Assembly (NCBI GenBank): GCA_030386875.1
Contig: CM059566.1
Coordinates: forward strand, 36,740,068 to 36,804,067
Direction of reading: 5' to 3'
DNA: 64,000 bases
From: Morinoia aosen
Taxonomy: Eukaryota > Arthropoda > Malacostraca > Amphipoda > Talitridae
The position numbers and the translations under genes are program-made. This document shows, piece after piece, positions 1 through 64,000 of this stretch. Numbering within the stretch: the stretch's first letter is position 1; the number at the start of each line of letters is the position of its first letter. The notes beneath the pieces were generated by a model. It was not told the origin of the DNA, made no database searches, and saw only the letters and a list, made by a program, of their open reading frames with translations.

Positions 1-875
1 ATGAAAACATAACTTCTCCTGTAAGTGAATTTTTTAAGGGTGGCATATTACTGTATATTCAATATCAAACCTCATTCCGTTTACTTACATCATGCAAGCA
101 GAAACCTCATCAAACTGAGTTACAGGTTAAAAGAAACTCCACCCATCTGGGTTAAAGGTTAAAATAACATGTCAATCTGACAATATAGGCCAACTCTCGG
201 TTCAGCATCAAGGTATTTTAGAGCCGTATTCACACACCTCAGATGTGATAGCAGAGTTACGCTTACGCATTTAAAACATAATGCATTGAAAAAGTCTGAA
301 GCGTAGACGTTGGTACGCGCTGCACTCGTATTAAAATGTGTACACAATAAAATGGACACAAATTGGAGCAAGTTCGGGGCTCACTGTAGGAACTATACAT
401 AAAATGAAAAATTGTCTAGTAATGACTATGGGCACCTCCTAAAATTACATTTCCATAATTTACACAATAAAAAATAGCTCAGATTGAGATAATAAAGTAG
501 TACATGAATGTATTTTCTTGCTTTACACATCTCACTTCCCGTGGCAAAGCATGAAACGATTCTCTAAAATTCACAACTACATCCAAGTGTTATTTTCAAA
601 ACAAGCTATCAAAAATCAAAACGTATCCCTTACCAGAGCCGTAAGAAATCCGAAAAATCGCCCGATTTTTATCTCAGTTCAGACAAGTACCTTTCGTCAC
701 CACTGTTTTCAAGGAGAGGATAAGAAGTTTCAACACTTTTTATATGTAGATTTTCAGCCCCATAAATAACTCAATCAACTTGTCATAATTGGGAGTCACC
801 AACATAGATTTTTTCAGCCGCAAGTGCATCATCAAACGCCCTTAAAATTTACATCACCATACCAACACGCCCTCA
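1..875. other. AT-rich non-coding stretch
   Basis: I see no gene, repeat copy or RNA here. The open frames are short and their composition does not differ from random AT-rich DNA. Confidence 0.5.
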
Positions 876-941
876 CAATTGGCCGGTCAATGTAAGCACG
901 CACGTGCGTCATTTGGCCAATTGGCACTCAATGACGTACAT
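876..941. promoter_or_regulatory. Symmetric CCAAT/E-box/CRE-like cluster
   Basis: A 9-bp inverted repeat, CAATTGGCC (876-884) and GGCCAATTG (915-923), places an inverted and a forward CCAAT box on either side of a perfect 12-bp palindrome ACGCACGTGCGT (898-909) that holds the E-box CACGTG. A CRE-like TGACGTA follows at about 932-938. The motifs are visible; a regulatory role is inference. No transcript can be tied to it, so it could be a chance arrangement or the end of an eroded inverted-repeat element. Confidence 0.25.
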
Positions 942-1865
942 TCCATATAATTGCCCCACTAACGAATCCAAACCAGTCGCCGGGGTGATATTGCAGGCAC
1001 TTCAGTAACAAGCTGAGCTCAATCGAACTTCGATCGCTCTGTTCGGTCATGACGTGCTTCTAATCAACCGATGCTTTTCAAATAAATTGACCAAATTTAT
1101 AGAAACTTGGAAACCGATTAAATGGTAGAAATTGATGCCATTAGAATTTATTTCCATATAGACCTTACTCGTTACAAATTATCTGCCGTAGAACTTTCCC
1201 CAGCAATAATGAAGAGCAAATAGGAATCGGATGACTTTTCTGGTGCATGCAAAAAAGATGAATGAATTACATTTTTGTAGTATGTAAAATATAACACGGA
1301 ACATTTAAGTAACATGTATAGAGATTAAACGAGCAAACAAGATAAAATATTAACACATTGCTCTAAGGAATAGCTATTGGCTTTAAACAATCTTGCAGCA
1401 ATTGAGGGCTCAGAAAGTTTATCGCTTTGTGCCAAACCAGCTTTCGAAACCAAAAGAAATGACAAGTTCTTCGAGCTCCAAACAAAACTCAACTATTTTT
1501 TTGCGCCTTCCACAAATTTGCCGAAGGTTTTCTTCGTTCTCTAAGAAAATTCACGTTATTATGATCGATTTTGGCAGCAGCAACACTCCCAAAGTTGCAC
1601 TTGAATGCATACACTTGTTCATTGTTAGGACATATAATTCGTACGTATTTATTATGTCTTCCTTCCATTCCGATAAGACCGTTACTTGAATACTTCAAAA
1701 ATCGCTCGAACACAACAAAAGAAGCCGATCAGAGAAGAGAAGAAAGGTTCATCTCTTTAGGGAATGATTTGCGATAAGCGTGTTTGTAAATAGAGGCGAG
1801 CTTAACAGTTCATTATCAGGAATATTCGTCACGCGCGCCTGAGAATAACAATAAAGCAGTTCAAG
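942..1865. other. AT-rich non-coding stretch
   Basis: No coding, repeat or RNA signal recognised. Confidence 0.5.
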
Positions 1866-1965
1866 GCCCGTCTAGCTCAGCAATGCACTGAGCAAGAGAG
1901 CAAGGCTAGCGCGTCTCTCAACTCTGAACCCGATACGGGAATTTGACGATCGGGTCTCGGAGAAG
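1866..1965 (+). pseudogene. tRNA-Lys-like 5' half (tRNA relic or SINE head)
   Basis: Positions 1866-1880 read GCCCGTCTAGCTCAG, which differs by one base from the 5' end of animal tRNA-Lys(CUU) and contains a good A box (TAGCTCAG). The expected D-loop, anticodon arm and GGTTCGANNCC B box do not follow in register; only a loose GATCGGGTCTCGG appears about 80 bp downstream. A functional tRNA is therefore unlikely. A decayed tRNA copy or the head of a tRNA-derived SINE fits better. The match rests on recalled tRNA-Lys sequence, not on a search. Confidence 0.35.
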
Positions 1966-2705
1966 AGCAGCTTTACGTCAACACAGGCAGGGAGCACTTT
2001 CTAATAATACGACGAGCGATACAGGCGCGCAGATAAAACTGTACCAACGACGAGTTGGCGCAACGTATGATATTTCCATAGCGTGGGGGTAAACACTGGA
2101 ATAACATTAATGTGCGAACTGTCATGCAGCAACAATTAACAGCAAGGAAATGTACGTACTATCACGCAGCACTTCATTTCGATCCCCCAAAATAACAAGT
2201 CTCTCTCTTTCTACTGAGCTCAAAGGTGAAGGTCATGATGTTGTTGAGCACGGCGCATAATAAGCATTAAAAGCATTTCATGTAGTTACATCTATTGAAA
2301 ATCGAGCGCCAAGCGTAGTAAACAAGCTCGTTGTTCGCACCAGCTCGCGTGGACGAGAGACTTTAAAGAGGAGTTGTTGATTATAAAGTGACAGCGTGAG
2401 GCGGTCATCAGAGCGCTTAGTAGCAGTGTTTCTAAACAAAAACTGCTTCAATGCTCCTCCAATAGAGATGTCATCTAGACGCGTAAACATAAAGGCAACG
2501 CTCGTACACAAAAATACTAAAAGTCATGCTAAAAAACATGAAGAATTGTTCGTGAAATTGAACGATAATTTGTACCGTCTGAAAAAAAATTAAAGGCCAA
2601 TTTTAAAATCAATTCAATTCAGAGAATCTACTTCCCCTTCAAAAACCACTTAGATTAGAAAATATTAAATTATAAATTAGTTCGAGTCTCCCTTATCACA
2701 ACTTG
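1966..2705. other. Non-coding stretch before the left composite element
   Basis: The short open frames at 2278-2593 overlap on both strands and resemble nothing known. No gene is supported. Confidence 0.45.
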
Positions 2706-3381
2706 AGATGTGACTAAAAAAAAACCATGCCGTTTTTTTTAAAAAAACACGTTTTTTTACAAAAAAAAACCGTGGCAAAAAAAACGTCGATATTTTGTTT
2801 TTTTTCAAATATTTTGTCTGAAAATAACTCAGCATGAAAAAGAACCACATTACATTATTTGTTTTCATGTCAAATTACAAAATAAAACAGCATACTTCTT
2901 AATTAATGGTTTTCCATAGTTTTATGAAATTTTTCATTTTTTGCGGTTTCATGCTTTGATATTTCATTTATTTTACAATACATGTGAATGACCTTCAACT
3001 CCCAAAATGGTGTGTTATAATAACATATCTTTACTTATGGTCATTGATAGAGATGTGACTAAAAAACCATGCTGTTTTTAAAAAAAACATGTTATTTATA
3101 CAAAATTATGAATGAAAACCATGGATATTAATACATTTATGTGACCTTAAAAATCTAATGCTGTTTTTTTAAAACATTGTTTTTTAACAGAAAAATCTTG
3201 ACTAAAAAAACATGGCTATTATATTTTATGGGACCAAAAATTTTTTTTTTTAAAAAAACATTTCAAGAAAATCATGACTAAAAACACACGGATATAAATA
3301 TCAGGAAAGTTATTTTTCTTTAATCGAATTGTCTTTAGAAACTTATAAACAAAGAATGCTATTAATATTGAAATCATGTTT

Positions 3382-3631
3382 ATTAGAACTGTACTAGGTC
3401 TTAGAATAAAATATCTACAAAGAATCTATTCACTCCATAAAACCTTTCAGAGACCAGCTCCATCCTCAGTCATTCAGTAAAATTTGGTATAATGGACAAT
3501 GAATTTTCACTGTTCCTTTGAAAAACATTTGACTGAATGACTTACTGAGGATGGAGCTAGTCTCCGAAAGGTTTTATACAGTGAATAGATTCTTTGTGGA
3601 TATTTTATTCCAAGACCTGGTATGGTTCTAA
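3382..3631. repeat. Internal palindrome P1 of left composite
   Basis: Arms of about 100 bp (3382-3478 and 3531-3631) are inverted copies around a spacer of about 50 bp. The arms carry GGAGCTAGTCTCCGAAAGG and a TCTTAGAATAAAATATC-like end. In the right arm the order CTGAGGA (3545-3551), GGAG/CTCC (3553-3565), GAAA (3566-3569) resembles the motif in the palindrome at 16764-17130, so the two hairpins may be related. A convincing third stem is absent. Confidence 0.7.
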
Positions 3632-4060
3632 TGGATATTAATATATCTTATGTGACCAAAAAATCCATGCTGTTTTTTGAATGTTTTTGTTTCAAAAAAG
3701 TCATGACTAAAAAACACGGATATTAATATACAATATTTTACCATAAACAACCATCCTGTTTTTTTTTGATAAACATCTTTTTTACAGAAAAAACATGGTT
3801 AAAAAATGTGGATATTAATATATTCTATGTGCCAAAAAAACATGTGTTTTTTTTTATATTATGTTTTCTTTACCCAAAAAATCATGACTAAAAAACATGG
3901 ATATTAACGACTGTTTGTGAAAAAACGAGGTTTTTAAAATGTCATGTTTTTTTGGTCAGATAAAATTTAATAACACTCATGTTTTTGTAAAAAATCTTTT
4001 TTTCAAAAAGCATGGTTTTTTGGTCACATAAAATAAATTAATATCCATGTTTTTTTTACA

Positions 4061-4338
4061 GATTAGATTAGTCATTAGTTTTAGCCTCCCTACCCAGCAA
4101 CAAATGCAATCAAAAGAGAGGAAGGAAGATTATGAAACAAGATCAAAATTTAAGAAGACAGTAGTAGGTGCTGAAAAACAGGACAGCAGTGAACCAAAAA
4201 AAGGTGGTCCTCAACATAACAAAAACGTTTTGTTTCAACAAAAAGCAGGCCTACCTAACTCTCAGCTTGGGCCCTCACATTGTCCCCCTGGGAGCGCTAG
4301 TTCCCATAGATACAATAATTGTATCCCCCTGAGGGGGG
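4061..4338 (-). mobile_element. RepA copy 1, inserted in the left composite
   Basis: Internally deleted RepA: the segment of about 95 bp with the CACCATTTAGTATGGAGTTAAGG region is missing between GAGAGGAAGGA and AGATTATGAAAC. It is flanked by TG(T)8ACA (4048-4060) and TG(T)9ACA (4339-4352), a target-site duplication taken from the composite's own T-rich sequence. The same deletion and flanks occur in the copy at 57231-57501. The strand given is the inferred sense strand, with the (TCTAA)n-like tail at the 3' end. Confidence 0.85.
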
Positions 4339-4885
4339 TGTTTTTTTTTACAAAGAAGTCGTGACCAAAAAATTAATAATAATAACTTTTTAATAAAAAA
4401 AACACGTTTTAAGCAAACAATGATTTTTTTGGTAACATAAAATATGTTAATATCCATGATTTTTAGACACGACTTTTTATGAAAAATACATAAAATAAAA
4501 CAGCATGGTTTTTTGGTTGCATAAAATATATCCATATCCAGGTTTTCTTATACATCATTGTTTGTAAAAAAACATTTTTAAAAAACAGCATGGGGTTTAT
4601 AGGTCTCATAAATATATTCCTGGTTTTTCAGTCATGATTTTTTAGTAAAAAACATGTTTTTTTAAACTGCATGGGGCTTTTTAGGTCACATAAAATATAT
4701 TGTTTTTTAGTCATGATTCTTTGTAAAAAAAACAGCATGGTTATATTTGGTACGAGAAAATATATTAATATTCATTTTTATTAGTCAGAATTTTTTGTAA
4801 AAAAAAAATGTTTTAATAAACAGCATATTTTTTTGGTCACCTAAAATATATTTATATCTATGGTATTTAGTCATTTTTTGTAATG

Positions 4886-5200
4886 AAAACATAAAAAGAA
4901 ACCATACAGTAAAAGTGGTGGCAGATAACCCACAATTACCTAGAGGAGTCTAAGAGGTACAGCAGGAGCCACAGAACTTATATTGATGGAGTCAAAATTT
5001 AGAGCTTATTATCTCCACAAAGTCTGATTTTTTTGGTCACATAAAAATAAAATCAGACATAGTAGAGATAGTAAGCTCTGAATTTTGACTCCATCAATAT
5101 AAGTTCTGCGGCTCCTGCTGTTCCTCTTAGATGCCTCTAACTAGGTAATTGTGGGTTATCTGCCACCACTTTTACTGTATGGTTTCTTTTTGATGTTTTT
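4886..5200. repeat. Internal palindrome P2 of left composite
   Basis: Two arms of about 145 bp, running from AAAACATAAAAAGAAACC to its inverted copy GGTTTCTTTTTGATGTTTT, meet around TTTTTTTGGTCACATAAAAA. The arms contain GATAACCCACAATTACCTAG and CAGCAGGAGCC blocks with a few mismatches and one small indel. As single-stranded RNA or DNA this would fold into a long hairpin. It marks one point where the module orientation flips. Confidence 0.75.
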
Positions 5201-5368
5201 ATAACAAGAAAATGACTAAAAAACATGCATATTAATATATTTTAGGTGTCCGAAAAAACCCAGACATATACTTAACAAAATTTAGGTGTGCAAAAAAACA
5301 AAAAAAAACACAAAAACACATTTTTTTGCAAAAAACCGCAATCAAATAAAACCGTTTTTTGCATCACT

Positions 5369-7358
5369 GGTGAAGGTAGAAGGGAGTGCTTAACTAGATA
5401 TCGATACTACCTAACTGGATTTCTGTAGAGATAATAAGTTTCGAAACAATTCTTAGGAATGGCAGAAATTGAGGGTTGCAGATAGAACTCAGGAACCCTG
5501 CCATTCAGGTTCAGCGGACCTCGAGCAATTGTCCGACATTCCGACATACAAGGTTGTTACGCTAGATGAATAGAGCCTGATAAATTATCTCAACCCTAAC
5601 ATCATGCGCTTTTACGAGTTCAACTACTTCTCCAGGTTTTGTCAGCTCACGACAAAAAAAAAATCAAAGATAGCCGGAATACGGTTACCCCATTAGAAAA
5701 TCATTCTTTCTAACTGGAACTGTTGTTCTGAAGTACTCACAAAGCCGTCAAGAAGTCCATTACCATAACAGTCCAATTTGAGATATAGGACAAGGGAAAT
5801 CACAAGACAAAACAGAGACACGAAACAAAACCATATTTTAACCCGTCGCCACGTCCTGGACTCTTAGAAGGTTGGCAAAGCTAGCACACATGTTTCACAT
5901 CAGCAAACCTAGGGTTGCCATATATGGTCTTAAGCGTCTCGTTGAGCGCTATTCATTGGTGTAAGGTAAAATTAGGTGGGGGGAACAGGGAAGGAGAGGT
6001 AACAAGCTCAAATCTGTATGAATTCTTCTGCTCAGTCTGGAGTGTAGCTACCGGCACTGCACAACCTCTTAGAAGGCCTACAGTGTAGCTGAGGCATACC
6101 AGCACACACTCTGCCTCTAAGAAGGTCGCCATCATTTTCATTTTCTTATGTTTTTTGTTCCAAAAATGGGAGTCCAAATCCACAGATTTACTCCTACGCA
6201 AAAAATAATACCATCATTGTATTCGGGAGGAAAAGCTCTATGCATATCAAACTCTTTACAAACAATGAAACTGCTTGATAACAGCCTATACACAAAATGA
6301 ACTAAAATATAAAAACTGTGTTTTACATATAGTGCACATAACTCTGGAAGTATTGGTCCTGAAAAAAAAATTCACATACCACAAGATTCAGCAACGCAGA
6401 ATCTATGAAAATGCATCATAAAAAAACATAAAAGCGCAATAAATAAAAAATGGCCAGTGATTTTCTGATTTCTGTTTTTTGTATTTTGCCGAAATAAAAC
6501 TCGAATTTCGTACATTTTCATTGGGGTAGCAGTATTTTTTCCCCCATTGACAGAAAGAGCAACTCTCTCTCTTTACAATGAACCCCCAATGAAACTTCTA
6601 ACATGATTAATGAATGTACAGTAGGTTGCACAGTTGACCCATTTTCTTCAAACCTTTTGGTAGGTCGACCATGTGGAGACGGGTTAAGAAAACATATACC
6701 TAATGTACGTTGCCATGTAGTTGGAATGAGTGCAAGTTCTACTGTAGTTTGTTATGTAGTTAATAAGTCGAAATAATAAAGAACTTCAACGTAATTTAAT
6801 GGCACTTCAAACAAAGCGTCTAGTATAAGCCCAACTAAAAAGAAAATTACCAATTACCAATTACTTCTCAAATTGAACAACTGCCTATCAACCATCATAA
6901 GACCTCAAAAAAAAATCACATCGAAGCTGACTAATTTCACACTTTGAAGACGCAATCCCTACAAAGCAACGAATCAATTCTTGTAATCCTATAGCACCAC
7001 TTCAACTAAATCTTCGAAGGTTTAGTGCGATACCTAGCTTAAAGTGAACAAATGAGGCGGTAAACTGCACTGTTAAAATTCATAACTATAACGACAGTAA
7101 TAATTACAAGCATTCTGGACTGCAATTTTATTGATCGTTATTTACAGTTCATCGAACAAAATATATTGTCTACCAACGCTGTGCACCATTCATGTGGCTT
7201 TTCCCAAGTTTTGAATCGTAACATTTCGAAAATATTTGAAGTGAACGAGAAAAAAAAGAATAAGATCACCGGGAGCGGAATTTCAGCAGTAGGCTATACA
7301 CGCAGTTGCGAAATCCTTGCCACGACACGTCCATTGACCAAGCACTACAGAACATTCA
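5369..7358. other. Non-coding stretch with one small inverted repeat
   Basis: No gene recognised. The only structure seen is an 11-bp perfect inverted repeat, TTTCATTGGGG (6516-6526) and CCCCAATGAAA (6584-6594), around a pyrimidine-rich spacer; it could be the ends of an 80-bp hairpin remnant. Open frames at 5953-6201 and 7166-7363 have no support. Confidence 0.4.
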
Positions 7359-7733
7359 TTTGATGAGTTAGTTCCAGCCTCCATTACCAGAGCAATGTTA
7401 TTCAAAGAGAAAAAATCTGGAAGCACCATTTAGCATAAAGTTAAGGACAGGCGGAATCTATGCACAAAGTGTATTCCCGCACAGGATCCCGTGCGCAGAG
7501 ACACTGTAAGCTAAGAAAAAAAATTACGAAACAAGATGAAAGGCGAAGAAGAAAGTCAGAGGTGCTGAAAAACAAGACAGCAGTAAACCGGAGAAATAGG
7601 CCAAACAAATAAAAAATGAAACATTTTATTGCAACAAAAAGATGGTTTACGTGACTCTCAGCTCTGGACCTCACATTTTCCTCCTGGAAGTGATAACTCT
7701 TACAGATAAAATCGCTGTAACCCCCTGAGGGGG
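7359..7733 (-). mobile_element. RepA copy 2, near full length
   Basis: Carries the whole RepA series: AGCCTCC, CACCATTTAG, GGAATCTATGCACAAAGTG, GCTGAAAAACA, CTCAGCTCTGGACCTCACA and the CCCCCTGAGGGGG end. Diverged flanks GCACTACAGAACA (7342-7354) and GCACTAACACACA (7735-7747) may be an eroded target duplication. The translations seen inside it are repeat sequence, not genes. Confidence 0.8.
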
Positions 7734-8074
7734 TGCACTAACACACAAAAACTGGACTGCGCGCAGCAGCAGATGCTGTCTCCGAAGCCTTAGACGAGAA
7801 AACCATCTCAAGCTCCAAGAGCCGACCTCTCGACACAGGTCAATCAGAATCACATCGGACTTGCATAGACTTCACTCTTATACCTTGCTAGACGGATTCA
7901 CTCGTGAGAGGTCGTCTGATTCGATTAGAACAAGAATGAAGGATGGCCTAAGTAAAAGGGTGACATGACAGCGAAAGAGTAATACATGAATCTCAGGTTA
8001 CCAAACTATGAAGCGAAAATTGGGCAAATTTAGGCCACGTAATCAGAAGCACCAATAAACTGCTTAACGAATGT
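7734..8074. other. Spacer between RepA copies
   Basis: No gene or repeat recognised. Confidence 0.4.
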
Positions 8075-8090
8075 TAGACCAATGCAACAT

Positions 8091-8445
8091 TAGATTAGAT
8101 TATTAGTTGGTTTAAGCCTCCATATCCGCAACAAAGGCTATCCAAAGAGAGGAAGTGAGAAGGCACCATTTAGTATGGAGTTAAGGAAACGCGGACTCTA
8201 TGCAGAAAGGGCACAGAAACAGAAAGCTAAGAAAGAAGATCATGAAACAAGAAAAAGTTGAAGAAGAAAGTAGTAGGTGCTGAAAAACAGGACAGCAGTG
8301 AACCGAAAAAAGATGGTCCATAACAAAACAAAAACCTATTCTATTTCAACAAAAAGAAAGCCTTCCTATCCTTTAGCTCAGACCCTCACATAGTCCCCCT
8401 GGGAGCGCAAATTCCCAGACACAATAGTTGTATCCCCTTGAGGGG
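8091..8445 (-). mobile_element. RepA copy 3, full length with target duplication
   Basis: 355 bp from TAGATTAGATTATTAG to CCCCTTGAGGGG. The flanks TAGACCAATGCAACAT (8075-8090) and TAGACCAACGCAAGAT (8446-8461) match at 14 of 16 positions and are read as the target-site duplication. It is one of the clearest copies, so it helps define both boundaries of the family. Confidence 0.9.
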
Positions 8446-8461
8446 TAGACCAACGCAAGAT

Positions 8462-8840
8462 GCATCGTTGAATACACTGCACTTGAATTGGAACAGAAAA
8501 TCAGTAGTGGTAGTATTGTCATGCGTACGCTCAATAACGAACAATTAAAATAAAACTACAATTAAGGCAGTCAAGAAAACGTATGCTCTATATGCTTTAT
8601 CTTTATTTTTAAAAATAAACCGTTTCCGCGGAGAATAATTGATAAAACCCACACTATTCAGCGGACCTAAATCTCAATGCTCAGAGAAATATCCCATTCC
8701 TTCCACGTAACCGGAATTACAGTTCGATATTTTTTGTATTATTGTTGAATTGGTTATTTTACAACTCCCAAGCCACATCAAAAGCGAAAGCAAACGAGCG
8801 AAGAGACGAAATTCAGTATGGACCGTTGGAAACGGAGCGC
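8462..8840. other. Spacer between RepA copies
   Basis: AT-rich, with no gene or repeat recognised. Confidence 0.4.
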
Positions 8841-9171
8841 TTAGATTAGATAGTTGAGTTTATGCCTCACAACTAAAATCAGAATGTCTCAAAGAGGAGA
8901 ACGAGGAAAGCAACATTTATTATGGAGTTCAAAAACGGAAAACATCTGCACAAAGTTCACTCCTTTACGAAACTTTTTGTACATAGCAACAGTAAGTCAA
9001 GAAATAAGTTCATGAAACAAGACATGATAAAAGTTTAAGACAATCAGAGGCGTCGAAAAACAGGACAACAGTGAACCAAAAAAAATATGGCCCGTAACAA
9101 AACCCTACTTTATATCAACAAAAGGTAACCCTGCCTAACCTTCAGCTTGAGACTTCACATATTCCCCTGAG
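8841..9171 (-). mobile_element. RepA copy 4, diverged
   Basis: Begins TTAGATTAGATAGTTGAG and ends ATTCCCCTGA. Middle blocks (GAGGAACAAGGAAAG-like purine tract, GAAACAAGAC, GACAACAGTGAACC, CTGCCTAACCTTCAGCTTG) are recognisable but eroded. It is immediately followed by a RepB-like segment, so it may be older than its neighbours or part of a longer element. Confidence 0.7.
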
Positions 9172-9460
9172 TGCAGAAAACAGGGAAACTATGCAGAAGG
9201 AGTGTTCTCACACAGGGTATCTTACGCATAGAAAAAGTAAGAAGACAAGTAAAAAGGGAAAGAAAAAACAATGAAGAGCTAACAAAGGCGTGAAAACAGG
9301 AAGCAAATGTGGCATGGAAGACACGTCCGGAAGGTCAATCTACTCGTATAACGGAGGTAATCTAGCAGTATATTCTTTAGAAGTGCCAGTCCTCATAACA
9401 CTAGATTGACAAAACTAACCTGAACCGGTTGCCTACCCTATGCCCCTTCAGCAATAATGA
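9172..9460 (-). repeat. RepB copy 1 (RepA-related, with a different 3' part)
   Basis: The first part (ACTATGCAGAAGGAGTGTTC, ACGCATAGAAAAAG) is RepA-like. The rest is not RepA but aligns by eye with 14265-14530: both share a GGAAG/GAAAG-rich stretch, a CTAxCAGTATxTTCxTTxAG block, then AGATTGACAAAACTAACCTG and CCTACCCTATGCCCC equivalents. It seems to be a related family or a longer parent element. No coding is visible. Confidence 0.45.
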
Positions 9461-9588
9461 GATGAAAATAAGACACGATGTTTCAACCAAACGTGCCACA
9501 CTAGGAGATTGTAAGTACCAACAGCACCCACATCAATTCAACCATAGTGAGCAGCAGCAGCAGTAATGATATCAGCAGTTGGAGAGCA

Positions 9589-9852
9589 TCAGCGCTACCG
9601 CCATCAGACGCTGAGCTGCTGCCAACAGCAAAGCTCGGGAGCTGACGGCAGACGCACCGGACAGTTGGGCAGGAAGGGCGGAGCTGACGAGCCAATCAAG
9701 CGACGCAAGGCACCTAACAAACGAGCCACAATCTCAGCACGCCTACAGCCCCCTGATCGAGGGCCGAAGGAGCCGTAGAGCGCGTCTCCCGTGGGACGGC
9801 TCATGTCTTCATCAAGGTCGGGCAGCGCTGGGGCTTCGCTGGAACTACGAGC
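9589..9852 (-). CDS. Candidate coding exon in a GC-rich patch (unknown product)
   Basis: The sequence at 9540-9880 is clearly richer in GC than its surroundings. One minus-strand frame is open from just after a TGA at about 9855 to a stop near 9604. It begins SSSEAPALPDLDEDMSRPTG and continues to SFGPRSGG, with protein-like composition. An ATG at 9802-9804 has G at -3, a fair Kozak context. No clear acceptor or donor defines the ends, and the distal part (LLGALRRLIGSSAPPFLP) looks less natural. It could be a first exon, or a CpG-rich promoter read by chance; a CCAAT box is present at about 9692. I do not recognise the protein. Confidence 0.25.
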
Positions 9853-9861
9853 TCAAGTTTG

Positions 9862-10735
9862 GTCTAGTTCCCCTCGAACGAGTCACAGTATTTCTTTCGA
9901 ATGGCATCCGCTCAGGTAAATCAGGTAAAAAATTAATGACAATAAGTAATTAATGGCTGTAATATATTTTAAAATAGAAAAATGTTCACAATTTTTTTGA
10001 AATAACGAAAATAAACTGTACGCCATCATTTGAGATGAAATTTACAGCTAATTTGTGTCGTTTTAACGCTGCTGAAAGCAACACGTTAAATGTATGAACA
10101 ACTCGCGCACGTATTGTGCTACACACTATAATGACGCTGAGCGAATGATTAATCGTAGAATTGAGCCTAATTCTAAAATAAAGTATGTTAAAAACTAATG
10201 GTGCAAATTTTAATCGTTGGCATAAAAAAAACCTAGGAACTATTTTCTCACGAGTTAATATAAATACAGAGGTTCATCGTTTTCAGAGATAGCGCATCCT
10301 TAAGGTAGTGGGTCTCTAGGAAAATATTTTACTCTATTATTTTAAATCCGTGAATTGTGGCATAATTGGTTTACTTTAAATTAATGGTCACTTGCTATTA
10401 GTGAACATTTAAAGATGGCTCCCCAGTACCGGCAGAGATGGATCTCGTAGGAAAGATAGTTGACGCCGCAAGGCACATCGCGGACGATCGAGGAGTGTTA
10501 GATCGTGTACAGTAATCGCTCCAGCGAAACTACCAGACCTGTATAGACGTAGCGGGCGGATGTTTTGAACGCTTACTCTAATTTAGATTCTGTAATTGAA
10601 TTCGTGTCAGTCAATTCGCTAAATCCCTTGCGAATCTGGCCGCAACTTCAATAGTTAGATCCTACTCGATTTTGAGATTAAATCCCTCGAAAACGTGGAA
10701 TGTTTGCATTTTCACCGATTCTGGAAAGAGTCACT
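9862..10735. other. AT-rich non-coding stretch
   Basis: No gene or repeat recognised. Confidence 0.4.
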
Positions 10736-10747
10736 ATTTGGGTGTTT

Positions 10748-11124
10748 GATTAGATTAGATGTTAGTTTAAGCCTCCTAACCGCAACAGAGGCGTTCCAAA
10801 GAGAGGAAGGATGAAGGCCTCATTTAGAATGGCGTTAAGGGAACGCGAAATTTATGCACGCACAGCGTGTGTTCCCACACAAAAATCCCCGCGCATAGAA
10901 ACAATCAGTTAAGAAGGAAGACTATGAAACAAGATAAAAGTTGGAGAAGAAGCTTAGAAGTACTGAAAAACAGGATAGCAGTGAACCTAAAAAAGATGGT
11001 CCTAGACCAAAAAAATATTTTATCTCAAAAAAAAAATAGCTTCCCAATTCTCAGCTCGGAACCTTACATTTTTAACCTGGGAGTGCTAATTTCTATAGAT
11101 ACAATAGTGGCATCACACTGATGG
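10748..11124 (-). mobile_element. RepA copy 5, full length with target duplication
   Basis: 377 bp from GATTAGATTAGATGTTAG to TCACACTGATGG, an eroded form of the usual end. Flanks ATTTGGGTGTTT (10736-10747) and ATTTGGGTGCTT (11125-11136) agree at 11 of 12 positions and mark the insertion site. Confidence 0.88.
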
Positions 11125-11136
11125 ATTTGGGTGCTT

Positions 11137-14100
11137 ATCAAAATTTGTTTTTGCACGAATAGTTTTCAAAAACCCTGTGTAATCAGTAGAGATTGTTTCT
11201 TCGAAGAAAAAAATGTAAGGAAATAATTTTTTCGATTGCTGGAATGAAGTAATTGTTCACTAAATGGACCAGCGTAAAACTAACTAAAGTTAATAAAACT
11301 CAAGCTAGCAACCATCCGATAGATTTCTGAGCTCTTCATAATCACGCAGGTTGGCATGGCATCTCCATAAGGACTTATGCAACAGATTAGATAAAAAGCT
11401 GGTTCAAGTTGCATTATCAATATGTAACTAATGTTACATTATGAGCAGAATACAGAAAAGCAACTGTCGAGGACTCAACCTTTGGTCACACCCAGGACTA
11501 CACGCAAAAATGCCATCAATAAGCTACATTCACTAAAACACAATCGTTTTCTAAGATACATTTAGTCACTTGCTAATTTTTCACTAACACACGAATCTTC
11601 TCAAACATGTAATTCGTCACAATTTAAAACACGACATCTGACAGCTATAAATTCATCGCTACCATATGCACGTTCTTGATGACATAAAACCAAATTAGCT
11701 TCCAATTTCTCAGCACCGATAAATTGAAGACAAGCATGCATACATTCCCTGATGAGCACACAAGTGGTCACCAGCGTACATACCCTTACCAAGATATAAG
11801 ACCGTAGTAACACACACATCATGAAACGCCTCACTGCTTCGAGAGAGAGAGAAAGAAACACCCCAGCAGTGAATGTCACACAAAATGACACACGTTCAGG
11901 TCAACCTCACCACTGTCATGGCCAGTATTTGTAACAATAAAAAATACTAATACTGCTAATTCAATGATTTCTGGAATGATAATGCTTCCATGAAAAATAG
12001 TTTTCAGAAATGCTTAAAAGCAGTTATTATAAATAGACCGAAATAGAAATTTATGGAATACCCTTTACCGACCTATAAAACAAATGAGAATCACTACGTC
12101 CTTGCTACGTACTAAAACGGATGGTAAAAATACAAATATTTCTGGACTGTCACTAAAACATTGAACTTCACGTGATGAGGCTTGCACTGCTATAATAAAA
12201 ATACTTTATAAAAACCTCCCTTGTATTCAAGAAACGAAAATATGTTCGAACAAGTTGGTATTGTGAACTAGAAAAAATACATGCGAAGGAAAAGAAGCAG
12301 AACTGTCCAATGTTAGTATAAACACGAAAGAGATAAAAGGATTTCTTTGCATATGATACGCTCCGACAACATGTTTAGACACAAAGCAGGGGAGCTTAGA
12401 AAATTTAAAATGAGCTCTCCGATCCTGACAAGTAGAATTCATGCTACATCAACAACACGGAATGTTCAGAATAAATTTAACCACAAAAACAGGAAACTTT
12501 TCAACATGAAATGAACACGTCTAGGAAGGGTAAAATTACACTTACAAACGCGCTTCACTTTTTTGAAACACAAGCAATTAAATCACACGGAGGATTCAAT
12601 TCTAAGAAATTTAGCTTTTTACTGTAATAAATGAGAAAACGCCTTCGTCGAAATGAGAAGGCAATTAAGGGAAGGACACGTCATAGCAAATCCTCCCCGG
12701 AATGGGGCGGATGCGGACTTTAGTCTGACTCGTCATTGTGAGACAGTAGTTAATTTATACAATTACCTCATGCAAATAGTAAGAGTGGATGCTAACATTG
12801 AGGATGAGGTTAACTAGGAATAATTAAATGCATTTACTTCTTAAATAAAAGTTAGAACGCGCGTCCAAGTATTGTGAGAGGACGATATGCGCAAGCACGC
12901 GTTCGTCAATCACCAGCTATTAGCAGGGAGCTGATGAAACTGAAGGCTCTATTATAGGGCCCTTTGAGGATTACCGACTGCAGAGATGAATTGAACAGGA
13001 CGAGTAGATCTCATCATTCATGACGTAGGGAAATGGATCTTGTGTACGCCCGTCATTCCTTTGCGACGTTCTCAAATGAAGCACTTCAGAATCAAGGTCA
13101 AGAAACCCTTGAGATACGTTTTAAGAACACTAATTATACCAACAAAACAAACACAGTACCATGCATTTAATTACGCAAAAGCGTTACGCAAAAACACACA
13201 AAGATCCCACAAAAAATAGTGGAATAAAAATATCGGCTTTAGCTTGCACAAAATACAATCAGTAATTACTAAAAATCTAAAGTGATGCAGCAAACAATGC
13301 GTCACAGCGTGAAGTTACCGCCATTGAAGCAAACTTCATCGAGATAAAGAAGATGCACTCACCATTAAGAGCATCTTTCGTTCATTAGACGAACATCCTT
13401 CATGACATGAATGTGGCACACACGACGACACAAAGCGAGGCCATGCACAGCTCAACGAACACACACAAACACTGCTACAATTTGCGTGCCAGTTCCTCTT
13501 GAATCAGAGTAATTAATGGAAGGAAAGTGAAGCGATTGACCAGATAACACAACATTCATCCAAAGGCTCTCTCAAGACTCGGTCGGTTATGTCCGACTCT
13601 ATTTGAATTCAGTTAGTATGCAGAATGCAAAACTGGTGAAGTTGTTAGTATTTATCTCTAATCGAATGGTGACGTGAGTCACGTAACCCCTAGTAAGGAT
13701 TTTCATAGTAGAAGCTCGTGCTGAAGAATGACTTTTGACTACCGAAATTTGTCATTATAACATCGAAATTACAAGCACGAGTTCGTTTTCATAGCAGTGT
13801 GTTTTCCATATTCCGCGAGAGCAAAGGCATTACTGGTCTGCACATACCCTTATGCCGTCGTGTTCTATTACCCTGCGCTGCAAGCGCCACAGGCTGAGTA
13901 TGGCGGCTAGAACACGCGAGCAGAACATTGATTATAGGCAGCCCAAGCATCAGAAACCCGCTCTGCGCGCTTTCATAAAAGCTTTCCTTGTACGCCAATT
14001 TTGAGGGAATACCAAAACGCTCGTTTTTCTTTACTTGGGCTCAAGATAAATACATCTAATGTATCATCCACCAGATCTCACGAAATTCGTAGCTTAAAAT

Positions 14101-14264
14101 AAATATTTTCTAAATCGCATCACTCCTATTTGGGGAAAATCGAAATCTAACGAATGCAGGACACCCTCATTATTATTAATCTAATACTCCCCAGGCACAT
14201 ACAAGGAGATTTCAAGTGAGCAAAGAGAAGGGCCCATTAAATCTAAACTAAAGTTGTTTCAACT
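11137..14264. other. Long non-coding stretch
   Basis: About 3.1 kb without a recognisable gene. Short frames such as 11601-11891 and 12227-12442 have no family resemblance and no splice context. A GA-rich tract lies near 11839-11855. Nothing else stands out. Confidence 0.4.
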
Positions 14265-14530
14265 AAAGAGAACAGGAGATTCATTAAAGGTGTGTTCCCA
14301 TGCAAGATACCACGCAGAGAACAGCGAAGAAGAAAAAACTGCAGAGACAGCGAAGTCAATACGAGCAATGAAATAATTAAGGAGGGTACATATGATACGG
14401 AAGAAGTTCCCGAAAGCCTCTAGATAGCTGAGGAAAACTAACAGTATTTCCTTCAGTGTCCACAGAGCATAAGATCGACAAACAAAACTTGCCTCAACCT
14501 ACTGCCAACCCTAATCCCCCAGAGAGACAC
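14265..14530 (-). repeat. RepB copy 2
   Basis: Begins with a RepA-like block (AAAGGTGTGTTCCCATGCA, ACGCAGAGAAC) and then follows the RepB segment at 9172-9460, including TAACAGTATTTCCTTCAGTG, AAGATCGACAAACAAAACTT and CCTACTGCCAACCCTAATCC. The shared order over about 250 bp makes chance similarity unlikely. Ends are uncertain. Confidence 0.45.
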
Positions 14531-15229
14531 GATATCGTCACAAGAATCATTGTTGTACGGGAGCGTTTTATGTGGTCTCACTGAAACGGGTAGCGCAACA
14601 CAACTTAGAACACTTCAGATTTAAATCAGTGAACCTAGACACAAACATGGATTTCAACGCATCACACCCTTTACGAAATGAGGCCCGGAAATCAGCCCTT
14701 ACTTGGTTTTGCAGTGAAACTATTTCAAAGGCGCGGGAAGAGTACGGCGTCTCTAATTAAGATACGAATATAACTTCGTTGAACATTACTACGGCGCGAG
14801 AGGGGACAAATGATGCGAGTTTCATGGCGCAGGTGGTGTGTGTTGGGGGTAGCTGAAGGGGGTGAAGCGTGGGGAAACGTCCTTCTTAAACAGACTCGGT
14901 GAGCATAATGAGACTTTGAAATATGAGTGTTATAAATTCGATTCTAATCTGAGGGGCTTTATGAGATATGCAACACTAAAGGATAAAAGTAATAGATATT
15001 CTCATAAATATCCATATTCATGTGAAAAAAGGCAGAAGGAAAGCGCAAAGTGCCGTGAGTATCGCCCCAATTCGTGCGGTAATAAAACAAAAACTATACG
15101 TATCACAATAGAGCTCGACAAAAAAATATGCGTCTTTGAAAACACAGTACGTTTGACTTTTGTACATAGGGTTTTCAGAAATAGGAAGCCTATTTCGCCA
15201 TCCTCTGATATACATTCAAGATTAGCTTG
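14531..15229. other. Stretch with two short unsupported open frames
   Basis: Open frames at 14572-14760 (62 residues) and 14862-15242 (126 residues, running into a RepA copy) have no known motif and lack an ATG start in this reading. The longer one ends inside repeat sequence, which argues against a real gene. I call no CDS. Confidence 0.35.
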
Positions 15230-15796
15230 GACTAGAAGATAGTTTAAGCCTCCCTAATCACAACAATGGTATTCAAATGAGAGGAAAATTGATGGCACCA
15301 TTAAGGATAGAGTTTAAGAAATAGGGAATCATTGCACAAGTTGCGTTTCAACACAATCGCCACTGTGCATATAAACAGCAAGTTAGGAAGAAAGTTAACG
15401 AAACAGTTAAGAAGATTTAATAGGTACCAAAAAACAGGACAGCAGTGAACGCGAAAAAATGTTGATCAACTAAACAACCAACTACTTATTTTCCAACAAA
15501 AAAGAAAGCCTTCCTAACTCACAACTTAGGACCTCACATTTTTCGGCGGAAGCACAAATTCCCATACAGCAGTGGTTCTTAACCCCTGGGTCGCGACCCA
15601 AAGTTGGGTCGCCAAGCCATTTCATTGGGTCGCTAAGGGTTTGTGTAACCTGTTTGTTTTAACCTATAATATAGTAAAATTTGTATTATTATGTAGGCTC
15701 GGGTCGCAGCAGTTATTTCGGACAGATTTTGGGTCATTGCCAAAAAACGTTAAGAACCACCGCCATACAGATACATTAGCGGCATCCTCATGAAGA
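15230..15796 (-). mobile_element. RepA copy 6, interrupted by a hAT MITE
   Basis: The RepA sequence runs from about 15230 (AGTTTAAGCCTCCCTAATC) to 15569, is broken by a 193-bp element, and resumes at 15771 with ATACATTAGCGGCATCCTC. Uninterrupted copies read AATTCCCATAGATACAATAG at this point, so the break falls in the small-hairpin end of RepA. This dates the RepA insertion before the MITE. Confidence 0.85.
15570..15762. mobile_element. hAT-type MITE with perfect 8-bp target duplication
   Basis: The 193-bp element has terminal inverted repeats CAGTGGTTCTTAAC and, at the other end, GTTAAGAACCACCG. The exact 8-bp duplication CCATACAG lies on both sides (15562-15569 and 15763-15770). The CAGTGG start and the 8-bp duplication are typical of hAT transposons. 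It is too short to code and carries GGGTCGCGACCC and GGGTCGC motifs inside. The perfect duplication suggests a fairly recent insertion. Confidence 0.93.
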
Positions 15797-16763
15797 GAGT
15801 ATGCATTCAGCGATATTTAAAAATCTTACGTGAATTCATGAGAACGTTCCTTGCATTCCTTACGCGTATGAGAAACATGAACCTCAATCACAAAATATTC
15901 ATTTCACAAAACATTTGAAAAACGAAGACCGATGTAAAGACTTCCCCCTTCCCTTGGAACGAGGTCCAGAGCCCAGACATCACGCAACCACATAAATAGG
16001 ACAAATGAATTTCAAGAAACTGCAAGACCCGGCATCATACCCCGGCGCCTGTGATGCTAGGATGAGTTCAACATTTAAAGTGTACCTCACTTTTCTGTGT
16101 TCTTTGGAGCTGTACCTCACGGGCTTCTGCTGAACAAATCCATCGACTTGCAAGACCCTCCAGGATCCCCGAAGAAGAAGAAGCAGCTAGGATGAGCTGC
16201 CCCGTGCTGCAGCGAGCGTGCAAGCCAGGCGTGCGTGCGGGTGCAAGATGCAGGCAGAAGGAAGGTGCATAAGGAAGACAGCTAACACAGCCGCGCACGT
16301 GAGCGACTCGCCAAATATGCGGCGAAAGTTTCGTAGACGTAAATCACGCTATCGCACGCCCGCTCACCCCAGCCGCCTCAGCACAAACTAATAATTTGCA
16401 TCCTTAAAAACGAAGTAAATCTCGTGAAGATATCGCCAAATCAATAGCTAGGTTTACGCGCAGCGGTAACGCCAACATGAGTGGCGTCTCTGAATTCAAA
16501 TCCCACGAAACAAATAGAGGACATGTAACAAAGCAGTTCCAATGAAGTCAGTTCAAGTTAGTCAAAACGAGTAAGAAGATAGAATAGCTGCTCAAAAGTA
16601 CTCATAGGTGCAAAGAACTTAATCTTATTTAAATAGGGAAATTGAAATACGCGAAAACCACGCCTAATCGTATAAAATCAGTTATTTCTATTTTTTTCAA
16701 ATTCACAGTAACTAACGCTGATATAATGTATCTAAACACGTCAGTGGTTTGCTTTAATCGCCA
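15797..16763. other. Non-coding stretch with a moderately GC-rich part
   Basis: The part at 16030-16390 is richer in GC and holds short repeats (GCTAGGATGAG twice, TGTACCTCAC twice). No frame has convincing coding character and no splice pair was found. Confidence 0.35.
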
Positions 16764-17130
16764 CCTTATCAAAAACTTGAAAGCGAAGGAAATTCCGATG
16801 AAATTTATCATCCTTACTACGAAAACGTTTCGGAGTCCAGCTCCATCATCAGTTCAAACGAAAAAAGAAAGAATTACGTCTGAAATAAAAGATCAAAGTA
16901 AAGCAAAGTTCTGCACAGAATTCTTTGTTTTTGTCCGTGTCATACTTTGTATTTTTACTTTCATGATATATTTTTAGTACCTTCAATTCATTTTACTTTG
17001 ATCTTTTATTTCAGACGTAATTCTTTCTTTTTTCGTTTGAACTGATGATGGAGCTGGACTCCGAAACGTTTTCGTAGTAAAGATGATAAATTTTAACGGA
17101 ATTTTCATCGTTTTTAAGTTTTTGATAACG
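16764..17130. mobile_element. Foldback palindrome (terminal arms about 139 bp)
   Basis: Arms at 16764-16902 and 16993-17130 are inverted copies with a few mismatches; the spacer is about 90 bp and has no coding. Each arm contains GAACTGATGATGGAGCTGG followed by ACTCCGAAACGTTTTCGTAG. That order (CTGATGA, short GGAG/CTCC hairpin, GAAA, ACG/CGT hairpin, then TA) is that of a hammerhead ribozyme core. It is probably a miniature inverted-repeat or Penelope/retrozyme-related element. Confidence 0.75.
17042..17080 (+). ncRNA. Hammerhead-ribozyme-like core
   Basis: CTGATGA at 17042-17048; stem II GGAG (17050-17053) with CTCC (17059-17062) and a 5-nt loop; GAAA at 17063-17066; stem III ACG (17066-17068), TTTT, CGT (17073-17075); then A at 17076, which gives a GUA cleavage triplet. 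Known hammerheads in Penelope elements and retrozymes share this core. Stem I pairing between the bases before CTGATGA and those after 17076 is poor, so activity is doubtful. The other arm carries the same motif on the opposite strand (CTGATGA complement at 16846-16852). Confidence 0.35.
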
Positions 17131-18061
17131 CTATGTATTAAAATAAATTGAAACGGATCAATCTAGCTTCTCGGGCACAAAGCTTTTAATCATTTATGCT
17201 CATAGTCACGAAACAGGTGCTAGTGACATCTGCGGCACCCCATCAACAAATTCACCAATAACAAAAAATCTAGAATTAAAACAATGATTTGGTTTTCTCG
17301 AAGGCAGCTTCACTATTTCCACTACTATAAGGGGGAAACAACCGCGAGAAATATCATGGCAAAAGTAGTGCAAAAACTAGCGTAGAGTGAATGTAACAAT
17401 TTTATTCAAATAAATTTCCCAACACGTGGCTTAATTTTATTCGCCGTAATAATGTCACAACAAACGCATAAAACACACAGAAATTATCAAGGTAGCTAAG
17501 TATCATCCTTCGCATCGGCGACAACGTAGGACATTCTCTCGCGGAAATGTGAGGCAGTCTTAGAATATATGTTGAAATCCTTTGTGTTCAAACGCAGCTG
17601 AATTATATAAAACTCATGCATGGCATAAAATCCAAATTTCCGAGGCGGGGACGTACTTTCAGTTTTCCGATAATTTGCTGTGAATTCGAGCTTTCCAAAA
17701 ATACGGAAACTTTATCGGACGAAGCGCCAGCAGCGTAGGCCGGAAAACACAAAGCCGTTCTCTCGGAGCAGCCAAGAATTCTCGGGCATGCGATGCGGTT
17801 ACGCCTCGCCCACGGCTACGGAAGACGCTATTAATCCTCTGGTTTTGATCAGAGGAACTCCAGTTCAAATGCTTCATTTTCGTGACTCATTTTGATTATC
17901 GCTGCAAAGTAATTATCGTCGAAACTTATTCAAATATATAAAAATGAAATCACTTAATATCCTGGTGATAGGTCTTATACGTTAGGAAACGGTGGTGCTG
18001 ACTGACAACGGAACTCAATTCTTCTCATGAAAAAGTTGCTCCATAATGAATAATTTATTCG
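17131..18061. other. Non-coding stretch
   Basis: No gene recognised. Overlapping frames at 17659-17895 on both strands cover a slightly GC-rich patch but have no motif or splice context. Confidence 0.35.
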
Positions 18062-18105
18062 TTGATTAGATTAAATTTTAGGTTAGTTTCAGCCTTCCCC
18101 AAGAC
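18062..18105 (-). repeat. RepA fragment (tail end only)
   Basis: GATTAGATTAAATTTTAGG followed by TTAGTTTCAGCCTTCCCC corresponds to the tail and the first 20 or so bases of RepA. Nothing further matches, as expected for an extreme 5' truncation of a retrotransposed copy. Confidence 0.55.
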
Positions 18106-18642
18106 TAATATAAATATTTCATATTTAACTTTCACCAGGCCACTGGAGATGGCAGAATTCGTTGCAACGAGTCAAATGTCTTTACACACAGAGTCCGCGC
18201 TGGAAACTTCGTGCAACTCTGAACTCATTATTGGATTTAGGGTTGGAAGAGTCTCGCAAGTAACGCTACACACCCTTCATAAGACGACTACGATTGTTAT
18301 TGGCCCACTGTGAGTACTCGTAGTTTTGATATTTGACTCGTACGGTCACAATAATTCTGACTCCTAAGACAGACCGGTGTGGTAAATAAATGGAAAATAA
18401 ATCGCGGTCAATTTGGAGAGACAACAGGGAACATAAAACTGTTCAGTATCCGTCGAATTACTTCTTTGGGCAATGTGTTAAGAAAATTAATTAACAAATC
18501 ATGACGAATGCTCATATGAAGTTTTTTCAATCCCCCTGAATGAAGTAATATTTATTTGACAGCAATACTATAATTCTGTCAAGTTGTGAAGAAATTTCTA
18601 TTCATTTTTTCATGGAATGAAACTTCAGCAAAACATATTTAT
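18106..18642. other. AT-rich stretch next to the mariner relic
   Basis: No gene recognised. It should include the mariner 3' untranslated end, but I could not place a terminal inverted repeat. Confidence 0.35.
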
Positions 18643-19650
18643 TTAATTATCAGAATAATCAACCTTCTTATGAATAACCTCTTCCCACCTTTCTATTAGC
18701 TCTTTTTGAAACCTCTTTCATAAAATTTAATCGATTTCGACTGTAAAAAAATAGCTTCGTTTCAACTTCTTCTCCTAAAGTATTCTTTTACCCTGATAGA
18801 TGATTCTTTAAGCTTCCAAAAAGATGGTAATCCGCGTGAGCAAAATCAGGAGAATACAGGGCGGGAATGAAAACTTCCAAAACAAATTCTACACAGAGAT
18901 TCTTTAACCCTCTTGATTTGTGGGGTCAGCTATTTTCATGGCACAGAATCGCCTATTTTCTGTTAACTACAAGGGGCCTTTTTTCCTGCATAACAGTCTA
19001 CAAATAGTTTAACTGTTCTGAGTACACCTGAGAAGTTAATGTTTAATCATCGTCAAACAGCTCATATTCAATAGTTCCCTGCACGCCCACTCACACACGT
19101 AGAAAACAAATTTCGAATGTGGAATAGGCTTTGAACCAGGGCTGAGCAACTGTCTTTTACGTTTAACATTATTAAAAATCACTCATTTCTCAGCTCCAGT
19201 AACAATTGTGTCTAAAAATGGCGTTTGAAGTAGACAAGAACGCAGTGAGACACAGCAGTCCACACGTTGTTGGCGATTGTTTTTGGAAGATCGTGTGAAA
19301 CCCAATTTCCAGCCTTGTACACTTTACCAAGTCTTACATTTCACGATGTATGGTTCACGGTAAACTTCTTCCTCAGTTCCGAGTGATTTTGGAAGGGTCG
19401 TCTTCAATGAAAGCCAGTAATTCGTCACGACTACCCTTTGGACCTCCTTTTTTGGTTTGTCTGTGAAGCTGAACTTCTTTTTTGAAACGTGAAAACCATC
19501 TTCTATAGATTTTTTTTGTTACATCATTTCCGTAAGTTGAACAATCTTTCAGCAGAACTTCCTGTCCTGTGATTCTGAAACGCATTCAGCATGATGTAAT
19601 TCGAGTCAATATTAGTCGACTCTAATAAATGTGTCAATATTCGAAGCCTG
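18643..19650 (-). pseudogene. Dead mariner (Tc1/mariner, D34D) transposase
   Basis: Conceptual translation across frameshifts follows a mariner transposase from end to end: an N-terminal helix-turn-helix with YIMLNAF and then STYGNDVTKKIYRRWFSRFK, a TGAEK block, a CHENS-x-PH block, YSPDFAHADYHLFGSLKNHL, and the C-terminal RWEEVIHKKVDYSDN with a stop at 18643. The first catalytic Asp of TGDEKW is Ala (19192-19194) and its Trp codon is a stop (19183-19185). The second, in HDN, is Glu (18935-18937). The third is intact (18830-18832), exactly 34 residues after the second, the mariner spacing. With stops and frameshifts throughout it is not functional. Terminal repeats were not identified. Confidence 0.9.
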
Positions 19651-19718
19651 CATTCATTAATTTTACATGTCAGAAATCTTCAGCAAAGGATTTAACTGAG
19701 TGGAAGACCTATAAAGAA

Positions 19719-20034
19719 CTTAATAATTTATGCAAAAGTGATTTCTTGGGCCAAAATTTTATTACAAATCTATCTACATTAGATATATTTTAATGATATT
19801 CATTTGCAACTATGGCAGCCGTAAAATGATACACAAAAAAACGAATAACCAGATTCTCTGAAGGGGAAAACCGTCATTAAAGGTGGCAAGGAAAGAATCG
19901 TTAAGAAAATACAAGGCTTTCAAATGCTGAAAAAAATCAAGAGGACGAGCCAACGAAGTAAAACCACAGTTCACAATAGAACTTAATAATTTATGCAAAA
20001 GTGATTTCTTGGGTAAAACGACAGTTCACAATAA
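19719..20034. repeat. Local duplicated block
   Basis: ACTTAATAATTTATGCAAAA plus GTGATTTCTTGGG occurs at 19719-19751 and again at about 19980-20012. GTAAAAC-n-ACAGTTCACAATA occurs on either side of the second copy, at about 19958 and 20014. The pattern suggests a tandem duplication of about 260 bp followed by partial loss, or a template switch. Confidence 0.6.
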
Positions 20035-20040
20035 CAGAGC

Positions 20041-20412
20041 CATGTGAAGACCATGACACACCCTCAACGAACATCATACCAGTGGAATCCAACACACGTG
20101 CACAGAAAAGATCCCAACTGACACACAAAGAAGAGGCAGTATGGGAATCATTAAAGGGCATAGCGCTGCAACCGCGCTGGGTGAGGGACAGCTTCTACAA
20201 ACGTGCAAAGCCCCGGCCTTCCGGGACATATAAAAGTAATGGCAGACGCTCAAACTTTCCACAGCAGGCACAATCGCGTCCAACATGCACATGGCCTCAA
20301 GTTCACTGCCGGGACCACAAGACAAATAGCCGAAGAGAAGCTACGGAGGAACGTGTTGCTCTACGCCGAAGTTGTAAAAACTCACTCATGATACTCGAGT
20401 GTGTTAAACCCT
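20041..20412 (+). CDS. Candidate coding exon or ORF of unknown function
   Basis: The frame is open from about 19979 to a TAA at 20412, about 140 codons, the longest non-repetitive plus-strand frame here. Composition is protein-like and hydrophilic (for example EEAVWESLKGIALQPRWVRD), rising in Arg, Lys and Ser towards the end. There is no ATG at the front; a non-ATG or spliced start would be needed (possible AG acceptor at about 20036). The upstream part overlaps the duplicated block. A second frame (about 20203-20391) is also open, which lowers confidence. I recognise no domain. It could be an exon or a fragment of a lost mobile-element ORF. Confidence 0.22.
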
Positions 20413-20561
20413 AATCAGGCATTAATGATATCGGGCGAGCCGGAGGAAGCTGCGTTAACATTTATTGCTTTATATTTTCCAGTTAGAGTGACTCTTAATT
20501 AGTTAATTCACCGTGGAATGAACGCAGGTCTTAACAGCACTAAGCGTTTACTCCAAGGGAC

Positions 20562-20928
20562 CCCCTCAGGGGGATACAACTATTGTTGTATCTATGGGAA
20601 TTAGCGCTCCCAGGAGGACTACGTGAGAGCCCGAGCTAAGGGTTAGGTAGGCTTCCTTTTTCTTCATATAGAATAGGTTTTTGTTTTGTTACGGACCATC
20701 TTTTTTCGGTTCACAGCTGTCCTGTTTTTTCAGTACCTACTACTTTCTTTTTCAACTTTGAGCTTGTTTCATGAACTTCTTACTCATCTTAATGTTTCTA
20801 TGCCCTTTCTGCATTGATTCCACGTTCCCTTAACTCCTTACTAAATGGGGCCTTCTTCCTTCCTCTCTTTGGATCTCATTTGTTGAGGATAGGGAGGCTT
20901 AAACTAACTAATAATCTAATCTAATCTA
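20562..20928 (+). mobile_element. RepA copy 7, full length, opposite orientation
   Basis: The clearest independent copy in the opposite direction. It starts CCCCTCAGGGGGATACAAC and ends with the tail TAATAATCTAATCTAATCTA. Flanks ACTCCAAGGGAC (20550-20561) and ACTCCACGGGAC (20929-20940) agree at 11 of 12 positions. Read this way, the three small hairpins form the 5' end and the (TCTAA)n tail the 3' end. Confidence 0.92.
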
Positions 20929-20940
20929 ACTCCACGGGAC

Positions 20941-23050
20941 ACAAGCGCACAATGAACGCATTCTCAGTCTCGGAAGTTGAAAAAAAAAGAACCCGAAACC
21001 CCAGAAATTCAGCATTTATCAAGAACGCTCTTTAGTTGAATAAATAAATTACTGCTCATAATTTGAGTTAAGAACCGAAACGCGCTCAATGAATAAGAAA
21101 TTTACATACATGAACAGAAAAACAAACTTTTCGTTATCAATGCATCAATCACCCAATAAATAGAGGAAAATAAATTTTTAAAAGCTTGGTTATAAACTAA
21201 AACTAATTTTATCAAACGCTCAACTTAATGGCTGGGTGTCGCAAGGGGAATATGATGTATTAGAGACTGATCGAATATTCGCCAACGCATGACAGCGGCA
21301 CTATGTCAGGGAAATTGCCAAGCCCATTAATGAGTTGTTACGCGTGTTTTCCCAATTATTTACTCGAAAGCAAAACACGTTCTCGCCTTTGCCGAGTTCC
21401 ATGCTTTAAAAATTAACGCAAATAATGGGCGTGTGGTATGTGAATCGTGAAGAACCTTATAACAAGCAGGAGGAGAGTATGTGAGCTATCTCTGTGAGAG
21501 ATAATGAACTTCAGTATTCATTCTGTTTCAGCAAATATTTTCAAACAATATTGACGCTTTTAAATAGTAGAAATCTAATTAGAAATTTAAATACAGAAGT
21601 ACCTTCCTTTCTTAAGCGACGACAAAAGCATTTCGATGTGTTTTTTATGTAGTTTCGTATTGGAGGGCTTCATACACTATTGTTTGTGAGGTAACTGTAA
21701 CTTATTTTGGGCTGAAATGCGATAAACTTCATATGCAAGGTAAAAAAAAAAATTAAAAATAATGAAAACTGTAGATCATGGATGGGTATGATGCATACTA
21801 ACATAGAATTTGACAACTTTAATTTCAATTGTACAGAACCGCGAAATGAACAGAAATGCATCAACTGCAGTACCCTTACACAAAGGGCAAATTTAAGTAT
21901 CGCACCTAAAGTGGATTTGCGACGCAATTTGTTTGATCTCAATGATCCTCTACTCTTGAAGTCCCTATCTCACTACGCATACAATTTGTTGATCACATTA
22001 TTCATGAGCAATATTTATTAAGGGGCAACAGTAAAACACTGAGTTGACACCTAAAAATTATATCAAAAACATGCGCAGCACAGCTAAAGGATATCATAAG
22101 TATGACAGACACGAGATTTAGAGAAGCAAATATAACAAAATATTTCTTACGCTTCCCTCTCCTGAAGGCTAACGAGATCTTTTATTTATGGAAACAGCAA
22201 CCCAGTTGTAGAAAAGATCACAATCAACATTAATTAAATCTAGGATTTTTCAAACCAATTTTTTTTGACGAAAGAGAATTCAATATGGAGAGAATTTATT
22301 GAGATATTTAAATAAGGGAAAAATAAACTTTAATCAACTCCTTGGCCATGGGGATAACAACTACGACCAGACACAATTTGCGGAGAGTATAGAGTTCTGA
22401 CCCTGGACGACATAACATGGTAACCCCAGTTAGTCAAACTAGGAGATGTTCATACTCAAAACACTGAGGCTAACTCGGTTTATGATTCCACTTAAATCTA
22501 ACGAAGGAAATGTAGAGATACATGAAACGCTCCTACCAAGCAGGCCGAACCTTGTAGGAGCGCTCGATCGAGACTCCTCGTTACCGAACACAGGCATCAC
22601 TAAAATTTCAACTTCTCAGAAGTCTACTGTATTTTTGAAGAAATTAATCGTGTGCATCCAGGCTGTAATACATAAAAAAGTGGAGAACATATTACTGCAA
22701 CAGCTTAAACACGAACACAACGACGAAAAATAGCTTGAGACGATTTGTTCAACCGAGTAGGTGCAGTGCAGGTCAGACTGCATTATAAAATGAAAGGCCT
22801 TATACAACAGGAATTTGAAGTACGGTTAAACCATTGCATACTCGCTTGACTTTCAAAAGAACGCAGTTTTAGCGAGGGAATAATGCATTATACATAATTC
22901 AAACCTACATGCATTAACCTCACGAAAAAGTCAACACAAGTACGAACTTCAGAAAGTTTTAACAAAAGGAGAAGAAAAAAAAACGTGGTAGCGCTCGAGA
23001 CTTGAAAACTTCTACCTAAAATACATGAAGATATTACAGAACCAAGGTTC
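20941..23050. other. AT-rich non-coding stretch
   Basis: No gene supported. A 95-residue frame at 22446-22733 has a protein-like middle but no motif, codon bias or splice pair. Confidence 0.35.
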
Positions 23051-23060
23051 GCATAGAACT

Positions 23061-23277
23061 GTTACCGTCATTCAAAGAACAAGGCGACAGAAAATTCGGA
23101 GAAGCGGCCGTCACACGCTAAGGCAACACCTGCAGCGCAAGCCGTCAAACCGGACTGCCCCATGCAAGACCGCTCAGCAAAACAGCACGAGGAAGAGTTC
23201 GATCGCCGGACACCTGTTGCTGTTCCAGGTCACGTTCGAGAAACAGACACGAGGGAAGAGGCCTTGCTGAGGTCTTC
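23061..23277 (+). CDS. Candidate internal coding exon (unknown product)
   Basis: Within a GC-rich patch one frame is open from a TAG at about 23048 to a TGA at 23281-23283. The translation (KATENSEKRPSHAKATPAAQ, then QAVKPDCPMQDRSAKQHEEE and FDRRTPVAVPGHVRETDTRE) is charged and protein-like. It ends just before GTGAGT at 23278-23283, a consensus 5' splice donor; the stop codon overlaps the donor, as expected if the frame runs into an intron. AG at 23059-23060 could be the acceptor, with a poor pyrimidine tract. A competing frame is also open for 81 codons. No domain recognised. Confidence 0.3.
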
Positions 23278-23283
23278 GTGAGT

Positions 23284-24166
23284 CAAATATGAGAATTCGG
23301 CACACAGCATCATAATAGCGCCTTCCTCAGCAGTCGCTGAGGGGTTTGCAAATAATTTTTCCTATCAGCGTAGGGTACTGTCATTCATGCGCACATGGAA
23401 TAAGATAAGCAGTGTCCTAAACACTAAAATTTTCATACTCATAAATTGTTGAAGCTTCATTAAAGATTGTTATGAGATAGCGCAGTCAAAATTCACGCTT
23501 GAGTTAGCTGGAAAATGCAACCTAATTTTCCACAAATTTCCTAGTTCGAATACATAGGTGAAACAAAATCCAGTAAGGTAACACATGATATACGAGAATA
23601 ATTTTTGAAGGTAATTCAGAGCTGAAATGCTACACTACGCCGCATACAAAAACTGGTTTTCGAATATCTATTTTGAACCCACAAGTGACACTAAATATTG
23701 GATCAGAATCATTCCGATGAGCTCCAGAACTTATAAGATCCAGCACATTTCGCACTGCGTGCCAGGCGCACATCGTCGCTACTGAAAAGGTTCAATTCAA
23801 ACACCTGCAAATACTTCATTCTTCCTACCATGGGAGGTGGACACTGACTTCAATTCCACAATATTGTTTTACTATTTTGTCAAGAGAACGTCCTTCTATG
23901 TAGGACAAATTTTAAAAAAGACTGAATTTTACACACAAGGTCAAAATCTTTCATCCAAAATGCAGCAGAATTTGAACGTGAAAAAAATGCACTCACACGA
24001 AAACCGTAACTGAATTTACGTTTTCTATCGGGATTGACCCCCACACAATTATTCTACCAGACTGCTTAACACCAGGAAAGTAATCGATGAGGTATACTTC
24101 ATCAATTTTTACGAGAAATACGAAGACGCAGTAAGGAATAAACTGTCTCTGAGTGGCCGCGTCGCA
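23284..24166. other. Non-coding stretch
   Basis: No gene or repeat recognised before the minisatellite. Confidence 0.4.
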
Positions 24167-24895
24167 CAGGCACACGACGCAGGCGCGCAGGCACACGACG
24201 CAGGCGCGCAGGCCCACGACGCAGGCGCGCAGGCCCACGACGCAGGCGCGCAGGCCCACGACGCAGGCGCGCAGACCCACGACGCTGGCGCGCAGGCACA
24301 CGACGCTGGCGCGCAGGCACACGACGCTGGCGCGCAGGCACACGACGCTGGCGCGCAGGCACACGACGCTGGCGCGCAGGCACACGACGCTGGCGCGCAG
24401 GCACACGACGCTGGCGCGCAGGCACACGACGCTGGCGCGCAGGCACACGACGCTGGCGCGTAGGCACACGACGCTGGCGCGCAGGCACACGACGCTGGCG
24501 CGCGGGCACACGACGCTGGCGCGCAGGCACACGACGCTGGCGCGCAGGCACACGACGCAGGCACACGACGCAAGCATACGACGCAGGCACACGACGCAGG
24601 CAAACGACGCAGGCACACGACGCAGGCACACGACGCAGGCACGCGACGCAGGTACACGACGCAGGCACACGACGCTGGCGCGCAGGCACACGACGCAGGC
24701 GCGCAGGCACACGACGCTGGCGCGCAGGCACACGACGCTGGCGCGCAGGCACACGACGCAGGCGCGCAGGCACACGACGCAGGCGCGCAGGCACACGACG
24801 CAGGCTCGCAGGCACACGACGCAGGCTTGCAGGCACACGACGCAGGCGCGCAGGCACACGACGCAGGCGCGCAGGCACACGACGCTGGCGCGCAG
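24167..24895. repeat. CpG-rich 21-bp minisatellite with a 13-bp sub-array
   Basis: The main unit is CAGGCACACGACGCTGGCGCG (21 bp, sometimes with A for T at position 15), repeated about 18 times on the left and about 11 times on the right. In between, at about 24546-24670, the unit shortens to 13 bp (CAGGCACACGACG and variants), about nine times, lacking the CTGGCGCG part. Variants cluster: CAGGCCCACGACG in neighbouring units near 24208-24290 and CTG in long runs. Because 21 is a multiple of 3 and the unit has no stops, several frames on both strands stay open, one for 337 codons on the minus strand (Cys-Val-Val-Cys-Leu-Arg-Ala repeats). The array is best read as non-coding. Confidence 0.95.
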
Positions 24896-26762
24896 CCAAC
24901 TCGACAAGAGGCGAGACGCTGTATGCAGACAGGTAGGCAGGTGCGGGAGCTGACCTCTCAGGCGACATACCAGTCCGTTAGCCTGCACTGCCCCGCCCTC
25001 CTGCACCAGTTCTATGCACGGCCTACAGACCTATGGACCCCAAGCTCGTTTTAATATAGATATAGTCAAGGCATAGCTGTCCCATAACATAGCGAATTCA
25101 TTGTCGTTTTCTAAACATTAGTGCGAGTTCATTGAATCTAAAATTATAATTCAATTTAAGAGCTAGTCAAAGAACGAATGAGCATTGATGTCATTCATTT
25201 TCTCAGATGAAAACTTGTGTTAAGGGATAAAACTAAATAGAACTCGAATTAAGCAACCAACTTTTCAATGGTTACGATATTGTACTCTAATCACAAACAA
25301 GAATGGTTATTGTCCTTGGCAGTTGAATGATCTTAAGGTAAGGTTTTGTAAATAGAATACACCAAACGAACACAATATCAGCAAGACACCAGATGAGCGA
25401 CACATTTTCAGAGGACGTATTGGCAACTAACTAGTTTTAAAACCTTGCTTTGGTTAAGGGTGTGTCAAGTCAATGAGTTGAGAGGAAAAAACACGAACAG
25501 TAGGGAAATGAGATAAGGATCGACAAATTGCACGTTGAAAAAATAAACAAATTCCTTCATTGATCCTATTAACAACGAGGGCAACATACGGCATCCGAAT
25601 CATTAGATAGATGGTAGTGTACAAAAGAACATCTTCGCAAAAAACAAAACGTTTCGCCGCTTACATCCCGTAAGGAAAAAAAAGTTAACAGCAATGAATT
25701 CACCATCTTTTAAAGGAACGTTTCAATCTCGTAGACAAGATGAGCGGGAATTTACTGGCGAGCGAACATTCAGCTTGTTGACTGTAAACTTCAAAAGCTT
25801 TTCAATTTCTGAGTTGAAGCGCACAAATGCACCAGAACAGGTTCAAGAGCAAGCCTAGTTTAACGGCCCACACCAAGGACGGGTCCATGCACTTTAATCC
25901 ATTCCAGACGAGATACCGAGGCATCTGATGAACGGGCTAAACTAGAACGCATATAAACGACTACCGTAACGAACTGATCTACTCAAGAACAGAACTGATC
26001 GAGCGAAAGAGCGCAGGTCAGAGCTATGCGGCGGTAAAAGGGCACAAGAAATTTCGCGATATAAGCTACTGCGCTTTTTATTCAGCGCTGTGAGAGCTCT
26101 CAGTCGACAATATAAGAGCCAATTCCATTAGCGAAGAACTCAAACGAAGCAAAGGTAAAACTTCACGTAGCCAATTTCGAAATGATGTATAAGGTAAAGA
26201 AAAATTCGCAGGAGAGCGCCATCAAGTAGACGAGGCGGCGAGTCCTGCTATGCTTTCAAAGCACAGGAAACACGTGCATAATCACGCGAAAGCGTCTCCT
26301 TCGACCACAAACACCATTAAGTAAATGATGCAACGACTCCGCAAAACAACAAAGCTGCTCATTCTACTCTTTGAAATAACGCGTTATTTGCGAGATGTGT
26401 TTTCAAGCATGTGGGTTGATGCTACATAATAATTAATCTCATTTGTCGTTTAGAATGTCAGCTCAAGATGATGCAGAAATGTGCACAATAATTATAAAAT
26501 CCCTGCAGTCAACGTTGATTCAGGCTCTCGAGAAGAGAGTTGGTCATCCAACCGCATTGATCACTAAAGTTCAATTTAGAACAGTCCGTCGATTGTAACC
26601 GCTTAAAACTACCAGTGACATCCCTATTAAAAATTAAGGGAGTAGCATGGTTGATTAAAGGAGACAGCGGTGAATTAAAGGAGTATTAAGCGAACCGAGG
26701 CCTCTTCCCTTCTGACACTTCCAGGGCGCGACTCATAAGCGCGATGCGAGCAAGTTCTCCCA
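24896..26762. other. Non-coding stretch
   Basis: About 1.9 kb with no recognised gene or repeat. Confidence 0.4.
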
Positions 26763-26772
26763 TGTTGCTACC

Positions 26773-26798
26773 AGAGGCCACCTGTGCAGATGGCCTCT
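26773..26798. other. Perfect 8-bp hairpin next to the candidate promoter
   Basis: AGAGGCCA (26773-26780) pairs with TGGCCTCT (26791-26798) around the loop CCTGTGCAGA. It is followed at once by AGGTGAGAT, which looks like a splice donor. The role is unknown. Confidence 0.5.
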
Positions 26799-26852
26799 AG
26801 GTGAGATGCCTGCCATCTTTCTCGAGAGAAATGACGGTTGCCGTCTTTCGCG

Positions 26853-26886
26853 TCAGTTTTGAAGTTGGTGTTGTGCGTGACAGATG
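26853..26886 (+). promoter_or_regulatory. Candidate TATA-less promoter: Inr plus DPE
   Basis: TCAGTTTT at 26853-26860 matches the arthropod initiator (TCAGT, +1 at A26855). AGATG at 26882-26886 sits exactly at +28 to +32 and fits the downstream promoter element RGWYV. A second initiator-like ATCAGTGCGAG follows at about 26939. The region is locally richer in GC. GTGAGGG repeats (about 26960-26990) could serve as donors of a non-coding first exon. The motifs and spacing are visible; promoter activity and any downstream gene are inference. Confidence 0.3.
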
Positions 26887-26899
26887 TCTAGATCGTGTC

Positions 26900-27276
26900 T
26901 CTATTATTTAAAACGTTTCAAGTAGTGTTAGAGTGTATATCAGTGCGAGCGTGTATTACGTGAGGGTGTATAGTACGTGAGGGTGTCAGAAGAAACAAGA
27001 GATGGAAGAGACGTAGAATGCTGGTCTGGAGAGGCATTATTTCAACAGCATGAACGGAGCAAGGACCCCACTGCTAGTGTCACCACCTCGGTCAATTGAT
27101 ATTTTAGACGATTCACCGTTGTGGTGGGGCTGGTAGTGAAGGCAAATCCTCAATGTGAGCAATGTAAAAACAACAAAATGTGGAAACCAAACCTGAATTT
27201 TCCCTCGTCAGTCTTCAGCAACCTTTGAATTGAAGGACGTTCTTGAAGGTAATCAACGATGTGTTCAGATACATAT
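26900..27276. other. Stretch downstream of the candidate promoter
   Basis: No open frame of note. TACGTGAGGGTGT occurs twice in tandem (about 26958-26986). It may be a non-coding exon and intron start if the promoter is real. Confidence 0.3.
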
Positions 27277-27405
27277 TTGTGTGTGTGTGTGTGTGTGTGT
27301 GTGTAGGGGGGGGGGGGGGGGGGTTGTGTGTGGGTGTGGGGGTAGGTGTGTGGGAGGGGGGGTGTGGGGAGGGTTTGAGTGTGGGGATAGGTGAGGGAGT
27401 GTGTA
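27277..27405 (+). repeat. (GT)n microsatellite followed by a G-rich tract
   Basis: About 27 bases of TG/GT repeat, then an almost unbroken run of about 18 G (27306-27323), then G runs separated by T, GT or A up to 27405. Four or more G runs lie close together, so the plus strand could form G-quadruplexes. The complementary frames (Pro, His, Thr repeats) are an artefact of the repeat. Confidence 0.95.
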
Positions 27406-27616
27406 TATATGAATAGCCGGTGTAATTAAGCTCGGGCAAGGTAAAGTCAATTTATTTTCCTTTCTAATTTTAGGAATGAAAGATGAAAAATCTGCTAGAC
27501 GATTGTTTTTGTTATATATATAGCTACGAGTATATTCTTCGAACGACCCTAGGGTATTGTTGCTATATTCTTTTCAAGGTACATTTATATTGTTCCCTGC
27601 AGGCTTTCGCCTCCAA

Positions 27617-27992
27617 GGCTGCGTACAGCTGATTTCCCATTATTGCACATTCAACCGTTGACGCTTCTCAACCAAATATAGCCAGTTGCCCATTAATTAC
27701 CTTAGTTATTGCGTTGCGAAAATTTCAAGCATAAGTTATACGTCACAAACATGTCCCATTAATGTCAGCTTAATAACGAACACGCACCCTTGAAATTTTC
27801 TGCAAGTGAGTAAGGATGTATTTAATTTACATACTCTGGTACATTTTTTTTGTGCTATCAACCGTGTTTGCTTATGATGAATTGATTAATCGCGCAAGAA
27901 CTAAGGTAATTCAAGGGCATACTGGTTAGAATCGGTTTGAGCAGTGTGACGGTTGGAAAGTGTGACTAATGGGAAATCAGCTGTGCGCAGCC
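27617..27992. repeat. Inverted repeat, arms 26 bp, possible MITE
   Basis: GGCTGCGTACAGCTGATTTC to CCCATTA (27617-27642) is matched in inverse at 27967-27992 with one mismatch. Weaker similarity continues inwards (ATTCAACCG and TTCTCAACC on one side, their counterparts on the other). About 325 bp lie between. A terminal inverted-repeat element is possible, but no target duplication was found. Confidence 0.55.
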
Positions 27993-28019
27993 GTTTTTTT
28001 AAAATTAAATTAAGAGGTG

Positions 28020-28260
28020 GCCATTCAGGGCCTCTCATGATTCTCCGATGGTGAATAGGAGAAACTGGTCGCGCCTTGGGAGCGCGACGGTAGTGCTCCA
28101 TGCTGAGCCATGCGTGGCCACCGGTTGGGACAGAGGCGCAGGCGCGCCTATGAAGTGGACACTTCGAAGTTGCCTCATAGGAGACGCATGGATGAAACAA
28201 CCATGCATATTTGGGAGCGCTCCCAAGAATCACCGATGCCACTCCTATAATTTTTAATAG
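28020..28260. other. GC-rich segment with a 16-bp perfect palindrome
   Basis: Locally GC-rich, with TTGGGAGCGCTCCCAA (28211-28226) perfectly palindromic and GGGAGCGCGACG at about 28077. Frames are open on both strands (69 residues plus, up to 157 minus) but none resembles a known protein. It may be an exon, a regulatory patch or a mobile-element piece. Confidence 0.3.
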
Positions 28261-28757
28261 GGATGAGCTCACTATCAATACAAGAGAGCAAACTTGTACT
28301 AAAATTAAAAGCGAGTTAAATTCTACGTTACACGGTTGACAGCGCAATAACGGTATTCTTCGTAGGTATAACATGAAAATGTTGATATGGACTTAACTTA
28401 GGTATCAACACTCAGTTTAAAGCTCAACGAAGCCTCTTCAATGCATCTCTCACAGACGAAATAAAAAAATCATTTTCCTTTTTGAAAATAAGACATCGTC
28501 GGTAATATAAAACTCAACTTCCAACGTTTTGATACAATAAACACCAATCCCAGTGGCTTAGCAAAGCTGAGGCTGTTAAGTTCAAGCGTTTCTGAACTAT
28601 TTTTGCGACGTCAGGTCGGAAGCAAAGTAGAATTACAACACAAAACATGACATTTTAGCACACTCAGAGAATAGTTCGGCATATCAAGTCAGGCTCTAGA
28701 GGAAAAGTGTGGCACGTCACATGGATCATACTACAAAAGTATTAGTCTCGTGAGGAA

Positions 28758-29113
28758 GATAGAATTAATTGTAAGTTAGTGTAAGCCTCCCTAACAAAAT
28801 AAAACGAGTTCCAAAAAAAGGAAAAAAGTAAAAAAAAGCATCAACAAGGAATCGAGACAACGGGGTATTTATGTACAAGGTGTATCTCTACAGTTGGGTT
28901 AAGAAAGAAGTTCATGAAACAAGACATAAGTTGAATCAAAAAGCAATAGGTGCTTAAAAAAAGGACAGCTGAGAACCGAAAAAATTGGTCTGTAACAAAA
29001 AACAGAGCTATTTCATTGAAGCAATAGGAAGGACTGCCTAACCTTCATACAGGAATATCGCATCTTCCCCTCAGGAACCCTCGTTCTCATATTCAGTTAT
29101 ACCTCTGAAGGGG
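28758..29113 (-). mobile_element. RepA copy 8, diverged
   Basis: AAGTTAGTGTAAGCCTCCCT at the left, GAAACAAGACATAAGTTG in the middle and TATACCTCTGAAGGGG at the right identify RepA. The hairpin end is complete though mutated. No convincing target duplication was seen. Confidence 0.75.
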
Positions 29114-29614
29114 ATCGTACGTAGAAAAGAAGCCATGGCGAACTGAACAACTAAAATATAAAAAACACTTTTCACATGTTTGGAATGGGACGTCTAATAA
29201 GTCCTTAACAAGGTATCTAAACAAAATAAGCACTTGAATTAAAGTAGACAACCCAACGTTGAAAGAGATACAAATTTAAGCAAAATTATAATACTAAAAT
29301 GCACAAAACGAACATAATGAACATGTTAACCCTTGAACGCCCGCATTTTGTTCTTATATAACCGTTAACACAAGCACCATCATAAAACTGGCACCATCAT
29401 CATAACGAGAAAGTGACTGCCACTCGACAATGAACATCGAAGAACACATTAGGGCACAAATTCCACAAGGAATAAAATATATTAGAGCTGTTTATGAAAG
29501 AGGATTTTGAAGTCCATTTCGACAGTAATGGTTTTAGTAAGGGTTACAGTTACTCGTTACATCCAACACGCATGAGCTTCGCTAACCGAGAGGCCCACGA
29601 TTGAATATCTCTGA

Positions 29615-29975
29615 TTGATTTCAAGATAGTTGATTGATATATTATTAGTTAATTATAGCCACCCTTACCACAACAAAGATGTTCAAAGAGAGGAAGGATG
29701 AAGGCACCATTTAGTATGGAGTAAAGGGACTGCGAAATTTATGCAAAAAGTGTGTTCCTGCACAGGATCCCGTGCACATAGAAACGGTGTTGAAAAGGAA
29801 GGTTATGAAACAGGATAAAAGTTGAAGGAGAAAATCAGAGGTACTGAATAACAGGACACCAGTGAAACGAAAAACGATAGTGCTTAACAAAACAAACAAA
29901 AAAACATTTCATTTCAACCAAAAAAAGACCTACCTAACTCTCAGCTCGGGACCTTACATTTTCCATCTTGTAGCG
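29615..29975 (-). mobile_element. RepA copy 9, 5'-truncated, with target duplication
   Basis: The copy stops at CATTTTCCATCTTGTAGCG, before the small hairpins. Flanks TGAATATCTCTGA (29602-29614) and TGAATATCTTTGA (29976-29988) agree at 12 of 13 positions. The tail side is intact and only the hairpin side is cut, the pattern of 5' truncation during target-primed reverse transcription. Confidence 0.88.
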
Positions 29976-29988
29976 TGAATATCTTTGA

Positions 29989-31664
29989 ATGGAGAATGGT
30001 TCTTAAATTCCTGTCTCTCCTCCCATCTAATGGAAAGGTTGTCATAAGTTTAGACTTACTACATAAAAAATTTAAACATAAAAATAAAATAAATGAAAAA
30101 CTAACACTCAAGAAAAAGCGCTTGAACTAAAAACCTGTTACTGCAGGAAATGCCGAGCGTTTACAGGGTACTCCAGAGAAGGTCCCGGGTTAAATTTAGC
30201 CGCTCCTCGAGTCAGACAATAAATTTCCACTCGGCTTTCCGCCGAAGACTCAAGAAGCATTGCTACCACACTATTCCATGAATTTTTCGGAAGACATAAA
30301 ATATTTATACTTTCACCGTACAATACAGGTTAAAGCAGTTAGCCTTCTCTAGACACTGTATGTAACATCATGTTATAATGATGCAGAGCTACTCAATTCC
30401 TCACGGTTAACTGGAAACCGTAACGTGTGCTCATTTAGTCTCAAAATCACAGCTATAGGAACCACCGTAATCGACCCTTCACTAGCTTGAGCGCGTCAAA
30501 AGAAGTAAAGGGCTTATGCTGCACCATGTAAACAAGGCCCCTTTGAGAGGCAGTACAGAGGTGACACATCTCCGGTCTCCTGCTGTCCCTACACCTGGCG
30601 ACACTGTCTGTACCCTAACAGGCATCAGCTATATCGATAGCTAACAAACAGACTTCGCTCTGCCTAAAAGTTCATTTTTATGTGAAAACTGCGCTCAAAA
30701 ACAAATCAATTCCACTAAATGGCAACAACCAACGAGTTAAAACAAGTCAATTACTCATAATAAATTGAATGAAAACGCACCCAAAAAATGAGGCGCATTT
30801 ACATGTTACCAAAGACTAGTGTGTAACTAAATAAGAACGATCAAACAGTTAAACAGTTAACCATCCTTCAAATTTTCCTACAATGATTCTAACTATTCTA
30901 GTCACTTTGATTTCTAAAAATCACTGCTTAGAATTTCAAACAAATTTAGTCAACACGTCACCAGAGGATGTTCCGCTCGTTACCAGCGGCATTTATCACA
31001 ACAAACGCAACAACTGCATATGCTGGTCAGTAACTGCCTCCACGAATAGGATGCACACTAAACTGAATACTAAGACGTAGTATAATGCCAACAATTTCAA
31101 CATTAACGAGCAAATTGAACACAACAGCAACATTTAACTTGAGACTCAGCCCGCCGCGCTTGTTAAGTTCCCGTGAAAAACTCAGGCGAATAAAAAATTT
31201 TTGAATTATCAGTCTTTGTAGAGAAGACAGAGGAGTAATTTAGGCCTGATTAGTGAGCTTGTAGTTGAGCTAGCATGTGATCAGTAGGTCAGTCACTGAC
31301 TTATTCACAACCTGATACCCTCAACTCTCAAAACTCAACAAAAATCGACGCCACTTTCCAGTTGCAAACCCTTAGAAATTCAGCCTGAAATAATATCAGA
31401 GTGCACGTTGGGCACAGTTTGGAGTCCCTCCAGGTGTTCTGTCATGCTAGAGCGCAGACGCACACATAAAAGAGGGTACCTTACTGCCCTCGCGCTCGTT
31501 AACTCCCAAGAAAATGTTAAGTACTACTGACGAAAGCAAAGCCGGTAACCAAAAAAAATGCGCAGTTATATGCACATAGTGAATGCTTGTTGAATTACAG
31601 AATTTCTCTCTCACTCCTTGTTACGCGTGCTACGATGAGTTCCATGGAACTGAGACCAATGAAC
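29989..31664. other. Non-coding stretch
   Basis: No gene or repeat recognised. Confidence 0.4.
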
Positions 31665-31675
31665 AAACTGACGGA

Positions 31676-32030
31676 GATTAGATTATTAGTTAGTTGAAAG
31701 CCTCTCTATCCACGATAAATTCGATCCAAAGAGAGGAAGGAGGAAGGCACCATTTAGTATGGAGTTAAGGGAACGCTGAATCTATGCAGAAAAAGCACAC
31801 AAATAGTAAGTTGAGAAAAAAGATTATGAAAAAAAGATCAAAGTTGAAGAAGAAAATAGTAGGTGCTGAAAAATAGGACAGCAGTGAACCGAAAAAAGAT
31901 GCTCCGTAACATAAAAAACATTTTATTTCAACAAAAGGAAAACCTACCTAACTCTCAGCTCGGGCCCTCACATTTTCTTCCTGGGAGCGCTAATTCCTAT
32001 AGATACAATAGTTGTATCCCCCCCGAGTGG
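31676..32030 (-). mobile_element. RepA copy 10, full length with target duplication
   Basis: 355 bp from GATTAGATTATTAGTTAG to GTATCCCCCCCGAGTGG. Flanks AAACTGACGGA (31665-31675) and AAACTAACGGA (32031-32041) match at 10 of 11 positions. Confidence 0.9.
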
Positions 32031-32041
32031 AAACTAACGGA

Positions 32042-33780
32042 AATTAACTTTTCATCGTCTAAACTCTTTTGCTCAAATTAGTGGTTTTACAATCACTTTC
32101 ATAAGATTGAAACTAGTTTCAGATTGTCACCGACCTCTCACTATGGAAGTTGCCACTAGGGAATGGACTTCCTAGAACACATTTAGGTGCGAGTTGGACA
32201 AGATTTTCAACATACAAATTAAAATCAAGAAGACTGAATGATCTTTTCAGGTTGTATAGAGCTGATAAATGGTCTGATTGACGATAGTTTAAAAAATTTT
32301 CTAATCAATACAAATGCACAAGTCGAGCACGACCTTAGGTACAAAGTCAAGTACGAAATCAAAGAAAAAAATTGATACCCGATACAAGAACCCAGTTTTC
32401 TCAAGTGTAATTTGCATCAGTAAAACAAAGTCACATTAATCAATTCATGATTTTTAGATCAAGAACTCCAGCTAAGGAAGTTGCCTTAAATGAAATATAA
32501 AGGAGGAACATTCAAAGGAATATGGAACACTTATTTCCATGGATTCAACAGTTGTATCCTCCTGAATGGAGTTCGTTGCACATTAAATATCTCACGTTAA
32601 CATTCATTAAGCATTTCATTTGCGCTGACAATGCAATTTTAGTAAGGTTATACCATTTTCAAAAGGAATAAGTCCTTCGAGCAATTTAGAGACGCACATA
32701 ACACGATCAAATCAATGGGGGAAAATACCTGACTTGAAAATAATGAAACAAGGAACCTATGCAGAAATGAAATGCTACCATACATAAATGGTTACGTATT
32801 TAAAAGCATACGAATTATGGCAATGGCACAGTTTTCTATAAGGAATGGTTCAGTCATATTGACTTCATGCCATACTTCTTTCACTAACGACACCGACGAA
32901 ATTGGGTAAAACTTACAGAATAGGAGTGAATTAAACTCACGAATATCAAAAAATAATGACAACTTATACAAATATTGAGGCAGCACTAATCTAGCTACAT
33001 GCATTATAATACATAACTTCTGATTCACACTAATTACTACCTGCAAAACGAAGAGTTGCACCAACCCCTTCCGTGTTTCTGCACTGCTAACAGAAATCAT
33101 AGAATAGTTATCGCCGCTTAGACATATTGCACCTGGCTGAGCTCATTCAGTGTCAGGTAAATCAATACATCTTTAAAATGTCTGCGTTCCCGGCCAGTTC
33201 CTAAAACACAGCAAAAACTGGAAGCGGTTTTTGTCTCGCTTAATTACCAGCCAAAATACGCGTCAACTTACAGCACATATCTAGAGCGCAAGACTTGCTA
33301 TAGTTTCATACGTTTCTTATTTCAGATAAGCCAAGGTTTCCGGCGGAAATGTTGATAATTAACTAGGCTCAATTCACAAGCATTTCTGGTCAGTAAAGCA
33401 AGTGTGATTCTTCTTGCAATTGTTAGTTTATATACGATAACGCAAAAAGAAGTTTTTAATGTTCTCTTTTCAGGTCGCTGTTGCTCTTTAACACCAAAAA
33501 GTGCATCGCTTCTTTAGGATGTTTATGTGTTAAAGAGATGGACATATCCAACGCTACATCAATCCAATGGTCGATGCAAATTTTACGAACTCCAATCAGC
33601 ATCACTCACCACACGGAAAAAAGAGGATGAGGCTCACTGTTGACCAGCATACTTAATCCAAGCACTGCTTATGAGGCGCTTAGACTGAAGGAGTCAACTT
33701 GCGGCGCAGCTGAGCAGCAACCTAATGAGATCGACACTCTGAACTTAGCAGCACCGAGTTGAAAACGGTAACGTTAAGAT
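32042..33780. other. Non-coding stretch with a RepA end fragment
   Basis: The piece at about 32515-32570 (TTTCCATGGATTCAACAGTT, GTATCCTCCTGAATGG) is a decayed RepA hairpin end. A 102-residue minus frame at 32792-33100 has no recognised motif. No gene is supported. Confidence 0.4.
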
Positions 33781-33987
33781 CAGTGGTTCTTAACCTTGTT
33801 GGAGGCACTAAATCGTACAAGTTCCATACATGTATTCATCGAACCCTTCGAAGTTGGGAATATACAAATAAAATAAAATTCTTCAAATCCAATACTTATG
33901 GATATAACTTAATACTGTATTAGTGCACGAACTGTACCAAACCGAACCCAGAGATTCGACTTGCTGAATCCGGGTTAAGAACCGCTG
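33781..33987. mobile_element. hAT-type MITE 2
   Basis: 207 bp bounded by CAGTGGTTCTTAACC and GGTTAAGAACCGCTG, terminal repeats nearly the same as those of the element at 15570-15762. The interiors differ (this one lacks the GGGTCGC motifs), so the two share ends but not bodies. The flanks GTTAAGAT and GCAAAGAC agree at only 5 of 8 positions, so the target duplication is eroded or absent. Confidence 0.8.
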
Positions 33988-34840
33988 GCAAAGACCAACA
34001 ACGGCGATCGACGCAACGTCACAGGCAACGCTTCCAGCACGCTGCTGCTCTCTCATCGCTAGGATCAGTGGAGTCACGTTCAGCGCACCCACTCGATCTG
34101 AAGCAGGGATGCTCTGGCAAATTAGCCTCACAGTGAGAGGCGGCGATGGCATCTGTCTGCAATACGTCTGTTCATCTCAGGTAGACCTCACAGGTCATTC
34201 GATCCAATTTAGGAAGGCTTAATCAAATCATCAATAAGGCTTATAAAGCCAGGTGTGTCTTCTTTTCGAGCTTGACTTGGCACGCGACGGATATTCTTTC
34301 TTTGTCTCGCATTCGTGGGATCGCTAAAACATGGTCTAGTGAACTCGTACCGAATATATAATAGCAATTCTTCACATGACCGGGCACTGGTAATCCCACA
34401 AATGGAGACAGAATAGCCGAGAGGATGCAAGTTTAAAACACAACTTATTGAAGTGATGTAGGTAGTGACACCAGAATGGCTTAACTATTTGCTACCAATC
34501 ATTTTTTGGAAGCACTAGGCTTTCCGACATGACTATCATTGGTGAACCTCGAATATTTAGACAAGAATACTAACTACATAAACAACATTCAATGCACACA
34601 TCCTTAGTATATTATTTAAAAGGTTAAAGGGATGATGTGGCATTCAAGCCTCGTGCATTTAGTAGCTAAGTAACAACAAACAAACGTCATTTAGGAGGAA
34701 CTAAGCACATCGTTCTAGCGTGTAACGGAGCTAAGACTAGAACTTGATATGACTGCGGTGCGGTCGTTCAAGTATCCCAAAGCGGGAAAATAGAAGTAAT
34801 AAGTGATTACGCTCGTCTGAAGCACACCGGTAAATGATTG
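33988..34840. other. Non-coding stretch
   Basis: No gene recognised. Minus-strand frames at 33883-34152 (overlapping the MITE) and 34209-34430 have no motif. Confidence 0.4.
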
Positions 34841-35206
34841 TATAGATTATTAGTTAGTTTTAGCCTCCCTTATCACCACGAAGATGTTCAAAGGGAGGAA
34901 GAATGAAGGCACCATTTACTTTGAAGTTAGGGGAATGTAAAATATATGAACGAGTGTGTTCGTATAGGATCTCGCACGCATAGAAACAATACTTTAACGA
35001 AGGAAAATTATGAAACAATATAAAAGCTGAAGAAAGTCAAAGGTGCTGAAAAACAGGAGCGCTATGAACCGAAAAAAGATGGTCTGTAACAAAACCAAAA
35101 CATTTTATTTAAAAGAAAGCCAACTTAACTCTCATCTCAGAACCTCACATTTTCCCCCTGGAAGTGCTAATTCTCATAGATACAATAGTTGTATCCCTCT
35201 GAGGGG
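34841..35206 (-). mobile_element. RepA copy 11, full length
   Basis: Runs from TATAGATTATTAGTTAG to GTATCCCTCTGAGGGG, with all middle blocks present. Flanks show only weak similarity (GGTAAATGATT and GGTACACTTTT), so no clear target duplication remains. Confidence 0.83.
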
Positions 35207-35464
35207 AGGTACACTTTTAATGAGAAACAAACCAAATAATGACATAGGTCTAAAAAAAATTCCTAAGATAAAATTTTATTGGTTCTAAGAATTTTCTTTC
35301 TGAATTAAAGAAAACACCCACACTTTTATTGAATGCTTTCCATGAACGTTTTTAACAGCGAAATACGAGCGGAAAGAGGTAGAATCAGCATAACATCGAA
35401 GCTGTCTAACTCAAATACGCTCATATATTTGCAGCAAAGACGCATCGATCCTTAGTCAAAAATT

Positions 35465-35590
35465 AAGAGGGAACGGGAATTTGGAGGAATATACGGGATA
35501 CTTGGAGGAAAATTACGGGAGGAATTTGAAGGAAAACGGGAACGGGAATCTGAAGGAAAATTACATACGGGAATTTGGAGGAAAATTTTT
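35465..35590 (+). repeat. Degenerate purine-rich minisatellite
   Basis: GAATTTGGAGGAAAATTAC-like units with variants (GGGATACTTGGAGGAAAA, GGGAATCTGAAGGAAAATT) repeat five or six times with irregular spacing of about 20-30 bp. The surroundings are ordinary AT-rich sequence. Confidence 0.65.
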
Positions 35591-36464
35591 TTGATTACTC
35601 GAAGCTCTATCATAACCGCGATAAAGAAAAATAAATTATATATAAGTTCATCCCGTGGGTTTTTAACGAAACAAAACGCACCCTCGCATGACGCACCGCA
35701 TTACGTTCGCGCTCATATTAGGAGGCGATAGTTTCAGGTACCAGCTGTGTGACGTGTTATTGCACAAGTGAAACTCGGCAGTCGACTCGGGAATGATTTT
35801 ACTCCCTTAGGAGACACCAAAGCGAGCTACTGAACAGAATGCATTTATCGAAAGCGCCTTGACCTTGTCCCGACGTAAATTAAAATACCTTACGCGGCAT
35901 TGTCTCGAATTCCAACTTCGTCGAGGAATTTAGATTTCGAAGTTGCTGAGCTTGTGTCCTCGCTTTATAAGCATTTGTCATCAATGAAACTTTCTCCCCG
36001 ACGATAGAACGGTTGCGGATACATGTTCTTAAATAGAAGTTATTTCGCTTCTGGTTCTAGTCACGAGTCTCACGTACACAGAAAATCAAGAAGCTACGAG
36101 TAGCAAATTTAACAAGGATGTTTTAACATTGATGTATAATTAAATCTTCGAAAGTTGCTCACCATCTGAAACGAGGACTAAAACAACTGGAGTACACGAT
36201 ATCTCATATATGAACGATGACAATTCACAAATTGAAGCAGACGCAATCGGGAACACAATTACTCTTTCAACTAAAATTTCAATTAGGTCGTTACAATCTC
36301 ATACTTGCCTGTTAGCAGGTTTATGGACAAAAATGGGCTTATACCTGAAGACGAACTCAACCAGTTTAAATAAATAAAATGTTAAAAACCAAATTAATAT
36401 AAATCATGAAATACATGTTAGATCACTAAACTCAAAAAGTGAATGAATTGAACAATAAATCAAT
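35591..36464. other. Non-coding stretch
   Basis: No gene or repeat recognised. Confidence 0.4.
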
Positions 36465-37083
36465 TTACGTTTTCTTATCCACAACGAACGTGTTCCAAAG
36501 TGAGGAAAGAGTTAGGCACCATTAGATTAGATTACATTACATGTTAGTTTAAGCCTCCCTAACCGCTACAAAGAAGAGCGTATCGAAGAAAGGAAGGAGT
36601 AAGGTACCAGCGGAAGGTACCTTCTACATGTATGGAGATCCGGGAATCCATAATCTATGCAGAAGAGGCATAGAAACAGTAAGCTAAGAAAGAAGTTAAT
36701 GAAACAAGAAAAAGCTGAAGAAGAAAGTAGTAGGTGCTGAAAAACAGGACAGCGGTGAACCGAAAAAAGATGGTCCTTAACAAAACATAAGCCTATTCTA
36801 TTTCAACAAAAATAAAGCCTACCTAACTTTTAGCTCGAGCCCTCACAGCCACCCCTGGAAGACAGCCAAATAGAAAGAAGTTCATGAAACAAGATAAAAT
36901 TTGAACGAGAAATCGTCATCGATGCTGAAAAACGAAATGCAGTGCATTAAGCCAAAAGTCCGTAAAAAATAAAATATTCTGCTTCAATATAATGCCTACC
37001 TAACTCTCAGCTCCAGAGCTCACATTCTTCCCATGGCAGTGCTAATTCCCACGGGTAAAATAATTTCACCAACGTGAGGGGCC
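36465..37083 (-). mobile_element. RepA copy 12, split by a nested RepA
   Basis: A decayed RepA begins at about 36465 (TTATCCACAACGAACGTGTT, then CCAAAGTGAGGAAAG to CACCATT at 36523). It resumes at about 36868 (AGAAAGAAGTTCATGAAAC) and ends at AACGTGAGGGGCC. The gap is filled by another RepA copy in the same orientation. Confidence 0.65.
36524..36867 (-). mobile_element. RepA copy 13, nested within copy 12
   Basis: AGATTAGATTACATTACATG then TTAGTTTAAGCCTCCCTAACC marks a fresh tail within the older copy, and the usual blocks follow up to CCCTCACAGCCACCCCTGG. The hairpin end is missing, so it is 5'-truncated. An extra GGTACCAGCGGAAGGTACC (a short imperfect palindrome) interrupts it at about 36605-36625. 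Confidence 0.7.
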
Positions 37084-40000
37084 GTGAAGTGTTACTCCAG
37101 TGTAACAGCAAATTTACGATTCTGTTATTAAAACTATTTCTTAAAAAATAAATAACTGAACATTTTTGTGATTTAGTGAGAGTCCAAAAATTTCAACTTC
37201 TTCACGAATATCACGGATAAAGCCAGAGTTCAGACCAGGATCCGTGCTCATATTTGCCAAAGATGGCAGCAGCAAACAACCTGAGAGCGAAGGAACAACA
37301 GAACAAAACGAGGGAAAAATAAATTAGATGAGCATGGGCTCCTTCAAAACCTACGCTCCACGTGAACACCATGATGAGGAAATCGAGGGAGTTCCGACAA
37401 GCAGGATTGAATGGGAATTAAATAACGTATATACTCGTTCGACCTTGTTAATCCTTGATGGGTAAAAAGAATTACGCTTCGTTCAGACAAAAGCGCGAAT
37501 AAAATTTTACCAACTGTGCTCAAGAATGTAACCTTTGGTGACGAAATTGGAAACCAGCTAAGAAGTGAGGCAAAAGGTCGAACAAACTCCTGGAATCCTT
37601 ATTTAAACGTACATTACATCTGTTCATACACGAGTATAAAGCCAAGAGTTTCAAGTTTGAGTAACTGCTAAACAAGAAAATTCGTAACCTAGCATTTTTG
37701 ATGGGAACACTCTAAATTCTGGTAGTCTAAACACTGGTAGTCCAGAAGTAAAGGATCGATACAAATATCAGGCTCTCATTTCCCCCTTTCCCATTTCAGG
37801 TTTTCCGAATGAAGAAGACATTAATCTCAAACGTTCGGCGAGCAAGGGCACTATAAAATTCAAAAGCCATCGGAAGAAGAATGAAAAAAACAGTGTCTTC
37901 TCACTAGAAAATAGCAAAAGTGATGCGCTGCGTTCAAGAACCATAGCACTCACGAAAAAGAAAACATGAAACAATCGCAAGTCAAACAACAAATCGAAAA
38001 CAACCACGACTTTTATATATAAAGATTATTTATTAAGAGAAACAAACAGAAAATAACGAAATTTTAGAGTACCAGATGAGGAAATTAACTGCGTGAGTTA
38101 TACTGAAATATATATAAAAATTCATAAAATAACAAACATACGTGTGAACTGTACGAATAGTTTTGAGTACAGGAAAGAATTTCTGAAAAATTCAAGAGAA
38201 AAATATTCTTCTATTCTAAGATTTAAAGCAATTCTCAGCCACACATGGATAAAATGAGTGAATAACAAGAAAATTTTCACACAAAAATCGCGAGTTATAC
38301 GCATTCGTGGCACCATTGTAGTAAGTTGGCTGGATAATATTTCAAGATTAACAAAAATGCAGATCTGTGCCTTCTTAAATGGTGTGATGGTACAGATCTT
38401 ACGCAGATCTGTACCTTCTACATGTTAAAAATGAATAAACGTCAGTTCAAAATTAATCACCATTTGAAAAATCACAATACCACATGAACATCAGTCAAAT
38501 CTCAGGTATGAAATGTGATAGACAAAACGCAGATAAAATGTAATTCACTCGACAGTTTAACATGCGAGATAAATCACATCAAAGATATCATTTCAAATAT
38601 CACCGTTGAATGAGAGACCGTAGAAGTCCAACATCGGCGACAGAACAAGATATGAAACTCAATACAGTATATTGACCTTCGATGACCTCAACTGAGCCCT
38701 TCTGTACCTCTAACACGGCACTCTACGTTAAAAGTCATCGTAGCCTTACACCACTCAAATGACGTCTGGAGGATGGAAGAGACTCAATGACTTGTCACAC
38801 AACCCTCTCAGTGTCACGCCCCAAGCAGGGACGGCGAACAACAAAAACTCGAGTGATATCAGAAAATAAGGCTATTTAAGTACGCCAAAAGGATGCTTTC
38901 CTGGGCTATCAATAAATATGAAAAACTTTCCGCTCAATAGTTACAATGCACCTATGAACTACTAAGACTATGATGAATTCAAGCAGCAAATTAGCACGTA
39001 TCTGAACAATTTTCCTCATATATCAGTAATGAAAACTATTTTTTTACATTAAAAATCACCTCGCGTTGATGCTACAATTCTTCTCTTGATGACCCGCTAG
39101 TAATGCGTTGAAAAATCCAGCACATAGCGTGTTACACATTAAGAAAAAGAATAAAGAATTAGTCAGTATTTCACCTTGGTGATTTCGGAAAAGGTGTCTC
39201 AATATTGCAATGCACATTGTATAGAGACATATGTCTACGGATTACTTAAACAGGGCAGCACTGAAGACTTTTAACTAGAACGTTGATCGAACAGTAACCA
39301 AGCTTAACAGAAAAGGGAAAAAAGCAGATGACAACCCTGCCACGTGATACCAAATCTGTAAAGGCGCTTTAAACAGTGATCTCGAATGAGTCAAAGCGTA
39401 CGGTAATAGGGCTTCTGAGAAAAGCCTAATACCAAAAAATGACCAAGACACTGACCATATTCATGGAAGACCGTACAAATTTTCAATCGATCGCCATCAA
39501 CGACCAGGCCCCAAAGATACATGACGAATAATTTCCCGCACATTCCACAAGTGCAAGAATTCAATACCCTTAGCTAAATACCTCTTCTACAATTCAATCG
39601 AAAAAAGATTCAAAGAGGACGAATAATCATAAGTAAAGCTTTAAAATGCATTATTGTACCTCGAAGGAAATTTAAATCTGAAACAAATTTGCACCCAAGA
39701 AATATAGAGAAACGCATCTACAGCCGAATGCATGGTTATGAAGATGAAACTAGATAAATTAATTTTCATTTCTTTAATAATTATCAAGGAAAAGAAAACC
39801 AGTGAAGAATTTTACACCAACTTTGACGGAGGCCACAGGACCGGAGTAATGTCTACTAACTTCAACGCTGTAAACTCAACTTGAAATGCTGTACAAAACC
39901 CGGAGAACAAGCCTTGTACGAAATGAATACAACAATGTAATGAACCTCGTCTATTTCACTTAATTTTTGCTTTCAACGATAATCGTACGAATTCACTCAA

Positions 40001-40288
40001 ATTCATAGAACTCACATAAAGTTTCCAAAGAGAAAAAGTATACTACATATCACACTAAAAAATTACATAAAATAAACAAAATGAATAGGAAAAATGGACT
40101 TGATCAGCAAACACCGACAGTGTCTCATAAATCAAAGAGGAATTAGAATTTTCATGAACATTGAATGAAGAAGAAAAACCAAACAATTTGACCCAGAAAA
40201 AATCAACAACTTCATATAAATGCAAGAGAAATTACAGTCAAAATGAATAATAAGAAGAAACTCTCTCGTCATCGACACGGCAGCTTAC
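37084..40288. other. Non-coding stretch, possibly intron 3' of the coding exon
   Basis: No gene recognised. A perfect hairpin, GGTACAGATCT (38389-38399) and AGATCTGTACC (38405-38415) with a 5-nt loop, sits beside direct copies of GCAGATCTGTRCCTTCT (38359-38375 and 38403-38419). If the minus-strand exon at 40289-40712 is real, this is the start of its downstream intron; no next exon was identified. Confidence 0.4.
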
Positions 40289-40712
40289 CTGGTCCCCCGA
40301 AGAGCGGCATTTTGAGGATCCTCTTGAGCGAATTGGACCGTCTGAGCGTGCTGTGCAGCTTTTCATGGTGTGACACGGGCGACGACTGCCCCGACGACGA
40401 CGAGTTGCTCGCTACTTGCAGCATGGAGAGCCCGATGGCGCGTTTGAGGAGCAAGGGGCTGCTTTCCCTGCTGCCTACCGGGCTGGCGCCGGCGCTGCCA
40501 CCGCCAGCGGAACAGTTCGGGTGGTGATGGTGGTGGTGGTGTATGAGGGCATTGATATTGGGGGAACTGTACCGGTTGGTGAGGCACGAAGCAGGATGGT
40601 TACCACCGAAACGGGACAACCCACTACCACTGCCGCCACCGCCGCCGCCATTGTTACCGCCGCCGCGATGGCGATGTTCTCCGCCGCTGCGTCCGTCCAT
40701 CACCTCCAGCAT
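40289..40712 (-). CDS. First coding exon of an unidentified gene (Gly/His/Ser-rich N-terminus)
   Basis: The best-supported coding exon in the window. In a sharply GC-rich island, the minus strand encodes 141 residues from the ATG at 40710-40712 (G at -3) up to a strong splice donor, ACCAG then GTAAGC at 40288-40283. The exon ends in phase 1. The protein begins MLEVMDGRSGG, has a Gly/Asn run (residues 17-31), seven His (58-64), a Ser-rich part (102-114) and a basic stretch RRSNSLKRILK (124-134) that resembles a kinase or 14-3-3 site, ending MPLFGGP. Low-complexity Gly/His/Ser tracts are common in long regulatory proteins of arthropods. The frame stays open upstream to about 40790 without an ATG, so a spliced-in upstream exon is an alternative. 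I recognise no domain. The rest of the gene should lie towards lower coordinates. Confidence 0.6.
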
Positions 40713-40775
40713 GACGGCGAAGTCGGGACAAGCATTTGGCAGGGAGCGAGGCAGCAGGGAGGAGAGGTCTTGCAC

Positions 40776-41907
40776 GATCCTTACATGTCACACTCCGCGC
40801 TCCGTAACACGTTAGACGCACTTCAAAACGCAAATTAGCCTAACTCAGAATAATCTATTTACACAAGCATCCAAAAAATGATGTCGCTTCACCAAAACGA
40901 AAATTTTGAGTCTCTTGTCCGTTCCAAGTTCAAAAAAACGTGCATTTCACAGGTATAATCTTATGGGAATTTTTCTACAATTTAGACAAACAGTGTACAG
41001 TCACGTAGCCCACAGATTTACAGATATACGTTAGTCACTTAATATTTCGATAATTTAAACTCCCTTCACGACACGACTACCCTTAGAAGCTTTGACAGCA
41101 AGAGGAAAGTTCCACAATTGAACGTTTGTTATTAAGCACTAAGTCCTGTTAGCACACGGGTTTTAAACAAAAACGACGAAGCTTGGAATCAAATCCACTC
41201 ATTACCAGCGATGATTGTATTGAAGAAATCACTAGCTTGTTGTTAGTAAAATTCATGATAAAATTTCCTAGTAACATTAAAAATAATCAAAATACTTAGC
41301 ACAAATCTGAAAAAAGGAAAAGCTACATCATATCGCCACTGTTTCAAAGACTTTTACCGGAACAAAACCCACAACAGATGAATAGTAATTCCCTCATAAA
41401 AAACCCTATCATTTGATGCCTCAAACATATAAGGACATAGATGCATTAATTCAAGACATAGAAGAAAAAGGAGCTCAGTGCGACACCAAAGAAGGAGCCC
41501 ACACAGGCACCGGAAAAGGAAGCAAAAACTCAAAGAGCAGCTATTGAGAGAGTTGTAGGCGCAATGCGCAATACTGGAAACACCGCAGCGCATACAAAAA
41601 GCCGGCTTGGCCATAAACAAAAGCGGCGGTAGTATCAAAAAAGGACAGATTCAGCGTGAGATTTAACTGGCTGTGTCACACATGGCGCTCAACGCATCAT
41701 ATATGCACGCAATATCCACAAAACAATACGAACAACTCCAAACAAAACATTAACTTCACAGGGCAGCGTTTTACTGTGAAACGTCATAAATCAAGCGCTG
41801 ATTTCTAAACAGTATAACAAACTATGTCATTAAGCGTTGAAGAAAATGTCACTGACTAGACCGAGCACAGGGGACGTAACTACCACCAATACATGGTATT
41901 GTAAACA
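40776..41907. other. Non-coding stretch upstream of the exon
   Basis: No gene recognised. A promoter for the minus-strand exon would be expected near 40780-40900, but I see no TATA box or clear initiator. Confidence 0.35.
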
Positions 41908-41919
41908 CCCTTCCATTAA

Positions 41920-42364
41920 ATGTACGAGGAGCTCACGAGATTAGAACCCGGGACTTAAATTCACCGCACCAGAACGCTATCGATCGCGCTACCGACCACC
42001 CTAAAAGGTGGTCGAAGCTCAACGAAAGCAATCTTGGCACAGTGAAAGCAGGCACGAACTTGGCCCGACAGATATATTTTCTCATTTTTCTTAAGTATCG
42101 AGAGTTCAAAATCAAGTCAGTTACGAGTAGTTACGGAAAGCTACTGCTTCCACAAGGTTTTTCAAACAAATAAATGTACGAGGAGCTCACGAGATTAGAA
42201 CCCGGGACTTAAATTCACCGCACCAGAACGCTATCGATCGCGCTACCGACCACCCTAAAAGGTGGTCGAAGCTCAACGAAAGCAATCTTGGCACAGTGAA
42301 AGCAGGCACGAACTTGGCCCGACAGATATATTTTCTCATTTTTCTTCATTTTCATTTCATTTTT
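41920..42364 (-). mobile_element. Dimeric tRNA-derived repeat unit with target duplication
   Basis: Two direct copies of 176 bp (41917-42092 and 42171-42346), identical by eye, are separated by a 78-bp linker. On the minus strand each holds a tRNA-like part: GGTGGTCGGTAGCGCGATCG (A-box-like) followed by AGTCCCGGGTTCTAATCTCG, which includes a B box GGTTCTAATCT. The whole two-copy unit is bounded by the 12-bp direct repeat CCCTTCCATTAA (41908-41919 and 42365-42376), so it inserted as one piece. The right side ends in a T-rich run. Confidence 0.75.
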
Positions 42365-42571
42365 CCCTTCCATTAATATAAATATTCTTATCACGCCTCT
42401 GAATCCATAAAAAAGAGCCACAGAAGCACCAACATGTACACGTATATGCGAGGTACGTGGCCTTTCGTAACTTCCTATTGCCAGTTGGGAAAGTACTTCT
42501 TCAGCTCCCCACAGAATATTCGTCAACAGAGTTGGGGCAGAAATGATACTGTTTTGCTCGCTATCCCCACA

Positions 42572-42672
42572 TGTAGATTGGCAGGTGTAATACAGCAAGG
42601 GCATTAAATAGCGAAAAAATGGCATTGGTTTGCATAGCCATTTTCCCATGTAGATTGGCAGGTGTAATACAG
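42572..42672 (+). repeat. Short direct duplication
   Basis: The 26-bp string starting CATGTAGATTGGCAGGTG and ending TAATACAG occurs perfectly at 42572-42597 and 42647-42672, offset by 75 bp. Between them AATGGC and GCCATT form a small inverted repeat. It is probably a local slippage duplication. Confidence 0.8.
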
Positions 42673-45600
42673 TAAGGACAATTAAATGAAATACAATAAT
42701 GGGAAAAAGTATCTCAGGCCTTTTTACACAACAAATTCATAACAAAATACGAATATCATCTACACTGATCACTATCCAATTCACAGTTCAATAAATATTA
42801 TACAATTATGGGAAAAATGTAGACGTTCTTTTCATATTTTTCCGACCGCGAATCAATTATTTCTGGCACTGCTGAAACCTAAATTTCCCTCAGGAAAAGA
42901 TGGAAGAAACTATCTTTCGCTGTAAACATCTTCGCAATCGTTAGGGCGCAGAAGCAAATACACGGGCGCTTTTGAAATATGTGCACGACTCGGGCAAAAT
43001 ACAGCATTTGCATTCATAACTCAACTGTAGCTCACACCAAGCCTCGAGAATTGCACACGCTCTTTAGGTACACAAGATAATGCAACATTACTCGTATGCC
43101 ACCATGGGGAGTAACAGAAAAAGATTTTTCCATTCAGAACCAAGGACTTCAAGGCGACACAAAGTGCTAGAGTTTAAAAAGCAAGTGTATACAGGATATC
43201 GCGTTCGCAGGACGAAAACTTCAACAGCAAAGCTGACTAGAGCGTCAAGACGAAAAGGTATATTGTAGTTGGACTTCAAATCAAATGATCATGAAGGCCG
43301 AGCGAGTCGTACAATCGTACATCACATCAGTGCACCACTATCAAGGAACGAAAATTACGCGCAACAACGCCTCGTCGCCAACGATATGAACATTAAGCAG
43401 AGAGATATAAGAGCGTAAGCCAAGCGCTTAGCCTGCACCATTTAATTGAGTAGAATGCAACCTAAATCATTCCAAAAAAGCAAGGCTGACTACAGCTACA
43501 CAACACGCAGAAGAAGAGCGCTCTGTTGAGCACCTTTGAGAGCAACAAGTGCACTATGATGCTGCGACCCGCGATATCAATTGCTCATAAATTTAGTCCA
43601 AGTAGTTGACGACACCTGCCTCTCAAGGGTGGCAAACAACGATAGAAAGAGTATTATTGCATAAAGACGAAAATATGCTGTACAGTTTCGCGAGCGTTGA
43701 AGCAATAACAGTTATTAACGCTTACCGCACGAAGTGGCTCGTATATATTGAAGAATCGATTAACAATTAAGTAACGCAAGTTTTCTTTTCATTCCATAGT
43801 TAATTAACCGAGTTGGCTACATGGAAAAAGTCCGAATTCTCCAATGAATAAACAACAAACAGAGTCGACCTTTGGCTCAATATAAACTAAATCGGATTCC
43901 CACACGCTTCCTACACGGAGCATCGATGCGAGTAAGTTAGTCAAATATGAGTTACCTCTAATACAGAGGCGACTATATTTGCAACTCTTCTAAAGAATGA
44001 TACTACTACGGCTTCAGAAGAAAAAGGATTAGGAAGGATTACCTGGAAGCCACGCAACCAGCACAAAATGCCGACTGAACAGAGCGCGGCCAACTCAGAA
44101 ACAACAGCACCGATAAAGCACACGGCGCACCGTGAAAATATTCAAGCATTACAAATAAATAATTTGATGGAGCACTGGATGCACAAACAGACAACTTCGG
44201 CTTCGACTCGAGAGTAACACTAGTTTATGCATCCGATGGCTTCTCATACAAACTGTGTATATGAGTTATTTTACACACACACAAATTAATGAAGAGATTT
44301 TCAGGTCAACTAGGCATTTTGATGCATAGATCGAAAGCTTTACAATCTAAACTTGAAACATTCACGAAGCCGTAGCTCATTTGCCTCACACACATTAGAG
44401 AAAAAAGGGTAGCTAATGAACCACTCGATCATGAGCAGAGCGTTCAACTAACGAAGCGCTGAATGTTCTAAGTTTTCTCTCGTGCAATCCTCGAAACACG
44501 TATACACTTATTTTGCAGGTTATTTATGATGCGAAGGATATTATAAATATAAAACGAGTGTAATATTATCCGCTAACTGGCGGGCCATTAACCACTTCGT
44601 ATCGGAGGACAAGCGAGCAGAACAACACAGCATTTCACGAAACAAGGGATTAGTTCAAATGCCACAGGAGCGCACAACGTCCTCACGGTGAAATAATATA
44701 GGCCAGAGGGTGCGTAAAGGTTACTCGTCCAGTTTCTACCACCGAGTTTAAATGAGCATAAAAAGTAATGTATTCATGGGAAATGAAGGTTCACAAATGT
44801 AAGCCTTTATTGGAGATTTATATACGAAGAAAAATAGTTTTCAAAATTAGCATTCGCCTATATATCAACTGTTAAACTCAGTGCTCAGCATTCGATCTCG
44901 TGAGGTCAAAATTAACGCAAATTAATCCTCTTTGAATTATGAATCAGTTGGACAACAATCGAACTCAATTTTAGACTCGTCAGGTTATTTTAAAATATAA
45001 TTTTCAGCCCAAAAATTAAGCGATACATACTCGGAGAGAGAGAGCGCTATGGACGTTTAATCCCTCAACGTTTAAGCCCATGGACGTTTAAGCCATCGTA
45101 GCAGCAAAATGTAACATTTCTTGACGGTAACAAACAATGCATAACCTGGTCCGCGATGCAAGTGACCCGCATTTTTTCATACGGGTCACCTGCTCATTCA
45201 CTGTTTGTTTTCACTGTTATTTCGAAGAAAAATCTGCGGAAATATTAAATGACACCTTTTTTCGAGGATACAGTGAAAATTATTCGTCAGAGCAGAGCCT
45301 ACAAGTGAGTCAAACTTGGCAGCCAAGCAATAACGCTGTAATGAACTTGTCACATTAAAAATAAGAACTCTCGAATACGCCATAAATAATGAATGATTTA
45401 TGAAAGAGTGTATACAATAAACACATTTTCTCAACCATCTAGGAGAGCACATGACGACAATAACAAATACACGGAGCTGACATCAATTTATGATGCAACT
45501 GCCACGCCGACTCACGCCATGTGACTTCATTTTATACTCAACTATCATCAATTCAACATGATCTTGACAATAACAAAATTATCAACAAATAATTCTTGAT

Positions 45601-47874
45601 TTCTTTCACTGAATTTGAACTCTTCACTTCTACGAAAATAAAACATATAGGAAAATTAATTAACGTGTTCAAAATAATTTCAGCACCTTTATTAGTGTTG
45701 CTGCGAGTTCATTTTAAAATGCAGCACAACTGCTGAGGTAATAAAACAGGACCGCATGCGCACATAACTGACGGAAGAACAGCACCGAGGCTCGACACCT
45801 GGTGCGCACATGCATCCATTTCCGTACCCTTCAAATGCTCTGATGAAGAGCACGGCCAGCGACGCAGGTGTCGCACAAACGACCACTACAAAAAGATACC
45901 GCAAAATTTGCAGCAAACATACGCGAACAACCCCAAGCAAGCTGCAATAAGAAAGAAAAAGTGTGCAGCACGTGCAGTCACAAATCCAAATAGGATGAGC
46001 TATGAACTCTGCGAAGCGCACGCCCAAGGCAGCATTAGATGCAGCCCTTGAGCGAGGTTCTTCCGATACGCAGACCAGCTAGGGTGAGCGTCCTTCTGAC
46101 GAAGCTCTTTTTCCTGGAGACACTGCCTTCCACGGGACACTTTCGCGTGGGCAGGTCATGTATCACGACTTACACCAAACTCCCACAGGAAATTGCGCTG
46201 CGGGAGAGACAGCGTTTGTCCATTCCTTGAAGAAAGTGCCGAACCAGGAAGTTTTTTAACAAAAAGAACGCCAATATTCTGCATAATCTTACGATACGAA
46301 CACAAAAAAATGGAACCAGTAATGAAAGCTCATGAGCACTACCCTTACTTGTTCGGCGTAAGGGTAGTTCTGCACTAAACATAAACTCGCATAAAAATGA
46401 GCAACTTGAGATTTTTTGGACATCTATAATGAGCAGGGACGTTCCTAATGCAAGGAACGTCGCGAGACTCCTCACTCAAAACCGGCGTAAAATGCGCCTA
46501 TTGAGCAGCGCTAAACACTTGATAAACAGCGCAGGCAGGTCAAAACAACGCCGAATAACAAATAGCAAACGCTGGAACGGAGAAAATATTGCATTGCGAC
46601 GTGAGGTACGGAACACGCAAGAAGGAGCAGCGAGTCCAACCGAGGCCATAAAAACAGCGATTTACATCTCGCTGCTATTCTCGATTCATTGCTCACTGAT
46701 AAAATATACGTAGGAATCAAATAAAAAGAACGCAACTATAGTTACGGCCATACAAATATTCTTAAAATTCAAGAAAACCAAATTCTTTAATTTATATTTA
46801 ATGAGCAACTCAAACTACAGGGGTCGAATTTAAAAAAAAATTGAAAGAAGATTATTTTTGCACTAATGGGTTTTATTTCACGCACCAGCTAAGTATTTTT
46901 GGGGCTTAGCACACTTGATGCCAAAAAATGGACACTGTAGTCTAATTCACTATTTCAAATTGGTCTTCGTTTCAAATAAGATAACCTTTTCAAGATATTC
47001 AAATGGAAACAGTGCTTCAGCATTACAACATTTTAACCCTGACTCTCAACAGATGTTATTCTGAAAGTCTGCTAAACGCGTGTAAAACCGACAATGCTTA
47101 TTACATAAAAAATCTCTTCAAACAATGCAGTTTGATTGATGAATAGCTGCAACTTATATAAACCCGAGATTAAGACTCGACCGAAAAACAGAAAAAACAT
47201 TAATGGTCAACAATAATACTTCCTACATGACTTTAGACGTCCTATTCGATTCGCTCAAAGTCAAGGTAAAAAATCGGGTTTGCTAAGAACCACGTTTACG
47301 CTACGCAATCGCTAACACAAATCAGCACTACGCATTGTAACGCTTCTAAATTATTGGTCTAAATTGATACCTAGTTCAGACTCAAACCGCCATTGCTCGC
47401 TTATTGTAAGCAATGCCCGCTATGCACAACACTACTATAGACACACAGACGAGTAAAAGCGTGCCACCATCTTGACAAAATCACTTGACGAATAGAGTAA
47501 GTAATAGTTGATGCTCTAAAATTAGCAATGTTTATTCCATAAAAATCTCTTTTTAAGATTTAGTTTGTCTGATGAATACCTGCAAATTAAATGAACTCGA
47601 GATAACGCGATTTGAACGACTAAGAGAGAAAGTTGATACTCTAAGACCACCATAACGCTGCGCACTAAAAATCAACTACAGTCCATGAGAGAAGTTCAGT
47701 TGCTCCGAGTTACTGTTCTCCTCAGCAGCCACTAGTTCACAATGACGAAGCATTTTCAAGTTATTCACAATTGGGAATTTAATTCTTTGAGTTCCCTAAT
47801 CGACATCTTCGCTAAATAATTTTTCCTGCGACCATATTTCAACCCCCAGAATCCCACCACATCTGCGACCGTTA
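42673..47874. other. Long non-coding stretch with three hairpins
   Basis: About 5.2 kb without a supported gene. Hairpins: GTGACCCG/CGGGTCAC at 45162-45169 and 45182-45189; CTACCCTTAC/GTAAGGGTAG at 46339-46348 and 46358-46367 with a 9-nt loop; GACGTTCC/GGAACGTC at 46438-46445 and 46454-46461 with an 8-nt loop. Near 45049-45098 GGACGTTTAAKCC recurs three times. Frames at 45692-46027 and 46429-46713 have no known motif. Confidence 0.4.
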
Positions 47875-47882
47875 GTATAGAC

Positions 47883-48042
47883 CAGGGATCTCCGAACTTA
47901 CCAGTCTTGAAGCTATACGGATTACACAAGTAAGTTCCAAGGGCCAAAACCGTTTCAATTTTCCTGTCATCTTTAATTTCTAAAGTAGTCGCCGAACACG
48001 CGGTCGAGTTAGCTGTCACGGGCCGTAGTTTGGAGACCCCTA
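47883..48042. mobile_element. hAT-type MITE 3 (different terminal repeat)
   Basis: 160 bp with terminal repeats CAGGGATCTCCGAACT and AGTTTGGAGACCCCTA. The flanks GTATAGAC (47875-47882) and GTTTAGAC (48043-48050) agree at 7 of 8 positions. The CAGGG start and 8-bp duplication are hAT-like. The 117-residue minus frame across it (47765-48118) is therefore not a gene. Confidence 0.87.
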
Positions 48043-48236
48043 GTTTAGACTGAAGTTGAGACGGGCAAATCCATTTGCGTTCCATCACATATAACATTGA
48101 ATCACTTCTCAGTAGCATCTAATGCATTAGATGTATTTCAGCAAGAAATTCGTTGGCTGCACTGGTAATTAAAATTCTGTTCATGCCTCCCCAATCCTAG
48201 CTAACATTTTATGTTTTACGTGTCGTGAGTAATATA

Positions 48237-48589
48237 GATTAGATTAGTCGTTAGTTTTAGCCTCCCTACCCAGCAACAATTGCGATCCAAAGAGAGGAAG
48301 GAGGAAGGCACCATTTAGTATGGAGTTAAGGAAACGCGGAATCTACGCAGAAAGGCATAGAAACAGTTAGTTGTGAAAGAAGATTATGAAACAAGACCAA
48401 AGTTGAAGAAGACAGTAGTAGGTGCTGAAAAACAGGACAGCAGTGAACCGAAAAAAGGTGGTCCTTAACATACAAAAACATTTTATTTCAACAAAAAGAA
48501 GGCCTACCTAACTCTCAGCTCAGGCCCTCACATTGTCCCCCTGGGAGCGCTAGTTCCCATAGATACAATAATTGTATCCCCCTGAGGGG
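48237..48589 (-). mobile_element. RepA copy 14, full length with perfect 13-bp target duplication
   Basis: 353 bp from GATTAGATTAGTCGTTAG to CCCCCTGAGGGG. The perfect duplication CGTGAGTAATATA lies at 48224-48236 and 48590-48602. It is the youngest-looking copy. It shares CCTCCCTACCCAGCAACAA with the copies in the two composite elements, so it belongs to the same subfamily. Confidence 0.95.
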
Positions 48590-48602
48590 CGTGAGTAATA
48601 TA

Positions 48603-50588
48603 TGTGTGTCTAAAGTAATAATATATGGGTATATAAGATCCAAGCATCGCAGCAATGGTCCCAATGAACGTTTTTACTCTTGACACTTACAACTGATTGA
48701 TGGCTGATACAAAAGAGACCTTAGAAGTTAATTTAACAAGAAAGCATTATGGTTATTTACACGACTCTTATCAGGTCTTACGATTTAAACTCACTATCTT
48801 TAACGAAATCAAAAATATGAAATCAAATTAATAAAAGATATTCCAGGTTGTATCATACGAAAAATTTTAGAATAACTTCTTCATTACTAGAAAAATTCCA
48901 TGATCACACGATAAAAATGAAATTAAAAACACACGATTGACTTATAATAGAATAAAAAAGCAGAACTAACAAAACCGTTGGGCTTCCTCGATAATAAAGA
49001 GCAACAAAAGCGTCCAGATAAAATACCTAGCATGAGCACACACCAGGCGCTTCAGCTTAGAAAAGCAAACTTTTATGACAAAATTGCTGAGATATATTCA
49101 AGCGTGTTTTGAGACAGTTGAACAATGACAGGCATACGAAATGATGCTCATTAGTTTGTTACGTGAAGTTCCTGGTGTGATGAACTACAACGCGGCAATG
49201 CACAAGGCAATCCCTACAGGTCCAATGATTCACGCACGCACACAAGAGGCACGAGATGGCATTGCCGGAAGTGGATATGATGAAATGTGCCACGTCCGTG
49301 CCACGAATAAGAACCAAATTGCTGATCGTAAATTGCACTCGCAACGCCCTTTTTGGGGAAGAGTTAAACTTGCTCGTGATCGACCGTCACGCAGAACAAT
49401 GCGCTGCAAGACAATAAAATAAAACGACTACAAAACAGAGTAACTTTCAGGTAAACAAAATGCGTTCGAAAATCTTTCCTCACAAAAGTATAACGAATGG
49501 CAGAGAGATATCAGCATAATTGCCACAGCTGTTCTTTCGAAGTCATGTGCATCAAAATTGGCACAGGATGCTGAGCACGCAAGCTCGTGCCGTGATGGTA
49601 GAACCATAGAGTTTGACGTTCTACACAAAGGTACAAAAGACGAACGGAATAAACCTAACAACGACTGGAGTTTCATTTCGACACGAAGCGAGTACTTCTT
49701 ATGCGCTTTATTCATACCATACACTGGACCCTAACGAGGGTCTGAGCAAGACTGACGGGAAATAAATTGTTCACTATAAATGATGGATTCAACATGAGGT
49801 GACTCGACAGCAATCAGCGCTGAAAATTTCCTCAAAAACTAGCCAATATAGAATCCTAGTAACCCACAGACAACGTTGTTTTCCAGCATTAGAATTAAAT
49901 CTAAAAAGTTTGGGCGTTTAGAACACCAAGAGAAGTAAACTTGCTACGCAGCACTTGACACCAAAGTGAGACGCAACATTAATATTCTTGTGGGTGACTT
50001 GAACATGCCAGCGGTGGCGCAGCTGTGTGGACTGGAAGTACAATGGTGGCGGCAGGAGGAAACGCTGAAGATGATGGTTGTCACTCGCGCATGAACATGT
50101 CGCACACTGGCATTGACATACAAAGAGGGACAGACACACAAAAGTGTGCACGAGGTCACGACGACATAATCCTTGCCGTGGGATCAGCCCACCAAACACA
50201 CGCCACCTTCAGGTCACCGAGTTCTAACTTCGCAAGTGCGACAACAAATGTCCGACTCGTGTCCGTGCTGCTGGACAAACTTCTCGACCTGAAATTATGT
50301 TCAACTTGGCGCGCATCTGTTTTCACTTTTTACCTCTCGAAATGTTTTTTAATTTACCACGTGAAAATTTCATACAAATTTCCTCAATATGACTATACTA
50401 TGAGTAATGAAGATTGAACTTCAGAATTACTGCACCTCTCTGCCTGCACTAGAACATTGCTCGCGGATTTTGACACATAGCCTTTTTTAGAGAGGAAGTT
50501 TGGACCGACAATTATACCTCGGAACTCAGACAAATCGGAATTCTTTTTTTCCAGGAACATAAATAGAATGCATCGAAAAATGACGGTG
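48603..50588. other. Non-coding stretch
   Basis: No gene supported. Frames on both strands at 49141-49422 and 49918-50417 overlap each other and show no motif. Confidence 0.4.
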
Positions 50589-50600
50589 CGAATAAAGCGA

Positions 50601-50973
50601 TTAGATTTGATCACGAGTATTAGCCTCTCTAACCAAAACCAAGGTGTTCAAAAAAGAAGAAGGATGAAGACACCATTTAGAATATAGAGTTAGGGAACGC
50701 AGAGTCTATGTACAAGGTATGCTCTCACGCAAACGCCCTACGCACAAAAACAGTGCAAGGAATGGAATTTATGATATAAGATAAAAGTTGAAGAGCGAGT
50801 CAGAGGTGCTAAAAAAAATGTCAGAGGTGAACAAAAAAGGATGGCACACAGTAAAAATCAAAACCTATTCTATTCCAACAAAAAGAGCCTGCCTAACTTT
50901 CAGCTCAGGATCTCACATTTTCTCCTCGGTAGCGCTAATTCTCATTACTACAAGAGTTGTCTCCTCCTGAGGA
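50601..50973 (-). mobile_element. RepA copy 15, full length with perfect target duplication
   Basis: 373 bp from TTAGATTTGATCACGAG to GTCTCCTCCTGAGGA. The perfect 12-bp duplication CGAATAAAGCGA lies at 50589-50600 and 50974-50985. The body is fairly diverged from the other copies despite the intact duplication. Confidence 0.92.
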
Positions 50974-50985
50974 CGAATAAAGCGA

Positions 50986-53976
50986 GTAAAATTGAAAGAC
51001 TGAACGGCGTTACATTAAATATAAATCAAGATAGCCCCAAAGTACGAGACAAATATTACAAGGGCAAGTACACCGTAAATAAAGCAAACAATTTTTTTTT
51101 AAACAAAATAGAATGATGAAGAGAAATAAAAATATAAATTTCCCTATTATATCAAATTCACTCCCAAAAACTACATAAAAACAAGTGCTCGAATGTAAAT
51201 AGAGAATATGCTGTGAGTACCACAAGACATGATACTTTCAAAGGAAATTATATTTCATATTTCCAATTGGTCGATTCGAAGGAAATGGGCAGAATTGCTT
51301 CTGATTTGCAAAAAATCAAACCTTGATGAAACGAGCAGAATTACATCGCATTCGTTTCAAATCATACCATGATTAGGAGATACAACAAAGGGCTGTGGTT
51401 GATTTAGTAACAATTCAACAGTAAAAACTATTCCACAAGTTTGGCCACTTCTAGAGAGCATGCTGTCGTCGTGGAAAAACAGAAAACCGATAACTTAAGA
51501 AGGAATTGGAAGTCATTCAGACAGTCACAACGTTATACTAGGTCAAAATTCGAAACAAGAGTTAGTTCTGCAAAACGCGCGTTCGTCGGACATCACTAAC
51601 GCATGCACAATAACCACGAGTAAAACACGCTGTTGGCTGAGACGCACAGGCTACATGAGCAATGAGAAGCACAAACTGTTAAACTTATTTGTGATAAGAG
51701 CATAAATTTGTATGGACAAATTAGCACAAACGCTGACATTTGGCCCCTCTCACGCCACACACATCCGCAGTGTGAAGGTTCAAAACAGTCTGGCGGAAGC
51801 GTCACAAAAGCTGAAGATTTCGAACAAAATATCACAAGAAAAGGTAAACTATATAGTCGCTTATCTGATTACAAAGCCTAATGACTGCCAAAAACATCCC
51901 CGCGGAATAATAAACGAAGAGGAAAATGATACGTGAAACAACAGTTTAGTAATAAAAACTCCTTCGAGCCTAGAAAGACGTAGAAAACGGGCACGCTTTT
52001 CGGGAGATAAAAAGAGTTCCCATGTAATCTGAGGAGGACTACGTAATCTTAAATCTTCAGAACGCACAAAGCAAATACAGACTGCACGTTACTACGCTAA
52101 TTTAAGGAAACGCAAGGAGACGAAAAGCATCAACGAGCACTATGAAAGCAAAATAAAAGGCATTCAGGAATGCAGATTGACATGGAGAGTCGGTTAAAAT
52201 TCAACTTGAGAACACTAAGCATGAAAACCTTAAAATTAGTTTTTGGCCGTAAGCAAGATGTTGTCTAGGCAGCACAAAGAAAGCTTTCCTCGAGACTCGG
52301 GAAGACTTGCATGGGCTACAAAAGAGCAAGGTAAAGCGTTGGCCGATGAGAGGTGTCCCTGTGCACCTCGGCAGCACGACTAAAGCATTAGGCGTGAACA
52401 AAAGCCAGCATAATGATCATGTCCAGCCCGAATAACGAACACTTGCGAGCGCTCTCACAATGAACAACTCGCAACGATATCAACGTTTCTTTTCCATTGC
52501 AGAAAAAGCGTACATGAACGCTCACGAATGAAAGATTTATCCACGTAAAATAATTCTCAGCTATCTTTTAGCTTAATAGGAAGCATAGGTTGTGAATTTT
52601 ATAACCCTAGACCTGTGAACTAAATACTTGAACATGACAGATCCAATTTACTCAAGTGAATGGTACTTTTTGCCATATGTACAGGTAAACGTTCGAGGAG
52701 TTCCAGTGGACTGTAATGCATAGTGTTGAACTTGGTTGCTCCTCAGAAGTTCAACTCACACAACAGACGTGTAAGATAGGTGCAACATCAACAACTTAGT
52801 TTTCTTGTCACCATGATTCATAATTTTAGAATATCCGTTAACTAGACGAGTTACGGCACCGAAGAACCAGGAAGAACTTGCGGATGCCAGATGCGAATAG
52901 GTAACTAGCCGGAGAAGTTGACCCACCAAAAGAAAGGAAGGACACAGGGAGTTGGGGCGCCTTTTTAGTTGTCAAACATCAACATCCCAATGGTAACACG
53001 CTCACGACTCCCGTCGTTGTGTTGTGTCTAAAAACGCACCACCTGCAACGACTGTCTGAAAAGTGATCTATGAGCTACAAATTGCACAAATTTACGTTTT
53101 TTTACCGCAAAGAATAGAGCCAAATCGATGAATTTTCCAGATAAGTTGAACACTGATGTATTTTCCTATTCTTCTAAAATGATTATTAAAGAGATCTCGA
53201 GCAAGTCTAAATACAAGCGTATCTTAACATTATTGCACGCTTTATTGGAAACTGGAAGTATCTCTCCAATCCAAACAAACAGGTTGACGAAAATCTAAAT
53301 ACAAGCAGGAACATGAAAAACGTGATACATTGACAAGGAAGTATGATTGAAATGTTCATGAAGACCCCCCAAAAATTCACTACACACATACGTAACATCC
53401 ACAGAATTATAACTTCAATATCATTGCACTTCCGCTTCAGTGTCATCTCGCTTCGATCAAGATGCATGAAATTTTGATTTATCACTTTTTGATGCTAAAT
53501 ACTGTGGGGCTGTACTTTGCTGATAGTCTAACGAAAAAATAAATCAACAGCATGAATGCACTTATTTAATATAAGCCCACCGTGTGAAGTCCAGAGTTGA
53601 AGCATTAACTGCTAATGCAAATACAACGTAATCTGGACTAAGCATCACTGCTGCAGAGCTATGCAAATAAGGGACGGCAACAATGAGAGGCAGTCAGAAA
53701 GCGGATGATTAGAGGGTCTGATTTCAGTAGCTGGCTTTGAGCACAAAATATCATATATTTAAACGATTTTTAATTCTGAGGAATTAAATCTAGCGAGAAT
53801 GCAAATCCGTGACAGGCCAATTCCTTCTTTCCGAGTAAAGAGCTCAAGAGTAGAGCAACTAATGCATTTCATTGCCGGGACAAGTACTCCAAGGAAGTGA
53901 TACAAGTATTATATATCGAAGAGAAAACACGAATTTCTAATTTCAAGTGGTTTTAAGAGACGACTGTTTTCCAAAA
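50986..53976. other. Non-coding stretch
   Basis: About 3 kb with no recognised gene. Short frames at 51596-51936 and 52201-52401 have no motif. Confidence 0.4.
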
Positions 53977-53990
53977 GAAATGCACTATCA

Positions 53991-54314
53991 TTATTATTAT
54001 TATTATTATTTTATAAGAAAGTTTTAGCCTCCCTTAACCACGACAAAGATGTTCCAAGAGAGGAAAGAGGAAGGCACCATTTAGTATGGAGTTGAAGGAA
54101 CGCGGAATCTATGCACAAGGTGCATAGAAACTGTAAGCTAGGAAAGAAGTTCATGAAACAAGAAAAAAGTTGAAGAAGAAAGTAGTAGGTGCTGAAAAAC
54201 AGGACAGCAGTGAACGGAAAAAAGATGGTCCGTAACAAAACAAAAACCTATTTTATTACAACAAAAAGGAAGCCTACCTAACCTTTAGCTCGGGCACTCA
54301 CATAGTCCCCCTGG
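53991..54314 (-). mobile_element. RepA copy 16, 5'-truncated, (TAA)n tail, target duplication
   Basis: AAATGCACTATCA flanks the copy on both sides (53978-53990 and 54316-54328). The left end is a (TTA)n run (53991-54012), i.e. a (TAA)n tail on the minus strand. The right end stops at CATAGTCCCCCTGGG, before the distal hairpins. Tail, duplication and truncation together show that the sense strand is minus and that the copy arose by reverse transcription. Confidence 0.93.
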
Positions 54315-54328
54315 GAAATGCACTATCA

Positions 54329-56146
54329 ATAGAGATGAAGTGTTTTGAAGAAATAAAGAATATGCCAGAAAGGACACAATCCCTTCAGAAAGAAAATACG
54401 AACTTCAAAGAGAAAACCAGTATTTCCATGACGGACAAATACAAGAGAACGAAAACTTGTCGAGACTTCAACCGATACATGTGACCAAGTCTACTAATAC
54501 ATAGCGCAGAACACAAATTCGCACAACATGAGGTAGCATTTCATGCCACACGATTAAATCGAGTACCAAGTGGTCTCAGAAAACGTTACTGCAGCTAGCT
54601 CGTCAACTCTAACATGAGATGAACATAGAGAAATAATCACACTAGCGACACGGGCTAGTTAAAATAAAAGGCTGCGGCAAAGGCCACCAGATGGTCGGCC
54701 CAGTGATGACTCATGGTGTCCAGGCGCGGGACACGCGGCAGCCCCGACACCTTAATAGGAAACACCGCTACCGAGCTAATGTATAAATAAATAAATAGAC
54801 AAGATGAATAAATTAATTAAAATAATACGTAACTAACAACTCTCCAACAAAATCTCAAAGAAATGAATGGGACAGGAGGTGCTGCGAATTGAACTTGATC
54901 TCAGCAGAATGTAAAGTCGGATGACCACCAAGTGACACAAGCGCATACAATACAACAGCAAGTGACGTCAGGAACGAGGTGAGGAGCCCATTCTCATTGC
55001 TACTGAACTTCAACCTCGTCAGACGTATATCGCATGCGAGCACCTAACTCATTTACTGACATTTTTCACGTACCAACACCAATAAATTCCTCCTTACCAT
55101 GACGATTTTTTACGTTATGTTGACACCGCTATCGGATGAGGCATTACCAATGGAATCGTATATATGCCCTAAAAATAGACACCATCCCTGATAACGCTTC
55201 ATAAATTTCGCATCTCACATTTATCCCTTCATATCTCTCTGGAATGAAGTTGCACAAAGAACAAAGGTGGAGAAGCATGAATAGCGCTGTAGTAAACTCT
55301 GGCACACTCATGACCTAGCACGTCAGACATATAGTTCCTTTTATCCTTTTATCGTATGGAAAACTCAAAAAGGCAATTACACCAAACGCAGAGACGATGT
55401 TTCACACACGAATTCAATACAAAATCTTCCTCAATTTAATCGATCACTTCTAGTAGGAAATAAAGGTTTGTGGGGCTGCCAAAGCTGCTGCTGAGCTCGC
55501 TAAGTTCCAGCAGACGAGCGCCGAATTTTGAGCCAGTCAATGAGCTCTAACGTCTTCTGTGGGTTTTGACTCCACAACCTATGAACACGAAACTATTTTC
55601 GCTCGTAAATCTTTCACGACAGACGTCACAGGCCCCACAAATAACTTGGGAGAAAATCGTTGCCTTTCAGACAGAAATGTCAGGAGAGGAGGAATTTGCG
55701 AGATCAAGGATACTGCGGGACACAAATTGACACAAAATGAGTGAAATACATCACTTTTAACATAATTTAAAAAACTACGTTGATGCACCTTACCGTTTCA
55801 TCGATGTTAAAACGATATGAGCGAACCACTCAATATTAAGTGGTAAATACGACCGCTTTGTTGCTTTTTAAAGCTGCACATCGCAAGAAGCATGAAAAGA
55901 AAGAGCTTGATGTGGAGTCATTAAAGAAGCTCCTGTTCAAACATGGAAAAAGACCGACGACTTCTTCGAGCAAGTAACGAACTTCTATACTTTCATTGCC
56001 GGAGAAAAATTTGCCAGAGACATTGAGGCCAAAAGTTGTGCACAAATTATACAGCGACTCTCACCCCCGGGAAGTGCAAGATGGAATACCAGGAGATGAG
56101 AGCGGGTATCGTGACCTTATCTCAATGAGACGCGCATGTCATGAAT
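54329..56146. other. Non-coding stretch
   Basis: No gene recognised. Confidence 0.4.
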
Positions 56147-58826
56147 AGTGATGCAAAAAAACGGTTTTGTTTGATTGCGTTTTTTTTTTGCAAAAAAAAA
56201 CGTGTTTTTTATGTGTGTTTTTTTTTGCACACCTAAATTTTGTCAGGTATATGTCTGGGTTTTTTTGGGACACCTAAAATATATTAATATCCATGTTTTT
56301 TTAGTCATTTTATTGTTATAAAAACATCAAAAAGAAACCATACAGTAAAAGTAATGGCAGATAACCCACAATTACCTAGAGGCGTCTAAGAGGAACAGCA
56401 GGAGCCACAGAACTTATATCGATGGAGTCAAAATTTAGAGCTTACTATCTCTACTATGTCTGATTTTATTTTTATGTGACCAAAAAAAATCAGACATAGC
56501 AGAGATAATAAGCTCTGAATTTTGACTCCATCAATATAAGTTCTGTGGCTCCTGCTGTACCTCTTAGACTCCCCTAGGTAATTGTGGGTTATCTGCCACC
56601 ACTTTTACTGTATGGTTTCTTTTTTATGTTTTCATTACAAAAAAAGACTAAAAACAATAGATATTAATATATTTTAGGTGACCAAAAAAATATGCTGTTT
56701 TATTTACAAAAAATTCTGACAAATAAAAATGAATATTAATATATTTTCTGGTACCAAATATAACCATGCTGTTTTTTTTACAAAGAATCATGACTAAAAA
56801 ACAATATATTTTATGTGACCTAAAAAGCCCCATGCAGTTTTTTTAAAAAAAAAACATTTTTTACTAAAAAACCATGACTGAAAAAACATGAATATATTTA
56901 TGAGACCAAAAAAATGTTTTTGTACTAAAAAATCATGACTAAAAAACATGAATATATTTATGAGACCTAAAAAAACCAATGCTGTTTTTTAAAAAATGTA
57001 TTTTTTACAAACAATGATGTATAAGAAAACCTGGATATGAATATATTTTATGCAACCAAAAAACCATGCTGTTTTATTTTATGTATTTTTCATAAAAAAT
57101 ATGTCTTAAATTCATGGATATTAACATATTTTATGTTACCAAAAAAACCATTGTTTCTTTTTAAACATGTTTTTTTATTAAAAAGTTATTATGATTCATT
57201 TTTTGGTCATGACTTCTTTGTAAAAAAAAACCCTCAGGGGGATACAACTATTGTATCTATGGGAACTGGCGCTCCCATGGGGACAATGTGAGGGCCCAAG
57301 CTGAGAGTTAGGTAGGCCTCCTTTTTGTTGAAATAAAATGTTTTTGTTGTCGAGGACCACCTTTTTTCGGTTCACTGCTGTCCTGTTTTTCAGCACCTAA
57401 TACTGTCTTCTTCAACTTGGATCGTTTCATAATCTTCCTTCCTCTCTTTGGATCGCATTTTTTGCTGGGTAGGGAGGCTAAAACTAATGACTAATCAAAT
57501 CTGTAAAAAAAACATGGATATTAATTTGTTTTATGTGACCAGAAAACCATGCTTGTTGAAAAAAATTTTTTTTACAAAAAACAGGAGTGTTATTAAATTT
57601 TATCTGACCAAAAAACATGACATTTTAAAAACTGTTTTTTCACAAAAAGTCATTAATATCCATGTTTTTACATCATGATTTTTTGGTAACAAAAACATTA
57701 TCTAAAAAAAAACACCATGGTTTTTTTTTGCATATAAAATATATTAATATTTACATTTTTAATCATGATTTTTTTGTAAAAAGATGTTTAAAAAAAAACA
57801 GCATGGTTGTTTATGGTAAAATAAAGTATATTAATACCCGTGTTTTTCAGTCATGACTTTTTTGAACAAAAACATTCAAAAAATAGCATGGATTTTTTGG
57901 TCTCATAAGATATATTAATATCCATTAGAACCATACCAGGTCTTAGAATAAAATATCCACAAAGAATCTATTCACTCTATAAAACCTTTCGGAGACTAGC
58001 TCCATCCTCAGTAAGTCATTCAGTCAAATGTTTTTCAAAGGAACAGTGAAAATTCATTGTCCATTTCACCAAATTTTACTGAATGACTGAGGATGGAGCT
58101 GGTCTCCAAAAGGTTTTATGGAGTGAATAAATTCTTTATAGATATTTTATTCTAAGACCTAGTACAGTTCTAATAAACATGATTTCAATATTAACAGCAT
58201 TCTTTGTTTATAAGTTTCTAAAGACAATTCGATTAAAGAAAAATAACTTTCGTTCGTCATGATTTTTTTAAAATGTTTTTGAAAAAAACAATTTTTTTGG
58301 TCCCATAAAATATAATAGCCATGTTTTTTTAGTCAATATTTTTCTGTTAAAAAACAATGTTTCAAAAAAAGCAGCATTGGATTTTTAAGGTCACAAATAT
58401 ATTATTATCCATGTTTTTTTCATAATTTTTGTATAAATAACATGATTTTTTCTTTAAAAAACAGCATGGTTTTTTAGTCACATCTCTATCAATGACCATA
58501 AGTAAAGATATGTTACTTTATCACACCATTTTGGGAGTTGAAGGTCATTCACATGTATTGTAAAATTAATGAAATATCAAAGCATGAAACCGCAGTAAAT
58601 GAAAAATTTCATAAAACCATAGAAAACCATCAATTGATAAGTATGCTATTTTATTTTGTAATTTGACATGAAAACAAATAATGTAATGTGGTTCTTTTTC
58701 TTGCTGAGTTATTTTCAGACAAAATATAAAAAAAATATCCACGTTTTTTTGGCCACGTTTTTTTTTTGTAAAAAAACGTGTTTTTTTTTTAAAAAACGGC
58801 AAGGTTTTTTTTTCAGTCGCATCTCT
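56147..58826 (-). mobile_element. Right copy of inverted AT-rich composite element
   Basis: Reverse complement of 2706-5368 over its whole length: AGTGATGCAAAAAAACGG at the left, then palindrome P2 (about 56318-56634), the RepA insertion (57231-57501), palindrome P1 (about 57925-58174), and GCATCTCT at the right. Differences are scattered substitutions and changes in T/A run length (2680 against 2663 bp). There is no coding. The flanks outside both copies do not match, so the duplication seems to stop at the element ends. Confidence 0.78.
57231..57501 (+). mobile_element. RepA copy 17, inserted in the right composite
   Basis: Starts CCCTCAGGGGGATACAAC and ends ACTAATGACTAATCAAATC. It has the same internal deletion as the copy at 4061-4338, and the poly-A form of the TGTTTTTTTTACA flanks. 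It is plus-sense only because the whole composite is inverted, so it is not an independent insertion. Confidence 0.88.
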
Positions 58827-60551
58827 AGTCATTAAACTACAAGTGCAGCGCTTAAATTAGCAATCCAGGCGTGTTCTCAAATTTCTGTTATAGATTTAAA
58901 ATTCTTTCATTCCTCAAGCTAATTAACGGACGGTAAACATTACATTCACGCTTAAAAAAAAAAATTCTCTCTACATAGAGCAAGCCATTAAATACGAGCG
59001 TTCATAATTGGCAAGAAATACAGCAGATCAGAGGTTAGAAGAGATCCACGCATGTGTACCGGAGCGCATGGCTCCCACATAATAATGGCTCTCCGTTGAG
59101 GACCAGAGCACCATAACAAGAGCGGCCGTCGAATGCGGCACGCATATAGGGCGAGCTGAGTCGAGCACCAGAGTGTGCGAGCGCCGCGAAGTTCCCAATA
59201 AGAAGGTACGGCCTCAAATTAAACCAATCAAATAGAAGCTAAGGGCAGTAATTGCTAAGTGCCATTATGATTCAATAGAATAATTACCAAAGCACTCAGT
59301 AATAATCGCTGATTACCAAGTACAAAAATGGAGATGTCAAATGGGTACAACTTTAGGTAAAAGAGAGTAGTATGGAAAAAATGTTTCCATTAAGCGGTAC
59401 GACGTTCATTAAAACATTGAAACAACATCATTTCAGAACGAACCAACTGCAGCAGAAATTACGAACTACACGGAGTATGAATCTTAGTAATAACATTCTG
59501 GAATGAGAGCGAATTGAAATTTAAATGAAAGTTACACAATGAACTACACTTCTCAGTAGTGATATCTCAATTTAATGAAGACAATTCCCAGCAGAATCAC
59601 ACTTCCAACGCAAGCCGACAATTGTTATTCAATGAAATGCACTTCCCAGTATTGACATTTCATCATTTGTTAGACACAAAAGACTAATGAAGCAAACAGC
59701 ATTGCACTTTCAGAGACGAAAAAACGCCGTCTAGTCATACGAAAAATGTACATCCAGCTGCGGCAATGAGGACACTAGTTATAGCCCAAGCTTTCGCCCG
59801 AATTAGCGTCAGTTGTCATCAATGACGAGTGTATATTTTTTCAAAACTTTTTCTGATGCTCACAAAATAATATCTAATAAAATATTTTGTTTAAGAAGCA
59901 TTATAATCATACTTCATTCAAATATTACACATGAATAATGAGCGTTCAACGAGTTGCGGGTATCTCTCCAGCGAGGACTCCAACAGTCCAATTAAGACGA
60001 CTAGGAGAAAAGGTTGACGGTCTGCATGGGCACGTGGACGGACCGCACGAAGGCCAGCGAGGGGGAAGCGCTGCGCACAAGCAGAACAAATAGGGAGCTG
60101 AGCCGTACAGCAGGTCGTGTTTCCTCACACGAGGGGCTCTAAAAATCGCCAGAAATAAGACCTGCAATAAATCAAGACCTTCTGCCAGCGCCGGCTGAAG
60201 AATGCAATGAGGCGATCAGGGTGCCTTCGTCGGGTCAAGAACGATCAGGGTTACCTCATCGCGCCACCGAGAGAAGATAGGCGAAAAGTATGGTCTTCAT
60301 CGAAGGCTATCACTAAAACTTGAAGCGATAGTCTCAGCCTAAAAATTTCGCAGAAAATATTAACTTTCCCGAGGAATTCAGCGCTGCCATATCCCTCAAG
60401 CAGCCCAGTGCTACCAGTATACCCGTACTGCAAGTACCCTTCTCAAGCCATCCCATACTGGACATCCTTCGTAAGCAGTACAGTATTGTCAACAACCCTA
60501 CAACGGAAACAGCGACCGACTGTGAGTATCTCTCTACAGCAAACTAAAATT
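58827..60551. other. Non-coding stretch with two GC-rich patches
   Basis: GC-rich patches at 59035-59215 and 59950-60270 hold short open frames on both strands (for example a plus-strand run containing EKVDGLHGHVDGPHEGQRGG near 60018-60078). There are no splice sites or motifs good enough to call exons. Confidence 0.35.
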
Positions 60552-60920
60552 GGTTGAATGATTGAAGTTATTTCAGCCTCCCTTACCACAACAAAGATGT
60601 TCGAAGAAGGAGGATGGAGGCACCAATTAGTATCTAGTTAAGGGAACGTGGAATCTATACACAAGCTGCGTTCCCGCAGAGAATCCTCTGCTCATACAGA
60701 CAATAAGTTGAGAACGAGGGTTAGGAAACAAGAAAAAAGTTGGAGAAGAATGTCAGAGATGCTGAAAACCCAGATTACAGCGAACCGGAAAAAAACGGTC
60801 CTTATCAAAGCAAAAACATTTCAACAAAAAGAAGCCCTGCCTAACTCTTAGCTCGGGATCTCATATTTTCCCCCTGATGGCGCGTATTCTTTTAGATACA
60901 ATAGTCGCAACCCCCTGAGG
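60552..60920 (-). mobile_element. RepA copy 18, near full length
   Basis: TTTCAGCCTCCCTTACCAC to GCAACCCCCTGAGG, with all middle blocks. The tail is AT-rich and diverged (GGTTGAATGATTGAAG). No clear target duplication. Confidence 0.78.
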
Positions 60921-62795
60921 AGTCAACTCCTGCTCTGAAAAATTCCGAAACGCAATTAATTCAATAAAAAATACTTCTGTGCAGATGGAAATACAGTATC
61001 AAAATGAAACTTATTATCAGCACTAATACCACGTGCAAAGGTTAATATTATGCATGAAATAAAAAATGAACCTTCCTTTAGAGCACACTAAGTACGCTCA
61101 CATTATACGGCGTCAACAAGTTAAATCATAACACTGTTCAATTCAAAGTTTTGAGAAGTTCAGTACCATTTAATTTTGAAATCAATAAAAACAGACAGCT
61201 AGAGCCATTAAATTTTTCAAGGAGACCATAACAATAATACAAGACTTTCGGGACTACACGCGCGCCTAGATGAACTGAGATACGCAAGAAAACAGAACAA
61301 TGCAAAAACTCTTTGCTCGCCCTCTCAAGCGAGAAGCACTGATTGATCTCCAGGGAATACAGATAAAGCCTCGAGTCTTCACGGACAGGATCAGTCTCTT
61401 TACATTCACCTACTGAATAAAATTTACCGCACAACGCGCAAAAACAGACTACGATGCAAGTAACTGGGTAATGCTGAACTTCAGTGAAGAGCTGAATTGC
61501 AAACACATCAAGAGAGAATGGCTTCATCGCAACAACCGCTCGAGATTTGAAGCGGACTAAATATATTGCAACATGAGGAAAAGAGTTGCCACTAGCTTTA
61601 CGTTGTCGAGTTAGTGGATTCTTGGATGCGTCTGATTCTCTGGCGAGAAGTTAAGTGCACTTCATCGTAATGGCTAAAAAATTTCATCAGATGTTCACTA
61701 AAGAAAGAGGACAATGCAAGGACAGGCAGAAAAGCTTCCGCTTAGTTAAGCTTGAGCAAATGACAATATTGCATTATTTCACGCATTAAAAACCAGTTTA
61801 ACTTGAATACTAGCCAGTTGAATGCTAAGGCACGTCTCGTAACTGCGAATAATTACGAGCAGTAAAAGAAGATTGCTTGAAAGATCGCAGTAAAACTTCC
61901 AGTAGTAACTGTCGACTGAGATAATGTCAGCCATTTGCAAAATTGCCAATTTCAGAGTTTGAAATCGCTACTATCATGAATCGTGAGACTAGATAAATAA
62001 ATTGAAATCGTAATTTTGGAAGTTGACCAAAGGCATAGCAAAATACTCGTCTACATTCAGAAGTTGAAGAAGGCTCGTTTTATAACCGGAATAAGCTCCT
62101 CCGCATGCGTATCAAGAGAAGGGTTCAGTATACTCAGGATCCAGGAGCGTGCCCGGGATGCGGCAATAAGCACATCTCTCAGGCTGGAACAATAAAGACA
62201 GCTTATCGCACGGACAAACACGTTGAGTGGCAACGGCTGCAATATAGCGACCCACAGATTCATTATTTCAAGGCCCAGCCCACACAGCAGCGACTTAGGA
62301 AGACTACACAAATACGAGGAGATGAACTACTATGAATTAAAGCATGTTCGCTAATTTTACTGAAGAAATATCATCGAAGAAAAAAAAAGGAAAAATGAAA
62401 CTACAGTAACGAATCTACTGAACTCTCAGTACGTTTGACACATATTATTAGCCGCAACCAATGAAAATTAAGTAGTGAAAGCGGCAAAAATGAACGAATG
62501 GTGCGACAATGATAAAAAAGAATATTCGAAAGAAAGCCATCGCATGGCGCATCCTGAAAAATAAGCGCCAGCTCCGCATAAAAGATGATATTCCGGAACA
62601 GCAGAACTGGCAGCTGCCCAACGCCGGACGATGAAAAATGATCCAAGCTTAAAGAAATTACACGCGGATTGCCTGAACAGTATCAACATATTTGAATATT
62701 AAAGACTCAACGACTCTCAGATTTTACTAGTTTACGAGGGTAAAATAGCTCGAAAAAATTGAGGAGACAAAGACGCATCCCTCAAAAATTACTAT
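60921..62795. other. Non-coding stretch
   Basis: A 129-residue minus frame at 61138-61527 has hydrophobic parts but no motif. No gene is called. Confidence 0.35.
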
Positions 62796-63112
62796 TATCA
62801 TTACATTAGTTTAAGACTCCCTAGCCTCAGTAAAGGTAACCCCAATAGAGCGAAGACATAAAGATAAAGGAGTTAGTTAAAGCCTCTAACTTCGACAGCA
62901 GCGTTCCAGAAAGAGAGAAAGAATGAAGGCACCATTTATTACGAAGTCAAGGGAATGCGGAATCTATGCACAAAATGTGTTCCCAACGCAAAATCCACTG
63001 TGCATAGAAACAGTAAATTGATAGGAAAGGTTCAGAAACAAAATAAAAATTGAAAATAAAAGTAGAAGGTACTGAAAACTGGGCAGCAGTGAAAAGTCCC
63101 TAATAAAACAAA
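62796..63112 (-). mobile_element. RepA fragments 19 and 20, tandem and truncated
   Basis: A tail-side fragment (62796-62862, ACATTAGTTTAAGACTCCCT) is followed by a second copy from about 62866 (GGAGTTAGTTAAAGCCTCT) that runs to GCAGTGAAAAGTCCCTAAT and stops where the next copy begins. Confidence 0.65.
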
Positions 63113-63486
63113 ATGATTGATCGATTATAATTTAGTTTCAGCCTACCTTACCACAACAAAGATGTTTAAAGAGGGGATGGATGAAGGCCCCATTAAGTAC
63201 CGAGTAGAGGGAACGTGGAATCTATGCATAAGGTGTGGCTCAACATCCTGCGCATAGAAACAGTAAGATTAAGTAAGTTAAGAAGGAAGTTTGTGAAACT
63301 AGAGAAAAGTTGAAGAAGAAATTGGTTGGTGCAGAAAACCAGACAGCAGTGAACCGAAAATCAATGGTTTGTAACAAAAACCGTTCTCTTTTTAAACAGT
63401 ACGGCCTACCTACCAGCTAGGGACCCCACATTTTTTCTTCTCGGAGAACTTATTTCTTATATATACAACAGCATCGACCACGAGGG
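63113..63486 (-). mobile_element. RepA copy 21, full length
   Basis: GATTGATCGATTATAATTTAG to GCATCGACCACGAGGGG. It sits directly against the truncated copy before it, so one probably inserted into or beside the other. Confidence 0.78.
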
Positions 63487-64000
63487 GAATACAGAAGAAA
63501 GATTTTCATTGAAGCTGCGACACTAAACGTGAGTCAAGGCAAACATTAATAAAGGCATCTACAGCTTGACTATGATGATGAAAAACAACGTGCAGCATTG
63601 ATGAAAAGAACGCGAATACTGGAAGGAACAATTTAAAGAACATCACATTCAGACTTTGTGCTTGAATGAAGTTAGCGGTTGATAAGTTTGAAATCACACA
63701 CACCTCAGTGTATTTGTTACAGTTTTCAGGATAATTTTCTTTAAGCAGAAGCGCTCACTGCTTTCAAAGTGTATAACGATAATAAAATCCCCAGACTGAG
63801 CCTAGAAAATGTGGGAGACGTAAACTCCAACGGCTGAGGAAGAAAATCGGGAAGTGCAGGTCTAGAGACTGGCACAAAACCACCAATCAATTCTAAGGCC
63901 GTCTGAGCAGCCCTGGAAGCACAGCGGCGCCTAGCAGGCTATGGTCCACTTTTTAAACAAACAACGCAAAATTGGCCGACGAGAAAATAAAGGCTTCGAG
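63487..64000. other. Non-coding end of window
   Basis: No gene or repeat recognised. Confidence 0.4.

Follow-up and report, generated by a model that had tools for sequence, protein, structure and literature searches.

An inverted pair of repeats in the Morinoia aosen genome as probable independent insertions of a foldback transposon family with hAT-like ends

In the 64,000-nucleotide stretch of Morinoia aosen DNA analysed here (the window), two repetitive elements lie 51 kb apart in opposite orientation, raising the question of whether one gave rise to the other, and whether such a pair has inverted, or might yet invert, the DNA between them. The two copies, termed A and B, are as follows.

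2703-5369, + strand: copy A of the element (2667 bp), of the non-autonomous foldback type, with ends TTGAGATGTG...GCATCACTG and without a matching target duplication
56146-58827, - strand: element copy B, 2682 bp, with ends TAGAGATGCG...GCATCACTA as read on the - strand

A preliminary description of this locus had suggested comparing the window with itself, aligning the two copies and searching the assembly for others. The inverted pair is confirmed: self-BLAST recovered it as the longest repeat in the window, in two blocks of 90.6-90.9% identity including gaps (E = 0), and a global alignment of A and B runs from end to end, the two agreeing at 2417 of the 2592 aligned bases (93.25%; K2P 0.071), with 34 gap events and a longest exact tract of 90 bp. 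Hence the description of the two as reverse complements over their full length was right as to the end-to-end inverted alignment, but its wording hid a divergence of about 7%. The flanks of A do not align with those of B, as had also been claimed, and once A and B had been masked, the only remaining matches to the element in the window were copies of a repeat termed RepA and a single 32-bp motif within a hairpin at 16.8-17.1 kb. Copy A is A+T-rich (28% G+C) and has a CpG observed/expected ratio of 0.42, against 0.97 for the window.

Many further copies are present in the genome (1.99 Gb in 29 contigs). A first look with the element query produced 6888 candidates, and from these came at least 381 matching pieces, scoring being confined to the best 40. 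The repeat counts are lower bounds, and the list of copies must be far from complete because copy B of the window is not among the matches listed. Copy A was one of the 40 best, and the other 39 were fetched with their flanks, being picked by similarity to A rather than as a random sample. In four of them (L015, L016, L028 and L037) the right end was not recognised and may lie outside the fetched stretch; these are kept in the set of 39 but not counted among the copies with both ends, which number 37 (35 fetched copies together with A and B). When the 78 flanks were compared, 46 of 3003 pairs were similar somewhere, none of them up to the element edge, and none of these pairs involved the window; as flank similarity never reaches the edge, the copies are separate insertions. 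Assuming one copy per candidate, the rough mean spacing of the 6888 would be about 290 kb, hence a neighbour within 51 kb is unremarkable, and the A/B pair is an ordinary sample of an abundant family.

We consider it about 84% probable that A and B are independent insertions of a high-copy, non-coding family of DNA transposons with foldback anatomy and hAT-like ends, allowing for a hAT step that is unproven and for a target composition that matches no named hAT group. Terminal inverted repeats of hAT elements begin (T/C)A(G/A)NG, and the target duplications of Mutator elements are about 9 bp long. Short terminal inverted repeats of the hAT form were found in copy B, where TAGAGATGCG and TAGTGATGCA agree by inspection at 8 of 10 positions, whilst the termini of copy A deviate at the outermost bases (TTGAG, CAGTG). 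The family ends and the duplications bordering B are listed below.

Family ends, TAGAGATGYGACT...TTTTTTGCATCACTA: the bounds that an autonomous partner would carry
56138-56145, unstranded: 8-bp target duplication of B, inner side, GTCATGAA
58828-58835, unstranded: 8-bp target duplication of B, outer side, GTCATTAA

The duplications GTCATGAA and GTCATTAA agree at 7 of 8 positions, a match equalled by a fraction of 0.0007 of random 8-mer pairs from the window. Among the 39 fetched copies, the 8-bp flanking repeats match at 8/8 in 30, 7/8 in four and 6/8 in one, with the right end unrecognised in four; agreement at a ninth base, in 10 and 9 of the 35 copies, is at the chance level rather than extending the duplication to the length typical of Mutator. 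Hence 34 of the 39 attain the 7-of-8 match taken as the criterion in a survey of hAT elements (PMC8721813). From the ends and the duplication length we infer a hAT-type family, the whole unit of which would be recognised by its ends and moved by a hAT-type transposase made elsewhere in the genome.

It is also conceivable, at odds that we regard as low but appreciable, that the foldback family owes its mobility to a different transposase superfamily, for example Mutator. With exceptions, foldback elements have mostly been placed in Mutator (PMC4079207), whilst hAT elements are described with short inverted repeats, long arms being unusual (PMC3517528, PMC3942097). The foldback anatomy with its unit arrays would agree with such an origin, as would the lack of a visible transposase and of a clear hAT pattern at the target sites: 34 of these have T at position 2 in 11 cases, A at position 7 in 13 and no TA at positions 4-5, which does not fit the nnnTAnnn of Buster and does not clearly fit the T at 2 and A at 7 of Hermes. 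Against it stand the length of the duplications, which are of 8 rather than 9 bp (8/8 in 30 of 39, with the ninth base at chance), and the TAGNG form of the ends, as in hAT elements. The same 34 matched target sites (L009-L047) have C at position 3 in 18 and G at position 6 in 20, in a symmetric nnCnnGnn arrangement.

The interior of the element, set out here for copy A, is built from tandem units of about 87 bp and two palindromes.

3052-3901, + strand: forward array of ~87-bp units, copy A (profile search), interrupted by P1
3926-4858, - strand: reversed array of ~87-bp units, copy A (profile search), interrupted by RepA
3382-3632, unstranded: palindrome P1, copy A, with counterpart 57924-58174 in copy B; DNA fold z = -18.4
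4828-5258, unstranded: palindrome P2, copy A, with counterpart 56260-56690 in copy B; DNA fold of 4893-5190, z = -30.4
3048-3071, + strand: second, internal copy of the left terminus (TAGAGATGTGACTAAAAAACCATG), copy A

The profile search found the forward and reversed arrays of copy B to be mirrored relative to those of A, as well as weaker unit matches in both orientations near the element ends; a short + strand match at 4340-4373 in copy A is an exception to the reversed-array pattern, and across the window no unit was detected outside A and B at E 0.001. Each of 41 aligned copies has 6-10 forward and 3-11 reversed unit matches. The element thus has the long inverted arms of tandem sub-repeats that characterise foldback elements, these arms being imperfect mirrors of about 65-80% identity in their main blocks. 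Both palindromes fold far better than shuffled sequence, and they are older than the split between A and B, since the arms of one palindrome (82-89% identical) differ more than do its counterparts in A and B (95.6-96.8%). One element ORF scanned against Pfam had no match.

The hairpin at 16766-17128 is 363 bp long, with 137-bp arms that are 94.9% identical, each containing a 32-bp motif (87.5%) in common with the arms of P1. By eye it resembles a hammerhead ribozyme core with one extra base; a strict scan of the window for this core, in which the extra base was disallowed, gave no hits, and a search of two stretches against Rfam recovered no hammerhead up to E = 10, hence the idea was dropped. 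This hairpin, P1 and P2 matched microRNA-precursor models of Rfam at relaxed thresholds, below the gathering scores of these models, and are read as generic long hairpins; at gathering thresholds there were no Rfam matches in the whole window. Scans of viral contigs for RepA and two hairpin motifs found no loci.

Pfam searches of 10 ORFs gave nothing but one weak match to HTH_48, at 19376-19585 on the - strand, a fragment resembling the helix-turn-helix of a Mos1-type transposase (E 0.0005, below the curated cut-off). Elsewhere in the window, 24163-24895 is occupied by a large minisatellite that is open in several frames, its 21-bp units being CGCGCAGGCACACGACGCTGG and variants, and a 176-bp direct repeat is found at 41917-42092 and 42171-42346, its two copies being 100% identical with starts 254 bp apart.

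The interspersed repeat RepA is about 360-400 bp long; 16 copies of it were aligned, two of them nested within A and B.

4061-4338, + strand: nested RepA of copy A, with a ~72-bp internal deletion, inside the reversed unit array
57236-57501, - strand: nested RepA of copy B, with place and deletion as in copy A
4050-4060 and 4342-4352, unstranded: direct repeat TTTTTTTTACA to the left and right of RepA, copy A

The observation that A and B hold the same internally deleted RepA with its direct repeat was borne out, RepA sitting at the same place and between copies of TTTTTTTTACA in both. The deleted segment of ~72 bp is present in the other 14 aligned RepA copies. Direct repeats of 9 to 13 bp abut, or nearly abut, RepA in eight of the 16; a ninth match, at c29631, lies 20 and 11 bases off, and seven gave no direct repeat. 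All 41 aligned element copies have RepA in the same alignment columns, a count biased by the presence of RepA in the query, as copies lacking it would rank low; this indicates that a unit already bearing RepA was amplified. The RepA span of 202-280 bp in these copies implies that the deletion is likewise common to all, a strict motif for its junction being found in 33 of the 41. On this basis a single RepA would have inserted into a progenitor element and then lost ~72 bp, after which the progenitor would have been amplified with RepA carried as a passenger.

Of 10 of the longest copies, examined individually, L017, L019 and L023 contain a further RepA in reversed orientation, its position being roughly common to the three, and L036 and L038 a 229-bp insert. 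Such recurrent inserts in sublineages suggest that the element was co-amplified with its inserts probably more than once. Another copy, L013, has about 1 kb of inserted sequence, at about 2165-3161 in the orientation of the element, that by eye resembles part of the reverse transcriptase of a non-LTR retrotransposon.

The pair had been proposed as a possible driver of inversion. Recombination between inverted copies swaps their target duplications, as shown for Galileo (PMC2775673). That the 51 kb between A and B was once inverted in this way might be supposed from their opposite orientation and 93% identity, from the inversions documented for Galileo (PMC2775673), and from the flanks of A, which match each other at only 2 of 8 positions. 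However, swapped duplications would be expected at both copies, whereas the two sides of B match each other at 7/8 and no comparison between A and B exceeds 5/8; as a result no past A-B exchange is visible, and we regard such an inversion as highly improbable. A future inversion at the pair is possible.

The flanks of A are a different case. Both ends of this copy are in place, with one changed outermost base each, and no other copy among the 37 that have both ends lacks a flank match of at least 6/8. The best shifted target duplication for copy A reaches 6/8, the same as random sequence, and was rejected. Point mutation at a few percent is very unlikely to have produced the mismatch, which could stem from exchange with a third copy, or from a deletion ending at the element. 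We can put forward only tentatively, and as a rather unlikely combination, the fuller picture of a hAT-mobilised foldback family that repeatedly picks up and amplifies repeats, with copy A as the scar of a third-copy exchange.

The claim that one element is a copy of the other has in its favour the RepA, deletion and structure common to A and B, but RepA is there in all 41 aligned copies. These range from 88.7% to 97.3% in identity (median 93.6%), such that the A-B value of 93.52% in this alignment is typical. When the best 40 of the 6888 candidates and B are ranked by similarity, B comes 27th of 40 relative to A, and A 21st of 40 relative to B. A tree of the 41 copies is star-like, with short deep branches and weak support for many inner ones; at a support of 0.939, A groups with L009, L014-L016, L018 and L021, and at 0.952 B groups with L045. 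Relative to the consensus, from which A is 3.3% and B 3.8% distant, there are 88 non-consensus states in A and 100 in B, of which only three are common to both; in one segment alone, B has 14 in common with L010 and 14 with L045. A short tree of RepA alone does pair the RepA sequences of A and B (0.887), this tree containing no RepA from other element copies. We therefore reject A and B as a daughter pair, given their ranks, their different parts of the tree and their three common states, and the odds that either was copied directly from the other are very small. As independent insertions, A and B would come from different sublineages, and their opposite orientations at a distance of 51 kb would be due to chance. 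In the same tree L015 and L016, which lie on different contigs, are sisters with a support of 1.000. Each was called at 2262 bp without a recognised right end, and they are perhaps a derived subfamily with another right half.

Segmental duplication or an assembly artefact, for which nothing speaks beyond the A-B similarity itself, is the least probable account of all, given the absence of flank homology, the divergence of about 7%, at which misassembly of one copy is unlikely, and the many copies with their own target duplications. The original suggestion that a unit already holding RepA had transposed, rather than been segmentally duplicated, is upheld by the non-homologous flanks and by the 8-bp duplications of B and 34 of the 39 fetched copies.

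Among known systems, Tetris, a foldback element of Drosophila virilis, resembles the present family in being apparently non-autonomous, with no conserved ORF, and in having inverted arms with tandem units; its target duplications are of 8-10 bp (PMC4079207). However, its units are of ~220 bp, in comparison to ~87 bp here, its authors suggest a place in Mutator, and the account cited mentions no passenger repeat such as RepA (PMC4079207). Galileo, a foldback-like element of the P-superfamily that generated inversions in Drosophila buzzatii, shares with A and B the long inverted repeats and inverted pairs that can recombine, but has 7-bp rather than 8-bp target duplications, and its inversions were shown by exchanged duplications and chimeric copies, which A and B do not have (PMC2775673). 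Mar and the BuT2-derived elements, which are non-autonomous hAT elements, are similar in their 8-bp duplications, short end repeats and non-coding sequence, yet are shorter, at about 0.5-0.9 kb; the cited accounts do not mention unit arrays, and the Mar target consensus, nnnTAnnn, is not seen at the sites here (PMC3517528, PMC3942097). No hAT foldback element was apparent from titles and the openings of abstracts, whilst one may still be in print; if the assignment is true, such a case would be a modest addition to the mostly Mutator-like foldback elements.

The supposed local event is thus removed from the list, the pair being background from an abundant transposon family. The family is a usable case of a DNA transposon spreading passenger repeats. 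Since target duplications are clean in most of the fetched copies, unmatched flanks can serve to recognise a recombined copy.
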